From the NCBI RefSeq assembly GCF_900209925.1, contig NZ_LT907978.1, positions 356,001 through 420,000 of the forward strand: 64,000 nt of DNA, given 5' to 3'. A program made the translations under genes and the position numbers. The DNA comes from Anaerobutyricum hallii (GTDB taxonomy: Bacteria > Bacillota > Clostridia > Lachnospirales > Lachnospiraceae). Positions 1 through 64,000 of the stretch are shown piece by piece (the stretch's first letter is position 1; each line of letters opens with the position of its first letter). The notes below the pieces were generated by a model. It was not told the origin of the DNA. It ran no database searches and saw nothing but the letters and a program-made list of their open reading frames with translations.

Positions 1-299
1 AATACATAAAAATTCCGTCTAATCTTACCCATGTAGGAATCCGCGCACACGAAATCCGTCCAGTAAAGTTTTCAGACATAGATAATAATACATCTATAAA
101 GTTGAATATGGTAGATTGCCAGTTGAAACGCATATCCGAAGCACCATTTGAGATGTATCTTATCTTAGAAAATAAAAGCGGAAAAAGTACGAGTCCGCTA
201 TGGTGGAAAGTCACTAAAAAAGAATGGAAAGAAATTGGAGAAACAGTACCAGAGACAGTAGAATTGCCTGTAGAAAAGGTTATACTATTACAACACTAA
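1..299 (+). CDS. 3' end of an ABC transporter ATP-binding protein (molybdate/sulfate type), partial
   Basis: The reading frame is open from base 3 to the stop at 297-299, so this is the last ~98 residues of a gene that begins outside the window. The segment VGIRAHEIRPVKF followed by a short beta-rich tail containing PLWWKV resembles the C-terminal regulatory part of ModC/CysA-type ATPases, where V-G-I-R-A-H is a recurring motif. The ATPase core is not in view, so substrate (molybdate, tungstate or sulfate) is inferred only. A TTG at 102 could be read as a start but is internal to the longer frame. A long palindrome lies between this gene and the convergent DeoR gene. Confidence 0.6.
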   Translation, partial: YIKIPSNLTHVGIRAHEIRPVKFSDIDNNTSIKLNMVDCQLKRISEAPFEMYLILENKSGKSTSPLWWKVTKKEWKEIGETVPETVELPVEKVILLQH

Positions 300-348
300 G
301 GTGATTCGAAAAAATAATTCCAGCCAGAACACCACAGAGAAAATCATC

Positions 349-383
349 GCCACCTAGTGTTAATCCAAGTCCAATTAGGTGGC
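349..383. repeat. short inverted repeat in the intergenic region
   Basis: GCCACCTA at 349-356 pairs perfectly with TAGGTGGC at 376-383 around a 19-base loop. There is no T-tract, so it is not an obvious terminator. The rest of 300-490 shows nothing else I can name. Confidence 0.4.
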
Positions 384-490
384 AGAAGGACTGTGTAGAT
401 TCTTCCCAGTTTGAAATAGACAGAGCATGGGAAGCATTCTCAAGCTATTTCCTGGCTGCAGAAAGAAAAATAAAACTGTAGATTTAGATA

Positions 491-616
491 GTCAGAAAAA
501 AAGAAATAATATCCTATCCCAGATGCGGCTTCGGAGCGCGTTTAAGATGCGGACGATCATTTTAAACACAGCGACTACAGAGCAGATGGGATAGGATATT
601 ATTTCTTTTTTTTGTC
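491..616. repeat. family-1 long palindrome, copy A (probable bidirectional terminator)
   Basis: The outer stem at 502-521 pairs perfectly over 20 bp with 587-606, and is preceded by an A-tract and followed by a T-tract, so it would terminate in both directions. Inside is a 65-base core (starting GATGCGGCTTCGGAGCG) that recurs at 42.2, 47.2, 54.7, 58.2 and 58.45 kb. It lies between convergent genes. The left flank ACTGTAGATTTAGATAGTC is shared, inverted, with the copy at 42.2 kb. Confidence 0.9.
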
Positions 617-640
617 TATACGAAATCTATGAATTAGTAG

Positions 641-1390
641 TTATTCCGCAATCTCTACGTTAATATTATGTCTCTTTAAGTTCTCTAATGCATCTTCTGG
701 AATATCAGCATCGGTACAAACAGTATCAATCTCAGAGAAGGTTGTCTGAATTACAACACCCTTCTGGCTGAATTTACTGGAGTCTGCAAGAATGATCATA
801 CGATTGGCAGAGCCTTCCATATATTTCATTGTTTCTACACGCATCAGGTCATCGCAGGTAAAACCGGCATCCGGAATGAATCCGTCTGTACCTACAAAGA
901 ATTTATCTACATAGAATTCTTTTGCACATTTGCGGACAAGTGGTCCTACCATTCCCTGATATTCTTTTTGGTATTCACCACCAAGAAGAATGACTTTACG
1001 AATAGGAAGATCACGAATGCGGATAGCTATGTATGCCGAATTTGTTATAATGGTAATATCCTTTTTTAATTTTGCAAGCTGTTCTGCAAGTAAAGTACAA
1101 GTAGAACCAGATTCTAGCATGACAGTTTCGCCGTTGGAAACCATCTCAGCAGCCTTTGTGGCAATCTCGATCTTTTTGTCATAATTTATAGTTAAACGAG
1201 TATTAATATCATTGGCATTCTTAATTAAAGCGTAGCCATGTTCTCTTGATAAAAGTCCCTCTTCTTCAAGATGGTCAAGGTCTTTACGGATGGTTACCTG
1301 AGACACATCTAAAAGTTCAGCTAAACGACTCACTTCGATTTTTTGATAAAGATTTACCAATTTAATGAGTTTGGACTGACGTTCTGTCAT
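641..1390 (-). CDS. DeoR-family transcriptional regulator
   Basis: A 249-residue protein with an N-terminal winged helix (SRLAELLDVSQVTIRKDLDHLEEEG, first ~60 residues) and a C-terminal sugar-isomerase-like effector domain (TVMLESGSTCTLLAEQL, IFVGTDGF-type motifs), the normal DeoR architecture and length. I start it at 1390 because AGAGGTG lies just upstream; the frame is open further upstream but that part is unlike the family. The family represses sugar-metabolism genes and responds to sugar phosphates. It is divergent from the double-cubane protein and not next to an obvious sugar operon, so its target is not clear. Confidence 0.88.
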   Translation of the reverse strand: MTERQSKLIKLVNLYQKIEVSRLAELLDVSQVTIRKDLDHLEEEGLLSREHGYALIKNANDINTRLTINYDKKIEIATKAAEMVSNGETVMLESGSTCTLLAEQLAKLKKDITIITNSAYIAIRIRDLPIRKVILLGGEYQKEYQGMVGPLVRKCAKEFYVDKFFVGTDGFIPDAGFTCDDLMRVETMKYMEGSANRMIILADSSKFSQKGVVIQTTFSEIDTVCTDADIPEDALENLKRHNINVEIAE

Positions 1391-1737
1391 TTGAAACACC
1401 TCTTTCTTTCTAAAAAAAGTATAACATACTACTTGGCAAAAATTCAAGGAAGAAATAGGAAAAAGAGAAAGAAAATATAGAGAAATTGTTATAAAAATAT
1501 CGTTCTTGTTGTGGCTTTTCATAAATGCAGGAATGGCGAGAGGATGAAAAGGATTCTGTCTGATTCCAAGAGTATTATTTAACAGGGTATTATAAAACCC
1601 ATTATAATAATGAAGAAACTCATTCAACTGGCACTGGTAGAATCGTGTATCAAGTATCGTGGGTGCTTGATTTGAAAGTATGGATTGTGAAGCTGTAATA
1701 TGATAAAATATCGTGTGGAAATCTTCTTATGTATAAT

Positions 1738-1773
1738 TTGACAGGGATTATTTTTTGATAGTATTATTATAAT
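1738..1773 (+). promoter_or_regulatory. sigma-A-type promoter of the double-cubane/dnaE/pfkA genes
   Basis: TTGACA at 1738-1743 is followed after 18 bases by TATTAT (1762-1767), which runs directly into TATAAT (1768-1773). The start codon lies 39 bases further on. Confidence 0.6.
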
Positions 1774-1812
1774 AAGGCATAGATTGCAATTATTGAGAAA
1801 GGGATAAGTATT

Positions 1813-2961
1813 ATGGAATTAATTAAAGCACTGCCGGAGATTTTTGAAGATTTTGCGGAACAGAGAAAGAATTCTTTTTTAACGATGAAGGAGCTTAAGG
1901 ATAAAAATGTTCCGGTTATAGGAGCATATTGTACATATTTCCCGCAGGAGATTGCGATGGCTATGGGAGCGGTTACAGTAGGACTTTGTTCTACATCTGA
2001 TGAGACGATTCCAGTGGCGGAGAGAGATTTACCAAGAAATTTATGTCCTATGGTAAAGGCAAGTTATGGCTTTGCGGTATCAGATAAGTGTCCCTTCTTT
2101 TATTTTTCAGATGTGGTAGTTGGAGAGACGACCTGTGATGGAAAGAAAAAGATGTATGAACTGATGGGAGAGTTTAAAAATGTTTACGTTATGGAACTTC
2201 CAAACAGTCAGAGTGAAACGGCATTAAAGCTTTGGAAAGAAGAGATTCTTAAGTTCAAATCTTATCTGGAGCAGACTTTCAAAGTGGTGATTACAGAGGA
2301 GAACGTTCGTAAGGCAGTTCATATGATGAATGAAAATAGAATTGCGCTTAAAAATCTTTATGAAGTTATGAAAAATGACCCGGCACCGATGAATGGACAG
2401 GAATTGTTTAATGTATTATATGGAAGTCAGTTCCGTTTTGATAAAGAAAAGGTTCCAGAAGAAATCAATGCGCTTCGTGAAAAGATTATGAAAGAGTATG
2501 AAGAGAACGAAAAAATGCCGAAAAAGAAGAGGATTCTTTTAACCGGATGCCCAAGCAGCGGAGCACCTATGAAAGTTGTTAAAGCGCTTGAGGAGAATGG
2601 TGCGATTGTTGTTGCTTATGAAAATTGTGGCGGTACAAAGTCGGTTGACCGTTTAATAGATGAATCAGCAGAGGATATTTATGAGGCGATTGCGGAAAGA
2701 TATCTTCAGATTGGCTGTTCTGTTATGACACCGAATAAGAATCGTTATGAATTGATCGGAAGATTAATAGAAGAATATCAGATTGATGGTGTTGTGGAAA
2801 TGACATTGCAGGCATGCCACACATATAATGTGGAGGCAAAGAGTATTGAAAAGTTTGTAAAAGGAAAGGGCGTTCCGTATATTCATGTGGAGACCGATTA
2901 TTCACAGGAGGATATTGGACAGCTCAATACGAGAATGACAGCATTTGTCGAAATGTTGTAA
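1813..2961 (+). CDS. 2-hydroxyacyl-CoA dehydratase-like double-cubane cluster protein
   Basis: A 382-residue member of the HgdB/FldB-like superfamily. Conserved cysteines in the right contexts are visible (GAYCTYFP, NLCPMVKASYG, ETTCDGKKKMYE, TGCPSSGAP). The whole-length match is to the stand-alone single-gene branch (double-cubane cluster protein, YjiM-like) rather than a two-subunit dehydratase: there is no second subunit beside it and no ATP-dependent activator. Double-cubane proteins bind an [8Fe-9S] cluster and catalyse ATP-driven low-potential reductions; the physiological substrate is generally unknown. It is 18 bases upstream of dnaE and probably cotranscribed with it. Confidence 0.8.
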   Translation: MELIKALPEIFEDFAEQRKNSFLTMKELKDKNVPVIGAYCTYFPQEIAMAMGAVTVGLCSTSDETIPVAERDLPRNLCPMVKASYGFAVSDKCPFFYFSDVVVGETTCDGKKKMYELMGEFKNVYVMELPNSQSETALKLWKEEILKFKSYLEQTFKVVITEENVRKAVHMMNENRIALKNLYEVMKNDPAPMNGQELFNVLYGSQFRFDKEKVPEEINALREKIMKEYEENEKMPKKKRILLTGCPSSGAPMKVVKALEENGAIVVAYENCGGTKSVDRLIDESAEDIYEAIAERYLQIGCSVMTPNKNRYELIGRLIEEYQIDGVVEMTLQACHTYNVEAKSIEKFVKGKGVPYIHVETDYSQEDIGQLNTRMTAFVEML

Positions 2962-2979
2962 GAGGAGGAAGAGACACCT

Positions 2980-5900
2980 ATGGCATTTACACATTTACAT
3001 GTGCATACGGAATACAGTCTGTTGGATGGATCTAGTAAGATTAAAGAGCTTTTGCCAAGAGCAAAAGAACTTGGAATGGATAGCATCGCTATTACAGATC
3101 ATGGAGTCATGTATGGTGTGATTGATTTTTATAAAAAAGCAAAAGAAGTAGGGATAAAACCGATACTTGGATGTGAGATTTATGTGGCACCGGGTTCGAG
3201 ATTTGATAGAGAACAGGCAAGAGGAGAGGACAGATATTATCATCTTGTTTTGCTTGCAGAGAATAATCAGGGCTATAAGAATCTGATGAAGATCGTAACC
3301 AGAGGATTTACTGAGGGATATTATTATAAACCGAGGGTAGACTATGAAGTGCTGGAGAAATATCATGAAGGTATTATTGCATTGAGTGCCTGCCTTGCAG
3401 GAGAGATTCCGAGTAGGATTTTAAAAGAGGATTTTGATGGGGCAAGAGCCGCTGCCAGAAAAATGCGTGATATTTTTGGAGAGAATAATTTTTTCCTTGA
3501 GCTGCAAGATCATGGTATTCGTGAACAGACGCAGGTAAATACCAGTCTTATACGGCTTTCAAAAGAACTGGGGATTCCGATGGTTGTCACAAATGATGTG
3601 CATTATATCAGAGAAGAGGATGCGATTCCACATGATCTGCTTCTTTGTATACAGACCGGAAAAAAGGTTTCGGACAAAGACCGAATGCGTTACGAAGGTG
3701 GGCAATATTATCTGAAATCCGAAGAAGAAATGCAGAAAGTGTTTCCGTATGCCAGGGAAGCGATGGATAATACTCATAAGATTGCCGAGCGATGTAATGT
3801 GGAAATTGTTTTTGGCGAACAAAAGGTACCAAAGTTTGATGTTCCGGAAGGATATGATGCATTTTCTTACTTAAAGGAGCTTTGTGAGACAGGACTGGTG
3901 AAAAGATATGGGGATCCGCCGCCGAAAGAGTTACAGGAAAGACTTTCCTATGAGCTTAGTACGATCAGAAATATGGGATATGTTGATTATTTTCTAATTG
4001 TATGGGATTTTATACGTTTTGCAAAAAGTCAGGGGATTGCTGTTGGACCAGGACGTGGAAGTGCGGCGGGAAGTATTGTTTCTTACTGCCTTGAAATTAC
4101 GAATATCGATCCAATCAGATATCAGCTTATTTTTGAGCGTTTTTTAAATCCGGAGCGTGTATCTATGCCGGATATTGATATCGATTTTTGCTACGAGAGA
4201 AGACAGGAAGTTATTGATTATGTTTATGAAAAATACGGAAAAGATAAAGTAGTACAGATTGTAACTTTTGGTACGATGGCTGCACGTATGGCAGTGCGTG
4301 ATGTTGGTCGTGTACTGGATATTCCTTATGCACAGGTAGATAATGTTGCTAAGATGATACCGATGGAACTTGGTATTACGATTGAAAAAGCATTGAAATC
4401 TAATCCGGAATTAAGGCAGGCATATGAGAGTGATGAGGTAGTAAAAAATCTTGTTGATATGTCAATGCGTTTAGAAGGATTGCCGCGGCATACATCGATT
4501 CATGCAGCAGGAGTGGTAATCGGTTCTAAGCCTTTGGATGAATTTGTTCCGTTGTCAAGAGGAGCAGATAATGTCATAACAACACAGTTTACGATGACAA
4601 CGATTGAGGAGTTAGGTCTTCTGAAAATGGACTTCTTAGGCTTACGTACCTTAACGGTTATTCAGGATGCTGCCCGGATGATCGGACAGAAGCTGGGGCA
4701 GGATTTTAGCATTGATACAATTGATTATGATGATGCTAAAGTATATGAGATGATCGGGCAGGGAAAGACGGAGGGTGTGTTCCAGTTAGAAAGTGCAGGA
4801 ATGAAGTCTTTCATGAAAGAATTAAAACCGACAAATCTGGAAGATGTAATTGCCGGTATTTCTTTGTATCGTCCGGGTCCGATGGATTTTATTCCAAAGT
4901 ATATCAAGGGAAAGCAGAATCAGGATTCTATTCAATATACCTGTCCGGAATTGGAAGAAATCCTTGCACCGACTTACGGCTGTATCGTTTATCAGGAACA
5001 GGTTATGCAGATTGTAATGCGCCTTGCCGGATACACGCTTGGACGAAGCGATCTTGTGCGCCGAGCAATGTCCAAAAAAAAGGGTGAAGTCATGGCAAGG
5101 GAACGTCAGAACTTTGTTTACGGTAATGAGGAAGAAGGCGTCGAAGGGTGCATCCGGCGAGGAATTCCGGAAGAAACAGCAAATAAGATTTTTGATGAAA
5201 TGATTGATTTTGCCAAATATGCATTTAATAAATCACATGCGGCTGCCTATGCAGTTGTTTCTTACCAGACAGCATGGCTGCGCTGTTACTATCCGGTAGA
5301 ATTTATGGCGGCATTGCTTACTTCTGTTATTACGAACCCAAAGAAAATCACAGAATATATTAATACCTGTCGTGTGATGGGAATTTCCATCCTGCCACCG
5401 GACATCAACGAAGGGGAAGCAGGATTTTCTGTTGCCGGCGATTCGATTCGATATGGGCTTGCAGCGATTAAAAGTCTTGGAAAAAGCGTCATCGATGTAA
5501 TGACGCAGGAAAGAAATGAAAACGGAAAATATAAAGATTTGAAAGATTTTATGGAAAGACTCACTTCCAAAGAAATTAATAAACGTACGATCGAAAATCT
5601 TATTAAGTCCGGAGCGTTAGACAGTTTTGGAAAAACAAGAAAGCAGCAGATGCTTGTGTATCCGGTCGTGCTTGAGGAGGTAAATCGGGAACGGAAAGAA
5701 TCAATCAGTGGACAGATGTCATTATTTGACTTTTTCTCGGAAGAAGAAAAAAAAGAATATGAGATGCAATATCCTGATGTCGGAGAGTATGATGATGCAC
5801 AAAAACTTGCGCTGGAAAAAGAAGTTCTTGGTATTTATGTAAGTGGGCATCCATTACAGAAATATATGGATTCTCTTGAAAAACAGACAACAGCGAAATC

Positions 5901-6462
5901 AACAGATTTTGAGCCAGATGAAGAAAGTGGACGTGCAGTCGTGAGGGATGGACAGCATTATGTTGTTGGTGGTCTTATCAGTAACGTCACTGCAAAGCTT
6001 ACAAAAAATAATCAGAATATGGCTTTTGTCATGCTTGAAGATTTATACGGTACCGTAGAGATTATTGTCTTCCCGACGATATATCAAAATGTAAAGCCAT
6101 ATCTTATTGAAGATCAGGGTATTTATGTGAAAGGAAGAGCCTCTGTTTCTGAAGAAAGCGGAAAGCTGATCGCAGAATATATTGTTCCGATTGAACAGAT
6201 TCCGAAGGAAGTCTGGATTCAGACAGAGAATATTGAAGAATTCACAGAAAAACAACAAAAACTATATGGAATTATCAGAAAACATCCTGGAAAAGATGAA
6301 ATTGTTATTTTTTCCAAAAAAGAAAAGGCAATAAAAAGACTTCCATCATACGAAAATATTTCCGCAAAAAATGACGTATTTAGCGAGTTAAAATCACTTT
6401 TTGGTGAAAAAAATGTAAAGGTTCGCGAGAAGAGTATTGAAAAATCTGAAAAAAAGAGATAA
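2980..6462 (+). CDS. dnaE: DNA polymerase III alpha subunit
   Basis: A 1160-residue replicative polymerase of the DnaE type. The N-terminal PHP domain starts at once (HLHVHTEYSLLDG), the catalytic palm carries the PDIDIDF motif near residues 395-401 and GPGRGSAAGS just before it, helix-hairpin-helix and OB-fold regions follow, and the C-terminus is lysine rich. Length is normal for DnaE1/DnaE3 of Firmicutes. AGAGGAGGAAG is upstream of the ATG. It sits between the double-cubane protein and pfkA; a dnaE-pfkA order is common in this phylum. Confidence 0.97.
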   Translation: MAFTHLHVHTEYSLLDGSSKIKELLPRAKELGMDSIAITDHGVMYGVIDFYKKAKEVGIKPILGCEIYVAPGSRFDREQARGEDRYYHLVLLAENNQGYKNLMKIVTRGFTEGYYYKPRVDYEVLEKYHEGIIALSACLAGEIPSRILKEDFDGARAAARKMRDIFGENNFFLELQDHGIREQTQVNTSLIRLSKELGIPMVVTNDVHYIREEDAIPHDLLLCIQTGKKVSDKDRMRYEGGQYYLKSEEEMQKVFPYAREAMDNTHKIAERCNVEIVFGEQKVPKFDVPEGYDAFSYLKELCETGLVKRYGDPPPKELQERLSYELSTIRNMGYVDYFLIVWDFIRFAKSQGIAVGPGRGSAAGSIVSYCLEITNIDPIRYQLIFERFLNPERVSMPDIDIDFCYERRQEVIDYVYEKYGKDKVVQIVTFGTMAARMAVRDVGRVLDIPYAQVDNVAKMIPMELGITIEKALKSNPELRQAYESDEVVKNLVDMSMRLEGLPRHTSIHAAGVVIGSKPLDEFVPLSRGADNVITTQFTMTTIEELGLLKMDFLGLRTLTVIQDAARMIGQKLGQDFSIDTIDYDDAKVYEMIGQGKTEGVFQLESAGMKSFMKELKPTNLEDVIAGISLYRPGPMDFIPKYIKGKQNQDSIQYTCPELEEILAPTYGCIVYQEQVMQIVMRLAGYTLGRSDLVRRAMSKKKGEVMARERQNFVYGNEEEGVEGCIRRGIPEETANKIFDEMIDFAKYAFNKSHAAAYAVVSYQTAWLRCYYPVEFMAALLTSVITNPKKITEYINTCRVMGISILPPDINEGEAGFSVAGDSIRYGLAAIKSLGKSVIDVMTQERNENGKYKDLKDFMERLTSKEINKRTIENLIKSGALDSFGKTRKQQMLVYPVVLEEVNRERKESISGQMSLFDFFSEEEKKEYEMQYPDVGEYDDAQKLALEKEVLGIYVSGHPLQKYMDSLEKQTTAKSTDFEPDEESGRAVVRDGQHYVVGGLISNVTAKLTKNNQNMAFVMLEDLYGTVEIIVFPTIYQNVKPYLIEDQGIYVKGRASVSEESGKLIAEYIVPIEQIPKEVWIQTENIEEFTEKQQKLYGIIRKHPGKDEIVIFSKKEKAIKRLPSYENISAKNDVFSELKSLFGEKNVKVREKSIEKSEKKR

Positions 6463-6518
6463 TATATGTAATCGTTAGGGAGTATACTTAGGGAATTATG
6501 AAATGGAGGTAACGTTAG

Positions 6519-7511
6519 ATGAACAAGACTAGCGCAGTTCAGACAATTGGAATTTTAACAAGTGGTGGAGATGCTCCGGGCATGAATGCCGCATTAAGAG
6601 CAGTAGCCAGAACCGCATGGGCAAGAGGTATTGATGTAAAAGGAATTTATCGTGGTTACAGCGGACTGTTAAACGATGAGATTTTTGACATGAAGAAAGA
6701 ATTCACATGTGATATCATTTCACGTGGTGGTACAGCTTTATTTACTGCAAGATGTGAAGAATTTAAACAGTTAGAGTATCAGGAAAAGGCAGCAGAGATT
6801 TTAAGAAGTCATAACATTGACGGACTTGTTGTTATCGGTGGTGACGGATCTTTTCGTGGAGCACAGAAGTTATCTGCACAGGGAATTAACACAGTAGCTC
6901 TTCCTGGAACAATTGACTTAGATATTGCATGTACAGAATATACAATCGGTTTCGATACTGCAGTGAACACAGCGATGCAGGCAATTGATAAGATTCGTGA
7001 CTCATCTACATCTCATGAAAGATGTTCGATCATCGAGGTAATGGGAAGAAACGCTGGTTATATCGCATTATGGTGTGGTGTCGCTTCCGGTGCTGAGGAT
7101 ATCTTAATCCCAGAACGTTTCGATGGTAATAGACCAAAGCTTGAGAATGAGTTAATTGAAAGTATTCTTGAGAAGAAAGCACTTGGTAAGAAACATCACC
7201 TAATCATCAACGCAGAAGGTGTTGGACATTCTTACGGAATGGCTAAGAGAATTGAACAGGCAACTGGTGTAGAGACAAGAGCAAGTATCCTTGGTCATAT
7301 GCAAAGAGGTGGAAACCCAACTGCAAAAGACAGAGTATATGCTTCTTACATGGGAGCTTTAGCAGTAGATCTTCTTTGCAGTGGTGCAACAAACCGAGTA
7401 GTAGGATACCGTAACGGTCAGTATATCGATTACGATATTGAAGATGCACTCGGAATGGCTAAAGATGTTGACCAGTATGAGTTTGAGATCGCTCAGATTT
7501 TAGGACGATAA
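6519..7511 (+). CDS. pfkA: ATP-dependent 6-phosphofructokinase
   Basis: A 330-residue cytosolic glycolytic kinase making fructose 1,6-bisphosphate. Motifs seen: GILTSGGDAPGMNA (N-terminus), VIGGDGSFRGA (GGDGS points to ATP rather than pyrophosphate), EVMGRNAGY and LGHMQRGGNPTAKDR. The catalytic loop reads PGTIDLDI where the usual form is TIDND; both aspartates are kept and the middle Asn is Leu. GGAGG lies upstream of the ATG. It is 56 bases after dnaE and is followed by a long palindrome that probably ends the transcript. Confidence 0.96.
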   Translation: MNKTSAVQTIGILTSGGDAPGMNAALRAVARTAWARGIDVKGIYRGYSGLLNDEIFDMKKEFTCDIISRGGTALFTARCEEFKQLEYQEKAAEILRSHNIDGLVVIGGDGSFRGAQKLSAQGINTVALPGTIDLDIACTEYTIGFDTAVNTAMQAIDKIRDSSTSHERCSIIEVMGRNAGYIALWCGVASGAEDILIPERFDGNRPKLENELIESILEKKALGKKHHLIINAEGVGHSYGMAKRIEQATGVETRASILGHMQRGGNPTAKDRVYASYMGALAVDLLCSGATNRVVGYRNGQYIDYDIEDALGMAKDVDQYEFEIAQILGR

Positions 7512-7535
7512 TATAAAGCTGAGTAGAACTTGGTA

Positions 7536-7710
7536 GACAGACGAAGAACCCCGTATATCTAAGAAGGAATTTTGTTCCGTTGCGTTAAACGTTCCATTCT
7601 GCCTGATAAAACAACCTTGCTCGAAAACGAGCTCGCAAGGTTACAGTCAGAATTCCACAACGCAAAGTCACAAAATTTCTTCTTGGATATACGGGGTTTT
7701 TCGTCTGTTT
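7536..7710. repeat. family-3 long palindrome, copy G (probable bidirectional terminator)
   Basis: The outer stem (CCCCGTATATC near 7549 with GATATACGGGG near 7686, plus A- and T-tracts and terminal CAGACGA/TCGTCTG) encloses conserved arms (TTCCGTTGCGTT... and ...CAACGCAAAGTCACAAAAT) around an inner hairpin AACCTTGC/GCAAGGTT. The same arms, with a different outer stem and inner hairpin, recur at 59.2 kb. It fills the gap between convergent pfkA and the alcohol dehydrogenase. Confidence 0.88.
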
Positions 7711-8811
7711 TTATTCAACCACGATAGATTCTCGATAAATCTTCTCGATATCCTCCCTTGTTAATTCAAAAGGACATGTTGCAAGTTTTGATGTGTTTTC
7801 CATCATACGTTCAACGTAAAATAAAACTTCTTTTTCTGTAAGAGTTACAATACCTAAAATTTCTTTCAGGAAGGCAGCAAAGTCATCGAGTGTTTCAAAT
7901 CCTAAGAGGGAAAGGATTACGTCAACATCTTCTGGTTTATGCTTTGCATATATGCGAAGATAAGCAGCAAGGAAAATACCGCAGGCTTTTCCATGTGCCA
8001 CTCCATTATGATATGTTACATCATAGCTTAATGCATGAGGAATAGAAGTTCCGGTCTGCGCAATTGCCATTCCTGCAATTGTGGAGGTAAGCATCAGCTT
8101 ATCGGCAAGTTCCTCTGTAAGTTCATCCTCTGAACGAAGGAAAGGAATGATTTCTCCCCAGAGCTTTAAAGCATAGTTTGAAAACATTTGATTATATATG
8201 TTGGTCTGAATATTTACACGACTTTCAACTGCATGTGCAAGTGCATCTACACAGGTATTGATTAAAAGATTTTTACTTGCGGAAAGTAAATATTTACCGT
8301 CAACGAGTGCAAGATCAGGAAAAAGTTTGTAGGAAATACTTTTCTTTGTCTGTGTATCGTGGCGGGTCAGAACAGCAGCTGGTGTAATTTCAGAACCCGT
8401 ACCGCAGGTTGTCGGAACAGCAGCAATCGGAAGAGCTTTTAAATCTTTTTCGACATAGAAACAGTCTCCGCTTTCTTCCGGATTAGCAATTAACAAAGCG
8501 ATTGCTTTCGATGCATCTAGTGGGGAACCTCCACCAATACCGATAACGAAATCCGCTTTAAATTCTTTGCCGATTTCTGCAGCTTTTACGACAGTTTCAA
8601 CGGATGGATTTTCCTCGATTTCATTAAAAACTTTATACGGAACGGAAGCCTCTTCTAAAACAGCAATGACATCATCTAATGAGCCATTTTTTTTAGAAGA
8701 ACTGCGGCCGGTAATGACAAAAGCACGTGTTCCCAAAGCTAGTAAATCTTTTTTGTGATTTTGTATACAGTTTCTTTCTGCATAAGTGTTTGTTGGATCA
8801 AAAAAACGCAT
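7711..8811 (-). CDS. iron-containing alcohol dehydrogenase
   Basis: A 366-residue group III (Fe-dependent) NAD(P)-linked alcohol dehydrogenase. The nucleotide-binding IGIGGGSPLDASKA and PTTCGTGSE motifs are present. Metal ligands are visible in DALAHAVES, SIPHALSY and GVAHGKACG. Length is typical. It probably reduces an aldehyde during fermentation, but substrate cannot be assigned from sequence. The gene stands alone, convergent with pfkA. Confidence 0.9.
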   Translation of the reverse strand: MRFFDPTNTYAERNCIQNHKKDLLALGTRAFVITGRSSSKKNGSLDDVIAVLEEASVPYKVFNEIEENPSVETVVKAAEIGKEFKADFVIGIGGGSPLDASKAIALLIANPEESGDCFYVEKDLKALPIAAVPTTCGTGSEITPAAVLTRHDTQTKKSISYKLFPDLALVDGKYLLSASKNLLINTCVDALAHAVESRVNIQTNIYNQMFSNYALKLWGEIIPFLRSEDELTEELADKLMLTSTIAGMAIAQTGTSIPHALSYDVTYHNGVAHGKACGIFLAAYLRIYAKHKPEDVDVILSLLGFETLDDFAAFLKEILGIVTLTEKEVLFYVERMMENTSKLATCPFELTREDIEKIYRESIVVE

Positions 8812-8887
8812 GATAAACTCCTTTCGCGGTTAAAATAATTACAAGTATGATTTTTTAATCGAAGTCGAACGGGTGACTTATGACTGA

Positions 8888-8917
8888 ATTGTAGCATAAG
8901 AGGAAGAAGGATTGCAA
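8888..8917 (-). promoter_or_regulatory. promoter of the alcohol dehydrogenase gene
   Basis: On the minus strand TTGCAA (8912-8917) is followed after 18 bases by TACAAT (8888-8893), 76 bases before the start codon. The remaining interval to rpe (8918-9137) is AT-rich; a direct repeat TCATATAGA near 9030-9050 is the only pattern I see there. Confidence 0.5.
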
Positions 8918-9137
8918 ATTTTCAAGCTTTTTTCAAGGTTTTTTCATATTTTCAGCTTGCAGTATTTGATGATTATGTTAAGATATACTGTGAGACTTTG
9001 TCTCGTCATTTAAAATGTAACTACACAGAGTCATATAGATCATATAGATATGTTTGATTTTGAATTCTGGACAGTTATTTTAAATTATAAAGTGTCAGAG
9101 GATACTGATAAAATTTTTAAAAATTAAGGAGGTACCA

Positions 9138-9794
9138 ATGAAGAAGATATTAGCACCGTCTATTTTATCTGCGGATTTTGCCAATTTAGGCAGGGATGTT
9201 CTGGCTGCAATTGATGCTGGAGCAGAATACGTGCATATCGATGTTATGGACGGAATGTATGTTCCACAGATTTCTTTTGGAAATCCTGTAATCAAGGCAC
9301 TTCGTCCATTGACAGATGCTATTTTTGATGCACATTTGATGATAGAGGATCCCGGAAGATATATTGAAGACTTTGCGAAAGCAGGCGCAGATATTATTAC
9401 AGTACATGCGGAAACCTGTACACATCTTGACAGAGTTGTGCATCAGATTAAGGATTGTGGAAAGAAGGCAGCTGTAGCTGTTAATCCTGCTACTCCGCTT
9501 TCTGCAATTGAGTATGTTCTGCCGGAGCTTGACATGGTATTGGTGATGACTGTGAATCCTGGATTTGGGGGACAGAAATATATCCCTTACTGTGGAGAAA
9601 AGGTCAGAGCACTTCGTCAGATGATCACCGAGAAGAATCTTGATGTTGATATTCAGGTTGATGGTGGAGTGAAAGCTTCTAATATAGCGGAAATCGCAGA
9701 ATGTGGCGCCAATATATTTGTATGTGGTTCTGCTGTATTTGAGGGAGATATTCAGAAGAATGTCAAAGAAATTTTGGAACAGATGAACAAGTAA
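9138..9794 (+). CDS. rpe: ribulose-phosphate 3-epimerase
   Basis: A 218-residue TIM-barrel enzyme of the pentose phosphate pathway interconverting ribulose 5-phosphate and xylulose 5-phosphate. Seen: LAPSILSADFANLG at the N-terminus, YVHIDVMDGMYVP, FDAHLMIEDP, VMTVNPGFGGQKYIP and IQVDGGVKASN, which hold the metal and catalytic residues. Length is normal. AGGAGG precedes the ATG. First of a collinear run rpe-mrp-ftsH-uvrC-hprK. Confidence 0.96.
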   Translation: MKKILAPSILSADFANLGRDVLAAIDAGAEYVHIDVMDGMYVPQISFGNPVIKALRPLTDAIFDAHLMIEDPGRYIEDFAKAGADIITVHAETCTHLDRVVHQIKDCGKKAAVAVNPATPLSAIEYVLPELDMVLVMTVNPGFGGQKYIPYCGEKVRALRQMITEKNLDVDIQVDGGVKASNIAEIAECGANIFVCGSAVFEGDIQKNVKEILEQMNK

Positions 9795-9844
9795 AACAGG
9801 GGTAAAATTTTATTAAAAATTTAAGTAAATGAGAGGTAAATACT

Positions 9845-10675
9845 ATGAGTGAGTGTACACATGATTGCAGCAGCTGTGGAGAAAATTGTGCAGAAAGAGA
9901 GATGAAACCGGAAGATTTTCTTGTAAAGCTAAGTCAGGGAAGTTCTGTTAAGAAGGTTATCGGTGTTGTATCCGGTAAAGGTGGTGTAGGTAAGTCTATG
10001 GTAACTTCTCTTCTTGCAGCAGCTTCTATGAGAGAAGGATTTAAGACAGCTATATTAGACGGAGATATTACAGGTCCATCTATTCCAAAGGCTTTTGGAC
10101 TTTCCATAAATCTTGTAGGTAATGCAGATGGATTGATTCTGCCAGCAACAACAACTTGCGGAATTGATATTGTATCTGTGAACCTGATGCTTGCGAACGA
10201 AACAGATCCTGTTATCTGGAGAGGTCCGGTACTTGGCGGTGTGATCAAGCAGTTCTGGGGAGAAACATTATGGCATAACGTTGATTATATGTTTATCGAT
10301 ATGCCTCCAGGAACCGGTGATGTTCCACTGACTATTTTCCAGTCTGTTCCTTTAGATGGTATCGTTATCGTATCATCTCCACAGGAATTAGTTGGAATGA
10401 TCGTAGAGAAGGCTGTTAACATGGCAAGAATGATGAATGTTCCTATTCTTGGTTTAGTAGAGAATATGAGTTATGTAGAGTGTCCTGACTGTGGCAAACA
10501 GATCAAGGTATTTGGAGAAAGCCATATCGATGAGATTGCAGCAGAGTATGCTGTTCCTGTTCTGGCTAAGATTCCAATGGATCCAACACTTGCTGCAGCC
10601 TGTGATGCAGGAAAGATTGAGTACGTTGAAAATAATTATATGAAAGATGCCATTGAGGTATTAAAGAAATTATAA
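9845..10675 (+). CDS. mrp: Mrp/NBP35-family iron-sulfur cluster carrier ATPase
   Basis: A 276-residue P-loop protein. The deviant Walker A VSGKGGVGKS is near residues 43-52, and MPPGTGDVPLT and ECPDCGK motifs follow. A cysteine-rich N-terminal extension (CTHDCSSCGENC) replaces the MIP18-like domain seen in longer Mrp proteins. Family members bind and transfer [4Fe-4S] clusters to apoproteins. It is 50 bases after rpe and 18 before ftsH. Confidence 0.92.
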   Translation: MSECTHDCSSCGENCAEREMKPEDFLVKLSQGSSVKKVIGVVSGKGGVGKSMVTSLLAAASMREGFKTAILDGDITGPSIPKAFGLSINLVGNADGLILPATTTCGIDIVSVNLMLANETDPVIWRGPVLGGVIKQFWGETLWHNVDYMFIDMPPGTGDVPLTIFQSVPLDGIVIVSSPQELVGMIVEKAVNMARMMNVPILGLVENMSYVECPDCGKQIKVFGESHIDEIAAEYAVPVLAKIPMDPTLAAACDAGKIEYVENNYMKDAIEVLKKL

Positions 10676-10693
10676 AACGTCATGGAGGCGTAA

Positions 10694-12757
10694 ATGGACA
10701 ATAAAAATAATCAAAACGATAATCCAAACAAAAAGAAGAACATAAAATCTGCGATTATCCTGTTGGTCGTTTGTCTTGGAATTACTGCTCTCTTTACTTC
10801 TGTGATGAGCCGTTATAAAAACGGCTCCCAGAAGAAGATTTCGTATAGTAAGTTCCTTACGATGCTGGATAAGGGAGAGATTAAAAAAGTACAGGTCGCA
10901 GATCGTAAGATTTATATTGAACCGAAAACACAGCAGAATCCATTAATGAAGACAACATATTATACGGTTTTAATGAATGATGCATTGCTCGTCAATCGTT
11001 TAAAAGAAGCAGAAGATCAGAATAAGATCAGCTCTTATGAACAGCAGGACAGCAGTGGATCGAATGCGATTCTTTCTGTTATGGTTAGTTATGTACTTCC
11101 GTTTGTGCTGATTTATGGAATGATGTATTTCGTTATGCGTGGAATCGGCAAGGGCGGCGGTATGATGGGCAGCGTAGGAAAGAGTAATGCCAAAGTATAT
11201 GTCGAGAAAAAGACAGGGGTTACTTTTGCAGATGTTGCTGGTCAGGATGAGGCAAAGGAAAGTCTTACTGAAATGGTAGACTTCCTCCATAATCCAGGTA
11301 AATATATTGAAATTGGTGCAAGATTGCCAAAGGGAGCATTATTAGTGGGACCTCCGGGAACAGGTAAAACTTTATTGGCAAAGGCAGTAGCCGGAGAAGC
11401 AAATGTACCATTTTTCTCATTAAGTGGTTCAGACTTTGTAGAGATGTTCGTTGGCGTTGGTGCTTCCAGGGTTCGTGATCTGTTTAAACAGGCACAGTCT
11501 ATGGCACCATGTATTATTTTTATCGATGAGATTGATGCAATCGGTAAGAGTCGTGACAGCCGTTACGGTGGTGGTAACGATGAACGTGAACAGACGCTGA
11601 ATGCCCTGCTTGCAGAGATGGATGGCTTTGATTCTTCAAAGGGTCTTGTTATTTTAGCAGCGACAAACCGACCAGAAGTACTGGATAAAGCACTTCTTCG
11701 ACCGGGACGTTTTGACCGGCGTGTTATCGTAGAACGACCGGATCTTAAGGGACGTGTCGAGACATTAAAGGTACATGCAAAGAATGTTAAGATGGATGAG
11801 ACAGTGAACTTTGACGAGATCGCTCTGGCGACTTCCGGAGCAGTTGGTTCAGATCTTGCGAATATGATCAATGAGGCAGCGCTTGCGGCAGTAAAAGCTG
11901 GCAGGGAAGCGGTATCTCAGAAAGATCTTTTAGAAGCAGTAGAAGTAGTTATTGCAGGTAAAGAAAAGAAAGATCGTATTCTTGGCGAAGAAGAAAAGAA
12001 AATCGTTGCTTACCATGAGGTGGGGCATGCGATGGCAATCGCTGTACAAAAGAATACAGAACCGGTTCAAAAGATTACGATTGTTCCAAGAACAATGGGA
12101 GCGCTTGGTTATACGATGCAGGTTCCAGAAGAAGAAAAGTACCTTATGAGCAAAGAGCAGATGCTTGGAGAACTTGTAACACTTTTTGGAGGGCGTGCGG
12201 CGGAAGAAGTTGTATTCCATTCTATTACAACAGGAGCTTCTAATGATATCGAAAGAGCAACACAGATTGCAAGAGCGATGGTAACACAGTACGGTATGTC
12301 TGAGAAGTTTGGTCTTATGGGTCTGGAATCCATTCAGAATCGTTATCTTGACGGACGGGCAGTAATGAACTGTTCCGATGCAACAGGTGCACTCATCGAT
12401 GAAGAAGTAAAAGAAATGCTCAAAGTGGCTTACGATAAGGCGAAAAAGATTATTGAAGACCACAGAGAAGTTATGGACGAGATCGCAGAATTCCTGATTG
12501 AAAAAGAGACAATTACCGGTAAAGAATTCATGGAAATTTACAATAAATCTTTAAAGAAAGATGAACCGGAAAGTATTGAAGCGAATGTTGAAGAGGATAA
12601 GGAGAAAACAGAATTATCCGAAGCAGAAACGGTATCAGAAGAATCTTCATTAAAAGATGAGGAAAGTAAAGATATAGAAGACGTAGATGCGCGAAGTCAG
12701 GATGCACAGAAAGTTACCGAAAAGAAAGACAGAGAGGAAGTAAAACAGGAAGAGTAA
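10694..12757 (+). CDS. ftsH: ATP-dependent zinc metalloprotease FtsH
   Basis: A 687-residue membrane AAA+ protease. There are two N-terminal membrane segments (around residues 18-36 and 130-150), Walker A GPPGTGKT near 219, Walker [12 protein letters not shown], the second region of homology with ATNRPEVLD, and the zinc site HEVGH near 441 (usual form HEAGH). The last ~70 residues are a highly acidic low-complexity tail, longer than in many homologs. It degrades misfolded and regulatory membrane proteins. uvrC begins three bases after its stop, indicating one transcript. Confidence 0.97.
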
Positions 12758-12760
12758 ATT

Positions 12761-14650
12761 ATGTTTGATATTCAGGAAGAACTGAAAAAACTTCCGGCAA
12801 AGCCAGGAGTTTATCTGATGCATAATGCCAAGGATGAAATTATCTATGTTGGCAAAGCACGAATTCTTAAAAATCGTGTGCGTCAGTATTTTCAGAGCAG
12901 TTATAATAAGAGTGTAAAAATCCAGCACATGGTTTCTCATATTGCTTATTTTGAATATATCATTACAGACTCGGAGTTAGAAGCTCTGGTTTTGGAATGC
13001 AATCTGATTAAAGAACACCGCCCGCATTATAATACGATGTTGAAAGATGATAAAAGTTATCCATACATTCGTGTTACGGTGCAGGAAGATTATCCAAGAA
13101 TTTTATTTTGCCGACAGGTAAAGAGAGATAAATCGAAATATTTCGGTCCGTATACAAGTGCGGGGGCGGTGAAAGATACAATTGAACTAATGAGAAAAGT
13201 ATACAAAATACGGAGTTGCAGCCGGTCTTTGCCTAAAGAGATAGGGAAGGGCCGGCCCTGTCTTTATCATCAGATAAATCAATGTGATGCACCATGTCAG
13301 AATTATATTTCAAGAGAAGAGTATCGGAAATATGTGGATAAAGCCTTAAAGTTTTTAAATGGAGATGAAAAGGAAATCATAAATAATCTGGAAGATAAAA
13401 TGAAGAAAGCGGCAGCAGAACTGGAATTTGAACAGGCAGCAGAGTACCGAGATCTGATTGAAAATGTAAAGCGAATCGGAGAAAAACAAAAGATTAATGA
13501 TACCGGTGGGGATGACAGAGACATTATCGCACTTGCTAAAGCAGGAGATGAAGCGGTTGTGGCAATATTTTTTATTCGAAGCGGAAAGCTCCTTGGCAGG
13601 GATCATTTCCATATGACAGGAATCGGAGATAGCGAAAAACAGGAGATTTTAACGGATTTCATTAAACAGTTTTATGTTGGCACACCATTTATCCCGAAAG
13701 AAATATTAACGCAGGAAGATGTTCTTGATAAAGAAATTCTTGAAAAATGGCTTTCAGATAAGAGAGGGTCGAAGGTAAACTTTGCGATGCCGAAAAGAGG
13801 CAGTAAGCATCAGATGATGGAACTAGCCAGAAAAAATGCACAGAATGTGCTGGTTCAGGATAGCGAAAAGCTGAAAAGAGAAGAGCATCGGACGATAGGA
13901 GCAGTTCATGAATTAGAGCAGCTTCTTGGGATTGAAAACTTAAATCGTATGGAGGCATTCGATATTTCTAATACAAATGGTTATGAGAATGTCGCATCTA
14001 TGGTTGTTTTTGAAAAAGGCAAAGCAAAAAGAAGTGATTACCGGAAGTTTAAAATACGGACAGTAGCGGGACCGGATGATTACCGCTGTATGGAGGAAGC
14101 GTTAGAGAGAAGATTTTCTCATGGTATCAGAGAGCAAAAAGAACGAGAAGAAAAAGGGCAGGATATGTCGCTTGGAAGTTTTACTCGTTTTCCCGATATT
14201 CTCATGATGGATGGAGGAAAAGGACAGGTAAATATTGCAGTAAAAGTTCTTGAAAAAATGGGGTTAAACATTCCGGTCTGTGGCATGGTAAAGGATGATT
14301 TCCATCGGACAAGAGGTCTTTATTATCAGAATGAGATTATTGATTTTCCAAAGAATTCTGAAGCGTTCCGCATGGTGACCCGTCTTCAAGATGAGGCACA
14401 TCGTTTTGCTATTACGTATCATAAAGCTCTTCGCGGCAAAGAACAGGTACATTCTGTTCTCGATGATATCAAAGGAATCGGTCCGGCGAGAAGGAAGAGT
14501 CTTATGAAGTATTTTAAAGATATAGGAAAAATTAAAGAGGCTTCAGTAGAAGAACTTTGTAAGGCAGATGGAATTACTGAAAAAACAGCAGAAGAAATTT
14601 ATCGCTTTTTTCATACGGCTACTTCTAAAAAAAATGGGGATGTGGTATAG
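12761..14650 (+). CDS. uvrC: excinuclease ABC subunit C
   Basis: A 629-residue nucleotide excision repair nuclease. The N-terminal GIY-YIG domain ([19 protein letters not shown]), UVR coiled segment ([17 protein letters not shown]), RNase-H-like C-terminal nuclease ([15 protein letters not shown]) and terminal helix-hairpin-helix repeats ([17 protein letters not shown]) are all present in order. Its length is normal. It follows ftsH by three bases and the upstream tail supplies no strong separate promoter. Confidence 0.97.
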
Positions 14651-14760
14651 TAGACATACGAGTGTAGATACTAACATTGTGAAAAACAGGGATGTATTCC
14701 CGGTACCTTTACTGTACAAAAAGATTCCGGGAGTATATCAGGAATGATACGGAGGAGATT

Positions 14761-15705
14761 ATGTACAAAGTAAAACTTACAGAATTTGTAAAAAAGATGA
14801 ACTTAAAAAGCCTGTTACCAGATATTGATACAGACGGTATTATGATCGAACAGTCAGGCGTTAATCGTCTTGCATTACAGCTTGCAGGTTTTTTTGAACA
14901 TTTTGATTCAGAGAGAATACAGGTTATCGGTAATGTTGAGGCAGCATATATAAAGCAGATTCCAGAAGAATCAATCACCCCACTGTGTGAGAAGATTTTC
15001 AGTTTTAATATTCCATGTCTTGTATTTTGTCGTGGCTTAGAACCAATACCACAGATGCTTGATATGGCAGAGAAAAACGGTGTTCCAATCTTTACAACGG
15101 AGATGACGACATCAGACTTTATTGCGAATTCTGTACGCTGGCTGAGTGAGGAACTTGCTCCACGTATTTCTATTCATGGTGTTTTAGTTGATGTATATGG
15201 TGAAGGTGTACTCATTATGGGTGAGAGTGGAATCGGAAAGAGTGAGGCAGCTCTTGAACTGATCCATCGTGGTCATCGTCTTGTGTCGGATGATGTTGTT
15301 GAGATCCGTAAGATCAGCGATGATACTCTGCTCGGAACTTCACCGGATATTACAAGACATTTTATTGAGCTTCGTGGTATTGGTATTGTTGATGTGAAGA
15401 CACTGTTTGGTGTGGAGAGCGTGATGTATAACCAGACAATTGATATGGTGATTCGTCTGGAAGACTGGAACAGAGAAGCGAATTATGACAGACTTGGTTT
15501 AGATGAAGAATATATCGAGTTCCTTGGCAACAAAGTTGTCTGCTATTCTATTCCAATTCGTCCGGGCCGTAATCTGGCGGTTATCGTTGAGTCTGCAGCA
15601 ATTAATTATCGAGCAAAGAAGATGGGATATAATGCGGCACAGGAACTGTACAACCGCGTAACAGGAAGTCTTTCTAACAATACAGAAACAGAGAAGGACA
15701 AGTAA
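14761..15705 (+). CDS. hprK: HPr kinase/phosphorylase
   Basis: A 314-residue bifunctional kinase/phosphorylase acting on Ser46 of HPr and Crh, the sensor of Gram-positive catabolite control. Walker A GESGIGKSE lies at about 154-162, followed by the HprK signature region RGHRLVSDDVVEI and GIGIVDVKTLFG. I place the start at 14761, where GGAGGAG precedes ATG; the longer open frame upstream is not family-like. A Crh-like partner is 3 kb downstream. Followed by a terminator at 15810. Confidence 0.95.
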   Translation: MYKVKLTEFVKKMNLKSLLPDIDTDGIMIEQSGVNRLALQLAGFFEHFDSERIQVIGNVEAAYIKQIPEESITPLCEKIFSFNIPCLVFCRGLEPIPQMLDMAEKNGVPIFTTEMTTSDFIANSVRWLSEELAPRISIHGVLVDVYGEGVLIMGESGIGKSEAALELIHRGHRLVSDDVVEIRKISDDTLLGTSPDITRHFIELRGIGIVDVKTLFGVESVMYNQTIDMVIRLEDWNREANYDRLGLDEEYIEFLGNKVVCYSIPIRPGRNLAVIVESAAINYRAKKMGYNAAQELYNRVTGSLSNNTETEKDK

Positions 15706-15809
15706 TTTTTTGTTTGGGAATTTCTGGACAAAACTGTATATAGAACTTTTTTGTCCAGTAAATGTTCTGAAAGATGGCAAAAATGTTAGATTTTTTTGGC
15801 GTTTTATCT

Positions 15810-15840
15810 AAAGGGAGAAGAAAAGCTCCCTTTTATTTTG
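15810..15840 (+). terminator. rho-independent terminator after hprK
   Basis: AAAGGGAG (15810-15817) pairs with CTCCCTTT (15826-15833), followed by TATTTTG and more T-rich sequence. Confidence 0.75.
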
Positions 15841-15853
15841 TGTTTTTTCCACA

Positions 15854-15882
15854 TTGTACTTCCACACATTTTAGAGTATCAT
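15854..15882 (+). promoter_or_regulatory. possible promoter of the murB-rapZ-whiA-crh cluster
   Basis: TTGTAC (15854-15859), 17-base spacer, TATCAT (15877-15882), 75 bases before murB. The boxes are weak matches. A tandem AGGAGATAT just before murB provides the ribosome-binding site. Confidence 0.4.
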
Positions 15883-15957
15883 ATAGTATGTATCTAAATA
15901 TTGGATGCAACTATATCGTTGTCATATATGTTTTAGATAGGAGATATAGGAGATATT

Positions 15958-16887
15958 ATGAATAAGGAATTCCTTCAGAGTTTGAGAGAACAGATTAAAT
16001 CAGGAACAGTTACAGAGCAGGAGCCGATGAACAGGCATACGAGTTTTTCTATTGGCGGTCCGGCAGACGTTTTTGTTCAGCCGGCAACAAAGGAAGAAAT
16101 CAAGAATGCGATTTCTTGTGCCAAAGAAGCAGGGGTTCCTTTTTTTGTTATGGGTAACGGAAGTAACCTGTTGGTATCCGATGAAGGTTTTCGGGGAATG
16201 ATCATCCAGATAGGGAAGAACTTCCAGGAGATTTCTGTGCAGGATACAGTAATAGAAGTACAGGCAGGAGCACTCCTTAGCAGGACTGCGAGAGCTGCGT
16301 GGAATGCCGGACTTACCGGTTTTGAATTCGCAGCGGGAATCCCGGGAACTACAGGTGGAGCTGTCGCAATGAATGCGGGAGCATACGGTGGAGAGATAAA
16401 GGATGTTCTTCTTGATGCGCAGGTGTTAACGCAGGATGGAGAGTTCCTTACTTTGACGGCTGAAGAATTAGAGTTATCTTACCGTCACAGTTGTATTTTT
16501 GAGAAAAACTATGTTGTAGTATCTGCACGTTTTGCATTTGAAAAAGGAGATGCAGATCAGATCCGGGGAAGAATGGATGAACTGGCCAAAGCCAGAAGAG
16601 AGAAGCAGCCTCTGGAATTTCCGAGTGCGGGAAGCACTTTTAAAAGACCAGAAGGATATTTTGCCGGAAAGTTGATTCAGGATGCCGGATTAAAGGGATA
16701 TACCGTAGGCGGTGCACAGGTATCTGAAAAGCACAGTGGTTTTGTAATCAATCGTGGAGGTGCCACAGCAGAAGAAGTAGTTTTTCTGATCAAGCAGGTA
16801 CAGAAAAAAGTAATGAAACAGTTTAATGTTATGATGCAGCCGGAAGTCCGCTTTATCGGATTTACGGATACAGAGGTGAGAGAGTGA
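15958..16887 (+). CDS. murB: UDP-N-acetylenolpyruvoylglucosamine reductase
   Basis: A 309-residue FAD enzyme of peptidoglycan precursor synthesis, reducing the MurA product to UDP-MurNAc. Type II MurB features: NRHTSFSIGGPADVFV, GNGSNLLVSDEGFRGMII, AGIPGTTGGAVAMNAGAYG, SYRHSCIF and the catalytic serine region PSAGSTFKRPEG. Its stop overlaps the rapZ start by four bases (GTGAG junction), so translation is coupled. Confidence 0.96.
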   Translation: MNKEFLQSLREQIKSGTVTEQEPMNRHTSFSIGGPADVFVQPATKEEIKNAISCAKEAGVPFFVMGNGSNLLVSDEGFRGMIIQIGKNFQEISVQDTVIEVQAGALLSRTARAAWNAGLTGFEFAAGIPGTTGGAVAMNAGAYGGEIKDVLLDAQVLTQDGEFLTLTAEELELSYRHSCIFEKNYVVVSARFAFEKGDADQIRGRMDELAKARREKQPLEFPSAGSTFKRPEGYFAGKLIQDAGLKGYTVGGAQVSEKHSGFVINRGGATAEEVVFLIKQVQKKVMKQFNVMMQPEVRFIGFTDTEVRE

Positions 16888-17759
16888 GATTTGTAATAGT
16901 TTCCGGTATGTCAGGTGCCGGAAAGAGTACTGCGCTGAAGGTTCTTGAAGATTTTGGGTTCTTTTGTGTAGATAATCTGCCAGTAGCATTGCTTCCGAAT
17001 TTCGGGGAGATTGCGTCTGACAGACAGACCGAAGTAGATAAAGTTGCTGTTGGAGTAGATATCCGTAACGGAGAACAGCTTTCGAAGCTGAACAGTCAGC
17101 TAGATACATTGTGTGAACTTGGTATTGAATATGAAATCTTATTTCTGGATGCAGATGATGAGACACTTGTTAAAAGATATAAGGAAACAAGAAGGACACA
17201 TCCTCTTGCAAAAGAAGACCGCATAGAAACGGGAATTGCAAGAGAAAGAGAGATGATTTCCTTTATTCGGGATAGTGCGGATTATATTATCGATACGACA
17301 ACTCTTCTTACTAGAGAATTACGTCAGGAAGTGGAGAAAATTTTTGTCGGAACGGAAAGTTACGGCAACTTTATTATTACTGTGCTTTCTTTTGGTTTTA
17401 AATATGGAATACCGTCGGATGCAGATCTTGTATTTGATGTCCGCTTCCTTCCGAATCCTTATTATGAGCAGGCATTACGTCCACTCACAGGGAACGATCG
17501 CTCTATTCAGGAATATGTCATGAAGAATGGAGATGGAAGAAGATTTCTTGATAAACTGGAAGATTTAATGCACTTTCTTATTCCACGTTATCTTGACGAG
17601 GGAAAGAACAGCCTTGTGATCGGTATTGGATGTACAGGTGGAAAGCATCGGTCTGTTACCATAACGAATGGATTGCATGCAAGATTAAAGAAGCTTCCAT
17701 ATACTGTTCGTATGGAACACAGGGATATTGAAAAAGATGCCCGGACAAAAGGAAAGTAA
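16884..17759 (+). CDS. rapZ: RapZ/YvcJ-family nucleotide-binding protein
   Basis: A 291-residue P-loop protein: Walker A GMSGAGKST at residues 7-15, a C-terminal domain with SFGFKYGIP, FDVRFLPNP and IGIGCTGGKHRS. E. coli RapZ is an adaptor for small-RNA control of amino-sugar synthesis; the Bacillus homolog YvcJ is linked to competence. It starts with GTG or ATG inside the murB end. In Bacillus-type clusters yvcK sits between this gene and whiA, but here only 20 bases separate them. Confidence 0.93.
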   Translation: MRFVIVSGMSGAGKSTALKVLEDFGFFCVDNLPVALLPNFGEIASDRQTEVDKVAVGVDIRNGEQLSKLNSQLDTLCELGIEYEILFLDADDETLVKRYKETRRTHPLAKEDRIETGIAREREMISFIRDSADYIIDTTTLLTRELRQEVEKIFVGTESYGNFIITVLSFGFKYGIPSDADLVFDVRFLPNPYYEQALRPLTGNDRSIQEYVMKNGDGRRFLDKLEDLMHFLIPRYLDEGKNSLVIGIGCTGGKHRSVTITNGLHARLKKLPYTVRMEHRDIEKDARTKGK

Positions 17760-17779
17760 CGAATGGAAGGAGATAGAAT

Positions 17780-18733
17780 ATGTCATTTTCTTCTGAAGTA
17801 AAAGAAGAACTTTCTCATGTGGACGGTCATGAAATTCATTGCAAGATTGCAGAACTTGCTGCGATCATTGGTTTATGTGGAAGATTGCAGTGTGAAGAGG
17901 GAAGATATTCGCTGATTCTTCACACAGAAAATGTAGCGGTAGCCAGAAGATTTTATTCCCTGATTAAAGAAGTTTTTCATTTTCAGCCGGAAGTTTCCAC
18001 TACACAGCATGACTACTTAAAAAAGAATCGCTTTTACATGATCTCGATCAAAGATTCTGCTCAGGCATTGAAGATTTTAAAGACAGTACAGCTTATAAAT
18101 AATCTGGGTCAGATGGATGAAGAATTTTTTGTAAAAGATAATCCGGTGCTGCAGAGAACCTGCTGCCGCAGAGCTTTTTTACGGGGAGCATTTCTTTCTG
18201 CTGGTTCCATTACAGACCCGGAAAAGAATTATCATTTTGAGATTGCCTGTGTTTCAAAAGAGAAAGCAGAGCAATTAAGAGAATTATTTGAATTTTTTGG
18301 ATTGGAAGCGAAGATTGTATTGCGGAAGAAATACTATGTAGTATATCTTAAAGAAGGTGCTATGATTTCGGACGCATTGAATATAATAGAAGCACATATC
18401 TCTTTGATGAAGTTTGAAAATGTACGTATTCTTAAAGATGTACGTAACTCAGTGAATCGAAGAGTAAACTGCGAAGCAGCAAACATAAATAAGACCGTTT
18501 CCGCGGCGAGAAAACAGATTGAAGATATTGAATATATAAAAAATACAGTTGGTTTAGAACGATTATCAGAGAATCTTCGAGATATTGCGTATGCAAGATT
18601 AGAAGAGCCGGATGCGACATTGAAAGAACTTGGTGAAAAGTTAAATTCTCCGGTAGGTAAATCAGGTGTAAATCACAGATTAAGAAAGCTGAGTCAGATA
18701 GCTCAGGATATTCGGGAAAAAGGGTATTTGTAA
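17780..18733 (+). CDS. whiA: WhiA sporulation/division regulator family protein
   Basis: A 317-residue protein combining an N-terminal LAGLIDADG homing-endonuclease-like fold (FSSEVKEELSHV..., RAFLRGAFLSAGSITDPEKNYHFEI) and a C-terminal helix-turn-helix (LKELGEKLNSPVGKSGVNHRLRKL). WhiA controls cell division and sporulation genes in Actinobacteria and affects division in Bacillus. The rapZ-whiA-HPr order matches the conserved Firmicute neighbourhood. Confidence 0.95.
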   Translation: MSFSSEVKEELSHVDGHEIHCKIAELAAIIGLCGRLQCEEGRYSLILHTENVAVARRFYSLIKEVFHFQPEVSTTQHDYLKKNRFYMISIKDSAQALKILKTVQLINNLGQMDEEFFVKDNPVLQRTCCRRAFLRGAFLSAGSITDPEKNYHFEIACVSKEKAEQLRELFEFFGLEAKIVLRKKYYVVYLKEGAMISDALNIIEAHISLMKFENVRILKDVRNSVNRRVNCEAANINKTVSAARKQIEDIEYIKNTVGLERLSENLRDIAYARLEEPDATLKELGEKLNSPVGKSGVNHRLRKLSQIAQDIREKGYL

Positions 18734-18808
18734 TTTTTTTCAGTATTTGCTTCGGTAAGTCTGAAAATACTAAGATAAAATTCATTTATAGCAAAACAGG
18801 AGGTTAAT

Positions 18809-19072
18809 ATGATTTCAAAAGAGATGGAGATTAAGATCCCTTCGGGATTAGATCCAAGCACCATTGCATTATTTATTCAGATTGCCAGTCAGTATGACAG
18901 CAGCGTATATGTGGAGGTGAAAAACAAAAAGGTGAATGCCAAAAGCATTATGGGAATGATGACTTTAGGTGTTCCTGCAGGCGGAAAAGTTAATGTAGTT
19001 GCAGAAGGAAACGATGAGACAAAAGCAATTGAACATATAGGAAAGTATTTAAATAACGAACAGGAACAATAA
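18809..19072 (+). CDS. HPr-like protein without the PTS histidine (Crh-like)
   Basis: An 87-residue HPr fold. Aligned to HPr numbering without gaps, residue 15 is Asp (SGLDPST) instead of the phosphorylated His, and Arg17 is also replaced. Ser46 is intact in AKSIMGMM, the site phosphorylated by HprK. A protein with Ser46 but no His15 fits Crh, a catabolite co-regulator of Bacillus that cannot take part in PTS transfer, and Bacillus crh likewise follows rapZ-yvcK-whiA. Function is inferred; the canonical HPr must be elsewhere. AGGAGG precedes the ATG, and a strong bidirectional terminator follows. Confidence 0.82.
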   Translation: MISKEMEIKIPSGLDPSTIALFIQIASQYDSSVYVEVKNKKVNAKSIMGMMTLGVPAGGKVNVVAEGNDETKAIEHIGKYLNNEQEQ

Positions 19073-19092
19073 TTGTTTGACAAAAAAAGAAT

Positions 19093-19147
19093 AAAAGAAG
19101 GATAGAATCACAGCTATATCTGTGGTTCTATCCTTCTTTTATTTTTG
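19093..19147. terminator. bidirectional terminator between convergent genes
   Basis: A 21-bp stem (AAAAGAAGGATAGAATCACAG-type arm, 19093-19113, against 19120-19140) with a six-base loop and A/T tracts on both sides. It has the same outer-stem style as the long palindromes of this window but no inserted core. Confidence 0.9.
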
Positions 19148-19161
19148 AAAACTTTTGAAAA

Positions 19162-19995
19162 TTATTGTATTGGACGCAGACCGTAATATCCGTAAATGAG
19201 TCGTTCATCAAAGGAAATGAGTGTCCACTTACCATCTTTGATTCCAAAAACAATCTTTCCGGTTGTTTTTCTTTGTGGTCCGTTCTTTTTTGTTTCTTTG
19301 TACCAGTTCTTTAGATTCTGAGAAATATCAATCTTTTCAATCGTTGTCTGATCACTGCCTCCTAAAAGAGAAGAAATAGAGTTCTTAATGGATGTCCATA
19401 AGGAGGAAGTTCCATCGGTAATCTCTGATTTGATCTCATTGTAAATCGTTTCCGGTAAACTGTAAAAGTCAATATTTTTTGTTGTGACTGTAACAGTGCA
19501 GGAATTATAGGTTGCGGAGATATCAGTAATCTTGTAGGAAGCCTGTTCAACCATTTCATTACATAATGTATCAACATCAATACTGTCAATATCTACCAGA
19601 GAACCAAGTTGGCTGTCGCCAATATAAGTTTTTAACTGCTTCTTTACAAGTTCACGTACATTGGGTTCAGACTTTAAAGGTTCAGGTAAGTCAGATGGTG
19701 CGACATCGGAAAAATCCATATTTTTTGCATAAGTAAAAATCTGTTTTGTCGCATCCCGACATCCCTGCTTGACGCGGGAAATGTAGTAAAAGTATCCGCC
19801 GATTCCTGCTGTGATAATGCAAAAAATCAATAAGACAGCGATAATCGGAGCAAGGCGTTTCTTTTTATTCGATGTATTCTGGTTATCCTCTGCGTGTTCT
19901 ACCGGATTATAAATGGCATTGCTTAAAGGAGTATGACATTTTTTACATATCTTTTCATTCTCAGTGTAATATGTGCCACAGTTTGGACAATTCAT
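19162..19995 (-). CDS. zinc-ribbon membrane protein of unknown function
   Basis: 277 residues. The N-terminus is a zinc ribbon (MNCPNCGTYYTENEKICKKCHTPL, two CxxC pairs), followed by a hydrophilic linker, one membrane segment (about residues 47-70) and an extracellular domain of ~200 residues without an enzyme motif I recognise. Such zinc-ribbon/one-TM proteins are common and mostly uncharacterised in clostridia. It is divergent from the sugar-sensing module, and three copies of a 9-base motif lie between them. Confidence 0.75.
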   Translation of the reverse strand: MNCPNCGTYYTENEKICKKCHTPLSNAIYNPVEHAEDNQNTSNKKKRLAPIIAVLLIFCIITAGIGGYFYYISRVKQGCRDATKQIFTYAKNMDFSDVAPSDLPEPLKSEPNVRELVKKQLKTYIGDSQLGSLVDIDSIDVDTLCNEMVEQASYKITDISATYNSCTVTVTTKNIDFYSLPETIYNEIKSEITDGTSSLWTSIKNSISSLLGGSDQTTIEKIDISQNLKNWYKETKKNGPQRKTTGKIVFGIKDGKWTLISFDERLIYGYYGLRPIQ

Positions 19996-20018
19996 AATTC
20001 GCCCTCCTTCGTTATAGT

Positions 20019-20252
20019 ATGTACTCTTACAAAATCAAGTATTAAAAAGTTTGAGAGTACATCAAGATTCCATAAGGGTTATGGTATTTAAAAGTATATG
20101 TATTTTTAGTAACTGTGTCAAGGTAAGACGTTTTTTGCGTTTTTCGATTTTTTCGTGTATAGATAGACAAAAATTGCTGAAAAAGTTACAATTACAATAA
20201 TAAAAAATAAGAGAGAATCGTATAAAGTTAAGTGAGGACTCCGAGAGTACAT
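20019..20252. promoter_or_regulatory. three copies of the 9-mer AGAGTACAT in the divergent promoter region
   Basis: ATGTACTCT at 20019-20027 and AGAGTACAT at 20054-20062 form a perfect 9-bp inverted repeat; a third copy lies at 20244-20252, close to the next start codon. The arrangement suggests binding sites for a regulator, perhaps the NarL-type regulator encoded by the cluster; this is inference. Confidence 0.5.
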
Positions 20253-20275
20253 ATTTAAAAATAGGAGGAAGTAAG

Positions 20276-21244
20276 GTGCGAGTGAAAAAGATAATTTTAT
20301 GTGTAGGCTATGTTAGTATAGCAGTCGTATTTGCCATAAGTATCGTACTTTTGTTTTACAGCAGAAACAAAAATGAAACTGGAAAAGCTAAAAGAACGAT
20401 TGGCGCATCCTATATGACAATGAACAATCCGTATTTTGAGGTGATTAACGAGGAAATAAAAGCGGTTGTGGAGAATAAAGGGGATATATTAGAGACAAGA
20501 GATTCCGCTATGGATGCAGAGGTGCAGGCAGAGCAGGTAGAAGGCTTTATTGATGAAAAGGTAGATTGTATTTTAATTAATGCAGTAGACTGGAAGGCAA
20601 TCGGCAGCTCCTTGAAGAAAGCAAAAAAAGCAGGTATTCCTGTTATTGCAGTGGATACCCTTGTTTATGACCAGAGCCTTGTCGATGGTATTGTTGTCTC
20701 AGATAACTATAAGGCAGGAGCACAGTGTGCCAAAGATTTAATGAAACGTAAAAAAAGGGGAAAGATTTTATTCCTTGTACAGTCGGAAAATAAATCAGCG
20801 CTTGACAGAATAAAAGGGTTTAAAGAAACACTAGAAAAAGCAGGATGGAACTATGAAAATATCGGGGATATAGAATGTAAGGGACAGTTAGAAGTTTCAC
20901 AGCCTTTAGTAGAAAATGTTTTAACTAAAACAAAAGATATAGATGTAGTAATGGCGTTAAATGATCCAAGTGCAATGGGGGCGATGGCAGCACTTGATGC
21001 AGAACATATGTTATCAGATGTTCTTGTATATGGCGCTGACGGATCCCCGGAGGCGAAAACGATGATCTATAAAAATCAAATGACGGCGACAGCAGCACAG
21101 TCTCCGAGAATAACGGGAAAGAAAACAGTGGAGATGCTTTATAAAATCCTTGCCGGAAAGCCGGTGGAAAGCCAGTATATTGTTCCGGTCAGGCTCATAA
21201 CAAGGGACAATGTAGAAGATTACAGCTTATCAGGCTGGCAGTAA
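20276..21244 (+). CDS. membrane-anchored periplasmic-binding-type sugar sensor protein
   Basis: 322 residues. One N-terminal membrane segment (residues 6-28) without a lipobox cysteine, then a ribose/galactose-binding-protein fold (type I): TIGASYMTMNNPYFEVI, DCILINAVDWKAI, IPVIAVDT and DVLVYGADGSPEAKTMI. Starts at GTG with AGGAGG upstream. There is no ABC permease or ATPase beside it; instead a histidine kinase follows 18 bases downstream. In clostridial sugar-sensing systems such anchored binding proteins pass ligand occupancy to a kinase; I infer that role here. The ligand is unknown. Confidence 0.8.
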   Translation: MRVKKIILCVGYVSIAVVFAISIVLLFYSRNKNETGKAKRTIGASYMTMNNPYFEVINEEIKAVVENKGDILETRDSAMDAEVQAEQVEGFIDEKVDCILINAVDWKAIGSSLKKAKKAGIPVIAVDTLVYDQSLVDGIVVSDNYKAGAQCAKDLMKRKKRGKILFLVQSENKSALDRIKGFKETLEKAGWNYENIGDIECKGQLEVSQPLVENVLTKTKDIDVVMALNDPSAMGAMAALDAEHMLSDVLVYGADGSPEAKTMIYKNQMTATAAQSPRITGKKTVEMLYKILAGKPVESQYIVPVRLITRDNVEDYSLSGWQ

Positions 21245-21262
21245 AAGGGGGGAAGTGGTGGA

Positions 21263-22621
21263 ATGGAAAAAAGAAAAGAGAATGCCAGATATCTGAATCA
21301 GTGTTTTACGATGATGGTATTACTTAACTGTATCATAGTTTTATTCCTTGCTTTTACTATTGTGCTGACCCAGTACAGAGTAGCTGCAGCGCAGGAAGCA
21401 CAGCAGTTTATTGAAACACTTAAGGTAATGCCAGAAAGACCGGAACAGAAAATTATCATGGTCGTATTCTCATTATGTTTTTTATGCGGGATTATTTACT
21501 ACAAAAGAAGAAATGAAGAAGAAGGAAAAGAGAAGGTTTTACTGTGGAATGTATTTGAAATTATTTTTCTGATCTTCGTATTGAAAGAGTTGGATATGAC
21601 ATATAATGGAGTGATCTTTCTTGTAGTAGCAGATATGCTTACTTATGTGGAAGACAGGAAGAATAAATTGATTTTTCTGTTTATTTCTTTTCTTTGTTAT
21701 ATGGTATGTAGTTATAATTTAGTTACAATGTTTATTCCTTTAAATTCATTTGAGACATGGGTGGCCTTTTATGATGGAGCAACAGAAAGCCTTTTTCTTG
21801 GAGTAAAGACCATATGTGAGATATTGAATATGATATTATTTCTTGTATACATTGTGATTCTTATGATGAAAGACAGGAGAGAACGGGAGAGGATACAGCT
21901 TTTAAATGCACAGCTTCAAAAGGCAAATGAACAGCTTCATGAATTTGCACAGGAGAAGGAGCTGATGGGAGAGACGAAGGAAAGAAATCGTCTTGCCAGA
22001 GAGATTCACGATACATTAGGTCATATTTTAACAGGAATATCCGTAGGAATCGATGCAGTACTTGTTCTCATGGATATTGCGCCGGATAAAGCAAAAGAAC
22101 AGTTAGAAGGAATCGGAGATACTGCAAGAAGAGGTCTTCAGGATGTGCGACGCTCCGTCCGAAAGCTAAAGCCGGATGCGTTAGAGAGAATGTCATTAAA
22201 TAATGCGATTCATCAGATGATAGAAGATATGTCAAAGGTAACAAATACGAAAATCTATTTTGTGTCCTATATGGAAGAACTGAAATTTGAAGCCGATGAA
22301 GAAGAGGTCATTTACCGCATTATTCAGGAAAGCACAACCAATGCGATACGACATGGAAAAGCAACAGAGATATGGATCCGTATCAGCGAAAAGGATGAGG
22401 AGCTAACGATTATTATCAGTGATAATGGCTGTGGATGTGAAGATATCAAGGAAGGCTTTGGATTAAAACATATAAGAGAAAGAGTAGAACTGTTAAATGG
22501 TGAAGTGAATTATCAGGGATTAATCGGATTTACAATGATAGCAAAGATTCCGATTCGAAATAAGATAATGGTAGAACAGGACACGAAAACACATACAGAA
22601 GAAAGGAAAGAATATGATTAA
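21263..22621 (+). CDS. sensor histidine kinase (HisKA_3 type)
   Basis: 452 residues. There are about six hydrophobic segments in the first ~200 residues, then a coiled-coil linker, the HisKA_3 dimerisation helix with the phosphoacceptor His near 249 (RNRLAREIHDTLGH), and a HATPase_c domain (IIQESTTNAIRHG, SDNGCGC, GFGLKHIRERVELL). This class pairs with NarL-type regulators, and one follows with an eight-base overlap. The membrane part has little extracellular sequence, consistent with using the adjacent binding proteins for sensing. Confidence 0.88.
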   Translation: MEKRKENARYLNQCFTMMVLLNCIIVLFLAFTIVLTQYRVAAAQEAQQFIETLKVMPERPEQKIIMVVFSLCFLCGIIYYKRRNEEEGKEKVLLWNVFEIIFLIFVLKELDMTYNGVIFLVVADMLTYVEDRKNKLIFLFISFLCYMVCSYNLVTMFIPLNSFETWVAFYDGATESLFLGVKTICEILNMILFLVYIVILMMKDRRERERIQLLNAQLQKANEQLHEFAQEKELMGETKERNRLAREIHDTLGHILTGISVGIDAVLVLMDIAPDKAKEQLEGIGDTARRGLQDVRRSVRKLKPDALERMSLNNAIHQMIEDMSKVTNTKIYFVSYMEELKFEADEEEVIYRIIQESTTNAIRHGKATEIWIRISEKDEELTIIISDNGCGCEDIKEGFGLKHIRERVELLNGEVNYQGLIGFTMIAKIPIRNKIMVEQDTKTHTEERKEYD

Positions 22622-23279
22622 AGTATTAATAGCAGACGATCAGGAATTAATTCGAGAAAGCTTAAAAATTGTTCTTGGGGCGAATGAGGATATGGAAGTA
22701 ACCGGTACGGCGGAGAATGGGGAAGAGGTACTTTCTCAAGTTAAAAAGGAGAAGCCGGATGTTATTTTGATGGATATCCGTATGCCTGGAATTGACGGAG
22801 TAGAATGTACTCGTCTTGTAAAGGAAAGATATCCGGATATTTATATTATTGTTCTTACAACATTCGATGATGATGAATATATCTTTGGTGCCTTAAAATA
22901 TGGAGCCAGCGGTTATCTTTTAAAAGGAATTTCCATGAAAAATCTTGCTGAAGCGATTCGAACAGTTGTGAGTGGAAAGGCTATGATTAATCCGGATATT
23001 ACAGATAAGGTAGTAAAACTGTTTAATCATATGGCGCAAGGCAGCTATTCTATTCAGGTAGATAATGCACTGACAGAAGAACTTACAAAAACAGAATGGA
23101 AGGTTATTCAAAAAATCGGCTGTGGAATGTCTAATAAAGAAATCGCATCCGAACTGGCACTTTCCGAAGGGACAGTCAGAAATTATTTAAGTTCTGTTTT
23201 GAGCAAGCTTGAATTAAGGGATAGAACACAGCTTGCTATCTGGGCAGTGCAGACCGGTGCAGTCAACAGATACATATAA
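22614..23279 (+). CDS. NarL/FixJ-family response regulator
   Basis: 221 residues. Receiver domain with the acidic pocket (IADDQE), phosphoacceptor Asp54 in VILMDIRMPG and conserved Thr/Lys (LTTFDDDEYI, GYLLKGIS), then a LuxR-type helix-turn-helix (KIGCGMSNKEIASELALSEGTVRNYLSSVLSKL). It overlaps the kinase gene by eight bases, so the two are translationally coupled. Confidence 0.92.
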   Translation: MIKVLIADDQELIRESLKIVLGANEDMEVTGTAENGEEVLSQVKKEKPDVILMDIRMPGIDGVECTRLVKERYPDIYIIVLTTFDDDEYIFGALKYGASGYLLKGISMKNLAEAIRTVVSGKAMINPDITDKVVKLFNHMAQGSYSIQVDNALTEELTKTEWKVIQKIGCGMSNKEIASELALSEGTVRNYLSSVLSKLELRDRTQLAIWAVQTGAVNRYI

Positions 23280-23290
23280 GGAGCAAGGTG

Positions 23291-24604
23291 ATGGAAGATA
23301 TAAAACTGAAAAAAGGGACGGGAATTCTTTTTATAATGGCGGTGCTTTTTATCAGCAGTCTGTTATATTTACGCTATTGGGATCAGGATGTTCTCCGGGT
23401 AGGTATCTTCTACGGAAGTAACTGGGAAGTTCCGGGAACAGTGCATTATGAAATACTTGATAAAGCAATGAAAAAGTTTAAATCAAAATATCCAAATATA
23501 AAAGTAGAATATGAAAAGGGAATACTTTCTAATGATTATTCAGAATGGTTATCTGAACAGATTTTAAAAGGAGCAGAACCGGATGTATATCTTGTTCTCG
23601 ATGAAGACTTTCATACGCTGGCATCACTTGGAGCTTTGAAAAATCTGGATGGTGTAATTAATGTGGATAAAGAATTTAAAAAGGAAGCGTTTTATTCTTC
23701 TGTATATAAGGCTGGTCAGTATGAAGACAGCCAATACGCACTCCCGATGGAATGTAATCCAACGTTAATGTTTGTAAATAAGACCCTTTTACAAAAAGAA
23801 GGAATAAAGGTTCCAGATAATGATTGGACCTGGGATGATTTTTATCGTATCTGCGAGAAAATGGCGAAGGATTCTGATGGTGATGGACAGATTGATCAAT
23901 TTGGATATTATGATTATACATGGCTTCAGGCGGTGTATTCAAATGGAATAAGTCCATTCAACAAAAAAGGAACATCGTCAAATTTCTTAGATGAAAGATT
24001 TTCGCAGTCACTTGAATTTGTAAAGCGCCTGGAAGAGACAAATAGGAATTATCAGGTTACATCAAATGATTTTGATTTAGGAAAAGTGGCGTTCAGACCA
24101 TTTACATTTTCTGACTATCGCACATATATGCCATATCCATGGCGGATTAAAAAATATTCCAGTTTCGAATGGACCTGTATTAGAATGCCTGCCGGTCCAT
24201 CCGGAGATAATCGTTCGGAAATGAGTGCGCTGATGGCAGGAATGAGTTCAAGAACTGGAAAGAAACAGGCAGCCTGGGATTTTATTAAGATGCTCACAAC
24301 CGATGAAGATATTCAAAGCCTTATCTATGAAGATACTTCTGCAGCATCGGTATTAAAATCAGTAAACACTTCAAAAAGTACAATGAATCTGCTGAATAAA
24401 GATACTCCGGGAGACAGTATAATAGATATGTCTCTTCTTGATACAGTGATTGATACAGGTGTGATTCCCTATCGCTTTAAAGACTATACAGAAGCATATG
24501 AAAAAACAGATAATCTTATAAAAGGTTATGTGAATGAGAAGGACGACAGCAGTACGTTTTTATTCCAAATGAAGAATCAAATCGATGAAATTCTAAAAAA
24601 GTGA
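23291..24604 (+). CDS. membrane-anchored family-1 extracellular solute-binding protein
   Basis: 437 residues. It has a single N-terminal membrane segment (about residues 10-28) without a lipobox, then a family-1 (maltose-binding-like) fold including MFVNKTLLQKEGIKVPDNDWTWDDF and a calcium-loop-like DSDGDGQID. I choose ATG 23291 since AAGGAGCAAGG lies upstream; a GTG three bases earlier is too close. It is 11 bases after the response regulator, with no permease nearby. Anchoring and context suggest a second sensor input, or a scavenger delivering to a transporter encoded elsewhere. Confidence 0.78.
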   Translation: MEDIKLKKGTGILFIMAVLFISSLLYLRYWDQDVLRVGIFYGSNWEVPGTVHYEILDKAMKKFKSKYPNIKVEYEKGILSNDYSEWLSEQILKGAEPDVYLVLDEDFHTLASLGALKNLDGVINVDKEFKKEAFYSSVYKAGQYEDSQYALPMECNPTLMFVNKTLLQKEGIKVPDNDWTWDDFYRICEKMAKDSDGDGQIDQFGYYDYTWLQAVYSNGISPFNKKGTSSNFLDERFSQSLEFVKRLEETNRNYQVTSNDFDLGKVAFRPFTFSDYRTYMPYPWRIKKYSSFEWTCIRMPAGPSGDNRSEMSALMAGMSSRTGKKQAAWDFIKMLTTDEDIQSLIYEDTSAASVLKSVNTSKSTMNLLNKDTPGDSIIDMSLLDTVIDTGVIPYRFKDYTEAYEKTDNLIKGYVNEKDDSSTFLFQMKNQIDEILKK

Positions 24605-24631
24605 CAAATGTCATATAAAGATATGACAAAT
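24602..24631. promoter_or_regulatory. palindromic operator candidate upstream of fruK
   Basis: TGTCATAT (24609-24616) and ATATGACA (24621-24628) form an 8-bp palindrome around AAAG, overlapped by a direct repeat of TGACAAAT (24602 and 24624). It lies right after the preceding stop codon and 52 bases before an extended -10 box. Confidence 0.45.
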
Positions 24632-24679
24632 ACAAATCGATATCAATGACATTCGTTAGATGTATAAAATGCATCATTT

Positions 24680-24688
24680 TGTTATACT
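24680..24688 (+). promoter_or_regulatory. extended -10 promoter element for fruK-fruA
   Basis: TGT followed by TATACT (24683-24688) fits an extended -10 box; no good -35 is seen at the right distance. Confidence 0.4.
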
Positions 24689-24755
24689 TTAATCACAAAC
24701 AAAGCAAGCCATTAAAAAAGAGAGAAAGGGCAAAGCGAGAGGAGGAGCAAAAGTA

Positions 24756-25664
24756 ATGATTTATACGGTAACTTTTAATCCGGCTTTAGATTATGTTGTA
24801 TTTCTTGATGACCTGAAATTAGGAGATGTGAATCGTTCCACAAGAGAATCTATTTTCTATGGAGGAAAAGGAATCAACGTATCTACGATTTTGAATACGC
24901 TTGGTCTGGAAACAACCGCTCTTGGTTTTATCGCAGGCTTTACAGGAAAAGCAATTGAAGATGGATTGGCATCACAGGGAATTCATACAGATTTTATTCA
25001 TCTTCCAGAAGGCAATTCCAGAATTAATGTGAAAGTAAAACATGGTGATGAAACAGAGATCAACGGGCAGGGACCGGTAATTACCGATGAAGCAATTAAT
25101 GGACTTTTTGCAAAACTGGATACTCTTACAAAAGAGGATATTCTTGTGTTAGCAGGAAGTATTCCAAACACATTACCAGAGGATATCTATGAAAAGATTC
25201 TTGCAAGACTTGAATCAAAAGGAATCCGTGTAGTTGTGGATGCGACAAAAGACTTACTTCTTAATGTTTTAAAATATCATCCGTTTTTAATTAAGCCAAA
25301 TAACCATGAACTTGGGGAAATGTTCGGGACAGTCTGTAAAACAGATGAGGATATCGTACATTATGCAAAGAAGCTTCAGGAAATGGGAGCAGTTAATGTA
25401 TTGATTTCTATGGCAGGAGACGGAGCCATTCTTATCACAGAAGATGGACAGAATATTAAGATGGGAACACCGAAGGGCAAAGTAGTAAACTCCGTTGGTG
25501 CAGGAGATTCTATGGTGGCAGGATTTGTCGCAGGTTATCTTCGTGGCGGAAGCTATGAAGAAGCATTAAAGAGCGGTACAGCAGCAGGAAGCGCCACTGC
25601 TTTTTCTGAGGGACTTGCATCTCTTGAAATGTACGAAAAAATGCTGAAACAGATCAGCGAATAG
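24756..25664 (+). CDS. fruK: 1-phosphofructokinase
   Basis: A 302-residue PfkB-family kinase that phosphorylates fructose 1-phosphate to the 1,6-bisphosphate. Seen: TVTFNPALDYVVFLDDL, the glycine-rich FYGGKGINVS, LAGSIPNTLP and the catalytic GAGDSMVAGFVAGY with its Asp base near the C-terminus. It lies 27 bases before the fructose PTS gene, which produces its substrate; no FruR-type DeoR gene is adjacent. Confidence 0.93.
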   Translation: MIYTVTFNPALDYVVFLDDLKLGDVNRSTRESIFYGGKGINVSTILNTLGLETTALGFIAGFTGKAIEDGLASQGIHTDFIHLPEGNSRINVKVKHGDETEINGQGPVITDEAINGLFAKLDTLTKEDILVLAGSIPNTLPEDIYEKILARLESKGIRVVVDATKDLLLNVLKYHPFLIKPNNHELGEMFGTVCKTDEDIVHYAKKLQEMGAVNVLISMAGDGAILITEDGQNIKMGTPKGKVVNSVGAGDSMVAGFVAGYLRGGSYEEALKSGTAAGSATAFSEGLASLEMYEKMLKQISE

Positions 25665-25691
25665 TTTTAATTTTTTAGAGAGGAAAAGATT

Positions 25692-27650
25692 ATGAGAATT
25701 GTCGATTTGTTAAAAAAAGAGGCAGTTGTTCTTAATGCAGATGTAAGCGAAAAAGAACAGATGCTTGATTTACTCGTTGACCTTCATAAAAAAGTTGGAA
25801 ACATTGAAGACAAAGAAGCTTTTAAAGCAGGAATCATGAAAAGAGAATCAGAAGGACCGACTGCAATCGCAGAAGGTATCTGTATTCCACACTCAAAAAA
25901 TGATGCAGTTATTAAGCCGGGTATCGCAGCAATCACAGTACCAGGTGGTGTAGATTGTGAGGCACTTGATGGGGAACCATCCAATCTCTTCTTTATGATC
26001 GCAGCTCCGGCAGAAGGATCTGATGTTCACTTAGAAGCATTATCCAGATTATCTACGATTTTAATGGATCCAGCTTTTCGTGAAAAGTTATTATCTGCAA
26101 AGGATGTAGAAGCTTTCCTTGCAGCAATTGATGAAAAAGAAACAGAAAAGTACGGGGAAGAAGATAAAGCTGCTCAGGTAGAAGAAGCGGCAGCGGAAGT
26201 TCCGGCAAAGAAATCTGGATATCAGGTACTTGCAGTAACAGCATGTCCTACCGGTATTGCGCATACTTATATGGCAGCAGAAGCACTTGAAGAAAAAGGT
26301 AAGGAATTAGGAATTTCTATTAAAGTAGAAACAAACGGTTCCGGAGGAGCAAAAAATATTCTGACACAGGAAGAAATTGATGCCTGCGACGGAATTATCA
26401 TTGCGGCAGATAAAAATGTAGAAATGGCTCGTTTTGACGGTAAACCAGTTATTAAAGTAAAGGTTTCCGACGGTATTCATAAATCTCAGGAATTAATTGA
26501 GAGAGCAGTAAAAGGTGACGGACCGATTTATCATCATGAAGGTGGAAAAGCAGCAAGCACATCTTCAGATGGAGATGAAAGCTTTGGCCGTCAGATTTAT
26601 AAACATCTGATGAATGGAGTTTCTCATATGTTACCATTCGTAATCGGTGGTGGTATTCTTATTGCGATTGCTTTTCTGTTAGATGATTATTCTATTGATC
26701 CTTCTAACTTTGGTATGAACACACCGGCAGCAGCATTCTTTAAGACAGCAGGTGGTGTGGCATTTAACTTTATGCTTCCAATCCTTGCAGGATTTATTGC
26801 AATGAGTATCGCAGACCGCCCAGGTTTAATGGTTGGTTTTGTAGGTGGTTCTGTTGCAAGTGCAGGAACAACATTTGCTTCTTGTTTTAATCCGGATGTT
26901 ACAGTAATTTCCGGTGGTTTCCTTGGAGCATTATTTGCAGGTTTCTTAGCAGGTTACCTTGTATTAGCATTAGAAAAGATTACAGAGAAAATGCCAGATT
27001 CCATGGATGGTCTTCGTCCGATGTTAATTTACCCGGTAGTTGGATTATTATTGATCAGTGTGATCATGTTCGCAATCAATCCATTCTTCTCTTGGTTAAA
27101 TCAGTTACTTGCTGATGCATTAAATTCCTTATCAGGAGCAAACAGTATCTTACTTGGAGTTATTCTTGGTGGTATGATGTCCATTGATATGGGTGGCCCA
27201 TTTAATAAGGCAGCATATGTATTTGGTACAGCTTCCTTAGCATATCAGACAGAGGCAGGTTATATGATTATGGCAGCCGTTATGGTAGGTGGAATGGTTC
27301 CTCCGATTGCCATTGCAATTTCCTCTTGGGTATTTAAAAATAAATTTACAGACAATGATAGAAAAACAGCACCAGTTAATGCAATCATGGGTCTTTGCTT
27401 TATCTCAGAAGCAGCAATCCCATACGCAGCAGGAGATCCCCTCCACGTTATTCCTTCCTGCGTAATCGGTTCTGCAGTAGCCGGAGCGTTATCTATGGCG
27501 TTTAAGTGTACATTGATGGCACCTCATGGTGGAATCTTCGTATTCCCTGTAGTCGGACATGCATTAATGTATATCATAGCTTTATTAATCGGTTCTATCG
27601 TTGGAGCAATCATGTTCGGACTTTTAAGAAAACCGATAGAAAGCAAGTAA
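25692..27650 (+). CDS. fruA: fructose-specific PTS enzyme IIABC
   Basis: 652 residues with domains in the order EIIA (1-~145, phospho-His67 in GICIPHSKNDAV), EIIB (~175-270, phospho-Cys185 in TACPTGIAHTYMAAEAL) and a polytopic EIIC (~300-645: HMLPFVIGGGILIAIAFLL, GGMMSIDMGGPFNKAAY, FISEAAIPYAAGDP). It imports fructose as fructose 1-phosphate. Normal length for the fused clostridial form. The terminator at 27706 closes the fruK-fruA operon. Confidence 0.95.
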   Translation: MRIVDLLKKEAVVLNADVSEKEQMLDLLVDLHKKVGNIEDKEAFKAGIMKRESEGPTAIAEGICIPHSKNDAVIKPGIAAITVPGGVDCEALDGEPSNLFFMIAAPAEGSDVHLEALSRLSTILMDPAFREKLLSAKDVEAFLAAIDEKETEKYGEEDKAAQVEEAAAEVPAKKSGYQVLAVTACPTGIAHTYMAAEALEEKGKELGISIKVETNGSGGAKNILTQEEIDACDGIIIAADKNVEMARFDGKPVIKVKVSDGIHKSQELIERAVKGDGPIYHHEGGKAASTSSDGDESFGRQIYKHLMNGVSHMLPFVIGGGILIAIAFLLDDYSIDPSNFGMNTPAAAFFKTAGGVAFNFMLPILAGFIAMSIADRPGLMVGFVGGSVASAGTTFASCFNPDVTVISGGFLGALFAGFLAGYLVLALEKITEKMPDSMDGLRPMLIYPVVGLLLISVIMFAINPFFSWLNQLLADALNSLSGANSILLGVILGGMMSIDMGGPFNKAAYVFGTASLAYQTEAGYMIMAAVMVGGMVPPIAIAISSWVFKNKFTDNDRKTAPVNAIMGLCFISEAAIPYAAGDPLHVIPSCVIGSAVAGALSMAFKCTLMAPHGGIFVFPVVGHALMYIIALLIGSIVGAIMFGLLRKPIESK

Positions 27651-27705
27651 TTACGTTGTATGTTGTTCAAAGTTAATTCCCTAAATTTAGTTGCTATAAA
27701 TGAAT

Positions 27706-27757
27706 AAAAGAAGAAATCCTGGATGCAGTTCTTGTATTCGGGGTTTCTTCTTTTTTT
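27706..27757 (+). terminator. terminator after the fructose PTS operon
   Basis: AAAAGAAGAAA pairs with TTTCTTCTTTT, with a loop of about 25 bases and a run of T at 27750-27757. Confidence 0.8.
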
Positions 27758-27765
27758 GCCATTTA

Positions 27766-27794
27766 TTGACTTTCTTGCGCAAAAAAATTATAAT
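27766..27794 (+). promoter_or_regulatory. promoter of the branching-enzyme-like gene
   Basis: TTGACT (27766-27771), a 17-base spacer and TATAAT (27789-27794), about 100 bases before the start codon. Confidence 0.75.
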
Positions 27795-27893
27795 ACAACT
27801 ATAGCTATGTAAAGGAATTACAGTAGGCATATTTGAATATATTGATATATAGATGCCTGTTTTGAAAAGAAACTGAAAAGAGGAGGGAACGGC

Positions 27894-29810
27894 ATGAGAT
27901 ATGAAATCAGCGAAGTTATAAAAAAAGACCAGGTTATGGAATTGGTTTTTGGTAATTGCAGTAAACCTAAAGATTTACTGGGGCGGCATTTTATTATGGA
28001 AGGACAAGTTATCTCTGCCTATCATCCCGATGCGGTAAAGATGGAAGTTATTTCAGAAGATGGGAAACACTATCCGATGGACACCGTAGAAAGACAGCCG
28101 GTATTTTCGTTGTTTCTTCCGCACAAAAGACCTTTTTATTATCAGATACATATGACATTCCATGATGGTAATACGTATATCTGTAATGATCCCTATAGTT
28201 ATGAAGGACTGATTACCGAAGAAGAGGAAAAAATGTTTTCAAAGGGAATCTGGACTGAGGTATACCATAAGATGGGGTGTCATAAAGTGAAGCTTGGAGA
28301 TACCGAAGGAATGTATTTTGCAGTATGGGTACCGGGCGCTAAACGTGTCAGTGTCGTTGGAGATTTTAATTTCTGGAACGGAATGCTGTATCCAATGCAC
28401 AAGATGGAGAATTCTGATATTTTTGAGTTGTTTATTCCGGGACTTTCCTGTGGGCAGTTTTATAAATTTGAAGTGAAAAATGCACAGGGGGAGATCACAC
28501 AGATGGTTGATCCTTATGCCGTTATGAATGAGGAAAAAGAGAGCGGTGCCTCAAGAATGTTTGATCTTAAGCGATTTCACTGGGAGGATATGAGATGGCT
28601 TTCTGAAAGATATCGAGGAAATGTTTTAAAAAGACCTATGTCTGTTTGTGAAGTACGGATCAGTGAATTGGATTCTCCGGATGAGAAGGTACAGGAAACT
28701 GTACAGGATATGGGACATACGCATATTTTACTTCGTGGAACATCAGAAGGAGAAAAATTTGGGGCGCATAAAGGCTTTTTTGAACCGGCTTTTTATGGGA
28801 ATACACCCGATACAATGCGCTTTTTTGTTAACCGTTCGCATAAAAGAAATATTGGAGTTTTGTTAGAAATATCACCGGAATATTTAAGGAGAGCAGTGGA
28901 CCTTTTTGAAAAGAAAAACCCGCAGGCCTTAAATTATCTTCTTGCAAATGTTCTTTTCTGGATCCGGGAATATCATATCGATGGATTTGTATTTCGAGGA
29001 TTACGTGAAGGTGCTGCTGATTTTTTAACAAAGGCCAAAGAAATAATTAAAAAAGAAGACAGTAATATTTTATTTATCGGAGAGCAGACAACGGATAAAA
29101 ATCTGAAAAGTTTCTTTGATTTCGAATGGAATCTGGAAATAAAGGCGGGAGTAGATAAGTATTTAAAGGCAGATATTCATAACAGGAAGAAAGAATATTT
29201 TCAGTTGTCACAGCCACTGATGAACGGAGATTTTTCTCATGCGTTATTATTACTTAATAAAGAAATTAGTATAGAGAAAAATAATCTTTTTAAAGATTCT
29301 TTCATTGACAAGAAGGCTTCTTGTGATTATGATAAGTTAACAGGAGTCAGGATGTCTTATGGTTATTTGATGGGAGTTCCAGGAAGAAAGGCATGGGACT
29401 TGCATTCACATGAGAATATTTCTTCACAGGAATATGTGAAGTCACTGCTTCGGATTTATCAGGAATATCCTGCCCTTTATGAGTACGACCCAATGCGTGC
29501 TCCTTTTGAGTGGATTAATGGGATGGATGCAGAATCTTTCGTTTTAAGTTTTATAAGAAAGTCGCCATCCGGAAGAGATAATCTGCTGTTTGTATGTAAT
29601 TTTAGTGAAGAGGAGAAGAAACATTATCGGGTCGGCGTTCCGAAAAATGGTAAATATACTTTGATTTCTAATAGTGATGCGGTAGAATTCGGTGGCGAAG
29701 GCCGCGGAGAGCATCAGGAAGTGAAAGCCGTTTCGGAATGCTGGGATTTAAGACCATATTCGATTGAAATATCCGTACCGCCTCTGGCAACGTTGATTTT
29801 TAAGTTTTAA
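27894..29810 (+). CDS. glycogen-branching-enzyme-like protein lacking catalytic residues
   Basis: 638 residues. An N-terminal domain, a CBM48-type module (YFAVWVPGAKRVSVVGDFNFWNG, ~residues 140-165), a degenerate GH13 barrel and a C-terminal beta domain (NLLFVCNFSEEE...). The GlgB-like order is retained, but the GH13 nucleophile motif (GFRxDAV in active enzymes) reads GFVFRGL at ~364-370, the region-IV HD pair is replaced by FSHALLLL near 447, and region I lacks the usual D..xNH; only the acid/base region GEQ (~396) remains recognisable. I infer a non-catalytic glycan-binding or regulatory protein. The frame is intact, so it is not a decaying pseudogene. Confidence 0.78.
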   Translation: MRYEISEVIKKDQVMELVFGNCSKPKDLLGRHFIMEGQVISAYHPDAVKMEVISEDGKHYPMDTVERQPVFSLFLPHKRPFYYQIHMTFHDGNTYICNDPYSYEGLITEEEEKMFSKGIWTEVYHKMGCHKVKLGDTEGMYFAVWVPGAKRVSVVGDFNFWNGMLYPMHKMENSDIFELFIPGLSCGQFYKFEVKNAQGEITQMVDPYAVMNEEKESGASRMFDLKRFHWEDMRWLSERYRGNVLKRPMSVCEVRISELDSPDEKVQETVQDMGHTHILLRGTSEGEKFGAHKGFFEPAFYGNTPDTMRFFVNRSHKRNIGVLLEISPEYLRRAVDLFEKKNPQALNYLLANVLFWIREYHIDGFVFRGLREGAADFLTKAKEIIKKEDSNILFIGEQTTDKNLKSFFDFEWNLEIKAGVDKYLKADIHNRKKEYFQLSQPLMNGDFSHALLLLNKEISIEKNNLFKDSFIDKKASCDYDKLTGVRMSYGYLMGVPGRKAWDLHSHENISSQEYVKSLLRIYQEYPALYEYDPMRAPFEWINGMDAESFVLSFIRKSPSGRDNLLFVCNFSEEEKKHYRVGVPKNGKYTLISNSDAVEFGGEGRGEHQEVKAVSECWDLRPYSIEISVPPLATLIFKF

Positions 29811-29863
29811 AGGGTTTTAATATATACATTTCAGTAAAGAAAAAGAAAGGTGTGTTTGTAATA

Positions 29864-30280
29864 ATGATAAAAGAAGATTGTTTATTCTGTAAGATAGCAA
29901 AAGGAGAGATTCACTCTGCTACAGTTTATGAAGACAGCCATTTCACAGTAATTCTTGATGTGAATCCGGCAACAAAGGGACATTGTCTGATTATACCAAA
30001 GGAACATTTTGATAATATTTATGATCTGGATGGCGAGACAGCCGGAAAGTTATTTGCACTGGCTACTTGTATTGCAAGAGCAATGAAGGATGCATTAAAA
30101 TGCGACGGTTTGAATCTTGTTCAGAATAATGGAGAAGTTGCGGGACAGACGGTAAATCATTTTCATCTTCACCTGATTCCTCGTTATGAGGGTGATGGAC
30201 TGAATCTTAACTGGCCACAGCAGGAGATTTCAGGAGAACAGTTAGAAGAGATCAGACTGTCTATTAAGAAGTCAATCTAA
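29864..30280 (+). CDS. HIT-family nucleotide hydrolase
   Basis: A 138-residue histidine-triad protein: CLFCKIAKGEI N-terminal signature, LDVNPATKGHCLIIPKEHFDN and the catalytic triad VNHFHLHLIPR. Members hydrolyse AMP-linked amides such as adenosine phosphoramidate (Hint group). I start at ATG 29864; an in-frame GTG 12 bases earlier abuts the ribosome-binding site AAAGG. Forty bases after the branching-enzyme-like gene. Confidence 0.92.
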   Translation: MIKEDCLFCKIAKGEIHSATVYEDSHFTVILDVNPATKGHCLIIPKEHFDNIYDLDGETAGKLFALATCIARAMKDALKCDGLNLVQNNGEVAGQTVNHFHLHLIPRYEGDGLNLNWPQQEISGEQLEEIRLSIKKSI

Positions 30281-30319
30281 CAATACGGGCAGATGAATAC
30301 TTTTGGAAACAAAAGTAAA

Positions 30320-30386
30320 TAATAGAAATGAAAGAAACAGAAATAAGAAATAAGAATAGAAATACAAATAGAAATATAAATAGAAG
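30320..30386. repeat. degenerate A-rich tandem repeat between two genes
   Basis: Repeats of AGAAATA-like units fill most of the gap between the HIT gene and the flavin reductase gene. There is no coding or hairpin signal. Confidence 0.6.
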
Positions 30387-30395
30387 GGAAAGAGT

Positions 30396-30980
30396 ATGGG
30401 TAAGTTAGATTTTAAGCCGGGTAATATGTTATATCCTCTTCCGGCGGTCATGGTATCGGTAAGAGATAAAGAAGGAAAGGATAATATTATAACAGTTGCC
30501 TGGACAGGAACGGTATGTACCAATCCACCCATGCTCTACATTTCTGTTCGTCCGGAGAGACATTCTTATAAAGCGTTGCATGAAACGGGAGAGTTTGTGG
30601 TGAATCTTACTACAGAAAAGCTTGCGAAGGCTACGGATTTTTGTGGTGTTCGTTCCGGACGGGATATGGATAAGTTTGAGCAGACCGGTCTGAAAAAGGG
30701 AGAGGCAAAGAAAATCAATGCGCCTGTGATTGAAGATAGTCCGGTGAATATTGAGTGTCGTATCAGAGAAGAAGTGGCACTTGGTTCTCATACAATGTTT
30801 ATAGCAGACGTTGTACATGTGACAGTAGATGATGCCTATATGGATGAGAAGGGCACGTTTCATTTGGAGAAGGCGGCACCGATTGTATATTCTCATGGAA
30901 CATATTTTGGATTGGGAGAATCTTTGGGGACATTTGGATATTCTGTTCGCAAAAAGAAAAAAAAGAGAAAAAACAAATAA
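30396..30980 (+). CDS. flavin reductase-like domain protein
   Basis: A 194-residue FMN-binding split-barrel protein of the flavin reductase group (NMLYPLPAVMVSVRDKEGKDNIITVAWTGT, PPMLYISVRPERHSYKAL, GEFVVNLTT). Clostridial members are FMN-dependent and often of unknown electron acceptor. The C-terminus ends in a poly-lysine/arginine run (KKKKKRKNK). AAGGGAAAG precedes the ATG. Confidence 0.88.
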   Translation: MGKLDFKPGNMLYPLPAVMVSVRDKEGKDNIITVAWTGTVCTNPPMLYISVRPERHSYKALHETGEFVVNLTTEKLAKATDFCGVRSGRDMDKFEQTGLKKGEAKKINAPVIEDSPVNIECRIREEVALGSHTMFIADVVHVTVDDAYMDEKGTFHLEKAAPIVYSHGTYFGLGESLGTFGYSVRKKKKKRKNK

Positions 30981-31011
30981 ATTAAGATGTTTATTTTGTA
31001 ACAATTTTTGA

Positions 31012-31041
31012 TTTACAATAAACGAGAGAATATGATATAAT
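31012..31041 (+). promoter_or_regulatory. promoter candidate upstream of murA
   Basis: TTTACA (31012-31017), an 18-base spacer and TATAAT (31036-31041). The remaining 270 bases to murA are very AT-rich; I see no riboswitch or hairpin I can name. Confidence 0.55.
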
Positions 31042-31307
31042 AAAATGATTCTAGGTTTAGTTTGAATTGTGAAGAAAAGTACATATTGTTTGAGATATAA
31101 AATATCATGACAGGAATTTTTGAAACAGGATTACGATAATTTTATTTTTAATTTATTTTTTTGTATAAAATATAAAGAGTAATCTTTGGAATAGGAATTC
31201 CATTTTTTTGGTAGAGATATTTTACCTGGAATTTTATTTGATTTTACTTTAGTTTGAAAATTAGTGTTAAGAGTAATAACGTTTAGGATAGATTATAGAG
31301 GTGCAAA

Positions 31308-32621
31308 ATGGAACAGTATATTATTAAAGGTGGTAATCCGTTAGTTGGTGAAGTTGTAATTGGTGGAGCAAAGAATGCAGCGCTTGGAATTCTGGCAGCA
31401 GCAATTATGACAGATGGAGAATGTTTAATTGATAATATGCCAAATGTCAGAGATACGAATGTTCTTTTACAGGCAATGGAAGGAATCGGAGCCCGTATTG
31501 AACGTAAAGGGGATAACGAAGTAGTGATCAGCGGAAAGGATATTGATTCTGCCGGTGATCTGATTGTAGATAATGAATATATCAGAAAGATTAGAGCATC
31601 TTATTATCTGATCGGTGCTCTTCTTGGTAAGTATAAAAAGGCGCAGGTTGTTCTTCCAGGAGGATGTGATATCGGAAGCCGTCCGATCGATCAGCATATT
31701 AAGGGATTTCGTGCGCTTGGAGCAGAAGTAAAGATTGAGCATGGGATGATTATCGCACAGGCAGAACAGCTTGTAGGTAGTCGTATTTATTTAGATGTTG
31801 TTTCTGTTGGAGCAACGATCAATATTATGATGGCAGCAGCATTGGCACAGGGGAATACCGTTATCGAGAATGCAGCTAAGGAACCACATATCGTAGATGT
31901 AGCGAACTTCTTAAACAGTATGGGCGCAGATATTCGTGGTGCGGGAACAGATGTGATTCGTATTAAAGGGGTGGAGAAGTTCCACGATACAGAATATTCT
32001 GTGATTCCGGATCAGATTGAAGCAGGAACATTTATGATGGCAGCGGCAGCTACAAGAGGAGATGTTCTGATTAAGAACGTAATTCCTAAGCATTTAGAGA
32101 CGATTTCTGCAAAGCTGTCTGAGATTGGAGCACAGATTGAAGAGTCTGATGATGCGGTAAGAGTTGTGGCAACACAGCGGCTTTGCAATACACAGATTAA
32201 GACCCTTCCATATCCTGGATTCCCTACGGATATGCAGCCGCAGATGGCAATTACGCTGGGGCTTTCTACCGGAACAAGTACGATTACAGAAAGTATTTTT
32301 GAGAATCGTTTCCGTTACGTAGAAGAACTTCGCCGTATGGGTGCTAATATAAAGATGGTAGAAGGTAACACTGCGATTATTCATGGTGTTGAAAAATATA
32401 CAGGAGCTACGGTGGCAGCACCGGATCTCCGCGCCGGAGCAGCGCTTGTTATTGCAGGGCTTGCGGCAGAAGGATATACAACGGTAACTCAGATTGGTTA
32501 TATTAAGAGAGGGTATGAGCGATTTGATGAGAAGCTTCGTGCTCTCGGTGGCTTAATTGAAGAAGTTAATTCCGAGAAAGAAACCAATAAGTTTATTTAT
32601 AAAACAGGTACTGTAAATTAA
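31308..32621 (+). CDS. murA: UDP-N-acetylglucosamine 1-carboxyvinyltransferase
   Basis: 437 residues. It catalyses the first committed step of peptidoglycan synthesis, transfer of enolpyruvate to UDP-GlcNAc, and is the fosfomycin target. The catalytic cysteine is Cys120 in PGGCDIGSRPIDQH. The N-terminal GGAKNAALGILAA and PYPGFPTDMQPQ segments are typical. It resembles the MurA2/MurZ group of Firmicutes, which often carry two murA genes. metK starts 21 bases downstream. Confidence 0.94.
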   Translation: MEQYIIKGGNPLVGEVVIGGAKNAALGILAAAIMTDGECLIDNMPNVRDTNVLLQAMEGIGARIERKGDNEVVISGKDIDSAGDLIVDNEYIRKIRASYYLIGALLGKYKKAQVVLPGGCDIGSRPIDQHIKGFRALGAEVKIEHGMIIAQAEQLVGSRIYLDVVSVGATINIMMAAALAQGNTVIENAAKEPHIVDVANFLNSMGADIRGAGTDVIRIKGVEKFHDTEYSVIPDQIEAGTFMMAAAATRGDVLIKNVIPKHLETISAKLSEIGAQIEESDDAVRVVATQRLCNTQIKTLPYPGFPTDMQPQMAITLGLSTGTSTITESIFENRFRYVEELRRMGANIKMVEGNTAIIHGVEKYTGATVAAPDLRAGAALVIAGLAAEGYTTVTQIGYIKRGYERFDEKLRALGGLIEEVNSEKETNKFIYKTGTVN

Positions 32622-32642
32622 GAATTGGAGATGAGTAGTACA

Positions 32643-33830
32643 ATGGAAAGAAGATTATTTACATCAGAATCTGTAACAGAAGGACATCCGGATAAGATGT
32701 GCGATCAGGTTTCTGACGCAATACTTGATGCATTAATGGAAAAAGACCCAATGAGTCGTGTTGCCTGTGAGACAGCTATGACAACAGGTCTTGTACTTGT
32801 CATGGGTGAGGTGACAACGAATGCTTATGTAGACATTCAGAAAATCGCTCGTGATACGATCAAAGAGATTGGATATACAAGAGGTAAATACGGTTTTGAC
32901 GCAGATACATGTGGTGTTATGGTAGCCTTAGATGAGCAGTCTTCCGATATTGCTATGGGTGTTGATAAAGCACTTGAAGCAAGAGAGAATAAGATGAGCG
33001 ATGAAGAATTAGAGGCAATTGGTGCCGGCGATCAGGGTATGATGTTTGGTTACGCCAGCAATGAGACAGAAGAATATATGCCATATCCTATCGCATTAGC
33101 ACATAAGTTATCCAGACAGCTTACAAAGGTTCGTAAGGATGGTATATTATCTTATTTAAGACCAGATGGAAAGACACAGGTTACTGTAGAATACGACGAG
33201 AATGGTAAGCCAGATCGTTTAGATGCTGTTGTTCTTTCTACACAGCATGATCCTGATGTAACACAGGAACAGATTCATGAAGATATTAAAAAGTATGTGT
33301 TTGATCCAATTCTTCCACAGAATATGGTTGATGATAATACAAAGTTCTTTATTAACCCAACAGGAAGATTTGTAATCGGTGGACCACATGGAGACAGTGG
33401 TTTAACAGGACGAAAGATTATCGTAGATACTTATGGCGGATATGCACGTCATGGCGGTGGAGCTTTCTCCGGTAAAGACTGTACAAAGGTAGACCGTTCT
33501 GCTGCATACGCTGCAAGATATGTAGCAAAAAATATTGTTGCTGCTGGACTTGCAGATAAGTGTGAGATTCAGTTATCTTATGCTATTGGTGTAGCGCAGC
33601 CTACATCTATCATGGTAGATACTTTTGAAACAGGAAAGATTGCAGAAGAAAAACTTGTAGATATGATCCGCGAAAACTTTGACTTAAGACCAGCAGGAAT
33701 TATTAAAATGCTTGACTTAAGAAGACCAATCTACAAACAGACTGCAGCTTATGGCCATTTTGGACGTAATGATCTGGATCTTCCATGGGAAAGACTTGAT
33801 AAAGTAGAAACTCTGAAGAAGTATTTATAA
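32643..33830 (+). CDS. metK: S-adenosylmethionine synthetase
   Basis: A 395-residue enzyme making SAM from methionine and ATP. Motifs: [57 protein letters not shown] and the P-loop-like [26 protein letters not shown] 32643 is preferred to earlier in-frame starts because GGAG at 32627-32630 is then correctly spaced. No SAM riboswitch is seen upstream; it is probably cotranscribed with murA. Confidence 0.95.
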
Positions 33831-33856
33831 AATGTATCGTGTTTAACACAGACGAG

Positions 33857-33970
33857 AATTCTGCAATACTATATTACATTTGTGCTGTCGGGATGCGTGG
33901 GGAGTGTTTCATCACTTCTCTATTTGACCAGAAGCTGCAAATGGCAATATAATATTGTGGAATTTTTGTT
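33857..33970 (+). terminator. terminator with a long loop after metK
   Basis: Arms at 33857-33875 and 33946-33964 pair with few mismatches over ~19 bp and are followed by TTTTTG. The loop is about 70 bases, much longer than a normal terminator loop, and a CAGACGA box precedes the 5' arm as in the long palindromes. The rest of 33971-34106 is AT-rich without a clear feature. Confidence 0.6.
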
Positions 33971-34106
33971 TATTTGGCGTAGGAGGATTTTGTAAGATTT
34001 ATGCAGCATAGTAATGTGCTTGTTTGTAAAGAAATGTAAAGCAGGAACTTTTTAATAAGTTGAAAATTTTGTGTTAAAAAATAAACAATTTTTTTCGAAA
34101 AGTTTA

Positions 34107-34135
34107 TTTACGAATGTATTTTAAAATGGTATAGT
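34107..34135 (+). promoter_or_regulatory. promoter of the pantothenate operon
   Basis: TTTACG (34107-34112), a 17-base spacer and TATAGT (34130-34135). The predicted transcript starts just before the Pan RNA hairpins. Confidence 0.6.
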
Positions 34136-34149
34136 GTGTAGGTAATTAT

Positions 34150-34225
34150 GGATGGTATTCGTTAGCGAAACCATACCGCATGTAACTGACAGGTATTGAG
34201 CTTATATCCTTTAGGAATAAGACTC
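34150..34225 (+). ncRNA. tandem Pan RNA motif (two hairpins with paired bulged adenines)
   Basis: Hairpin 1 (34150-34177): GG, ATGGT, bulged A57, TTCG, loop TTAG, CGAA, ACCAT, bulged A75, CC. Hairpin 2 (34198-34225): GAG, CTTAT, bulged A, TCC, loop TTTA, GGA, ATAAG, bulged A, CTC. Both have one unpaired A on each strand in the same geometry, matching the described Pan motif, a stem-loop with two conserved bulged As found upstream of pantothenate genes and often in tandem. It sits in the 5' leader of a panG-B-C-D operon. Confidence 0.82.
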
Positions 34226-34229
34226 GGAG

Positions 34230-34256
34230 TATCACCATGCGAAAGGCAGGGTGATA
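34230..34256 (+). promoter_or_regulatory. hairpin occluding the ribosome-binding site of the first pan gene
   Basis: TATCACC (34230-34236) pairs with GGTGATA (34250-34256), with an inner TGC/GCA pair. The ribosome-binding purines GGCAGGGTG (34245-34252) are within it, suggesting translation control downstream of the Pan hairpins. Confidence 0.55.
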
Positions 34257-34259
34257 AAT

Positions 34260-35132
34260 ATGAGAACAGGAATTATAGGTGCAGGGAAAGTTGGGTGTTC
34301 CCTTGGTAAGTATTTCAGATTGAATAATCTGGAAGTAACAGGATATTACGATGTGAATGAGAATCTTGCAAAAGAAGCGGCAGATTTTACAGCGACAGCT
34401 TTTATAAAAGATTTAGACACAATTGTAAAAGAAAGTGATACTCTGTTTCTTACTGTTCCTGATGATCTGATTACGATTGTATGGAATCAGATTAAGGATA
34501 TGTCCCTTGAGGGAAAGTTTATATGTCATTGCAGTGGTGCCTTATCATCCGGAGATGCATTTCCAGGAATCGATAAGTGTGGTGCTTTCGGATATTCTGT
34601 CCATCCGCTCTTTGCAGTCAGCGATAAGTACAATTCTTACAAAGAGCTATCACATGCGTATTTTGTAATAGAAGGCGATGAGAGACATCGGGAAGACGTT
34701 GCCGGGATTTTCAGAAATCTTGGAAATGAGGTGTGTTATATTGCAGCCGAAGATAAAGTAAAATATCATTGTGCTGCCGCCGTATGCAGTAACCATGTGG
34801 TTGCGCTTATACAGGAAAGCTTAAGTTTGATGCAGGAGTGCGGATTTAACGAAGAGAGTGCGCTTAAAGCATTAGCTCCGATCATGCTTGGAAATATACA
34901 GCATATCGTGGAGAAAGGAATGGTAAACAGTCTGACCGGGCCAGTAGAAAGAGCCGATGTAAAGACCGTAGAGAAACATTTAAACTGTCTTAATAAAAGT
35001 CAGCAGATACTCTATTGTCTTTTGTCAGAAATTCTCATTTCTATAGGGGAAAAGAAAAATCCGGAAAGAGATTACGGAAAGCTAAAAGACATTCTCGATC
35101 ATAAGCAGTACTGTAATATTGATGAACAGTAA
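34260..35132 (+). CDS. panG: Rossmann/DUF2520 oxidoreductase, probable PanG-type ketopantoate reductase
   Basis: A 290-residue NAD(P)-binding protein: [18 protein letters not shown] (glycine-rich loop), [20 protein letters not shown], then an all-helical DUF2520 domain ([20 protein letters not shown]). The operon has panB, panC and panD but no PanE; a DUF2520-type ketopantoate reductase (PanG, described in Francisella with clostridial homologs) would fill the gap. That assignment is inference from context. I use ATG 34260 rather than an in-frame GTG at 34251, which lies inside the ribosome-binding site. Overlaps the upstream end of the panB leader. Confidence 0.75.
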
Positions 35133-35148
35133 ATCAGGAGGGGTATTA

Positions 35149-35976
35149 ATGAAGAACACAGTAACAACTTTTCAGGCAATGAAAGATAAAGGCGAAAAAA
35201 TTTCCATGCTGACAGCATATGATTATTCCACAGCAAAGTTAGAAGATGCTGCCGGAATTAACGGAATCTTAGTAGGGGATTCTCTTGGTAATGTTGTTTT
35301 AGGATATGATACAACAATCCCTGTAACAGTAGAGGATATGATCCATCATGGAGCTGCAGTTGCAAGAGGTGCAAAGAATTCTTTAGTTGTAGTAGATATG
35401 CCATTCCTTTCTTATCAGACTTCCGTTTATGATGCGGTTGTAAATGCCGGAAAGATTATGAAAGAGACACAGTGTGACTGTGTGAAATTAGAAGGTGGAA
35501 AGAGCGTATGTCCACAGATTAAGGCGATTACAGATGCTTCTATTCCAGTAATGGCACATATTGGACTGACTCCACAGTCTGTCAATGCATTTGGTGGATT
35601 TAAAGTACAGGGGAAAACATTAGAAGCTGCACAGCAGTTGATTGAAGATGCGAAAGCGGTAGAAGAAGCAGGGGCATTTGCGGTTGTTTTAGAGTGTGTT
35701 CCGGAAAAGCTTGCCCGTAAAGTAACAGAGGCAATTCATATTCCTACGATTGGAATTGGAGCAGGAGCAGGCTGCGATGGACAGATTCTTGTTTATGCGG
35801 ATATGTTATCTATGTTTTCTGATTTTTCACCAAAGTTTGTAAGAAGTTTTGCAAATGTAGGAGAGATTATGTCACAGGCATTTAAAGAATATGATGCTGC
35901 AGTAAAAGACAGTTCTTTCCCGGCACAAGAACATACATTTAAGATAGATGAAGAAGTGTTAGATAAGCTTTACTAA
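35149..35976 (+). CDS. panB: 3-methyl-2-oxobutanoate hydroxymethyltransferase
   Basis: A 275-residue TIM-barrel enzyme forming ketopantoate from ketoisovalerate and methylene-tetrahydrofolate. Seen: [62 protein letters not shown] and [26 protein letters not shown] precedes ATG 35149. Second gene of the pantothenate operon. Confidence 0.96.
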
Positions 35977-36016
35977 ATGCCAAGGTATTTTGAATAAAAA
36001 GAAGGATAATAAGATC

Positions 36017-36862
36017 ATGGAAAAAGTATATACAATAAAAGAAGTAAGAGAACAAGTAAAAGCATGGAAAAAAGAAGGTCTGAGTGTTGGACTGGTACCT
36101 ACAATGGGATACCTTCATGAAGGACATGCCAGCCTGATTCAAAAAGCAGTAGAACAGAATGACAAAGTTGTAGTCAGTGTATTTTTAAATCCGACACAGT
36201 TTGGACCAACAGAGGATTTAGAGGCTTATCCAAGAGATTTTGAAGCAGACTGTAAACTCTGTGAGTCCATTGGAGCTGCTTTAGTATTTCATCCGGAACC
36301 ATCTGAAATGTATGCATCCGATTTCTGCACTTGGGTAGATATGGATGTTCTGTCTAAAACATTGTGTGGAAAGAGCAGACCGATTCATTTCAGAGGAGTA
36401 TGTACAGTTGTAAGTAAGCTCTTTAATATTGTGACACCGGATCGCGCATATTTTGGACAAAAAGATGCGCAGCAGCTGGCAATTATCCGTCGTATGGTAA
36501 GAGATTTAAATATGGATATTGAAATAGTAGGATGTCCAATCGTCCGCGAAGAGGATGGATTAGCAAAAAGCTCCAGAAATACTTATTTAAATGAAGAAGA
36601 AAGAAAAGCTGCTTTAATTTTAAGTAAGTCAGTTGCTCTTGGAAAGAAAATGGTAGCAGATGGAGAGACATCCGCTACAGTAGTAAAAGAGGCGATGATT
36701 AAGAAAATCGAGTCTGAGCCAATGGCTAAGATTGATTATGTAGAAGCGGTAGATGGATTGTCCATGCAGCCAGTAGAAGAAATCAAAGCACCGGCCCTGG
36801 TAGCTATGGCTGTTTATATCGGAAAGACAAGACTCATCGATAACTTTATTGTAGAAGAATAG
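36017..36862 (+). CDS. panC: pantothenate synthetase
   Basis: A 281-residue ligase joining pantoate and beta-alanine via a pantoyl-adenylate. Class I nucleotidyltransferase motifs: VGLVPTMGYLHEGHASLI, VSVFLNPTQFGPTEDLEAYPRDFE, YFGQKDAQQLAIIRRMV and DGLAKSSRNTYL (KMSKS-like). ATG 36017 is preceded by AAGAAGGA. It follows panB by 40 bases. Confidence 0.96.
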   Translation: MEKVYTIKEVREQVKAWKKEGLSVGLVPTMGYLHEGHASLIQKAVEQNDKVVVSVFLNPTQFGPTEDLEAYPRDFEADCKLCESIGAALVFHPEPSEMYASDFCTWVDMDVLSKTLCGKSRPIHFRGVCTVVSKLFNIVTPDRAYFGQKDAQQLAIIRRMVRDLNMDIEIVGCPIVREEDGLAKSSRNTYLNEEERKAALILSKSVALGKKMVADGETSATVVKEAMIKKIESEPMAKIDYVEAVDGLSMQPVEEIKAPALVAMAVYIGKTRLIDNFIVEE

Positions 36863-36926
36863 TTATCGCCGCGTGTGGCTAAAGATTTTATCAGAGTTTA
36901 TGTGAGATTATTTCGGAGGAATAAAT

Positions 36927-37328
36927 ATGCAGATTACAATGTTACAGGGAAAGATTCACAGAGCAACTGTTACACAGGCAGAGCTTGATTATGTAGGCAG
37001 TATCACAGTAGATGAGGATTTACTTGATGCAGCCGGAATTAAAGAATATCAGCTGGTTCAGATTGTGGATGTAAATAATGGAAATCGTTTTGAGACTTAT
37101 ACAATTGCCGGTGAAAGAGGCAGTGGAGTTATGTGTTTAAATGGTGCAGCAGCAAGATGCGTCAGTGTGCATGATAAGATTATTCTTATGGCATACGCAC
37201 AGATGACTCCAGAAGAAGCCAAAGAAAATAAGCCGAATGTTGTATTTGTAGATGATGAGAATAAAATCAGTCGTGTTACAAATTATGAAAAACACGGTCG
37301 TTTATTCGACATGGAGAGGTTAGGATAA
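36927..37328 (+). CDS. panD: aspartate 1-decarboxylase precursor
   Basis: A 133-residue pyruvoyl enzyme making beta-alanine. The self-cleavage site is Gly24-Ser25 (DYVGSITVD) as in E. coli. Also ALMLQG-like N-terminus ([18 protein letters not shown]) and [10 protein letters not shown]. Bacteria of this kind cleave it without or with PanM; no PanM is seen. Two bases separate it from coaBC. Confidence 0.96.
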
Positions 37329-37330
37329 AA

Positions 37331-38530
37331 ATGTTAAAAGGAAAAACTGTCGTTTTAGGGGTAACTGGAAGTATTGCAGCATATAAAATTGCAAGTCTTG
37401 CAAGTATGCTCGTAAAACAGCACTGCGATGTTCATGTAATTATGACAAAGAACGCAACGAACTTTATCAATCCAATCGCATTCGAGACATTAACAAATAA
37501 TAAATGTCTGGTAGATACATTTGATAGAAACTTTCAGTTTCATGTAGCGCATGTTTCGCTGGCGCAAAAGGCTGATGTGATGATGATCGCACCGGCTTCT
37601 GCTAATATTATTGCGAAACTGGCACATGGGATTGCGGATGATATGTTAAGTACAACAGCTCTGGCCTGTAGTGCAAAGAAGATCATATCTCCAGCGATGA
37701 ATGTCCATATGTTTGAAAATCCAATTGTACAGGACAATTTAAACATATTGAAAAAGTATGATATGGAAGTGGTGGAGCCGGCAGTAGGCTATCTTGCATG
37801 TGGAGATACCGGTGCGGGAAAGATGCCAGACCCGGAAGTTCTATTTGAATATATTCTAAGAGAAATTGCCTGCGAAAAAGATTTAAAAGGTAAGAAGATC
37901 ATGGTAACTGCAGGACCAACACAGGAGGCAATCGATCCGGTACGTTATATCACCAATCATTCCACAGGAAAGATGGGATATGCGATTGCAAAGAGGGCAA
38001 TGCTGCGTGGTGCGGATGTAACACTTATCTCCGGTCCGGTTGCATTAAATCCAGTTCCATTCGTGAAGATGGTTTCCGTAGTTACAGCACAGGATATGTT
38101 TGAAGCAGTGAGTAACAGTTTTTCTGAACAGGATATTCTGATAAAATCGGCGGCAGTCGCAGATTATCGCCCGGCTGTTGTCAGCGATGAGAAGGTAAAA
38201 AAGAAAGATGGCGATATGGCGATCGCTCTTGAACGAACAACCGATATTCTTGGTCATGTGGGAGAGCATAAAAAGCCGGAACAGATTATTTGTGGATTTT
38301 CCATGGAAACACAAAATATGCTTGAAAATTCCCGAAAGAAATTAAAGAAAAAACATCTTGATTTAATCGTAGCGAACAATCTAAAAGAAAAAGGTGCAGG
38401 TTTTGGAACAGACACCAACAGGGTTACACTTATTTCAGAAAAGGAAGAAAAAAGTCTGGAACTTATGTCAAAGGAAGAAGTGGCAGATGAAATTTTAGAC
38501 TATATTCTTCAGATGAATCAGGTGAAATAA
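37331..38530 (+). CDS. coaBC: phosphopantothenoylcysteine decarboxylase/synthetase
   Basis: A 399-residue fusion for two steps of coenzyme A synthesis. N-terminal FMN-dependent decarboxylase (CoaC, ~1-180: GVTGSIAAYK, catalytic His in FQFHVAHVSL, PAMNVHMFENP) and C-terminal synthetase (CoaB, ~185-399: VTAGPTQEAIDPVRYITNHSTGKMG, KKDGD-type region). It completes a pantothenate-to-CoA operon directly after panD. Confidence 0.95.
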   Translation: MLKGKTVVLGVTGSIAAYKIASLASMLVKQHCDVHVIMTKNATNFINPIAFETLTNNKCLVDTFDRNFQFHVAHVSLAQKADVMMIAPASANIIAKLAHGIADDMLSTTALACSAKKIISPAMNVHMFENPIVQDNLNILKKYDMEVVEPAVGYLACGDTGAGKMPDPEVLFEYILREIACEKDLKGKKIMVTAGPTQEAIDPVRYITNHSTGKMGYAIAKRAMLRGADVTLISGPVALNPVPFVKMVSVVTAQDMFEAVSNSFSEQDILIKSAAVADYRPAVVSDEKVKKKDGDMAIALERTTDILGHVGEHKKPEQIICGFSMETQNMLENSRKKLKKKHLDLIVANNLKEKGAGFGTDTNRVTLISEKEEKSLELMSKEEVADEILDYILQMNQVK

Positions 38531-38540
38531 AGAATACACG

Positions 38541-38656
38541 AAATCGAAGAAGATGATTATGTAAAATTGCTTTATAGATTATGTGGCAAATACTCTCTGT
38601 ATTTGTTTCTTATTCTAAAAAGAAAGTATTACATAGTGATTTTCTTCGATTTTTGC
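38541..38656. repeat. long palindrome L after the pantothenate operon (probable terminator)
   Basis: Arms 38541-38564 and 38629-38652 pair with three mismatches; the inside holds a second hairpin (CAAATAC/GTATTTG). The same outer-stem, arm, inner-hairpin plan as the other palindromes, but the core is unlike them. T-rich sequence follows. Confidence 0.7.
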
Positions 38657-38844
38657 TTTTGAGAATATGGAGTAGATATTATATAAAATATTTTCATGTT
38701 CTTGTTAAAGCAATGTTTGCTTTATTGATATAATTTCCATCATATAAGCTTTATGGTTTGTTTTACCTAAAAACTAAAATTTTTATAAAATATTTAAGAA
38801 ATATGGTTTACTTTTTGAAAAGTTGTGTTTTAAAAAACAATTTA

Positions 38845-38853
38845 TGTTATAAT
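38845..38853 (+). promoter_or_regulatory. extended -10 promoter of the orphan response regulator
   Basis: TGT followed by TATAAT (38848-38853); the -35 region is weak. The transcript would begin near 38860, giving a ~170-base leader. The 38657-38844 stretch is AT-rich with nothing else visible. Confidence 0.55.
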
Positions 38854-38878
38854 TACATCAGAAAAATAAATGAAAAGA

Positions 38879-39031
38879 GTATTGTCGGGGAAGGCAGCAT
38901 AATTGGGATTTTCTATTGTCAAAAATTATAGAAGACCACAATACTGTGTGGGCGAAAAGTACTCCTGTTGCAGGCGGACTTTCCTTCACATAAAAGTTAC
39001 AGGGAAGCCAGCAAAGAATGGAGAGGTGTTT
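38879..39031 (+). ncRNA. candidate structured 5' leader of the response regulator gene
   Basis: GTATTGT (38879-38885) pairs with ACAATAC (38938-38944), enclosing an internal hairpin TTCTAT/ATAGAA; a second hairpin with CCTG/CAGG tip and GAAAAGT/ACTTTC base follows near 38956-38985. I do not recognise a known riboswitch consensus. An open frame runs through it but has no ribosome-binding site. Confidence 0.4.
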
Positions 39032-39769
39032 ATGAAGAATGTTTTGATAATAGAGGATGAGCGAACCGTTGCAGAACTGGAAAGGGATTATTTAGAAATC
39101 AATTCTTTGAAAGTATCGATTGAAGAAACAGGTGAAGGGGGATTAAAGAGAATATTAAAGAATGATATTGATCTGGTCATCCTGGATCTGATGCTTCCGG
39201 ATATGGATGGATTTGAAGTTTGCAGAAAGATACGTCGAAGAACAGATATACCGATTCTTATCGTATCTGCGAAGAAAAGTGATATTGATAAGATAAGGGG
39301 ATTGGGTATAGGAGCAGATGATTATATTACGAAGCCATTTAGTCCGAATGAGCTGGTGGCAAGAGTAAAGGCACATTTGAATCGTTACATAAGGCTGACC
39401 AGAAAACGTAGTGATGAAAATGAATATATTGAATATCCTGGCTTGAAGATTGATCGGACTGCCCGTCGGGTTTTTGTTGATGGGGAAGAAAGATGCTTCA
39501 CGACAAAGGAGTTTGATCTACTTACTTATCTTGCTACGCATCCGAATCATGTATTTTCTAAAGACGAGTTATTCAGTGCCGTATGGGGAATGGATTCCAT
39601 GGGTGAGATTGCAACGGTGACAGTTCATATTAAAAAAATACGAAAGAAAACAGAGAATAGTAATGTAAAAACAGGTTATATTGAGACTGTATGGGGGGCA
39701 GGCTATCGCTTTCGTGTTCTGAATGGGAAAGTAGACGAAGAAAAGGAAAGTGTTATTAACGCGATTTGA
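39032..39769 (+). CDS. OmpR-family response regulator (orphan)
   Basis: 245 residues. Receiver domain (VLIIEDERTV, phosphoacceptor Asp in LVILDLMLPDMDG, Lys in DYITKPFSPNEL) and a winged-helix output domain (CFTTKEFDLLTYLATHPNHVFSKDELFSAVWG, TVHIKKIRKKTE, TVWGAGYRF). Start at 39032 after GAGAGGTG. No histidine kinase is adjacent, so its partner is elsewhere; the C-terminal tail beyond the winged helix is short and acidic. Confidence 0.92.
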   Translation: MKNVLIIEDERTVAELERDYLEINSLKVSIEETGEGGLKRILKNDIDLVILDLMLPDMDGFEVCRKIRRRTDIPILIVSAKKSDIDKIRGLGIGADDYITKPFSPNELVARVKAHLNRYIRLTRKRSDENEYIEYPGLKIDRTARRVFVDGEERCFTTKEFDLLTYLATHPNHVFSKDELFSAVWGMDSMGEIATVTVHIKKIRKKTENSNVKTGYIETVWGAGYRFRVLNGKVDEEKESVINAI

Positions 39770-39839
39770 TTTTGATGTTTTAAATAGGTATAATAAGAAG
39801 GACAAAAAGACAGAAAGAAAAGAGGAGTAATGGAAAAAC

Positions 39840-40553
39840 ATGGTAAAGAAAAAGAGAGTTCCGATTATATTTGAAGATGATGCGATTATCGTATGCGAGA
39901 AACCTGCCGGTATGCCGGTACAGAGCGATCATACAAGAGATCTGGATGTCCTTACCACATTAAAACACCATATTTTTGAAGAACAGGCAGGCGAAGAAGA
40001 ACCTTACCTTACTGTTGTACATCGCTTAGATAGACCAGTAGGAGGATTGATGGTTCTTGCTAAGACCAAAGAGGCGGCAGCAAGTTTAAGTAAACAGATT
40101 CAAGAGTTTGAATTTGAAAAAAATTATCAGGCAGTGGTGTGCGGTAATCTTAAAGAAGATTTTGGAACTTTTGAAGATTATCTTTTAAAAAATGGAAAAA
40201 CGAATAAGACAGAAGTTGTAAAAGCAGGAACTCCTGATGCAAAGAAGGCAGAACTTGATTATGAATTGATTGACTGTATTGAGACCAAAGAAGGTATACT
40301 CACATGGGTGCTTGTTATTCTTCACACAGGCCGTCATCATCAGATTCGAGTACAGTTTGCTTCTCGTGGACTGGGGCTTTATGGTGATACAAAGTATAAT
40401 CCGGCTTTCCAGAAAACGAAGAAGAAGTATACAGAGATTGGATTATACTCTACAAGATTATCCTTCCTTCATCCGGTTACGGGAGAAAGAATGACATTTA
40501 AGACAGAACCATGTGGAGAAGCGTTTGAAAAGATGGATGTGGAGGCTTTTTAA
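39840..40553 (+). CDS. RluA-family pseudouridine synthase
   Basis: 237 residues. Catalytic aspartate in the motif VVHRLDRPVGGLM; N-terminal PIIFEDDAIIVCEKPAGMPVQ; ILHTGRHHQIRVQFASRGLGLYGDTKY. No N-terminal S4 domain, so it resembles the short RluA/TruC type. RNA target cannot be told from sequence. An ATG ten bases upstream is out of frame; AGAGGAG serves ATG 39840. Confidence 0.93.
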   Translation: MVKKKRVPIIFEDDAIIVCEKPAGMPVQSDHTRDLDVLTTLKHHIFEEQAGEEEPYLTVVHRLDRPVGGLMVLAKTKEAAASLSKQIQEFEFEKNYQAVVCGNLKEDFGTFEDYLLKNGKTNKTEVVKAGTPDAKKAELDYELIDCIETKEGILTWVLVILHTGRHHQIRVQFASRGLGLYGDTKYNPAFQKTKKKYTEIGLYSTRLSFLHPVTGERMTFKTEPCGEAFEKMDVEAF

Positions 40554-40565
40554 GTCTCCATATTC

Positions 40566-40594
40566 TTGACAAATCAGAGGACTTATTTTACAAT
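40566..40594 (+). promoter_or_regulatory. promoter of proS
   Basis: TTGACA (40566-40571), 17-base spacer, TACAAT (40589-40594). The ~100-base leader contains one hairpin (GGATTGTTGC near 40615 with GCAGCAATCC) but no T-box elements. Confidence 0.75.
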
Positions 40595-40702
40595 AAAAAA
40601 CAGACTGACAGCGTGGATTGTTGCGGAAATTTAAGCAGCAATCCTTTATATTTGCCTGAGGTATTCAGCAGGTATTCCAGGTATTCATAGAAAGGAAATA
40701 TT

Positions 40703-42139
40703 ATGGCTAAGGAAAAGAAGCTTGTAGAAGCAATTACACCAATGGATAAAGATTTTGCCCAGTGGTATACAGACGTAGTAACAAAGGCAGAGTTAATCTC
40801 TTATTCTAACGTAAGAGGATGTATGATCATTCGTCCAAGAGGATATGCAATCTGGGAGAATATTCAGAAGCAGTTAGATGCAAGATTTAAAGAAACAGGA
40901 GTAGATAATGTATATCTTCCAATGTTAATTCCTGAGAGCCTTTTACAGAAAGAAAAAGATCATGTAGAAGGTTTTGCACCAGAGGTAGCCTGGGTAACTC
41001 ATGGCGGAGAAGAGAAACTTTCCGAAAGACTTTGCATACGTCCTACATCAGAAACTTTATTCTGTGATCATGTAAAGGACATCGTTCATTCTTATCGCGA
41101 CCTTCCAGTTGTATACAATCAGTGGTGTTCCGTACTTCGTTGGGAAAAGACTACTCGTCCATTCCTTCGTTCTTCTGAATTCTTATGGCAGGAAGGACAT
41201 ACTTTCCATGCAACAGCAGAAGAAGCAAAAGAAAGAACAGAGCAGATGCTTAATGTATATGCAGATTTCTGTGAGAACGTTTTAGCGATTCCATTAGTAA
41301 AAGGAAAAAAGACAGACAAAGAAAAATTTGCAGGTGCAGAAGCTACTTATACAATTGAAGCATTAATGCATGATTGTAAAGCTTTACAGTCCGGTACAAG
41401 CCATAACTTCGGTAACGGATTCGCAAAAGCATTTGGCATTGAATATACAAATAAAGAGAATAAGCTTTCTCCTGTATATGAGACATCCTGGGGAATGTCT
41501 ACACGTATTATTGGTGCGATCATCATGGTACATGGAGATGACAGCGGACTTGTATTACCTCCAAGAATCGCTCCGGTACAGACAATGATCATCCCAATTC
41601 AGCAGAAAAAAGAAGGTGTATTAGACAAGGCATTTGAAATTCGTGATATGCTCAAGTCCAACTTCTCTGTAAAAGTAGATGATTCCGATAAATCTCCGGG
41701 ATGGAAGTTCAGCGAACAGGAAATCCAGGGAATTCCTACACGTATCGAAATTGGACCTAAGGACATCGAAAAAGGTCAGGCAGTTATCGTTCGTCGTGAT
41801 ACAAGAGAAAAGATTGTCACACCAATCGAAAAGATTGAAGAAACTTTAGCAGAAGTTCTTGAGACAATGCAGAATGATATGTATAACAAGGCAAAAGCAC
41901 ATCTTGAGAAGAATACACACATCGCACATAACTGGGAAGAATTTAATGATATCCTTGAGAATCAGCAGGGATTCATCCGCGCAATGTGGTGTGGAGAAAG
42001 AGAATGTGAAGAAGCCATCAAAGACGAGAATGGTGCAACAACACGTTGTATCCCATTTGTACAGGCAAAACATTCTGATGTATGTGTACATTGCGGAAAA
42101 CCAGCAAAATGTGAAGTATACTTTGGAAAAGCATACTAA
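40703..42139 (+). CDS. proS: prolyl-tRNA synthetase (archaeal/eukaryotic type)
   Basis: A 478-residue class II aminoacyl-tRNA synthetase. Motif 2 ([29 protein letters not shown]), motif 3 ([31 protein letters not shown]), the anticodon-binding domain and a C-terminal zinc-binding-like tail with cysteines (CGERECEE..., [18 protein letters not shown]) mark the archaeal-type ProS without an editing insertion. This form is common in Lachnospiraceae. Confidence 0.96.
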
Positions 42140-42162
42140 ATACTAATTTGTAGATTTTGTGT

Positions 42163-42284
42163 AGACGAAAAAAGAAATAATGCCCTATCCCATCTGCTCT
42201 GTAGTCGCTGTGTTTAAAATGCTTATTCGCATCTTAAACACGCTCCGAAGCCGCATCTGGGATAGGGCATTATTTCTTTTTTCT
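42163..42284. repeat. family-1 long palindrome, copy B (probable bidirectional terminator)
   Basis: Outer stem 42173-42192 pairs perfectly with 42258-42277 (variable segment TGCCCT/AGGGCA), bounded by GACGAAAAA and TTTTTTCTG. The core is in the opposite orientation to copy A. Located just after proS, which converges on pgm. Confidence 0.9.
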
Positions 42285-42430
42285 GACTATCCTAAATCCA
42301 CAGTTGGTGAGAATGGGGGATTAAATACTAATTTGAGGGAGAGGGGAATACTCAGAAGGCTATGGTTTTATTTGGAATAAAAATATCCAGAAGGGAATAT
42401 CTTCTCCTGAACAATTGTAGTTAATCTTCT

Positions 42431-42468
42431 AAAGAAAAAAGAATACTTATAACTATTCTTTTTTCTTT
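42431..42468. terminator. simple hairpin: the core-less version of palindrome H
   Basis: AAAGAAAAAAGAATA pairs with TATTCTTTTTTCTTT around a short loop. From 42424 to ~42535 the sequence matches, inverted, the flanks of the palindrome at 59.2 kb, but the ~125-base insert present there is absent. The stretch 42285-42870 otherwise contains only repeat-flank sequence (AAATACTAATTT modules) and AT-rich DNA; a 106-codon open frame there has no gene-like features. Confidence 0.7.
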
Positions 42469-42870
42469 ATCATAGTTTTCTTACAATTCAGCATAAAATT
42501 TTATTTCAGCGGCTGTCTGGCTTTGATAACAAATAGCAAATTAGTGATTTATGTTGGAAAGAGAAGGGGATTCTCCAGAAGATAATGATTTTTAATTAAA
42601 GAACTATTTTGCCACAAGAAAATAGCAAGGGATACCGACAAAAGAAATAGAAATCCTTATATAAATCTCAGTTTCTTCAGAAGTCTATGATTTTCATTAG
42701 AATGAACATCTCCAAAGGGGATACTTTCTTACTCGATTGTATAAAAATTATATTTATCTATTCCTACCTTATGGGGAATTTCTCTCTGGTTAACTCTCAT
42801 AGCCTTCTGGGCAATCCCCTTATTCATCCTCAAATCCAAATACTAATTTCCATCTGGAGCCAAAGAACAG

Positions 42871-42988
42871 AAAACCAGAAATTTAATGTAGAAGAAAAAG
42901 TGATGTCGGAGCCAGTAAAAATGCCGAACAGGCATTTTCTACGCCGCGACTATCTTCACTTTTTCTTCTACATTAAATTTCTGGTTTT
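42871..42988. repeat. family-2 long palindrome, copy I
   Basis: A perfect 33-bp outer stem (42871-42903 with 42956-42988) encloses a 52-base core containing GTAAAAATGCCGA and AGGCATTTTCTACGC. The core recurs at 57.1 kb inside an unrelated 32-bp stem. The left flank CATCTGGAGCC is a version of the module flanking family-1 copies. It abuts the 3' end of pgm. Confidence 0.9.
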
Positions 42989-43008
42989 CGTTTCTTTAAT
43001 CCATTAAA

Positions 43009-44691
43009 TTATTTAAACAGCGGAGCTAATGCAGCAGCTAATTCATCTTTGATTGCCTGAGCTTCTGCAAGATCCTTTCCAAGTGTGGTGAAGTAGGTCT
43101 TAATCTTAGGTTCTGTACCAGATGGACGAACAACAACAGTTGCGCCGTTATCGAGTCCATATGTCAGTACGTTAGCAGATGGAAGACCGGTAGCTTCTGT
43201 GTTCTTGTAATCTGTTACACTGACAACCTTTCTTTCTCCGATTGCTGCAGGTGGGTTGTCACGAAGTTCCTGCATGATGCCAGCCATCTTATCCATACCT
43301 GTAAGTCCAGGGAATTCGAAGCTGTCTACAACATTTAAGTAACGGCCGTATTCTGCATAAATCTCTTCCAGTCTCTGTTTTAAAGAGCTTCCGATACTTC
43401 TGTAGTAAGCAGCCATCTCACAGATGAGCATGGAGCTGATTACAGCATCTTTATCACGAACGTAAGGTCCTGCTAAGTAACCATAACTCTCTTCAAATCC
43501 AAAGATGAATCGGTCTACTTCTCCGGCAGCTTCTAAGGAAGCAATCTGGTCACCGATCCACTTAAATCCTGTAAGTACATTTCTCATCTCTACGCCATAA
43601 TGAGAAGCAACGGCTTCTGCAAGTGGTGTGGAAACGATTGACTTCACTGCAACAGCCTTTTCAGGGAGTGTACCTAATTCCTTACGTCCTGCACATATGT
43701 AATCAAGAAGCAGAACACCCATCTCATTACCTGATACAAGTTCATAAGAGCCGTCAGGACACTTCATGGCAATGCCGACACGATCAGCATCAGGATCGGT
43801 AGCGAGCATCAGGTCTGCATCGGATTCTTTTGCAAGTTCAAGACCGAGTTTTAAGGCTTCAAAAATCTCCGGATTAGGATAGCTGCATGTTGTAAAATAT
43901 CCGTTAGGATATTCCTGTTCAGGAACGATAGTGATATCTGTGATACCAATGTCATTTAAAACTCTTGTTACAGGAACAAGACCGGAACCGTTCAGTGGGC
44001 TGTATACCAGCTTAAGACCGGCAGTCTTACAAAGACCTGGACGAACCTGACGTGCTTCGATAGCTTCATAGAATGCGTTCTTACAATCATCTCCTACAAA
44101 GCGGATGAGTCCCTGCTCAACACCTTCTGCAAAAGAAATGTATTTTGCCCCGTTAAGAACATCAGTCTTCTGAATCTCTTCGTATACGATAGCAGCCGCA
44201 TCATCAGTCATCTGGCATCCGTCAGGACCATAAGCCTTATAACCGTTATACTTAGCCGGGTTATGAGATGCAGTAACCATGATACCTGCATTACACTCAT
44301 AATAGCGTGTAGCAAAAGAAAGTGCAGGAACTGGCATCAATGCATCATAGATACGAACCTTAATTCCGTTAGCGGCGAGAACGGCAGCAGCAGTTTTGGC
44401 AAAAACATCACTTTTAATACGGCTGTCGTAGCTGATGGCAACTGTCTGGTTACCACCCTGTGTCTTTACCCAGTTGGCGAGACCCTGTGTAGCCTGACGT
44501 ACTACATAGATGTTCATACGGTTAGTTCCGGCGCCAAGAACACCTCGAAGGCCGGCAGTTCCAAACTTCAGTGCAACTGCAAAACGGTCTTTAATCTCGT
44601 CATCATTTCCCTCGATGCCGGCAAGCTCAGGATGAAGATCACTATCTTCAAGGTCAGCAGCAAGCCAGCGTTTGTACTCGTCTAAATACAT
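43009..44691 (-). CDS. pgm: phosphoglucomutase/phosphomannomutase (long form)
   Basis: A 560-residue alpha-D-phosphohexomutase. Catalytic phosphoserine loop TASHNPAKYNGYKAYG, metal loop ATDPDADRVG, sugar-binding GFEESYG and phosphate-binding RPSGTEPKIK are all present. Converts glucose 1-phosphate to glucose 6-phosphate, linking maltodextrin breakdown to glycolysis. Length matches the PgcA-type of Firmicutes. Minus strand, own promoter at 44752. Confidence 0.94.
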   Translation of the reverse strand: MYLDEYKRWLAADLEDSDLHPELAGIEGNDDEIKDRFAVALKFGTAGLRGVLGAGTNRMNIYVVRQATQGLANWVKTQGGNQTVAISYDSRIKSDVFAKTAAAVLAANGIKVRIYDALMPVPALSFATRYYECNAGIMVTASHNPAKYNGYKAYGPDGCQMTDDAAAIVYEEIQKTDVLNGAKYISFAEGVEQGLIRFVGDDCKNAFYEAIEARQVRPGLCKTAGLKLVYSPLNGSGLVPVTRVLNDIGITDITIVPEQEYPNGYFTTCSYPNPEIFEALKLGLELAKESDADLMLATDPDADRVGIAMKCPDGSYELVSGNEMGVLLLDYICAGRKELGTLPEKAVAVKSIVSTPLAEAVASHYGVEMRNVLTGFKWIGDQIASLEAAGEVDRFIFGFEESYGYLAGPYVRDKDAVISSMLICEMAAYYRSIGSSLKQRLEEIYAEYGRYLNVVDSFEFPGLTGMDKMAGIMQELRDNPPAAIGERKVVSVTDYKNTEATGLPSANVLTYGLDNGATVVVRPSGTEPKIKTYFTTLGKDLAEAQAIKDELAAALAPLFK

Positions 44692-44751
44692 GTTGTAACT
44701 CCTTCCAATGTTAAATGTTAGTGCTTTATAAAAGCTTATTTTATGTATCTA

Positions 44752-44780
44752 ATTTTACCATAACAGGTACTATTTATCAA
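44752..44780 (-). promoter_or_regulatory. promoter of pgm
   Basis: On the minus strand TTGATA (44775-44780), 17-base spacer, TAAAAT (44752-44757), about 60 bases before the start codon. Confidence 0.65.
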
Positions 44781-44974
44781 GGTGAAATTATGTATACTTT
44801 TGGAAAAGAAAACGAAACATGACAGGTAAGAAAGAGAAAATACATCTCTTGTTTTAATTATCGTTAAAATTAAAAAATAGTTCACAAAGATAAGTATTTC
44901 TGTGGTATTATATAAAATACGTGGCATTTGTGGTATCACAGGAGTCATAATTTAAGAAAAGAAAGGGAGAAGCC

Positions 44975-45146
44975 TTCTTAATTTAAATTTATATTTATAT
45001 TTAAATTTATAGGATAGAATTCTACAAGCTGATAAGATAAGCGAAGAAGAGAGACATAAAGACAGACATTAATATAGAGAAGAATGTCGAGGCATTCTTG
45101 AATTTATCCTATGTAATTATAGTAATTATAGAATGTAATTATAGAA
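44975..45146. repeat. AT-rich short repeats between pgm and the parvulin gene
   Basis: An alternating TTTAAATTTATA block lies at ~44981-45012, a small hairpin AGAATG/CATTCT at 45081-45097, and three tandem copies of TAATTATAG at ~45113-45144 before the parvulin start. No function is apparent. Confidence 0.5.
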
Positions 45147-45158
45147 GGCAGATTAACT

Positions 45159-45905
45159 ATGGCAGAAAAAATTATTGCAGTTTCCGCAGGAAGAGAAATC
45201 ACAGAAACAGAATTTAACGAATTTTTAAGCAAGCTTCCAGAACAGCAGCAGGCTTATGTAGCAACAGAAGAAGGAAGAAAGCAGGCTTTAACTCAGTATG
45301 CAAACTACTTCTTATTTGAGAAACTCGGATATGACAAGAAGTATGATCAGGATGAAGCTTTTATTGCTACAATGGAAGCTGTGAAGAGAGAACTTTTAGG
45401 TCAGTATGCGTTAACTCAGGAGATTAAAGATATCCAGGCAACACAGGAAGAGTGTGAGGCATATTATAACGAGCATAAAGCAATGTTCGTAAAAGAAGCA
45501 AAGGCTACAGCAAAGCACATTCTTACAGAAACAGAAGAAGAAAGTAAGAAAGTATTAGAAGAAATCGAAAGTGGTGCTAAGACATTTGAAGATGCTGCAA
45601 AGGAATATTCCAAATGCCCATCAAAAGCACAGGGCGGAAGTCTTGGAACATTTGGACGCGGACAGATGGTAAAAGAGTTTGATGAAGCGGTATTTACTGC
45701 AGAAGTTGGTAAGATCATCGGACCGGTAAAGACAGACTTCGGTTATCATTTAATCTGTGTAGATGAGCTGACAGGTGGAGAACAGTCTGAATTTGCAGAA
45801 GTATACCCACAGATTATGCAGCAGCTTACAACAGAGGCACAGAACAAGAAGTATATGGAAGTACGCCAGGCAATGATTGAAAAATACGGTCTTGAATTCA
45901 AATGA
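45159..45905 (+). CDS. cytoplasmic parvulin-type peptidyl-prolyl isomerase
   Basis: 248 residues. The PpiC-type rotamase domain covers about residues 120-220 (ATAKHILTETEEESKKVLEEI, GGSLGTFGRGQMVKEFDEAVF, GPVKTDFGYHLICVDE), with a helical N-terminal region similar to the SurA/PrsA chaperone part. There is no signal peptide or lipobox, so unlike PrsA it should act in the cytosol. Confidence 0.9.
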   Translation: MAEKIIAVSAGREITETEFNEFLSKLPEQQQAYVATEEGRKQALTQYANYFLFEKLGYDKKYDQDEAFIATMEAVKRELLGQYALTQEIKDIQATQEECEAYYNEHKAMFVKEAKATAKHILTETEEESKKVLEEIESGAKTFEDAAKEYSKCPSKAQGGSLGTFGRGQMVKEFDEAVFTAEVGKIIGPVKTDFGYHLICVDELTGGEQSEFAEVYPQIMQQLTTEAQNKKYMEVRQAMIEKYGLEFK

Positions 45906-45920
45906 TGTTAGGGTTATAAT
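45892..45920 (+). promoter_or_regulatory. promoter of fba
   Basis: TTGAAT (45892-45897), a 17-base spacer and TATAAT (45915-45920), overlapping the end of the parvulin gene. Confidence 0.7.
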
Positions 45921-46001
45921 AAGTTCGTATAACTTAGGGCGATGCGACCACACATCGACAACTGCACAAGCAGATATTTATATTTATGGAGGTTAATAAT
46001 T

Positions 46002-46871
46002 ATGGCATTAGTATCAGCAAAAGAGATGCTTCAGAAAGCAAAAGCAGGACATTATGCAGTAGGACAGTTCAATATCAATAACCTTGAGTGGACAAAAACA
46101 ATCCTGTTAACAGCAGAAGAATGTAAATCCCCAGTTATTTTAGGTGTATCCGAAGGTGCGGGCAAATACATGGCAGGATACAAAACTGTTGTAGGTATGG
46201 TAAACGGAATGTTAGAAGAGTTAAACATTACAGTACCTGTAGCACTTCATCTTGATCATGGTTCATATGAAGGAGCTAAGAAGTGTATTGAAGCTGGATT
46301 CTCCAGTATCATGTTTGACGGTTCTCATCTTCCATTTGAAGAGAACGTAGAGAAGACAAAAGAATTAGTAGCAATCTGTAACGAAAAAGGAATGTCTCTC
46401 GAAGCAGAAGTTGGTTCTATCGGTGGAGAAGAAGATGGTGTTGTAGGAATGGGCGAATGTGCAGATCCTCAGGAATGTAAAGCCATCGCTGACCTTGGTG
46501 TAACAATGTTAGCAGCAGGTATCGGTAACATCCATGGTAAGTACCCTGCAAACTGGGCTGGATTACAGTTTGATGTATTAGATGATATTCAGAAGTTAAC
46601 AGGAGAAATGCCTCTCGTATTACACGGTGGTACAGGAATTCCTGAAGATATGATCAAAAAAGCAATCTCTCTTGGTGTTTCTAAGATCAATGTAAACACA
46701 GAGTGTCAGATCGCTTTCGCAGAAGCTACACGTAAATATATCGAAGCAGGTAAAGACTTAGAAGGAAAAGGATTTGACCCTCGTAAGTTATTAGCTCCTG
46801 GTGCAGAAGCAATCAAAGCTACTGTAAAAGAAAAGATGGGAATCTTCGGTTCTATCGGAAAAGCTGAATAA
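46002..46871 (+). CDS. fba: class II fructose-bisphosphate aldolase
   Basis: A 289-residue zinc-dependent aldolase. Metal and substrate motifs: ALHLDHGSYEGAKKCIEAGFSSIMFDGSHLPFEENV, EAEVGSIGGEEDG, GIGNIHGKYP, LVLHGGTGIPEDMIKKAI and KINVNTECQ. ATG 46002 follows GGAGG; the open frame extends upstream without a good start. With PfkA it covers the upper glycolytic steps in this window. Followed by two long palindromes. Confidence 0.96.
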   Translation: MALVSAKEMLQKAKAGHYAVGQFNINNLEWTKTILLTAEECKSPVILGVSEGAGKYMAGYKTVVGMVNGMLEELNITVPVALHLDHGSYEGAKKCIEAGFSSIMFDGSHLPFEENVEKTKELVAICNEKGMSLEAEVGSIGGEEDGVVGMGECADPQECKAIADLGVTMLAAGIGNIHGKYPANWAGLQFDVLDDIQKLTGEMPLVLHGGTGIPEDMIKKAISLGVSKINVNTECQIAFAEATRKYIEAGKDLEGKGFDPRKLLAPGAEAIKATVKEKMGIFGSIGKAE

Positions 46872-46903
46872 TTAAATAGGAATTTTCTATAGACAAGGGA
46901 TAC

Positions 46904-47037
46904 GCTCCCAAAGAAAGAAGAACCCCTATATTGTGACTCTATCGCTGTGGGTTGAATGTTCGCTTCAAGGCTCGCATTCAATCCTCGCTCTAAGGCCACA
47001 AATATAGGGGGTTCTTCTTTCTTTGGGAGCTGTTTTT
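46904..47037. repeat. long palindrome K after fba
   Basis: Outer arms of ~31 bp (GCTCCCAAAGAAAGAAG from 46904; mirror ending at 47030) pair with two single-base bulges. Inside are arms ACTCTATCGCTGTG and CTCGCTCTAAGG around an inner hairpin GGTTGAATG/CATTCAATC, and a T-run follows at 47032. Same plan as the other families, with a core seen once here. Confidence 0.85.
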
Positions 47038-47168
47038 TGCTGGGGATGAAATTACTATTTACTATTTGGAGTGCTTTAAGATATCGCTACAATGAATACA
47101 GTAGCCTTCTGCTCCCTCCCCTTCTCTCCCCAAAGACTATTTCATTCATTCCATGTGAAGCCAAAACA

Positions 47169-47292
47169 CAGAAAAAAGAAATACTGCCCCATCCCAGATG
47201 CGGCTTCGGAGCGTGTTTAAGATGCGGATGAGCATCTTAAACACAGCGACTACAAAGCAGATGGGATAGGGCATTATTTCTTTTTTCGTCTG
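47169..47292. repeat. family-1 long palindrome, copy C, with conserved left flank
   Basis: The outer stem AGAAATACTGCCCCATCCC pairs with GGGATAGGGCATTATTTCT with two mismatches. The core orientation is as in copy A. The 65 bases to its left (from ~47097, CCCCAAAGACTATT, GTGAAGCC) are the inverted equivalent of the flank found right of copies D, E and F. It lies between convergent fba and malQ. Confidence 0.9.
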
Positions 47293-47307
47293 TTTTTTTC
47301 AATTAAA

Positions 47308-48789
47308 TTAATTCAGTCGACCATATATTTTGGTTTCTTCATAGAGCCAATCGGCCAGTTCGTCATTATAATCTTCTGGCAGGCATCGCCATGTCCAGTT
47401 TCCGCCCAGTGTAGAAGGTGTATTCATTCTGCCTTCTACTCCAAGTCCAAGAAAATCCTGCATCTGCATAATCGCAGTATCGGCAACACTTGCCCAGGCA
47501 CAACGCATCATACCAATATGATAACCTTCTTCTTTTGTAAGGCGAAGGTAACGAATGGCATTGTTTTGGAATTCTTCCGGAGCGGTTTCAAACCAGCCAA
47601 GGATGGTATCATTATCGTGTGTTCCTGTGTATACAATGCAATTATTTGGATAACAGTGTGGAAGATAACCGGAACCGGTATCTCTGCTGTCAAAAGCAAA
47701 TTCGAGGACTTTCATTCCTGGAAATCCAGTAGCTGCTAAAAGCTGTTTTACGGAGTCTGTTAAGAATCCGAGATCTTCTGCAATAATAGGCAGTTTGCCA
47801 AGTTTGTTCTCGATCGTAGTGAATAAATCCATGCCAGGTCCTGGTTTCCAATGTCCATTTTTGGCGGTGGAATCACCATATGGAATGGCATAGTATTCAT
47901 CAAATCCGCGGAAGTGGTCGATGCGGATCACATCGTAGATTTTTGACTGGTAAGCAATACGGTTTACCCACCATTGGTACCCGGTTTCTTTCATGTAGTC
48001 CCAGTTGAAAAGAGGGTTGCCCCAAAGCTGACCGTCAGCGGAAAATCCGTCAGGTGGGCATCCGGCAACTTCGATTGGACAAAGGTTTTCATCAAGCTGG
48101 AATTCTTCCGGGTGTGCCCAAACGTCAGCGCTGTCGTAAGAAACATAAATAGGCAGATCACCAATAATTTTTATATTATTTTCTTCTGCATGTGCTTTTA
48201 ACTTGTCCCATTGATAGAAAAATAAAAACTGTACCTTTTTCCAGAACAGGATTTCATCGGTAAGTTCCTGGTGGATGGCTTCAAGAGAATCTTTTTCTCT
48301 TTTCTGGAGAGTTTCCGGCCACTCTTTCCAGGATTGACCGCCATGGTAATCTTTAATCGACATATACAATGCATAATCATCTAACCAGAATTTCTGTTCT
48401 TTACAGAATTTTTGAAATTGTTCGGAAAGTACTCCGGCTATACGGGAGCAGGCTGTTTTTAAGACAGTAAATTTATGACCGTAAAGCAGACCGTAATCTA
48501 CTGCAGCCGGCTGATCGCCCCAGGAGAGAGAAGCATATTCTTCTTCTTGTAACAGCCCTTCTTCTTTTAAATCATCAAAGTCAATCATATATGGATTGCC
48601 GGCATAGGAGGAGAAAGACTGATAAGGAGAATTCCCATATCCTGTTGGACATATCGGAAGAATCTGCCAGTATGTCTGTCCGGCACGATGTAAAAATTGT
48701 ATAAAATCACGCGCGCACTGTCCTAGTGTTCCAACTCCGTAAGGGGAAGGAAGGGAAGTGATCGGCATTAGTATTCCTGCGGTTCTCAT
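47308..48789 (-). CDS. malQ: 4-alpha-glucanotransferase
   Basis: A 493-residue GH77 enzyme disproportionating maltodextrins and releasing glucose. Seen: the N-terminal GILMPITSLPSPYGVGTLG, nucleophile region VIRIDHFRGFDEYYAIPYG, acid/base IIAEDLG and YTGTHDNDTILGW. Length is normal. It is the last gene of the minus-strand maltodextrin operon. GGAGG precedes the ATG. Confidence 0.95.
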   Translation of the reverse strand: MRTAGILMPITSLPSPYGVGTLGQCARDFIQFLHRAGQTYWQILPICPTGYGNSPYQSFSSYAGNPYMIDFDDLKEEGLLQEEEYASLSWGDQPAAVDYGLLYGHKFTVLKTACSRIAGVLSEQFQKFCKEQKFWLDDYALYMSIKDYHGGQSWKEWPETLQKREKDSLEAIHQELTDEILFWKKVQFLFFYQWDKLKAHAEENNIKIIGDLPIYVSYDSADVWAHPEEFQLDENLCPIEVAGCPPDGFSADGQLWGNPLFNWDYMKETGYQWWVNRIAYQSKIYDVIRIDHFRGFDEYYAIPYGDSTAKNGHWKPGPGMDLFTTIENKLGKLPIIAEDLGFLTDSVKQLLAATGFPGMKVLEFAFDSRDTGSGYLPHCYPNNCIVYTGTHDNDTILGWFETAPEEFQNNAIRYLRLTKEEGYHIGMMRCAWASVADTAIMQMQDFLGLGVEGRMNTPSTLGGNWTWRCLPEDYNDELADWLYEETKIYGRLN

Positions 48790-48811
48790 AAGAGACCTCC
48801 TATTTTTTCTA

Positions 48812-48850
48812 TTTTAATTCTTTAATTCTTTAACTCTTTAATTTTTTAAT
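48812..48850. repeat. 9-base tandem repeat at the end of the LacI gene
   Basis: About four copies of TTTAATTCT-like units (TTTAATTCT, TTTAATTCT, TTTAACTCT, TTTAATTTT) run from the malQ-lacI gap into the final codons of the regulator gene. Confidence 0.65.
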
Positions 48851-49848
48851 TCCATGACACTTTCACCTTCAATTAAATGAAATGGTGTTGTTTTATGTGT
48901 TGCATGATAAGGATAATTAATTCGCTGCAGCATCAGGTCAACTCCCTTTTTAGCAAGCTGTGTTGTGTCCTGCTGTACGGTTGTAAGGCGAGGTACGCAG
49001 TATCTGGAAAGTGCGATACCATCATATCCGACGATGGAAATGTCTTCGGGCACTCTTTTTCCCATGTCATAGATTGCACGCATTGTTCCAAGGGCAATTA
49101 GATCACTCATTGCAAAAATAGCAGTGATAGCAGTATTACGGTTTAGAAGCCGCATGGCCGCCTGGTAGCTCTTTTCCATGGAAAAGCGGCAAGGCTCATA
49201 TTGCAGTCGCTGGTTAAATGAAAGTTTGCTGTTTTTAAACCCCCATTTTGCACCGGTAAATCTTCGAAAGCTAATCTCAGTTTCCGTCAGGTTACCGCCG
49301 ATAACACCAATAGATGTATGCCCTTTTTTTGCCAGATATTCGATGACTGCCTGTGCAGCCTGTTCATCACAGGTTGTTAAAGAAGAAAGATTATCAAAGT
49401 CCAAATCGCTGCTGTTGTTGGTCAATAAAAGGCAGGGGATGTGGATGTGGGCAAAATCTTCTTTAAAATATTCTAAGTTACCGCCTAAGAAAACGATTCC
49501 TTTTGGATTGCGGTTGCGGCAAAGCTGGATTGCATAGTTTACTTCATTGGCATCTTCATCTATATAATAGGTAGAAACATTTTCTCCATTCTTTAAGAAG
49601 AGAGACTGCATCTGTTCTACAATGTCGGCAAATAGCAGGTTAGAGGTTCCTTTTACAATAAGAATAACAGAGGAACTGGACTGCATTTTCAGATGTCGGG
49701 CATTGCTGTTTGGCTGGAAATTATTTTCTTCAATTACGCTCAATATTTTCTTTCTGGCCTTTTCGCTGACATCTGGGTGATTATTTAAAACCCGGGATAC
49801 GGTTCCAATACCGTATCCCGATAAACGAGCAATATCTTTGATTGTCAT
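48838..49848 (-). CDS. LacI-family transcriptional regulator of the maltodextrin operon
   Basis: 336 residues: N-terminal helix-turn-helix with hinge (TIKDIARLSGYGIGTVSRVLNNHPDVSEKARKKIL) and a periplasmic-binding-like effector domain (GIVFLGGN, SIGVIGGN, ISIVGYDGIALSRYCVPRLTTVQQD). I use ATG 49848, giving eight bases to GGAAGG; an ATG six bases earlier is too close. Position between the permease genes and malQ suggests it controls this operon, and a palindrome downstream of the operon promoter is a likely operator. Confidence 0.9.
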   Translation of the reverse strand: MTIKDIARLSGYGIGTVSRVLNNHPDVSEKARKKILSVIEENNFQPNSNARHLKMQSSSSVILIVKGTSNLLFADIVEQMQSLFLKNGENVSTYYIDEDANEVNYAIQLCRNRNPKGIVFLGGNLEYFKEDFAHIHIPCLLLTNNSSDLDFDNLSSLTTCDEQAAQAVIEYLAKKGHTSIGVIGGNLTETEISFRRFTGAKWGFKNSKLSFNQRLQYEPCRFSMEKSYQAAMRLLNRNTAITAIFAMSDLIALGTMRAIYDMGKRVPEDISIVGYDGIALSRYCVPRLTTVQQDTTQLAKKGVDLMLQRINYPYHATHKTTPFHLIEGESVMELKN

Positions 49849-49883
49849 ACGCATTACCTTCCAAATAAATGATATGTAATATA

Positions 49884-50717
49884 TTACCCCTTAACTGCGC
49901 CTGCCGCAACACCTTTAATAATATATTTCTGGCAGCTTAAGTAGAATACAATAACAGGGATAACTGCCATGATCAGGCACGCCATGATGGCACCCATATC
50001 TACTCGTCCATAACTTCCCTTCATGTACTGGATGATGATGGAGATTGTTTTGTATTTCTTAATGTCAAGAATCAGGTATGGAAGAAGGAAGTCGTTCCAG
50101 ATCCACATTGCTTCAAGAATACCTACAGAAATATATGTTGGTTTCATAATTGGAAGGACAACAGAGAAGAAAGTACGGATAGGATTACATCCGTCAATCA
50201 TAGCTGCTTCCTCGATTTCAACAGGGATAGACTTTACAAAGCCGCAGAACATAAATACGGCAAGTCCGGCACCAAATCCCAGATAAACAATAATGAGTCC
50301 CCATGGAGTATTTAATCCAAGTGTATCAGCAGTTCCTGATAAAGTGAACATGACCATCTGGAAAGGAATTACCATGGAAAATACGCATAAAAGGTAAATT
50401 AATTTTGTAATCTTGTTCTGTACGCGGGTAATGTACCAAGCACACATGGAACAGCATACGAGGATAACGATAACAGAGAGAACGGTAATAAATACGGTCC
50501 AGCCTACTGCTTTAATAAAGTCATATTTTGTGATACTGGTTAAATAGTTTTCAAGACCTACATAACTTTTTTCATTTGGAAGTTTAAATGGCTCTAAACT
50601 GATGAATGCTTTCTTTTTAAAGGAGTTCATCAAAACGATTAAAATTGGTGAGACAAATAATATGGAAATAAGGGTGAAAAATATGGTTGCAAAAATACCA
50701 CTTGTTTTATTTTTCAT
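49884..50717 (-). CDS. sugar ABC transporter permease (MalG-like)
   Basis: A 277-residue inner-membrane protein with six predicted membrane segments and the EAA loop EIEEAAMIDGCNPIRTFFSVVLP that docks the ATPase. Forms a heterodimeric channel with the upstream permease. Its start codon overlaps the upstream stop by one base (TAATG), showing translational coupling. Confidence 0.92.
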   Translation of the reverse strand: MKNKTSGIFATIFFTLISILFVSPILIVLMNSFKKKAFISLEPFKLPNEKSYVGLENYLTSITKYDFIKAVGWTVFITVLSVIVILVCCSMCAWYITRVQNKITKLIYLLCVFSMVIPFQMVMFTLSGTADTLGLNTPWGLIIVYLGFGAGLAVFMFCGFVKSIPVEIEEAAMIDGCNPIRTFFSVVLPIMKPTYISVGILEAMWIWNDFLLPYLILDIKKYKTISIIIQYMKGSYGRVDMGAIMACLIMAVIPVIVFYLSCQKYIIKGVAAGAVKG

Positions 50718-51559
50718 TATTGCTGTACCTCCTTGCTCTTAGTAGCATAAAGCTGAATCATACCGATAGCGACAACGATGATAAAGAAGATAACCGCTTT
50801 TGCCTGACCGACACCCTCATATCCGACACGACCGTAGAAGGTATCGTAAATATTCAGTGCCATCATTTCTGTCTGATGCATCGGTTCACCGCCTGTCAGG
50901 GACAGGTTCTGGTCAAAGAGTTTAAATGAGTTTGTAATTGTTAAAAATGTACAGATTGTAATAGAAGGCATCATGTTTGGAATCGTAACATGAATAAGAC
51001 GCTGCCATTTATTTGCTCCGTCAATCATGGCAGCCTCATTTAAGGAGCCAGGAATTGCCTGAAGTCCGGCAATGTAAACGATCATCATGTAACCAATCTG
51101 CTGCCAGCATATTAAAATGACAAGACCCCAGAAACCAAGCTTTGTACTTAATTTCAGTGCCAGGTCAAATTTTTCAAAAATACCATCAAAGATTAACTGC
51201 CAGATATAACCGAGTACGATACCACCGATTAAGTTAGGCATAAAGAATATAGTACGGAAAATGTTTGTGCCTTTGATTTTCTGTGTCAGTGCAAGTGCGA
51301 TAGCAAAGGCAAGAACGTTGATTAAAATTAAAGTTACAACAGCAAAAACTGCTGTAAAGCCAAATGCATGAGTAAATGTATTGTCTTTAAATGCTTCTAC
51401 ATAATTAGATAAGCCCACGAAAGAGGCATCTCTGATTGTAGTAAATTTGCAAAATGATAAGTAAATACCTTCGATGAAAGGAACGATGAAGCCGATGATA
51501 AATGCTGCGAATGTAGGAAGTACAAAAATCGGCCAGTATTTTTTAATGGACTTTTCCAT
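50717..51559 (-). CDS. sugar ABC transporter permease (MalF-like)
   Basis: A 280-residue membrane protein with six segments and the EAA loop LNEAAMIDGANKWQRLIHVTIPN. I start it at 51559 where TTAAGGAGG lies upstream; the longer frame adds an unlike N-terminus. It lacks the large extra periplasmic loop of E. coli MalF, as usual in Gram-positives. Confidence 0.92.
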   Translation of the reverse strand: MEKSIKKYWPIFVLPTFAAFIIGFIVPFIEGIYLSFCKFTTIRDASFVGLSNYVEAFKDNTFTHAFGFTAVFAVVTLILINVLAFAIALALTQKIKGTNIFRTIFFMPNLIGGIVLGYIWQLIFDGIFEKFDLALKLSTKLGFWGLVILICWQQIGYMMIVYIAGLQAIPGSLNEAAMIDGANKWQRLIHVTIPNMMPSITICTFLTITNSFKLFDQNLSLTGGEPMHQTEMMALNIYDTFYGRVGYEGVGQAKAVIFFIIVVAIGMIQLYATKSKEVQQ

Positions 51560-51650
51560 AGTAGCAATAGCCTCCTTAAAAAATACAGGGAGGACGGTAT
51601 GTCCACCCTGCATCTGAGATATGTTTATAAGTTTTTGTTTCGATTTGTAT

Positions 51651-51682
51651 TTAAACTGTTTTAAATAGAGGAGAGTTTAAAC
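51651..51682 (-). repeat. inverted repeat between binding-protein and permease genes
   Basis: TTTAAACT (51651-51658) pairs with AGTTTAAA (51675-51682). Located where many ABC operons carry an intercistronic stem-loop that keeps binding-protein expression higher than permease expression; there is no strong U-tract. Confidence 0.45.
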
Positions 51683-51695
51683 TTGTTATAAAAAG

Positions 51696-53015
51696 TTATT
51701 TTGTAGCGGCAGCGGCTTCTTTAGCCCATCCGTCAACAAATGCAGTCTGTACTAACTTCCAGTTTGCATCTGTCTGGTCTGCTGCATAAGTAGTAAGTGC
51801 AGAACCTAAGTCGTTCTTCCACTGTTCAGATGGCATTGTAGAGAATGTCCAGTCTACAGGAGTATAACCTTTTTCCATGTAGTCGTTTGCGATGTTAACC
51901 AGTGGGTTTTCAGATTCTAAGTTGTTTTTGAAAGGAATAACGAATCCCATTCCGTCTGCGCTGCACATCATCTTTGTACCTTCTTCAGAAGTTACGCACC
52001 AGTTCATGAAATCAAGTGTTGCCTGAATATCTTCTTTGCTTGCATTTTTATTTACACACCAGTAATTCTCTGTACCAGTACAAAGTCCCTGTTTCTCTTC
52101 GCCAGGAGCACCAATATAAATAGGAAGCATTCCAAGATTATCATCTCCAACATCAGCGATATCACCATATGCCCATGTACCATTCTGATAGAATACAGCC
52201 TGCTCTGTTGTGAATTCAGCTACAGCGTCATCACCAGTCTTCTTGCTTAACTGTTTTGCATCACATGTTCCATTGTTGATGTATAAATCCCAGATGTTAC
52301 GGTAGTTATCAAGGTAAGTACCTTTGATTGCTTTTGTATCTGTGATGCCATCTTTCTGGTATTCATAGTAAATAGGAAGGTTTGCAAGATGTGTTTTAAA
52401 TCTCCAGTCAGAAGAACCGTCCATACCAGCAGAAGTAAATGCGGAGAATCCTAATTCATCTTTTCTCTTTGTGATATCTTCAGCAACTTTCTTTAAATCT
52501 GCGAAAGATTTGATATCATCCTGTGTGTAACCAGCTTTTTTAAGAAGTGCTTTGTTGTAGATTAAACCGTAAGTTTCTGTACAGTAACCAACACCTGCGA
52601 TTTCATCGCCGTTCTTTAATTCAAACTTATCACTTGTAAGTTCATTTAAAATATCAGAACCTGTTAAATCGTAGCAGTAGTCTTTCCATGAAGCAAGACC
52701 TACAGGACCGTTAACCTGGAAAAGAGTAGGAGCTTCGGATTTACCCATCTCACTCTTTAAAGTAGTTTCGTACTGGTTTGCTGCTGCTGTTACTACTGTA
52801 ACTGGAACACCAGTTTCGTCTGTGTATTCTTTTGCAAGTTCCTGCCACTGTTCATCTGCTTCTGGTTTGAAGTTAAGATAGTAAACAGAACCTTTGGATG
52901 AGTCCTTATCAGAAGATGCTTTCTTGTCGGAACTTCCGCCGCCACATCCGGTGAGCATGGAACAAGCCATGATTGTTGCTAAGCCTGCTGCAAGTAATCG
53001 TTTCATTTTTCTCAT
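51696..53015 (-). CDS. maltodextrin-type extracellular solute-binding lipoprotein
   Basis: 439 residues: a signal peptide ending in the lipobox LTGC (Cys ~25), a Ser/Lys/Asp-rich linker, and a family-1 binding fold (EDITKRKDELGFSAF, YNKALLKKAGYTQDDIKSFADL, AVFYQNGTWAYGDI). First gene of the minus-strand operon with two permeases, LacI and MalQ, which points to maltose or maltodextrin as ligand. Unlike the two anchored binding proteins at 20-24 kb it is a conventional lipoprotein. Confidence 0.92.
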   Translation of the reverse strand: MRKMKRLLAAGLATIMACSMLTGCGGGSSDKKASSDKDSSKGSVYYLNFKPEADEQWQELAKEYTDETGVPVTVVTAAANQYETTLKSEMGKSEAPTLFQVNGPVGLASWKDYCYDLTGSDILNELTSDKFELKNGDEIAGVGYCTETYGLIYNKALLKKAGYTQDDIKSFADLKKVAEDITKRKDELGFSAFTSAGMDGSSDWRFKTHLANLPIYYEYQKDGITDTKAIKGTYLDNYRNIWDLYINNGTCDAKQLSKKTGDDAVAEFTTEQAVFYQNGTWAYGDIADVGDDNLGMLPIYIGAPGEEKQGLCTGTENYWCVNKNASKEDIQATLDFMNWCVTSEEGTKMMCSADGMGFVIPFKNNLESENPLVNIANDYMEKGYTPVDWTFSTMPSEQWKNDLGSALTTYAADQTDANWKLVQTAFVDGWAKEAAAATK

Positions 53016-53080
53016 AATAATGAATCCTCCTTCTTAAATGTCCTTGCGTGTCTTGCGACTTAAGAGTATGTAACTATGTA

Positions 53081-53108
53081 CTGGAACCGTTTTCGGAAAT
53101 GTTTCCAG
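53081..53108. promoter_or_regulatory. operator candidate (LacI/CcpA type) in the maltodextrin operon leader
   Basis: CTGGAA (53081-53086) and TTCCAG (53103-53108) bound an imperfect palindrome; nested within it TGGAACCGTTTTC fits the catabolite-response consensus core TGNAANCGNWNNC. It begins 15 bases downstream of the minus-strand -10 box, a typical roadblock position. Confidence 0.65.
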
Positions 53109-53123
53109 TTGTTTGATAAGCAT

Positions 53124-53153
53124 ATTATATAACGCACATGGGAGATATTACAA
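53124..53153 (-). promoter_or_regulatory. promoter of the maltodextrin operon
   Basis: On the minus strand TTGTAA (53148-53153), an 18-base spacer and TATAAT (53124-53129). Confidence 0.75.
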
Positions 53154-53266
53154 GTATTTTTTGTCGAATACAAAAATTTTGTTAAAAGTGATTGAAAAAC
53201 ATAATAAAAACTATGCATGTTGAACAAAGAACTTGACTGCAAAATAAAATTTTTTTTAAAAGGGTA

Positions 53267-53295
53267 TGGACAAACTAAAAAAAGTAGTGTATACT
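53267..53295 (+). promoter_or_regulatory. promoter of the MsmX-like ATPase gene
   Basis: TGGACA (53267-53272), a 17-base spacer and TATACT (53290-53295), leaving a leader of about 210 bases. Confidence 0.7.
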
Positions 53296-53301
53296 CAGCC
53301 T

Positions 53302-53511
53302 TAAATTACAGGGAAATCCTGTAAAATTAAAAATTTTTATTCCCCCCTGAACCGTCTCACTCCACTTTCTGAACGGTCAGGGCAAAGAAAAGGAGGATAA
53401 CCGTCAGACTTGCGGTGCGGCAGTGTGGAGACCTGTCGTAATGTGGCGCGGAAGTAATCGCCGGCTGCGAGGTGATATCGTGCGGAGGCAGTATCACTAA
53501 AGTCTAAGAAT
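53302..53511 (+). ncRNA. GC-rich structured 5' leader of the MsmX-like gene
   Basis: Hairpin TTACAGG/CCTGTAA (53306-53324); strong hairpin CCCTGA.CCGT/ACGGTCAGGG (~53345-53382); then a multibranch region closed by AGACTT (53406-53411) and AAGTCT (53500-53505) holding GGCAG/CTGTC, GGCG/CGCC and GGTGATA/TATCACT (53471-53498) hairpins. GGAGG (53484-53488) is in the loop of the last hairpin, 23 bases from the ATG, and no ribosome-binding site lies at normal distance. Base composition is clearly richer in GC than the surroundings. I do not recognise a known class. Confidence 0.6.
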
Positions 53512-54684
53512 ATGGCAGAGGTAACATTAAAACACATTAAAAAAGTTTACCCAAACACAGAGAAGAAGAGCAAAAAGGGCCAGAAGAAGAGTAATCTTAT
53601 GGTTACAGACGAAGGCGTATTAGCAGTTCAGGACTTCAATCTTGATATCAAGGATCGCGAATTCATCGTATTAGTAGGTCCATCCGGATGTGGTAAGTCC
53701 ACAACACTTCGTATGGTAGCCGGTCTTGAAGAAATCAGTGGCGGAGAACTCCTCATTGATGGAAAGAGAATGAATGATATAGCTCCAAAGGGTCGTGATA
53801 TCGCTATGGTATTCCAGAGTTATGCGCTGTATCCACATATGACAGTTCGCGAGAACATGGAATTCCCATTAAAACTTCGCAAGATGCCAAAAGATGAGAT
53901 GAATAAGAGAGTGGACGAAGTAGCAGAAATTCTTGATATTACACAGTATCTTGACCGTAAGCCAAAGGCCTTATCCGGTGGACAGCGCCAGAGAGTTGCC
54001 ATTGGTCGTGCGATTGTAAGAGAACCGAAAGTTCTTTTAATGGATGAGCCTTTATCAAACTTAGATGCCAAGCTTCGTAACCAGATGAGAGCAGAGCTTA
54101 TCAAGCTCCGTCAGAGAATTGATACAACATTTATCTATGTAACACATGACCAGACAGAAGCCATGACACTTGGTGACCGTATCGTTATCATGAAGGATGG
54201 AATCGTACAGCAGGTCGGAACTCCACAGGAAGTATTTGACCATCCGGCGAACATCTTTGTAGCAGGCTTTATCGGTATGCCACAGATGAATATGTTTGAT
54301 GCGAAACTCATAGAACAGTCTGGAAAATACAGTGTAGAATTAGGTGGTGTTTCCATTATACTTTCCGAAGAAAAACAGGCAGCACTCGCTAAAAATAACG
54401 TAAAATCACAGGAGATCACCCTTGGAATCCGCCCAGAACACATCACTTTAGCAGAGGCTGGCAAAGACGCCATCACAGGTAAAGTGGACGTATCCGAGAT
54501 GATGGGAAGTGCGATTCATTTACATGTCAATGCCTGTGGAAGAGATACAATCATCATTGTACAGACGATGGATTTAACAGGTGGAGAAGATTTATCGATC
54601 GGAAGCGAAATCTCCTTCGCATTTGGCGGAAACGCAGTCCATGTGTTCAATAAAGAAAGTGGAGAGAATCTGGAATTCATTTAG
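53512..54684 (+). CDS. msmX: multi-sugar ABC transporter ATP-binding protein (MsmX/UgpC type)
   Basis: 390 residues. ATPase domain with Walker A VGPSGCGKSTTLRMVAGLE, Q-loop MVFQSYALYP, signature LSGGQRQRVAIGRAIV, Walker B VLLMDEPLSNLDA and H-loop THDQTEAM, then a C-terminal TOBE/MOP regulatory domain. Such ATPases energise several carbohydrate importers; it is divergent from a maltodextrin permease operon that has no ATPase of its own. A 14-residue basic insertion (KKSKKGQKKSN) sits near the N-terminus. There is no conventional ribosome-binding site before the ATG. Confidence 0.93.
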   Translation: MAEVTLKHIKKVYPNTEKKSKKGQKKSNLMVTDEGVLAVQDFNLDIKDREFIVLVGPSGCGKSTTLRMVAGLEEISGGELLIDGKRMNDIAPKGRDIAMVFQSYALYPHMTVRENMEFPLKLRKMPKDEMNKRVDEVAEILDITQYLDRKPKALSGGQRQRVAIGRAIVREPKVLLMDEPLSNLDAKLRNQMRAELIKLRQRIDTTFIYVTHDQTEAMTLGDRIVIMKDGIVQQVGTPQEVFDHPANIFVAGFIGMPQMNMFDAKLIEQSGKYSVELGGVSIILSEEKQAALAKNNVKSQEITLGIRPEHITLAEAGKDAITGKVDVSEMMGSAIHLHVNACGRDTIIIVQTMDLTGGEDLSIGSEISFAFGGNAVHVFNKESGENLEFI

Positions 54685-54689
54685 AGAAA

Positions 54690-54870
54690 AACAGACGAAA
54701 AAAGAAATAATACCATATCCCACCTGCTCTGTAGTCGCTGTGTTTAAGATGCTTATACGCATCTTAAACACGCTCCGAAGCCGCATCTGGGATATGGTAT
54801 TATTTCTTTTTTCTGTGTTTTGGCTCCAGAAGGAATGAATTCAATAGTCTTTGGGGAGATAAAGGGGAGA
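54690..54870. repeat. family-1 long palindrome, copy D, plus truncated right flank
   Basis: The palindrome (54690-54816) has the stem variant TACCAT/ATGGTA. It is followed by the flank TTTTGGCTCCAGAAGGAATG...CAATAGTCTTTGGGGAGAT, which is cut at ~54870 by the insertion sequence and resumes at ~56850. Confidence 0.9.
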
Positions 54871-56845
54871 CTGTCCGAAAACTCGGATAATCTAATCTTA
54901 TGAGAAAAAGATAGGTATGCTCTTGTGAACATTCAAGATAAATTAAAATTGCACATTGAAAACTGAATAAAGTACACAGAAATCGTGCATCTATGTTTCA
55001 GATATAGTATAATGAAACCAGAGAAAAATTGTTCTGAGGTGAATTGAGATGCCATATGTTTCAGGTTTCGACCGTGACCAGCTGATGTGCTGTTCATGGG
55101 ATACGTTTGTAGATAAAGAAAGTATTGCAAGGATAATTGATGCGTTTGTGAACCATCTTGATATAGGGAAATACGGTGTAAAACCTGTGGCAACAGAAGG
55201 TCGTCCATCTTACGATCCTAAGAGCCTTTATAAGATCTATATTTACGGAAGCAGGAAAGGTATCCGTTCTTCACGGAAACTGGCTGAAAGCTGTAAAGTA
55301 AATCTTGAAGTGAAATGGATGATAGGCGGTGTAGAACCGGATTTTCGCACCATTGCAGATTTCAGGAAAAACAACATAGGTAGCCTAAAAGAGATTTTTT
55401 ATGAATTCAACCGTCGGATATCCGGTGCAGTGGAATGGGGATTTTCTTCCGTGGATGGAACAAAGATCCAGGCGAATAATGCAAAAGATAACAACTTCAC
55501 CAAAAACAAACTGGATGACAGGATCAAATGGCTGAATGGTCATACAGATGAGTATCTGAGAATCCTGAATGAAATGGACAAGCAGGAAGAAACAGACGAG
55601 ATTTTAGGAGAACTGACAAGAGAAAGTCTTGAAGCCAAGTTAAAAGAAGCACAGGAGAGACTTGCCAGATACGAAGGTTATCAGAAGCTGATGGAAGAAA
55701 CCGGGGCATCCCAGCTTTCAATCACAGATGCGGATGCAAAACTCATGAAAAATAAAAATGGGTTTACGGTAGCATATAACCCACAGACGGCGGTAGATTC
55801 TGAAACACATCTGATCCGTGATTTTCAGATGACCAATCAGGTAACTGACCATGGATTACTAGAAAGTACGATGCAGGGGATAAAGAACTCTGAACCGGAA
55901 AAAATCATAGAAGTAGTAGCAGATAAAGGTTATGAAGCTGCGGAAGATATGGTGGAGTGTTTGGAGAACGGTATTATCCCACATGTCATGACAGATGATG
56001 GAAAAGACGGTTATCACATAGAAATTCCTTATGAAGAGACAGAAACGGATACTGCCAGCACAGAGCCGGAAGAACTAAAGAAAGCACTGCATGCAGGTAA
56101 GCTACCGGAAGTTTATGCAGAAGTGATACAGGATATGAAGGTGGAAACAGTCCGTTGTAAAGTGGTGGATGAAAAACCGGAAAACAGAAGCGTATATGGA
56201 AGTCCTGAAGAAATGCAGGAAAAGGCAAGAGAAGGTTATTTTGTCAGAGATCCAGAAAGAAATCTGGTATATTGTCCGGGAGGAGAAATCCTGAGACAGA
56301 AAAGTATAAAGAAAAATGGGAACATTCGTTATGCCAATAAAAATGCCTGTAAACATTGTCCAAATCGTAATAAGTGTTACAAAGGAAAAGGGGAATGGAA
56401 AGAGATAGATTTTACCAAAGACCAGTTGGTAAAACCATGTAAGGATTGGCTGAAAGCAGAGGGAAAGGAACCCGAAGAGACAAAAACAAGTGAAAAATGG
56501 CATTATGAAAAAAGAAAGGTTGTGAAGTTTTTCCTGAAACCGGATAAAGAAAAGATGAGCCGGAGGATGTGCCTGTCGGAGCATCCGTTTGGAACAATAA
56601 AACGAGCAATGGGAGCCACTTATTTTCTTTTAAGGGGAATACGGAAAGTGGCTGGAGAGTTTGCGCTCTTTTGTCTGGGTTATAACCTGGAACGGGCGAA
56701 GAATCTCCTTGGATTTCAAAAAATGATGGAATTGATGGAACAGGCATAAGCCTCTTTCTTCATCCTGTGTATTTTATTCAGTTTTCAATGTCACAGATGA
56801 AGGAAAGGGGCTAAATTTATGCCTAAAAATAAGGTTTTCGGACAG
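54871..56845 (+). mobile_element. IS1182-family insertion sequence
   Basis: Terminal inverted repeat CTGTCCGAAAAC (54871-54882) and its complement (56834-56845). A perfect 18-bp subterminal inverted repeat (CATTGAAAACTGAATAAA, 54954-54971 and 56773-56790) flanks the single transposase gene. The boundaries agree with interruption of a repeat flank that is continuous at 58.3-58.4 kb. I see no clean target-site duplication. Confidence 0.88.
55049..56749 (+). CDS. IS1182-family transposase
   Basis: A 566-residue DDE transposase, full length. N-terminal DUF772-type domain (DKESIARIIDAFVNHL, YDPKSLYKIYIYGSRKGIRSSRKLAESCKVNLEVKWM, PDFRTIADFRKNN), the first catalytic Asp in GFSSVDGTKIQANNAKDNN, VADKGYEAAED for the second, a cysteine-rich segment (CKHCPNRNKCYKG) and a C-terminal EHPFGTIKRAMG with the last acidic residue. 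The frame is intact, so the element may be active. Confidence 0.93.
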   Translation: MPYVSGFDRDQLMCCSWDTFVDKESIARIIDAFVNHLDIGKYGVKPVATEGRPSYDPKSLYKIYIYGSRKGIRSSRKLAESCKVNLEVKWMIGGVEPDFRTIADFRKNNIGSLKEIFYEFNRRISGAVEWGFSSVDGTKIQANNAKDNNFTKNKLDDRIKWLNGHTDEYLRILNEMDKQEETDEILGELTRESLEAKLKEAQERLARYEGYQKLMEETGASQLSITDADAKLMKNKNGFTVAYNPQTAVDSETHLIRDFQMTNQVTDHGLLESTMQGIKNSEPEKIIEVVADKGYEAAEDMVECLENGIIPHVMTDDGKDGYHIEIPYEETETDTASTEPEELKKALHAGKLPEVYAEVIQDMKVETVRCKVVDEKPENRSVYGSPEEMQEKAREGYFVRDPERNLVYCPGGEILRQKSIKKNGNIRYANKNACKHCPNRNKCYKGKGEWKEIDFTKDQLVKPCKDWLKAEGKEPEETKTSEKWHYEKRKVVKFFLKPDKEKMSRRMCLSEHPFGTIKRAMGATYFLLRGIRKVAGEFALFCLGYNLERAKNLLGFQKMMELMEQA

Positions 56846-57091
56846 GCTGAGGGGGGGAGAAATCAGAAGACTACTGCTTGCTCGAAAGGTATACCATCCA
56901 TAAGAGAAAAATGATATATTGCCACAATATAGTAGTGAATTTATCGTATACAATGATAGCTGACGATATTATCTTATCAGCATTGACAGCATCGTGGAGA
57001 CAATATCAGAATAAGCCATGACCGTCTGTCCCCTTCCCCATCTCTTTCCCCAAAGACTATTGATATCATTCCTTCTGGAGCCAACAAACAG
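56846..57091. other. resumed repeat flank and non-coding stretch
   Basis: GGGGGGAGAAATCAGAAGACTACTGCTTGCTCGAAAGG continues the repeat flank broken by the insertion sequence. After about 120 bases without a visible feature, ~57030-57090 carries the inverted flank CCCCAAAGACTATT...CTTCTGGAGCC that leads into palindrome J. Confidence 0.7.
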
Positions 57092-57213
57092 AAAATAAAA
57101 AGAATAGACTATAGCAAATGTAATGTGAGAGCAAGTAAAAATGCCGATTAGGCATTTTCTACGCAGTGATATCTTTACATTTGCTATAGTCTATTCTTTT
57201 TATTTTCGTCTGT
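57092..57213. repeat. family-2 long palindrome, copy J
   Basis: A perfect 32-bp outer stem (57092-57123 with 57175-57206), unrelated in sequence to that of copy I, surrounds the same core (GTAAAAATGCCGA, AGGCATTTTCTACGC). Ends in TTTTCGTCTG. Confidence 0.9.
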
Positions 57214-57338
57214 TTCCCCTAATGAATCAAATAGTAACTACCTGGTAATTTTCTTGAAATCAGAAATTTGCTTCTCATCCTATAGAAATGATAAAATTAT
57301 ACTTATGAAAAAAATCGCAGGAAGGATAAGAAGATTGT

Positions 57339-58196
57339 ATGAGGAAAAGGAATAGTTGGATACAAAAGAAAAGTGTTGTAGTTATAATAGCAGTTCTTTT
57401 ATTAATAGCAATTTTAGCTGTGGCAGCGGAACTTGGAATGAAAAGTGGTAGCAGACCGCTAGGAATGATAGAAAAGATTAAGAATGGGAATAAGGATAAT
57501 AATGAGAGTAATTCGGATTCTGATTTGGATTCAGACAACATGGAAGGAGAAGATGGGGAGAGGGAATCCAAGAATGATTCAGACAGTGAATTGAACACAG
57601 GATACGGTTATGAGATGGATGTATTTTCTGATAAGAACAATTCAACTGAGAAAAAGACCGTTTATGAAAAAGGTTATGATCTTCCAGTAGACGAGCAGGA
57701 AAATAAAACGGCAAAAGAAGAATTACATGAGATGATGCAGGCTGTTTGGCCTATTTATGATAAAAGTGAAAAAGGTGATACCAGCAATGTAGTATTACCG
57801 AATAAGACTGTCAAGAAGATATTGGATAAGATAGAAAGCTGTTCTGTTCCGGCATTTTTTAGCGGAAGAGAAGAACATATGTGTAATGCAGACAAATTTG
57901 ATGCATTTTTAAAGAAAGCACAAAAAGGAGAAAAGGACAGTATTGTAGTATATGAAGTTCACGAAGATGGTGGTATCGGACGGAATAAATATATTTTTGA
58001 TGGACAAAATATGTATGTCTTATATGTCGGCTCCGTCTGGAATGATGATGAAGACGTAATCAGTATTGACACAACTTATACAAGAATAAAAGAATGGAAC
58101 TATGCAAAAGATGGTTGGTTTACTGGAGAATATTGTGTACCAGAACCACCGGAAAGATCTGAAACAGTAGATGGAAGGTTTAGGATTCTGGTTTAA
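57339..58196 (+). CDS. hypothetical membrane-anchored extracellular protein
   Basis: 285 residues. A basic N-terminus and one membrane segment (residues 11-33), then an Asn/Ser/Asp/Glu-rich low-complexity linker (~50-105) and a C-terminal domain of ~170 residues (VWPIYDKSEKGDTSNVV, CSVPAFFSGREEHMCNADKFDAFL, YEVHEDGGIGRNKYIFDGQNMYVLYVGSVW) I cannot assign to a known function. A fragment resembling its YEVHEDGG region lies at 58.7 kb. Weak ribosome-binding site (GGAAGGA, 20 bases away), and surrounded by repeats, suggesting accessory status. Confidence 0.72.
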   Translation: MRKRNSWIQKKSVVVIIAVLLLIAILAVAAELGMKSGSRPLGMIEKIKNGNKDNNESNSDSDLDSDNMEGEDGERESKNDSDSELNTGYGYEMDVFSDKNNSTEKKTVYEKGYDLPVDEQENKTAKEELHEMMQAVWPIYDKSEKGDTSNVVLPNKTVKKILDKIESCSVPAFFSGREEHMCNADKFDAFLKKAQKGEKDSIVVYEVHEDGGIGRNKYIFDGQNMYVLYVGSVWNDDEDVISIDTTYTRIKEWNYAKDGWFTGEYCVPEPPERSETVDGRFRILV

Positions 58197-58208
58197 TTTG
58201 TTAAGCTA

Positions 58209-58434
58209 AACAGACGAAAAAAGAAATAATACCATATCCCATCTGCTCTGTAGTCGCTGTGTTTAAGATGCTTATGCGCATCTTAAACACGCTCCGAAGC
58301 CGCATCTGGGATATGGTATTATTTCTTTTTTCTGTGTTTTGGCTCCAGAAGGAATGAATTCAATAGTCTTTGGGGAGATGAAGGGGGAGAAATCAGAAGA
58401 CTACTGCTTGCTCGAAAGGTATCTCGTCAGATTT
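58209..58434. repeat. family-1 long palindrome, copy E, with full right flank
   Basis: The palindrome is 58209-58334 (stem variant TACCAT/ATGGTA), then the uninterrupted flank CTCCAGAAGGAATGAATTC...CTACTGCTTGCTCGAAAGGTATCTCGTCAG. Forms a direct tandem with copy F at a spacing of about 237 bases. Confidence 0.92.
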
Positions 58435-58444
58435 ATTAGGAGAA

Positions 58445-58670
58445 AACAGACGAAAAAAAGAAACAATGTCATATCCCATCTGCTCTGTAGTCGCTGTGTT
58501 TAAGATGCTCATCCGCATCTTAAACATGCTCCGAAGCCGCATCTGGGATATGGTATTATTTCTTTTTTCTGTGTTTTGGCTCCAGAAGGAATGAATTCAA
58601 TAGTCTTTGGGGAGATAAAGGGGGATAGGTCAGAAGTCTACTGCTTGCTCGAAAGATATCTCATCAGAAG
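58445..58670. repeat. family-1 long palindrome, copy F, with right flank
   Basis: The palindrome is 58445-58571. Its 5' arm reads AACAATGTCATATCCC against a 3' arm GGGATATGGTATTATT, so two or three stem pairs are broken, unlike the other copies. The flank matches copy E with a few substitutions. Confidence 0.9.
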
Positions 58671-58707
58671 ATTATATTCTATCTTTAACGAGTAGTAAAA
58701 AGAAAGG

Positions 58708-58740
58708 GCATATGAAGTTCATGAAGATGGTGGTTTCGGA
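58708..58740 (+). pseudogene. short remnant of a paralog of the 57339-58196 gene
   Basis: The bases encode YEVHEDGGFG, against YEVHEDGGIG in the intact gene, with matching nucleotides on either side of the shared block. Nothing else of the gene is present, so this is a deletion relic. Confidence 0.6.
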
Positions 58741-58781
58741 AACTGAAATTACTGGTTAATATTGGATGATTTAGAAGGAAA

Positions 58782-58943
58782 TCAAAGCAGAAATCTATTC
58801 TTTTCTTCATTAGTTAACTGTGTTACTTTTATTCCTTTTTCTTTGGCATAGTTCATCAATCCTCTTAAGTCCACTTTTTTTTGAATTTGGCTTAACATAA
58901 TAGGTTCTGGCATATGTCTTAAAGATTCTTTATATTTCGTCAT
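58782..58943 (-). CDS. small hypothetical protein (53 aa)
   Basis: MTKYKESLRHMPEPIMLSQ..., basic and helical, with the pattern LRGLMNYAKEKGIKVTQLTNEEK. It begins inside the preceding small gene with an overlap of 14 bases, the usual sign of translational coupling. I do not recognise the family. A longer frame upstream is open but is the shadow of the neighbour. Confidence 0.5.
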   Translation of the reverse strand: MTKYKESLRHMPEPIMLSQIQKKVDLRGLMNYAKEKGIKVTQLTNEEKNRFLL

Positions 58944-59094
58944 CTGTCCAGTCATAATCATACATCTCCATAATTCTTTTCGCATTCTCCTCATCAATAG
59001 CAAATTGATAAGGGTGTAACATCGCTATTATTTCCCCGTTAAACACTTCAACGTAATGCTGAAGCAAATTTTGATTTGCAGCAAATCCATACAT
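58930..59094 (-). CDS. small hypothetical protein (54 aa), possibly the truncated end of a larger gene
   Basis: MYGFAANQNLLQHYVEVFN... ending in DYDWTDDEI; acidic. It has no ribosome-binding site, and repeat-flank sequence (AAATCCAAATACTAATTT) starts directly upstream. A stop lies two codons before the ATG. It may be the 3' remainder of a gene disrupted by the repeat. It overlaps the following small gene. Confidence 0.42.
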   Translation of the reverse strand: MYGFAANQNLLQHYVEVFNGEIIAMLHPYQFAIDEENAKRIMEMYDYDWTDDEI

Positions 59095-59190
59095 AAATCA
59101 ACCAAATCCAAATACTAATTTTCTATTTGTTATCAAAACCAGACAGCCGCTGAAACAAAATTTTATGCTGAATTGTAAGAAGACTATGAT

Positions 59191-59356
59191 AAAGAAAAAA
59201 GAATTGTTATAAGTATTGCATTTTGTGACTTTGCGCTATGGAATTCTGACCATAGGAACTTGGGATTCGTTTTTCCCAAGTTCCTGTTTTTCTGGGCAGA
59301 ATGGAATGCTTAGCGCAACGGAACAAAATCAAACTTATAACCATTCTTTTTTCTTT
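59191..59356. repeat. family-3 long palindrome, copy H
   Basis: The outer stem AAAGAAAAAAGAATTGTTATAAG pairs with CTTATAACCATTCTTTTTTCTTT; the conserved arms CATTTTGTGACTTTGCG and CGCAACGGAACAAAAT surround an inner hairpin AGGAACTTGGG/CCCAAGTTCCT. Arms shared with copy G (7.5 kb). The flanks from 59120 match, inverted, the core-less hairpin locus at 42.4 kb. It lies just after the hydrogenase gene. Confidence 0.88.
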
Positions 59357-59427
59357 AGAAGACTCCATATAATTCAGCTCAATATCTTCTACTAAAGCGG
59401 CGTCTCTGTCCCCAGCAAATTAGTAGA

Positions 59428-61185
59428 TTATCTTTTCTTTAATTTTGGAGCCAGTGGCATATCCCATGCGTGATGGTCCGTATGCAGCAGCTTATGAGAC
59501 ATACGTGAGAGTGGTTTCTCAAGGTATTCCTCGTAAGTTTTTAGTACTTCCGGATTCTCATGGGAGAAACGGCGCTCGTTGTGGGAATCGAGGAAGTAGA
59601 GATTCTTAGAGCGGATCTCAGCCATTTCTTTTCCTTCGTGGATCGGCTGTCCGCCACCGCCTACACAGCCGCCAGGACATGCCATAACTTCTACGAAGTG
59701 GTAGAATACTTCACCTCTGCGGATGGCTTCGATTAACTTTCTTGCGTTACCAAGACCGCTTACTACAGCGACTTTAACTTCTGTTCCGGCGATATCGATG
59801 GAAGCTTCCTTCCAGCCGTCCATGCCGCGGACACTGTGGAATGCATCAGGATCTGGGTTTTCTCCGGTCGCAAGGTAGTAGCAGCTTCTTAAAGCGGCTT
59901 CCATAACACCACCGGTAGTACCGAAGATAACGGCAGCGCCTGTTCCTTCTCCGCAAGGAGAATCGAAGCGGTCTTCTGGAAGTCCATAAACATCGATATT
60001 AAGGGACTTCATATAATCAACGAATTCTCTTGTGTTCAGTACAACATCGACATCCGGACCGGTTCCTGTGCTGTCCATTGTAGGAAGTGCACATTCTGCT
60101 TTCTTTGCGATACATGGCATGATAGAAACGCTGAAAATGTTTTCAGGGTCTTCATGGATTTTATCTGCAAAGTAATTTTTAATAATTGCACCTTGCATCT
60201 GCTGAGGAGACTTTGCAGTAGAGAGGCAGTCTACCATATCCGGATACTGGGATTTTAAGAAACGAATCCATCCCGGACAACAGGAAGTAAACATTGGCCA
60301 CTGATAGTCTTCTTTATGTTTTAAACGCTCTAAGAATTCGCTTCCTTCTTCCATGATGGTAAGGTCAGCAGCGTAGGTTGTATCGAATACATAATCAAAT
60401 CCCATTAAGCGGAGCGCACCGGCAAGACGTTCCGGAGAAGCAAATTTTCGGGAAAGACGGAATGCTTCTGCCCATGCGGTACGAACAGCGGGAGCTACCT
60501 GAACGACTGTAGTTTTTCTACGGGTATTTAACATACCGTTTTGGGAGAATACCGGGCGTTTATCATCTCTTCCGGACAGGGCAGCAACCGGGCAGTGGGT
60601 GATACACTGTCCACAAAGTGCACAGTCAGCTTCTTTGATATTTCTGCCGAGAGAAACATTTACCGTAGTACGGGAACCTGTTTTTGCGATATCCCAGACT
60701 TTTAAAGACTGTACTTTATCACAGATCTGGATACAGCGCATACATTTGATACACTTGCTTTCGTCGCGAATCAGAGGAAAGTCCATAGGCCACTTTTCTT
60801 CTGTAATGTGTTGTTTGAAAGTACCACTTCCGAATTCAAGGTCGTTGGCAACTTTCTGAAGCTGGCAGTTTCCGCTTCGAACACAGGTAGGGCAGAAGCA
60901 GTTGTGCTGTGAGAGAATCAGCTTAATATTGATTCGGCGGGCATCACGTACTTTTGGGGAGTTTGTGTAAATCTCCATTCCTTCTTTTACTGTATTGTTA
61001 CAGGAAGTGACGAGCCTTTCGATACCTTTTATTTCCACAACGCAGACACGGCAGGCACCGATTTCGTTGATATCTTTTAAATAACACAAAGTAGGGACAA
61101 TCATTTTTGCCTCTCTGCAGGCTTCTAAAATCGTAGTTCCCTCTTCAACGGAGATAGGAACGTCATTTATCTTAATATTTACCAT
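59428..61185 (-). CDS. hydA: [FeFe] hydrogenase catalytic subunit
   Basis: 585 residues. N-terminal [2Fe-2S] ferredoxin domain (CYLKDINEIGACRVC), His/Cys [4Fe-4S] ligand set (HNCFCPTCVRSGNC), two [4Fe-4S] clusters (CIKCMRCIQICD, CALCGQCITHCP) and the H-cluster motifs TSCCPGW, MPCIAKKAE and EVMACPGGCVGGGGQP. Makes or consumes H2 in the cytosol. This modular form normally takes electrons from NADH and/or ferredoxin through partner subunits; the upstream gene, overlapping by seven bases, is the likely partner. Confidence 0.95.
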   Translation of the reverse strand: MVNIKINDVPISVEEGTTILEACREAKMIVPTLCYLKDINEIGACRVCVVEIKGIERLVTSCNNTVKEGMEIYTNSPKVRDARRINIKLILSQHNCFCPTCVRSGNCQLQKVANDLEFGSGTFKQHITEEKWPMDFPLIRDESKCIKCMRCIQICDKVQSLKVWDIAKTGSRTTVNVSLGRNIKEADCALCGQCITHCPVAALSGRDDKRPVFSQNGMLNTRRKTTVVQVAPAVRTAWAEAFRLSRKFASPERLAGALRLMGFDYVFDTTYAADLTIMEEGSEFLERLKHKEDYQWPMFTSCCPGWIRFLKSQYPDMVDCLSTAKSPQQMQGAIIKNYFADKIHEDPENIFSVSIMPCIAKKAECALPTMDSTGTGPDVDVVLNTREFVDYMKSLNIDVYGLPEDRFDSPCGEGTGAAVIFGTTGGVMEAALRSCYYLATGENPDPDAFHSVRGMDGWKEASIDIAGTEVKVAVVSGLGNARKLIEAIRRGEVFYHFVEVMACPGGCVGGGGQPIHEGKEMAEIRSKNLYFLDSHNERRFSHENPEVLKTYEEYLEKPLSRMSHKLLHTDHHAWDMPLAPKLKKR

Positions 61186-63020
61186 TCTTCAACTCGTCCT
61201 CCTTTAAATACTCCATAACCAAAACGGTCACAGCGCAGGCAGCGGTGTGCTTCCTGATTGGCTTCTTTGCAGGTCATGCCGTTCTCCACGATATTGAAAT
61301 CCTTTTTACGCTCTGTAGTATTTCTTTCCATCATAGTAACACGTCCGCAAGGTGTCTTGTTCTCAATACGAGGTTCTGGAACAACAACGCCGCTTTCAAT
61401 CTTATGATTGAATCCGAGGTAGTTGTCGATGTTGGCAGCCGCTACTTTTCCGGCTGCGATAGCACGGATAACGGTAGCAGGTCCGGTTACACAGTCTCCG
61501 CCGGCAAATACACCATCTTTTTCCGCAATAGAGCTATCCTTCTGTGCTAAGAAGCGTCCACGCTTTGCAGGGATGCCTGCACGTTCAAATGGTTCAGAAA
61601 CGATATCCTGTCCGATTGCAACGATAACAATATCACAAGGGATATGTATAGGTTCTCTTCCGGAATTTGCAGGAGAAGGACGACCGCCAGTAATCAGGCC
61701 GATAATCTTAGGGTCAGCAACCATAGCAGTTACATACCCTTTTTTATTTGTTTCGATTGCCTGAGGGGCATGGAGTTCAAGAATCTCTGCACCCTCTGCG
61801 ATAGCAGCCTCGATTTCGTCCATGAGGGCAGTCATATCAGCCTTTCTGCGTCGGTACATAACACTAACGTTTTTAGCACCAAGACGGATAGCAGAACGGG
61901 TAGCGTCCATAGCCACGTTACCACCGCCGACAACGATAACATTTTTGCCTGTAAAATCAGGTGGATTTCCATCTCCGATATCACGCAACATCTGAATAGC
62001 GGAAATAACACCCTTAGCATCTTCGCCAGGAATACCAAGCTTCTTATCTGTATGTGCACCGATAGAAATATAAACTGCATCGTAGTTTTCTTTTAACATC
62101 TTAAAGGAAATCTCTCCATCTCCATCACCGATGCAGGTATTCATCTTTGTCTCAACACCTGTAGCAAGAATGTTCTGAACATCTTCAGCAAGACGCTCTT
62201 TTGGGAGACGGTAGTTAGGAATACCATAGTAAAGCATTCCGCCGAGTTCTTTTCTCTGTTCGAAAATAGTACACTGATGTCCCATCTGCTGTAAATAGTA
62301 AGCAGCACTTAAACCAGAAGGACCGCCACCGATGATAGCAACTGTTTTACCGGTAGATTCACAACATTCCGGAGGCGGCACGAGACCGCAATGGTCAGCG
62401 GCATAACGCTTTAATCCACGAATATTAACGGCATCATCCACAAAGTTACGGCGGCACTTTGTCTCACATGGATGTTCACATACAAGTGCACAGGAAGTAA
62501 CAAAAGGATTATCTTTACGAATCAGCTTAACGGCATCCGCATAGCGTTCATCAACGATAAGAGAAATATAACCGGGAACATCAACACCGGCAGGGCAAAG
62601 AGCAACACAAGGAACCGGCTGTTCTAAATGACAGGAACAATGACCGTTCGTGATATGCTCGATGAAATCTTCACGAAAACCTTCCAGACCTTTTAGAACC
62701 ATTCTTCCGGCTTCGTAACCGATAGCACAGTCAGCACTGTCATAAATGGCCTTTGCAGTACGTTCAATTAAACTAAGTGTTTCTAAAGTGGCTTTTCCGT
62801 CCAGTACATCTTCTAACATATCTTCAAGAACGCCCAGACCGATACGGCATGGAACGCACTTTCCACAAGTCTGTGCATGAAACAGTTTCAGGAAAGAAGC
62901 TGTCATATCAACAGGACACAGTCCGGGAGGACTGGCAATGATTCGGCGTTCCAGATCTTCGTACAGATTGTCAACGACTAACTGGGCCTTGCTTTTTTTT
63001 CTGACCTCAAGTCTACTCAT
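61179..63020 (-). CDS. hydrogenase-associated NuoF-like/GltD-like fusion flavoprotein
   Basis: 613 residues. Residues ~1-125 match the C-terminal Fe-S part of NuoF (CGKCVPCRIGLGVLEDMLEDV) without the FMN/NADH-binding domain. A cysteine-rich linker (CSCHLEQPVPCVALCPAGVDVPGYI) follows, then a GltD/glutamate-synthase small-chain-like module with two dinucleotide folds (VAIIGGGPSGLSAAYYL for FAD, VIVVGGGNVAMDATRSA for NAD(P)) and AGGDCVTGPATVIRAIAAGK. Start 63020 follows GGAGGAAA. Probably passes electrons between NAD(P)H and HydA. No NuoE-like subunit is adjacent. Confidence 0.88.
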   Translation of the reverse strand: MSRLEVRKKSKAQLVVDNLYEDLERRIIASPPGLCPVDMTASFLKLFHAQTCGKCVPCRIGLGVLEDMLEDVLDGKATLETLSLIERTAKAIYDSADCAIGYEAGRMVLKGLEGFREDFIEHITNGHCSCHLEQPVPCVALCPAGVDVPGYISLIVDERYADAVKLIRKDNPFVTSCALVCEHPCETKCRRNFVDDAVNIRGLKRYAADHCGLVPPPECCESTGKTVAIIGGGPSGLSAAYYLQQMGHQCTIFEQRKELGGMLYYGIPNYRLPKERLAEDVQNILATGVETKMNTCIGDGDGEISFKMLKENYDAVYISIGAHTDKKLGIPGEDAKGVISAIQMLRDIGDGNPPDFTGKNVIVVGGGNVAMDATRSAIRLGAKNVSVMYRRRKADMTALMDEIEAAIAEGAEILELHAPQAIETNKKGYVTAMVADPKIIGLITGGRPSPANSGREPIHIPCDIVIVAIGQDIVSEPFERAGIPAKRGRFLAQKDSSIAEKDGVFAGGDCVTGPATVIRAIAAGKVAAANIDNYLGFNHKIESGVVVPEPRIENKTPCGRVTMMERNTTERKKDFNIVENGMTCKEANQEAHRCLRCDRFGYGVFKGGRVEEW

Positions 63021-63077
63021 AATTTCCTCCATTCACAGGGCTACCACCCTGATAACAAAAATAGTCTCAATGAAGCG

Positions 63078-63106
63078 ATTATATCACATGAGAAAAAATT
63101 TGAAAA
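63078..63106 (-). promoter_or_regulatory. promoter of the hydrogenase operon
   Basis: On the minus strand TTTTCA (63101-63106), 17-base spacer, TATAAT (63078-63083). Confidence 0.55.
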
Positions 63107-63110
63107 GAAA

Positions 63111-63135
63111 TGATAATTTATTATCATTATGATAA
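63111..63135. promoter_or_regulatory. Fur/PerR-like operator upstream of the hydrogenase promoter
   Basis: Two overlapping palindromes: TGATAAT-TT-ATTATCA (63111-63126) and TTATCAT-T-ATGATAA (63121-63135). Both resemble the 7-1-7 Fur-family box (TGATAATNATTATCA). They lie immediately upstream of the -35 box. Which regulator binds is inference. Confidence 0.5.
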
Positions 63136-63212
63136 AAATGTTATAATAATAACAATTTACAAAAGAAAACAATTTAAAGCCGTGAAGAAGACATTCATTT
63201 ATAAAAAAGACA

Positions 63213-63255
63213 GAAAAAACCACATTGACTGATAAAAAATTATCATCACATGTGG
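63213..63255 (-). terminator. terminator after bioY
   Basis: CCACAT...TGATAA pairs with TTATCA...ATGTGG with a small internal loop; on the minus strand the stem is followed by TTTTTT. Confidence 0.7.
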
Positions 63256-63323
63256 CTTTTCTTTATATTTTATTCAAAAATGTATAGCAAAATATTTTGG
63301 AAAAGTATTAGAAAAAATAGTGC

Positions 63324-63896
63324 TTACAGGAGAAGTCCGGCAGATTGTAATCTTTTTTTAACAATCGGTCCTACGAGGACAACGAGAATAATCTTTACAA
63401 GATCACCTGGAATATAAGGAATTACTCCGGCAAGTAATGCCTGATAAAAGGTAAGATGGGCTTCGATGGCAAGCCATGCCGTACCGAAAATGTAAGCAAC
63501 AATAGTACCGATAGCAAGACCGGCAATCTGCACACCGCGGTTAGAGAACTTTTCAAAAGCAAATCCACAGATGATCGCCATTGGAATAAAGCCAATCAGG
63601 TATCCGCCGGTTGGTCCTAAAAGTTTTGCAAAACCGGAACTAAAACCGGAGAAAACAGGGAGTCCTGCAATACCAATAAGAAGATAGATCAGATAACTTA
63701 TTGTTCCAAACTTCCAGCCAAGCAGACATACAGTCAGGTAAATTGCCAGATTTGTTAAAGAAATCGGAACAGGACTGATCGGAATCGGGATGGACAGAGG
63801 TCCTAAAATACAGGTGATGGCAGCCATAACAGCAATAAGAGCCATCTGAAAAGTTGTAAAAGACTTTTTCTTTGTGTTTACAGTAGCAGTAGTCAT
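63324..63896 (-). CDS. bioY: biotin transporter BioY
   Basis: A 190-residue S-component of an ECF-type biotin importer with six predicted membrane segments. Typical signatures: LGPLSIPIPISPVPISLTNLAIYL, GLPVFSGFSSGFAKLLGPTGGYLIGF, IPGDLVKIILVVLVGP. No energising EcfA/T genes adjoin, so it would use a shared module. A BirA operator over its promoter supports biotin as substrate. Confidence 0.95.
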   Translation of the reverse strand: MTTATVNTKKKSFTTFQMALIAVMAAITCILGPLSIPIPISPVPISLTNLAIYLTVCLLGWKFGTISYLIYLLIGIAGLPVFSGFSSGFAKLLGPTGGYLIGFIPMAIICGFAFEKFSNRGVQIAGLAIGTIVAYIFGTAWLAIEAHLTFYQALLAGVIPYIPGDLVKIILVVLVGPIVKKRLQSAGLLL

Positions 63897-63945
63897 AATA
63901 AATTCCTCTCTAAAATATGATATTTGTTAAATGGAAACTGGATTC

Positions 63946-63999
63946 ATTATATAAGAAAAAAAAGATATTGTCAACTAAAACAAAATATATGGTTAACAA
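63946..63999 (-). promoter_or_regulatory. bioY promoter with overlapping BirA (biotin repressor) operator
   Basis: Minus-strand TTGACA (63969-63974), 17-base spacer and TATAAT (63946-63951). TTGTCAACT (63968-63976), 14 bases, GGTTAACAA (63991-63999) fits the BirA operator form TTGTTAACC-N14-GGTTAACAA and covers the -35 box, so biotin-loaded BirA should block transcription. Confidence 0.82.
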
Positions 64000-64000
64000 T

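Follow-up and report, generated by a model that had tools for sequence, protein, structure and literature searches.

Long palindromic hairpins at gene ends in two Anaerobutyricum species, with outer stems that change on both sides together

The window, a 64-kb stretch of the genome of an Anaerobutyricum, carried long palindromes at gene ends. Inverted-repeat search and folding, with a covariance model added for the class named K1, located the hairpins listed below. Eleven full hairpins and one coreless relative were confirmed in this way, as was the frame of CAGACGA and TCTG or CGTCTG that an earlier note on this DNA had described around them.

496-612, minus strand: K1 hairpin with core 1 and flanks of the Element II type; the minus-strand gene 641-1627 stops 29 nt away
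7537-7708, plus strand: K2 hairpin occupying the whole convergent gap between the stops at 7511 and 7711
33853-33968, plus strand: degenerate K1-like hairpin past the stop at 33830 (covariance model 31.2 bits, E 3.8e-5)
42167-42283, plus strand: K1 hairpin with core 1 at the left end of Element II, past the stop at 42139
42430-42469, no strand assigned: short hairpin without a core, related to the K2 hairpin of the 59190 type and sharing its flanks, likeness judged by eye
42862-42997, minus strand: K1 hairpin with core 2; the stop at 43009 lies 11 nt away
46904-47030, plus strand: K1 hairpin, core 3, past the stop at 46871
47171-47287, minus strand: K1 hairpin with core 1 at an Element I end; the stop at 47308 lies 20 nt away
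54697-54813, plus strand: K1 hairpin with core 1, bounding an Element I copy on the left, past the stop at 54684
55049-56749, plus strand: passenger gene for a DDE transposase, part of an insertion sequence that has its own termini and lies within the Element I copy 54655-57250
57091-57207, minus strand: K1 hairpin with core 2, bounding the Element I copy 54655-57250 on the right
58216-58332, plus strand: K1 hairpin, core 1, past the stop at 58196
58453-58569, plus strand: recombinant K1 hairpin, core 1, with arms from two haplotypes and several mismatches
59190-59357, minus strand: K2 hairpin that is a right-end module of the Element II type; the stop at 59428 lies 71 nt away

The copy at 33853-33968 was absent from the list in the earlier note and was added by the covariance-model search that the note had proposed. 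Two species carried hundreds of hairpin copies, mostly at gene ends.

Each hairpin comprised a frame (ACAGACG ... TGT), an outer stem 26-33 bp long, a core that is asymmetric and conserved, and an inner stem-loop. The cores recurred as had been described, but the proposed three families plus single cores gave way to two classes: cores 1, 2 and 3 aligned with one another after orienting and thus formed the single class K1, and the hairpins of the 7537 and 59190 type formed K2. The AGACGA-type frame lay on the same side of the core in 95 of 99 core-1 hairpins; in the other four it seemed to be degenerate or displaced rather than turned round, and none of the 99 cores was seen inverted. Core, stem and outer frame thus behaved as one module. 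This result, together with the many hairpins that form the ends of inverted-repeat elements, did not support the proposal that the cores were inserts accepted into the loops of existing terminators.

Those elements were composite repeats, 0.4-1 kb long and inverted at their termini, in which the hairpins faced each other, and the frame was present at both ends in 25 of 34 terminus pairs. Several palindromes that had been taken for elements in themselves were the ends of larger ones. With terminal inverted repeats, no coding capacity and many copies, the composite repeats showed the hallmarks of MITEs. No target site duplication was consistent across the composite repeats examined, no autonomous protein-coding copy occurred among the loci examined, and neither a clean empty site nor a mobilising enzyme or parent transposon was found. 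The DDE transposase in the window was rejected as the mobilising enzyme because its insertion sequence has ends of its own. Y1_Tnp gave 13 matches in the two genomes, most of them in open frames of 135-160 aa; among the 10 Y1_Tnp loci scanned, some of which were cut by contig ends, K1 hairpins lay at three, on one side only and none around the gene. At L257 a frame of 271 aa was flanked by two facing hairpins, and the long inner stem of L243:8853-9069 resembled a gene fragment.

The palindromes of the window belonged to a set reaching far beyond it. K1 was confined to the window genome and A. hallii DSM 3353 among 145 genomes searched, and K2 to the same two among 116. A. hallii DSM 3353 was the nearest relative of the window genome among the genomes compared, and the two, both gut bacteria, were treated as sister species. 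The density of copies suggests about 500 K1 hairpins per genome, and core 3 was the dominant type in A. hallii. A third genome (G009) gave one match of 30 bases, which covariance model R1 did not confirm. Two search patterns found nothing in viral contigs, a degenerate pattern reached two contigs that model R1 did not confirm, and no match was found in the plasmid sequences searched; carriage by phage or plasmid was rejected on these results. The sole Rfam matches in the window, malK-I and pan, lay away from the hairpins, and the elements in L062, L032 and L001 gave matches below the gathering score only. In open PMC text no account of such repeats was found for Anaerobutyricum or Eubacterium hallii, the sole match concerning phage in a synthetic community.

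The hairpins followed stop codons closely, at a median distance of 27 nt (at most 40 nt in 95 of 131), and none lay within an open frame. Around 97 hairpin clusters the gene orientation was convergent in 40 and divergent in 6. A place shortly after stop codons, with few divergent gaps, is that of an intrinsic terminator, as the earlier note had supposed, and from this position the hairpins probably double as intrinsic terminators in both directions. The core-1 and core-2 hairpins of the window genome were A-rich on the 5' side and T-rich on the 3' side; many hairpins lacked the GC-rich stem and trailing long T run of a classical terminator. In congeners, short plain terminator hairpins stood at several of these gene ends.

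Comparison of orthologous junctions, also suggested by the note, showed that, at several gene ends, the hairpins of the two species differed in core and had stems unrelated to each other. After the stop at 58196, for example, the window genome had core 1 and A. hallii core 3. At the end of the aldolase gene (stop 46871), A. hallii had an ordinary terminator with no adjoining K1 hairpin. Most gaps in the between-species comparison were unrelated indels. A 337-bp stretch at L089 and one further junction case were rejected as insertions, both being read as deletions between short repeats in A. hallii.

The stems had been described as wholly different from copy to copy. This was true between cores and between many A. 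hallii copies, but the core-1 copies of the window genome shared one stem family that varied by paired changes. Covariation was examined in 32 K1 hairpins, five from the window and 27 chosen as intact from the A. hallii sample. Both sides had changed in 404 cells, against a mean of 110.8 with shuffled partners, and the covariation score was 0.774 compared with 0.193 after shuffling, a value that none of 500 shuffles reached. Core-1 arms held 37 mismatches in 2304 pairs, as against 271 when arms were shuffled between copies; 74 of 96 core-1 hairpins were perfectly paired despite 38 distinct left arms, and the other 22 kept mismatches.

Strong covariation at every varying pair, a terminator-like position and a core that remains asymmetric and oriented are all consistent with ordinary compensatory selection on a structured RNA or two-way terminator, in which the arms mutate separately without copying between them. 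The character of the changes argued against this explanation. Double transversions were as frequent as double transitions among the changed pairs of core-1 stems (73 and 72 cells). There was no G-U excess on the core strand (G-T 10 and A-C 15 in the window genome, G-T 14 and A-C 9 in A. hallii), although selection acting on both strands would likewise mask such an excess. Arms of 32 and 33 bp in A. hallii differed in length on both sides together, and segments that are normally unpaired had become exact complements. We regard compensatory selection by itself as possible but somewhat unlikely.

Such rewriting was seen in six copies, in which a usually lopsided segment had become the complement of the other arm. 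It was exact in four (L317:2884-2999; 3212178 and 888059, both judged by eye; and 2385484) and left one mismatch each in two (319268 and A. hallii L228:17691-17790). The claim that the structure is kept for pairing and not for sequence was thus borne out by the covariation, but these few copies are not predicted by pairing selection alone. A motif scan with 11 patterns returned a single clean arm-copied case, that of L317, along with one fusion. Some hairpins remained mismatched, among them a fused copy in A. hallii, at L159, that was uncorrected. Homogenisation of arms by template switching at quasi-palindromes is a known mechanism (PMC8604942). Template switching should also invert spacers, and none was inverted in 99 core-1 hairpins; selection must therefore be added.

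The explanation that we favour, with a probability of roughly 0.55, is that the hairpins belong to high-copy, lineage-restricted, non-coding repeats of MITE or REPIN type that double as two-way terminators, their stems being matched by arm-templated correction together with pairing selection. The terminator role in both directions would make the hairpins tolerable after stop codons. The outer stem would be selected for pairing only, and its complementarity would be kept largely by arm-templated correction (template switching), in which an arm that is new or has recombined serves as the template for its partner. Selection would hold the asymmetric core, a putative protein recognition site, perhaps for the mobilising enzyme. 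Recombination between copies may swap hairpins at fixed sites, so that a different core would have spread in each species. Against this explanation stand the small number of arm-copied cases, six among the hairpins looked at, the 22 of 96 hairpins that stay mismatched, the failure to find a consistent target duplication, a clean empty site or an autonomous copy, the ordinary A. hallii terminator at the aldolase end, and the many hairpins unlike a classical terminator.

A more specialised arrangement, which we think unlikely, is a dedicated system built on a protein that would recognise the asymmetric core and cause one arm to be copied from its partner by fold-back; the stem would be renewed at each round of movement or repair, giving every gene end its own matched stem. 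Recombination alone, shuffling a few ancestral perfect hairpins as whole modules with no new paired change, would account for the swaps at orthologous sites and for the chimeric and fused copies. It is quite doubtful in view of the 38 left arms, of the independent combinations at several positions among core-1 stem variants, and of the mismatched arms that crossovers within a hairpin would yield, which were a minority here. That the stems act as guides, a reading invited by hypervariable sequence between fixed frames resembling an address, is very improbable, since the best match outside their own hairpins for 82 stems, searched against pooled sequence of the window genome and A. hallii (about a tenth of each genome), was 17 bases (34.2 bits, against 30.2-32.2 for shuffled stems), and the excess of weak matches in all (8168 against 2333-2816) is probably due to unmasked hairpin copies and A-rich sequence.

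Among known systems, the repeats resembled bacterial MITEs in being non-coding, 0.4-1 kb long, intergenic and present in many copies with inverted termini. In MITEs the termini are conserved in sequence and linked to a transposase, whereas the variable stem was the largest part of each terminal repeat here, and no parent transposon or consistent target duplication was found. Intrinsic terminators likewise lie near stop codons, and the A-rich 5' and T-rich 3' sides of the core-1 and core-2 forms in the window genome are in keeping with them; the hairpins here were 115-175 nt long with a repeated conserved core, unlike the short, plain ones of congeners. According to PMC3733652, REP/REPIN sequences are high-copy, extragenic and palindromic, with facing pairs acting as one element and family size differing greatly between related species. 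The present hairpins were also high-copy, extragenic and in facing pairs, and CGTC, which with GTAG tags REP/REPIN sequences, adjoined the hairpin inside a longer frame. The REP stems of 5-13 bp in PMC3733652 contrast with 26-33 bp here, which puts the hairpins outside the short-stem range. They differed further from REP in having a second, inner stem, a core that is conserved and asymmetric, and outer stems that are hypervariable; at the 10 Y1_Tnp loci scanned, no RAYT gene linked to the hairpins turned up. The likeness to quasi-palindromes lies in the copying of one arm from the other. The cases in PMC8604942 are short and single, whereas here hundreds of copies form one repeat family, in which the asymmetric core is protected and was not seen inverted.

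These hundreds of related hairpins, which hold their pairing through turnover of their sequence, offer a natural set for separating two easily confused causes of covariation: selection on a folded molecule and DNA copying between arms. This bears on any reading of covariation as proof of a functional RNA. The repeat family may have taken over many gene ends since the lineage split from its congeners, and the dominant hairpin type differs between the sister species. A dedicated core-recognising system, if true, would amount to a mobile terminator that renews its own stem and has come to occupy the gene ends of one lineage.

The window covers positions 356001-420000 of one contig of 3,515,670 bases, and the palindromes that the earlier note had described in it were borne out by folding and by an inverted-repeat search. 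Once oriented, cores 1, 2 and 3 had a common 5' side of the type TAgTCGCkG and a common 3' side of the type GCTCyRARG with the inner stem between them, and, judged by these letters, they are one class (K1). The hairpin types at 7537 and 59190 had TTCCATTyTGCC and GTCARAATTCCA in common and formed class K2. Covariance model R1 (for K1) found nine strong K1 hairpins in the window and, at 33853-33968, a degenerate copy, and model R2 (for K2) found two K2 hairpins; no Rfam family matched over the hairpins at its gathering score. Two known cis-regulatory RNAs and three post-gene hairpins without K1 or K2 core, which are plain terminators or remnants, were also located.

Other RNA features and hairpins in the window
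53341-53517, malK-I RNA
34149-34229, pan motif
19087-19146, post-gene hairpin without K1 or K2 core
27703-27757, post-gene hairpin without K1 or K2 core
38541-38652, post-gene hairpin without K1 or K2 core

A. hallii carries two facing K1 hairpins at the site that corresponds to 38541. A separate palindromic repeat with the ends AGAGCGTGTTTGAAAAA / TTTTTCAAACACGCTCT was seen in several sampled copies in A. hallii (listed below). A repeat with the ends TTTATCTCAGTCGAG, at locus L259 and in segment 3113944-3117711 of the genome that holds the window (the own genome), was missing from the corresponding sites of A. hallii and looks like another small mobile repeat.

Copies of the AGAGCGTGTTTGAAAAA / TTTTTCAAACACGCTCT repeat in A. 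hallii
L183:15353-15520
L228:6728-6923
L236:3932-4095
L240:8219-8386

The outer stems, the variable paired arms round the core, were compared in 100 core-1 hairpins found by motif in own segments, 99 of which had the usual inner length and 96 of which were in register. The 96 hairpins contained 37 mismatches in 2304 outer pairs, against a mean of 271 when arms were shuffled between copies; their stems were perfect in 74 cases and imperfect in 22, and 38 distinct left arms occurred among them. Where a cell held a correct pair other than the commonest one, the two sides had changed by transversion in 73 cells and by transition in 72. The mismatches (A-C 15, G-T 10, others 12), together with those of 40 A. 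hallii hairpins collected by motif (1291 pairs; G-T 14, A-C 9, others 10), gave no clear G-U excess on the core strand in either species. Selection on an RNA of one strand would give such an excess, which selection acting on both strands would mask. In the core-1 inner stem an A-C mismatch was common at one position (30/99), where the other strand reads G-U. The A. hallii arms were 33 bp long in 20 of the 40 hairpins and 32 bp in 11 by our tally, indicating that length changes were made on both sides. An alignment of 32 hairpins had 92.8% paired cells, a value inflated by the choice of intact hairpins.

The stems would be under selection for pairing, with the arms kept matched largely via copying between arms, and several hairpins carried one version on both sides. 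The core-1 hairpin at L317:2884-2999 had the usual frame (the conserved flanking sequence) and was paired without mismatch over 55 pairs; in its core the left half had become complementary to the right. Among K2 hairpins of the 59190 type (27 captured by motif), the usual left arm is AAGTTTGA or AAGTTAGA and the right arm AAGTATTGCA; both arms carried the right-hand version in hairpin 2385484 and the left-hand version in 888059 (not captured by the motif; recognised by eye) and, with one mismatch, in 319268. The inner right segment of K2 hairpin 3212178 was the complement of the left, and the core 3 of the hairpin at L228:17691-17790 of A. hallii, missed by the motif scan, was symmetric except for one base (both by eye). 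Besides L317, that scan, with 11 patterns, returned only L232:1446, where instead two hairpins have fused and the outer arms do not match. The arms of hairpin 58453 belong to two different haplotypes, and this hairpin would represent the state prior to arm correction. According to PMC8604942, template switching homogenises arms and also inverts spacers. The AGACGA-type frame lay on the GTCGC side of the core in 95 of 99 core-1 hairpins, and no core inversion was seen among the 99, since the four exceptions look degenerate or offset; core asymmetry and orientation must therefore be held by selection.

Window positions 41900-61800 aligned piecewise with A. hallii contig C85 at 85-97%. The comparison of orthologous junctions that the earlier note had proposed showed different cores in the two species at several gene ends, though not a simple one-for-one replacement throughout. 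A. hallii had core-3 hairpins with unrelated stems in place of own core 2 at two sites (the 43009 gene end and the site of 57091) and in place of own core 1 at the 58196 gene end; locus L039 differed in core similarly, and at L271 one core-3 hairpin in A. hallii stood against about 1.2 kb with several hairpins in the own genome. In A. hallii, the aldolase gene (46871) is followed by an ordinary terminator, the site of 47171 has a smaller hairpin that differs in its loop but shares the CGTCTGT frame, and L069 has a fused copy with an internal deletion and with arms that are still mismatched; these cases argue against simple one-for-one exchange.

With a core-1 hairpin and its flanks as query, at least 42 near-full-length copies were found in the own genome, a lower bound because scoring was limited to at most 40 of the 302 candidate regions. 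At many core-1 sites a core-2 hairpin followed a few hundred bases on in the same orientation. In the composite repeat Element I, the left end TTACTATTTGATTCATT..CAGACGA mirrors the right end TCGTCTG..AATGAATCAAATAGTAA; the frame was present at both ends in 25 of 34 terminus pairs (termini with at most four substitutions; tally), and no consistent target duplication was seen among the 34. In the window copy, 54655-57250, an insertion sequence that has ends of its own breaks the element. In Element II, core-1 hairpins in other flanks are paired with K2 hairpins; copy L096, read through, has a core-2 module between them, and the flanks suggest that further copies probably contain it too. Two K1 hairpins that face each other at L257 (own genome 2918018-2919418) flank an open frame of 271 aa, which may encode a secreted protein and is a possible cargo. 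The K1 hairpin at L243:8853-9069 of A. hallii has its inner stem replaced by a far longer imperfect inverted repeat. Y1 transposases gave 13 matches across both genomes; at 10 scanned loci K1 hairpins lay on one side of the gene in three and on both sides in none, and the order at L247 of A. hallii (K1 hairpin, about 350 nt with K2-like letters, Y1 gene) was not distinguishable from chance.

The core-1 pattern occurred in one named organism, Anaerobutyricum hallii DSM 3353 (two contigs), in the genome_contigs collection, which may omit records of the own genome. R1 matched in 2 of 145 genomes and R2 in 2 of 116, the same two with the own genome counted; at most 24 and 33 candidates per genome, respectively, were scored under strict filters, so that copy counts are lower bounds and weak matches in other genomes may be missed. 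When 99 genomes were searched at the DNA level, these two were found again, along with a single 30-base match in a third (G009) that R1 did not confirm. The 64-kb window had 10 distinct K1 matches, and A. hallii contigs totalling 140,686 bases had 20 distinct K1 places (tally; contigs chosen by number alone, strands merged, six contigs below 2 kb excluded); these densities extrapolate to roughly 470-550 K1 copies per genome. Core-1 motifs numbered 119 in own versus 9 in A. hallii sequences, and one core-3 form 12 versus 56, a contrast biased because core 1, core 2 and K2 had served to fetch the own loci and because a few loci overlap. The long hairpins listed for A. hallii contigs L182-L201, which had been chosen by number, all lacked core 1.

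In 83 own segments, with genes called mechanically (at least 100 codons) and the count extended beyond K1 and K2 to all long inverted repeats that have a loop, 97 hairpin clusters had genes on both sides (40 convergent, 51 tandem, 6 divergent) and none lay inside an open frame; 11 more lay at segment edges without a gene on both sides. Stop-codon distances (131) had a median of 27 nt with 95 within 40, and start-side distances (63) a median of 176 with 5 within 40; the segments, fetched because they bear hairpins, give no unbiased background. On number-chosen A. hallii contigs, 11 clusters (6 more at edges) were 5 convergent, 5 tandem and 1 divergent, with 10 of 15 stop-side distances within 40 nt and 2 beyond 400. 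With the genes chosen by the analyst, four of five convergent gaps in the window were occupied by K1 or K2 hairpins and the fifth by a plain hairpin of 30 bp; the five divergent gaps had no K1 or K2 hairpin. After several of the same genes, congeners carry short plain hairpins.

We favour the reading that the hairpin family consists of repeats, selfish or half domesticated. Recombination between copies would spread and swap the hairpins, and the repeats would last at gene ends because the hairpins would stop transcription in both directions.
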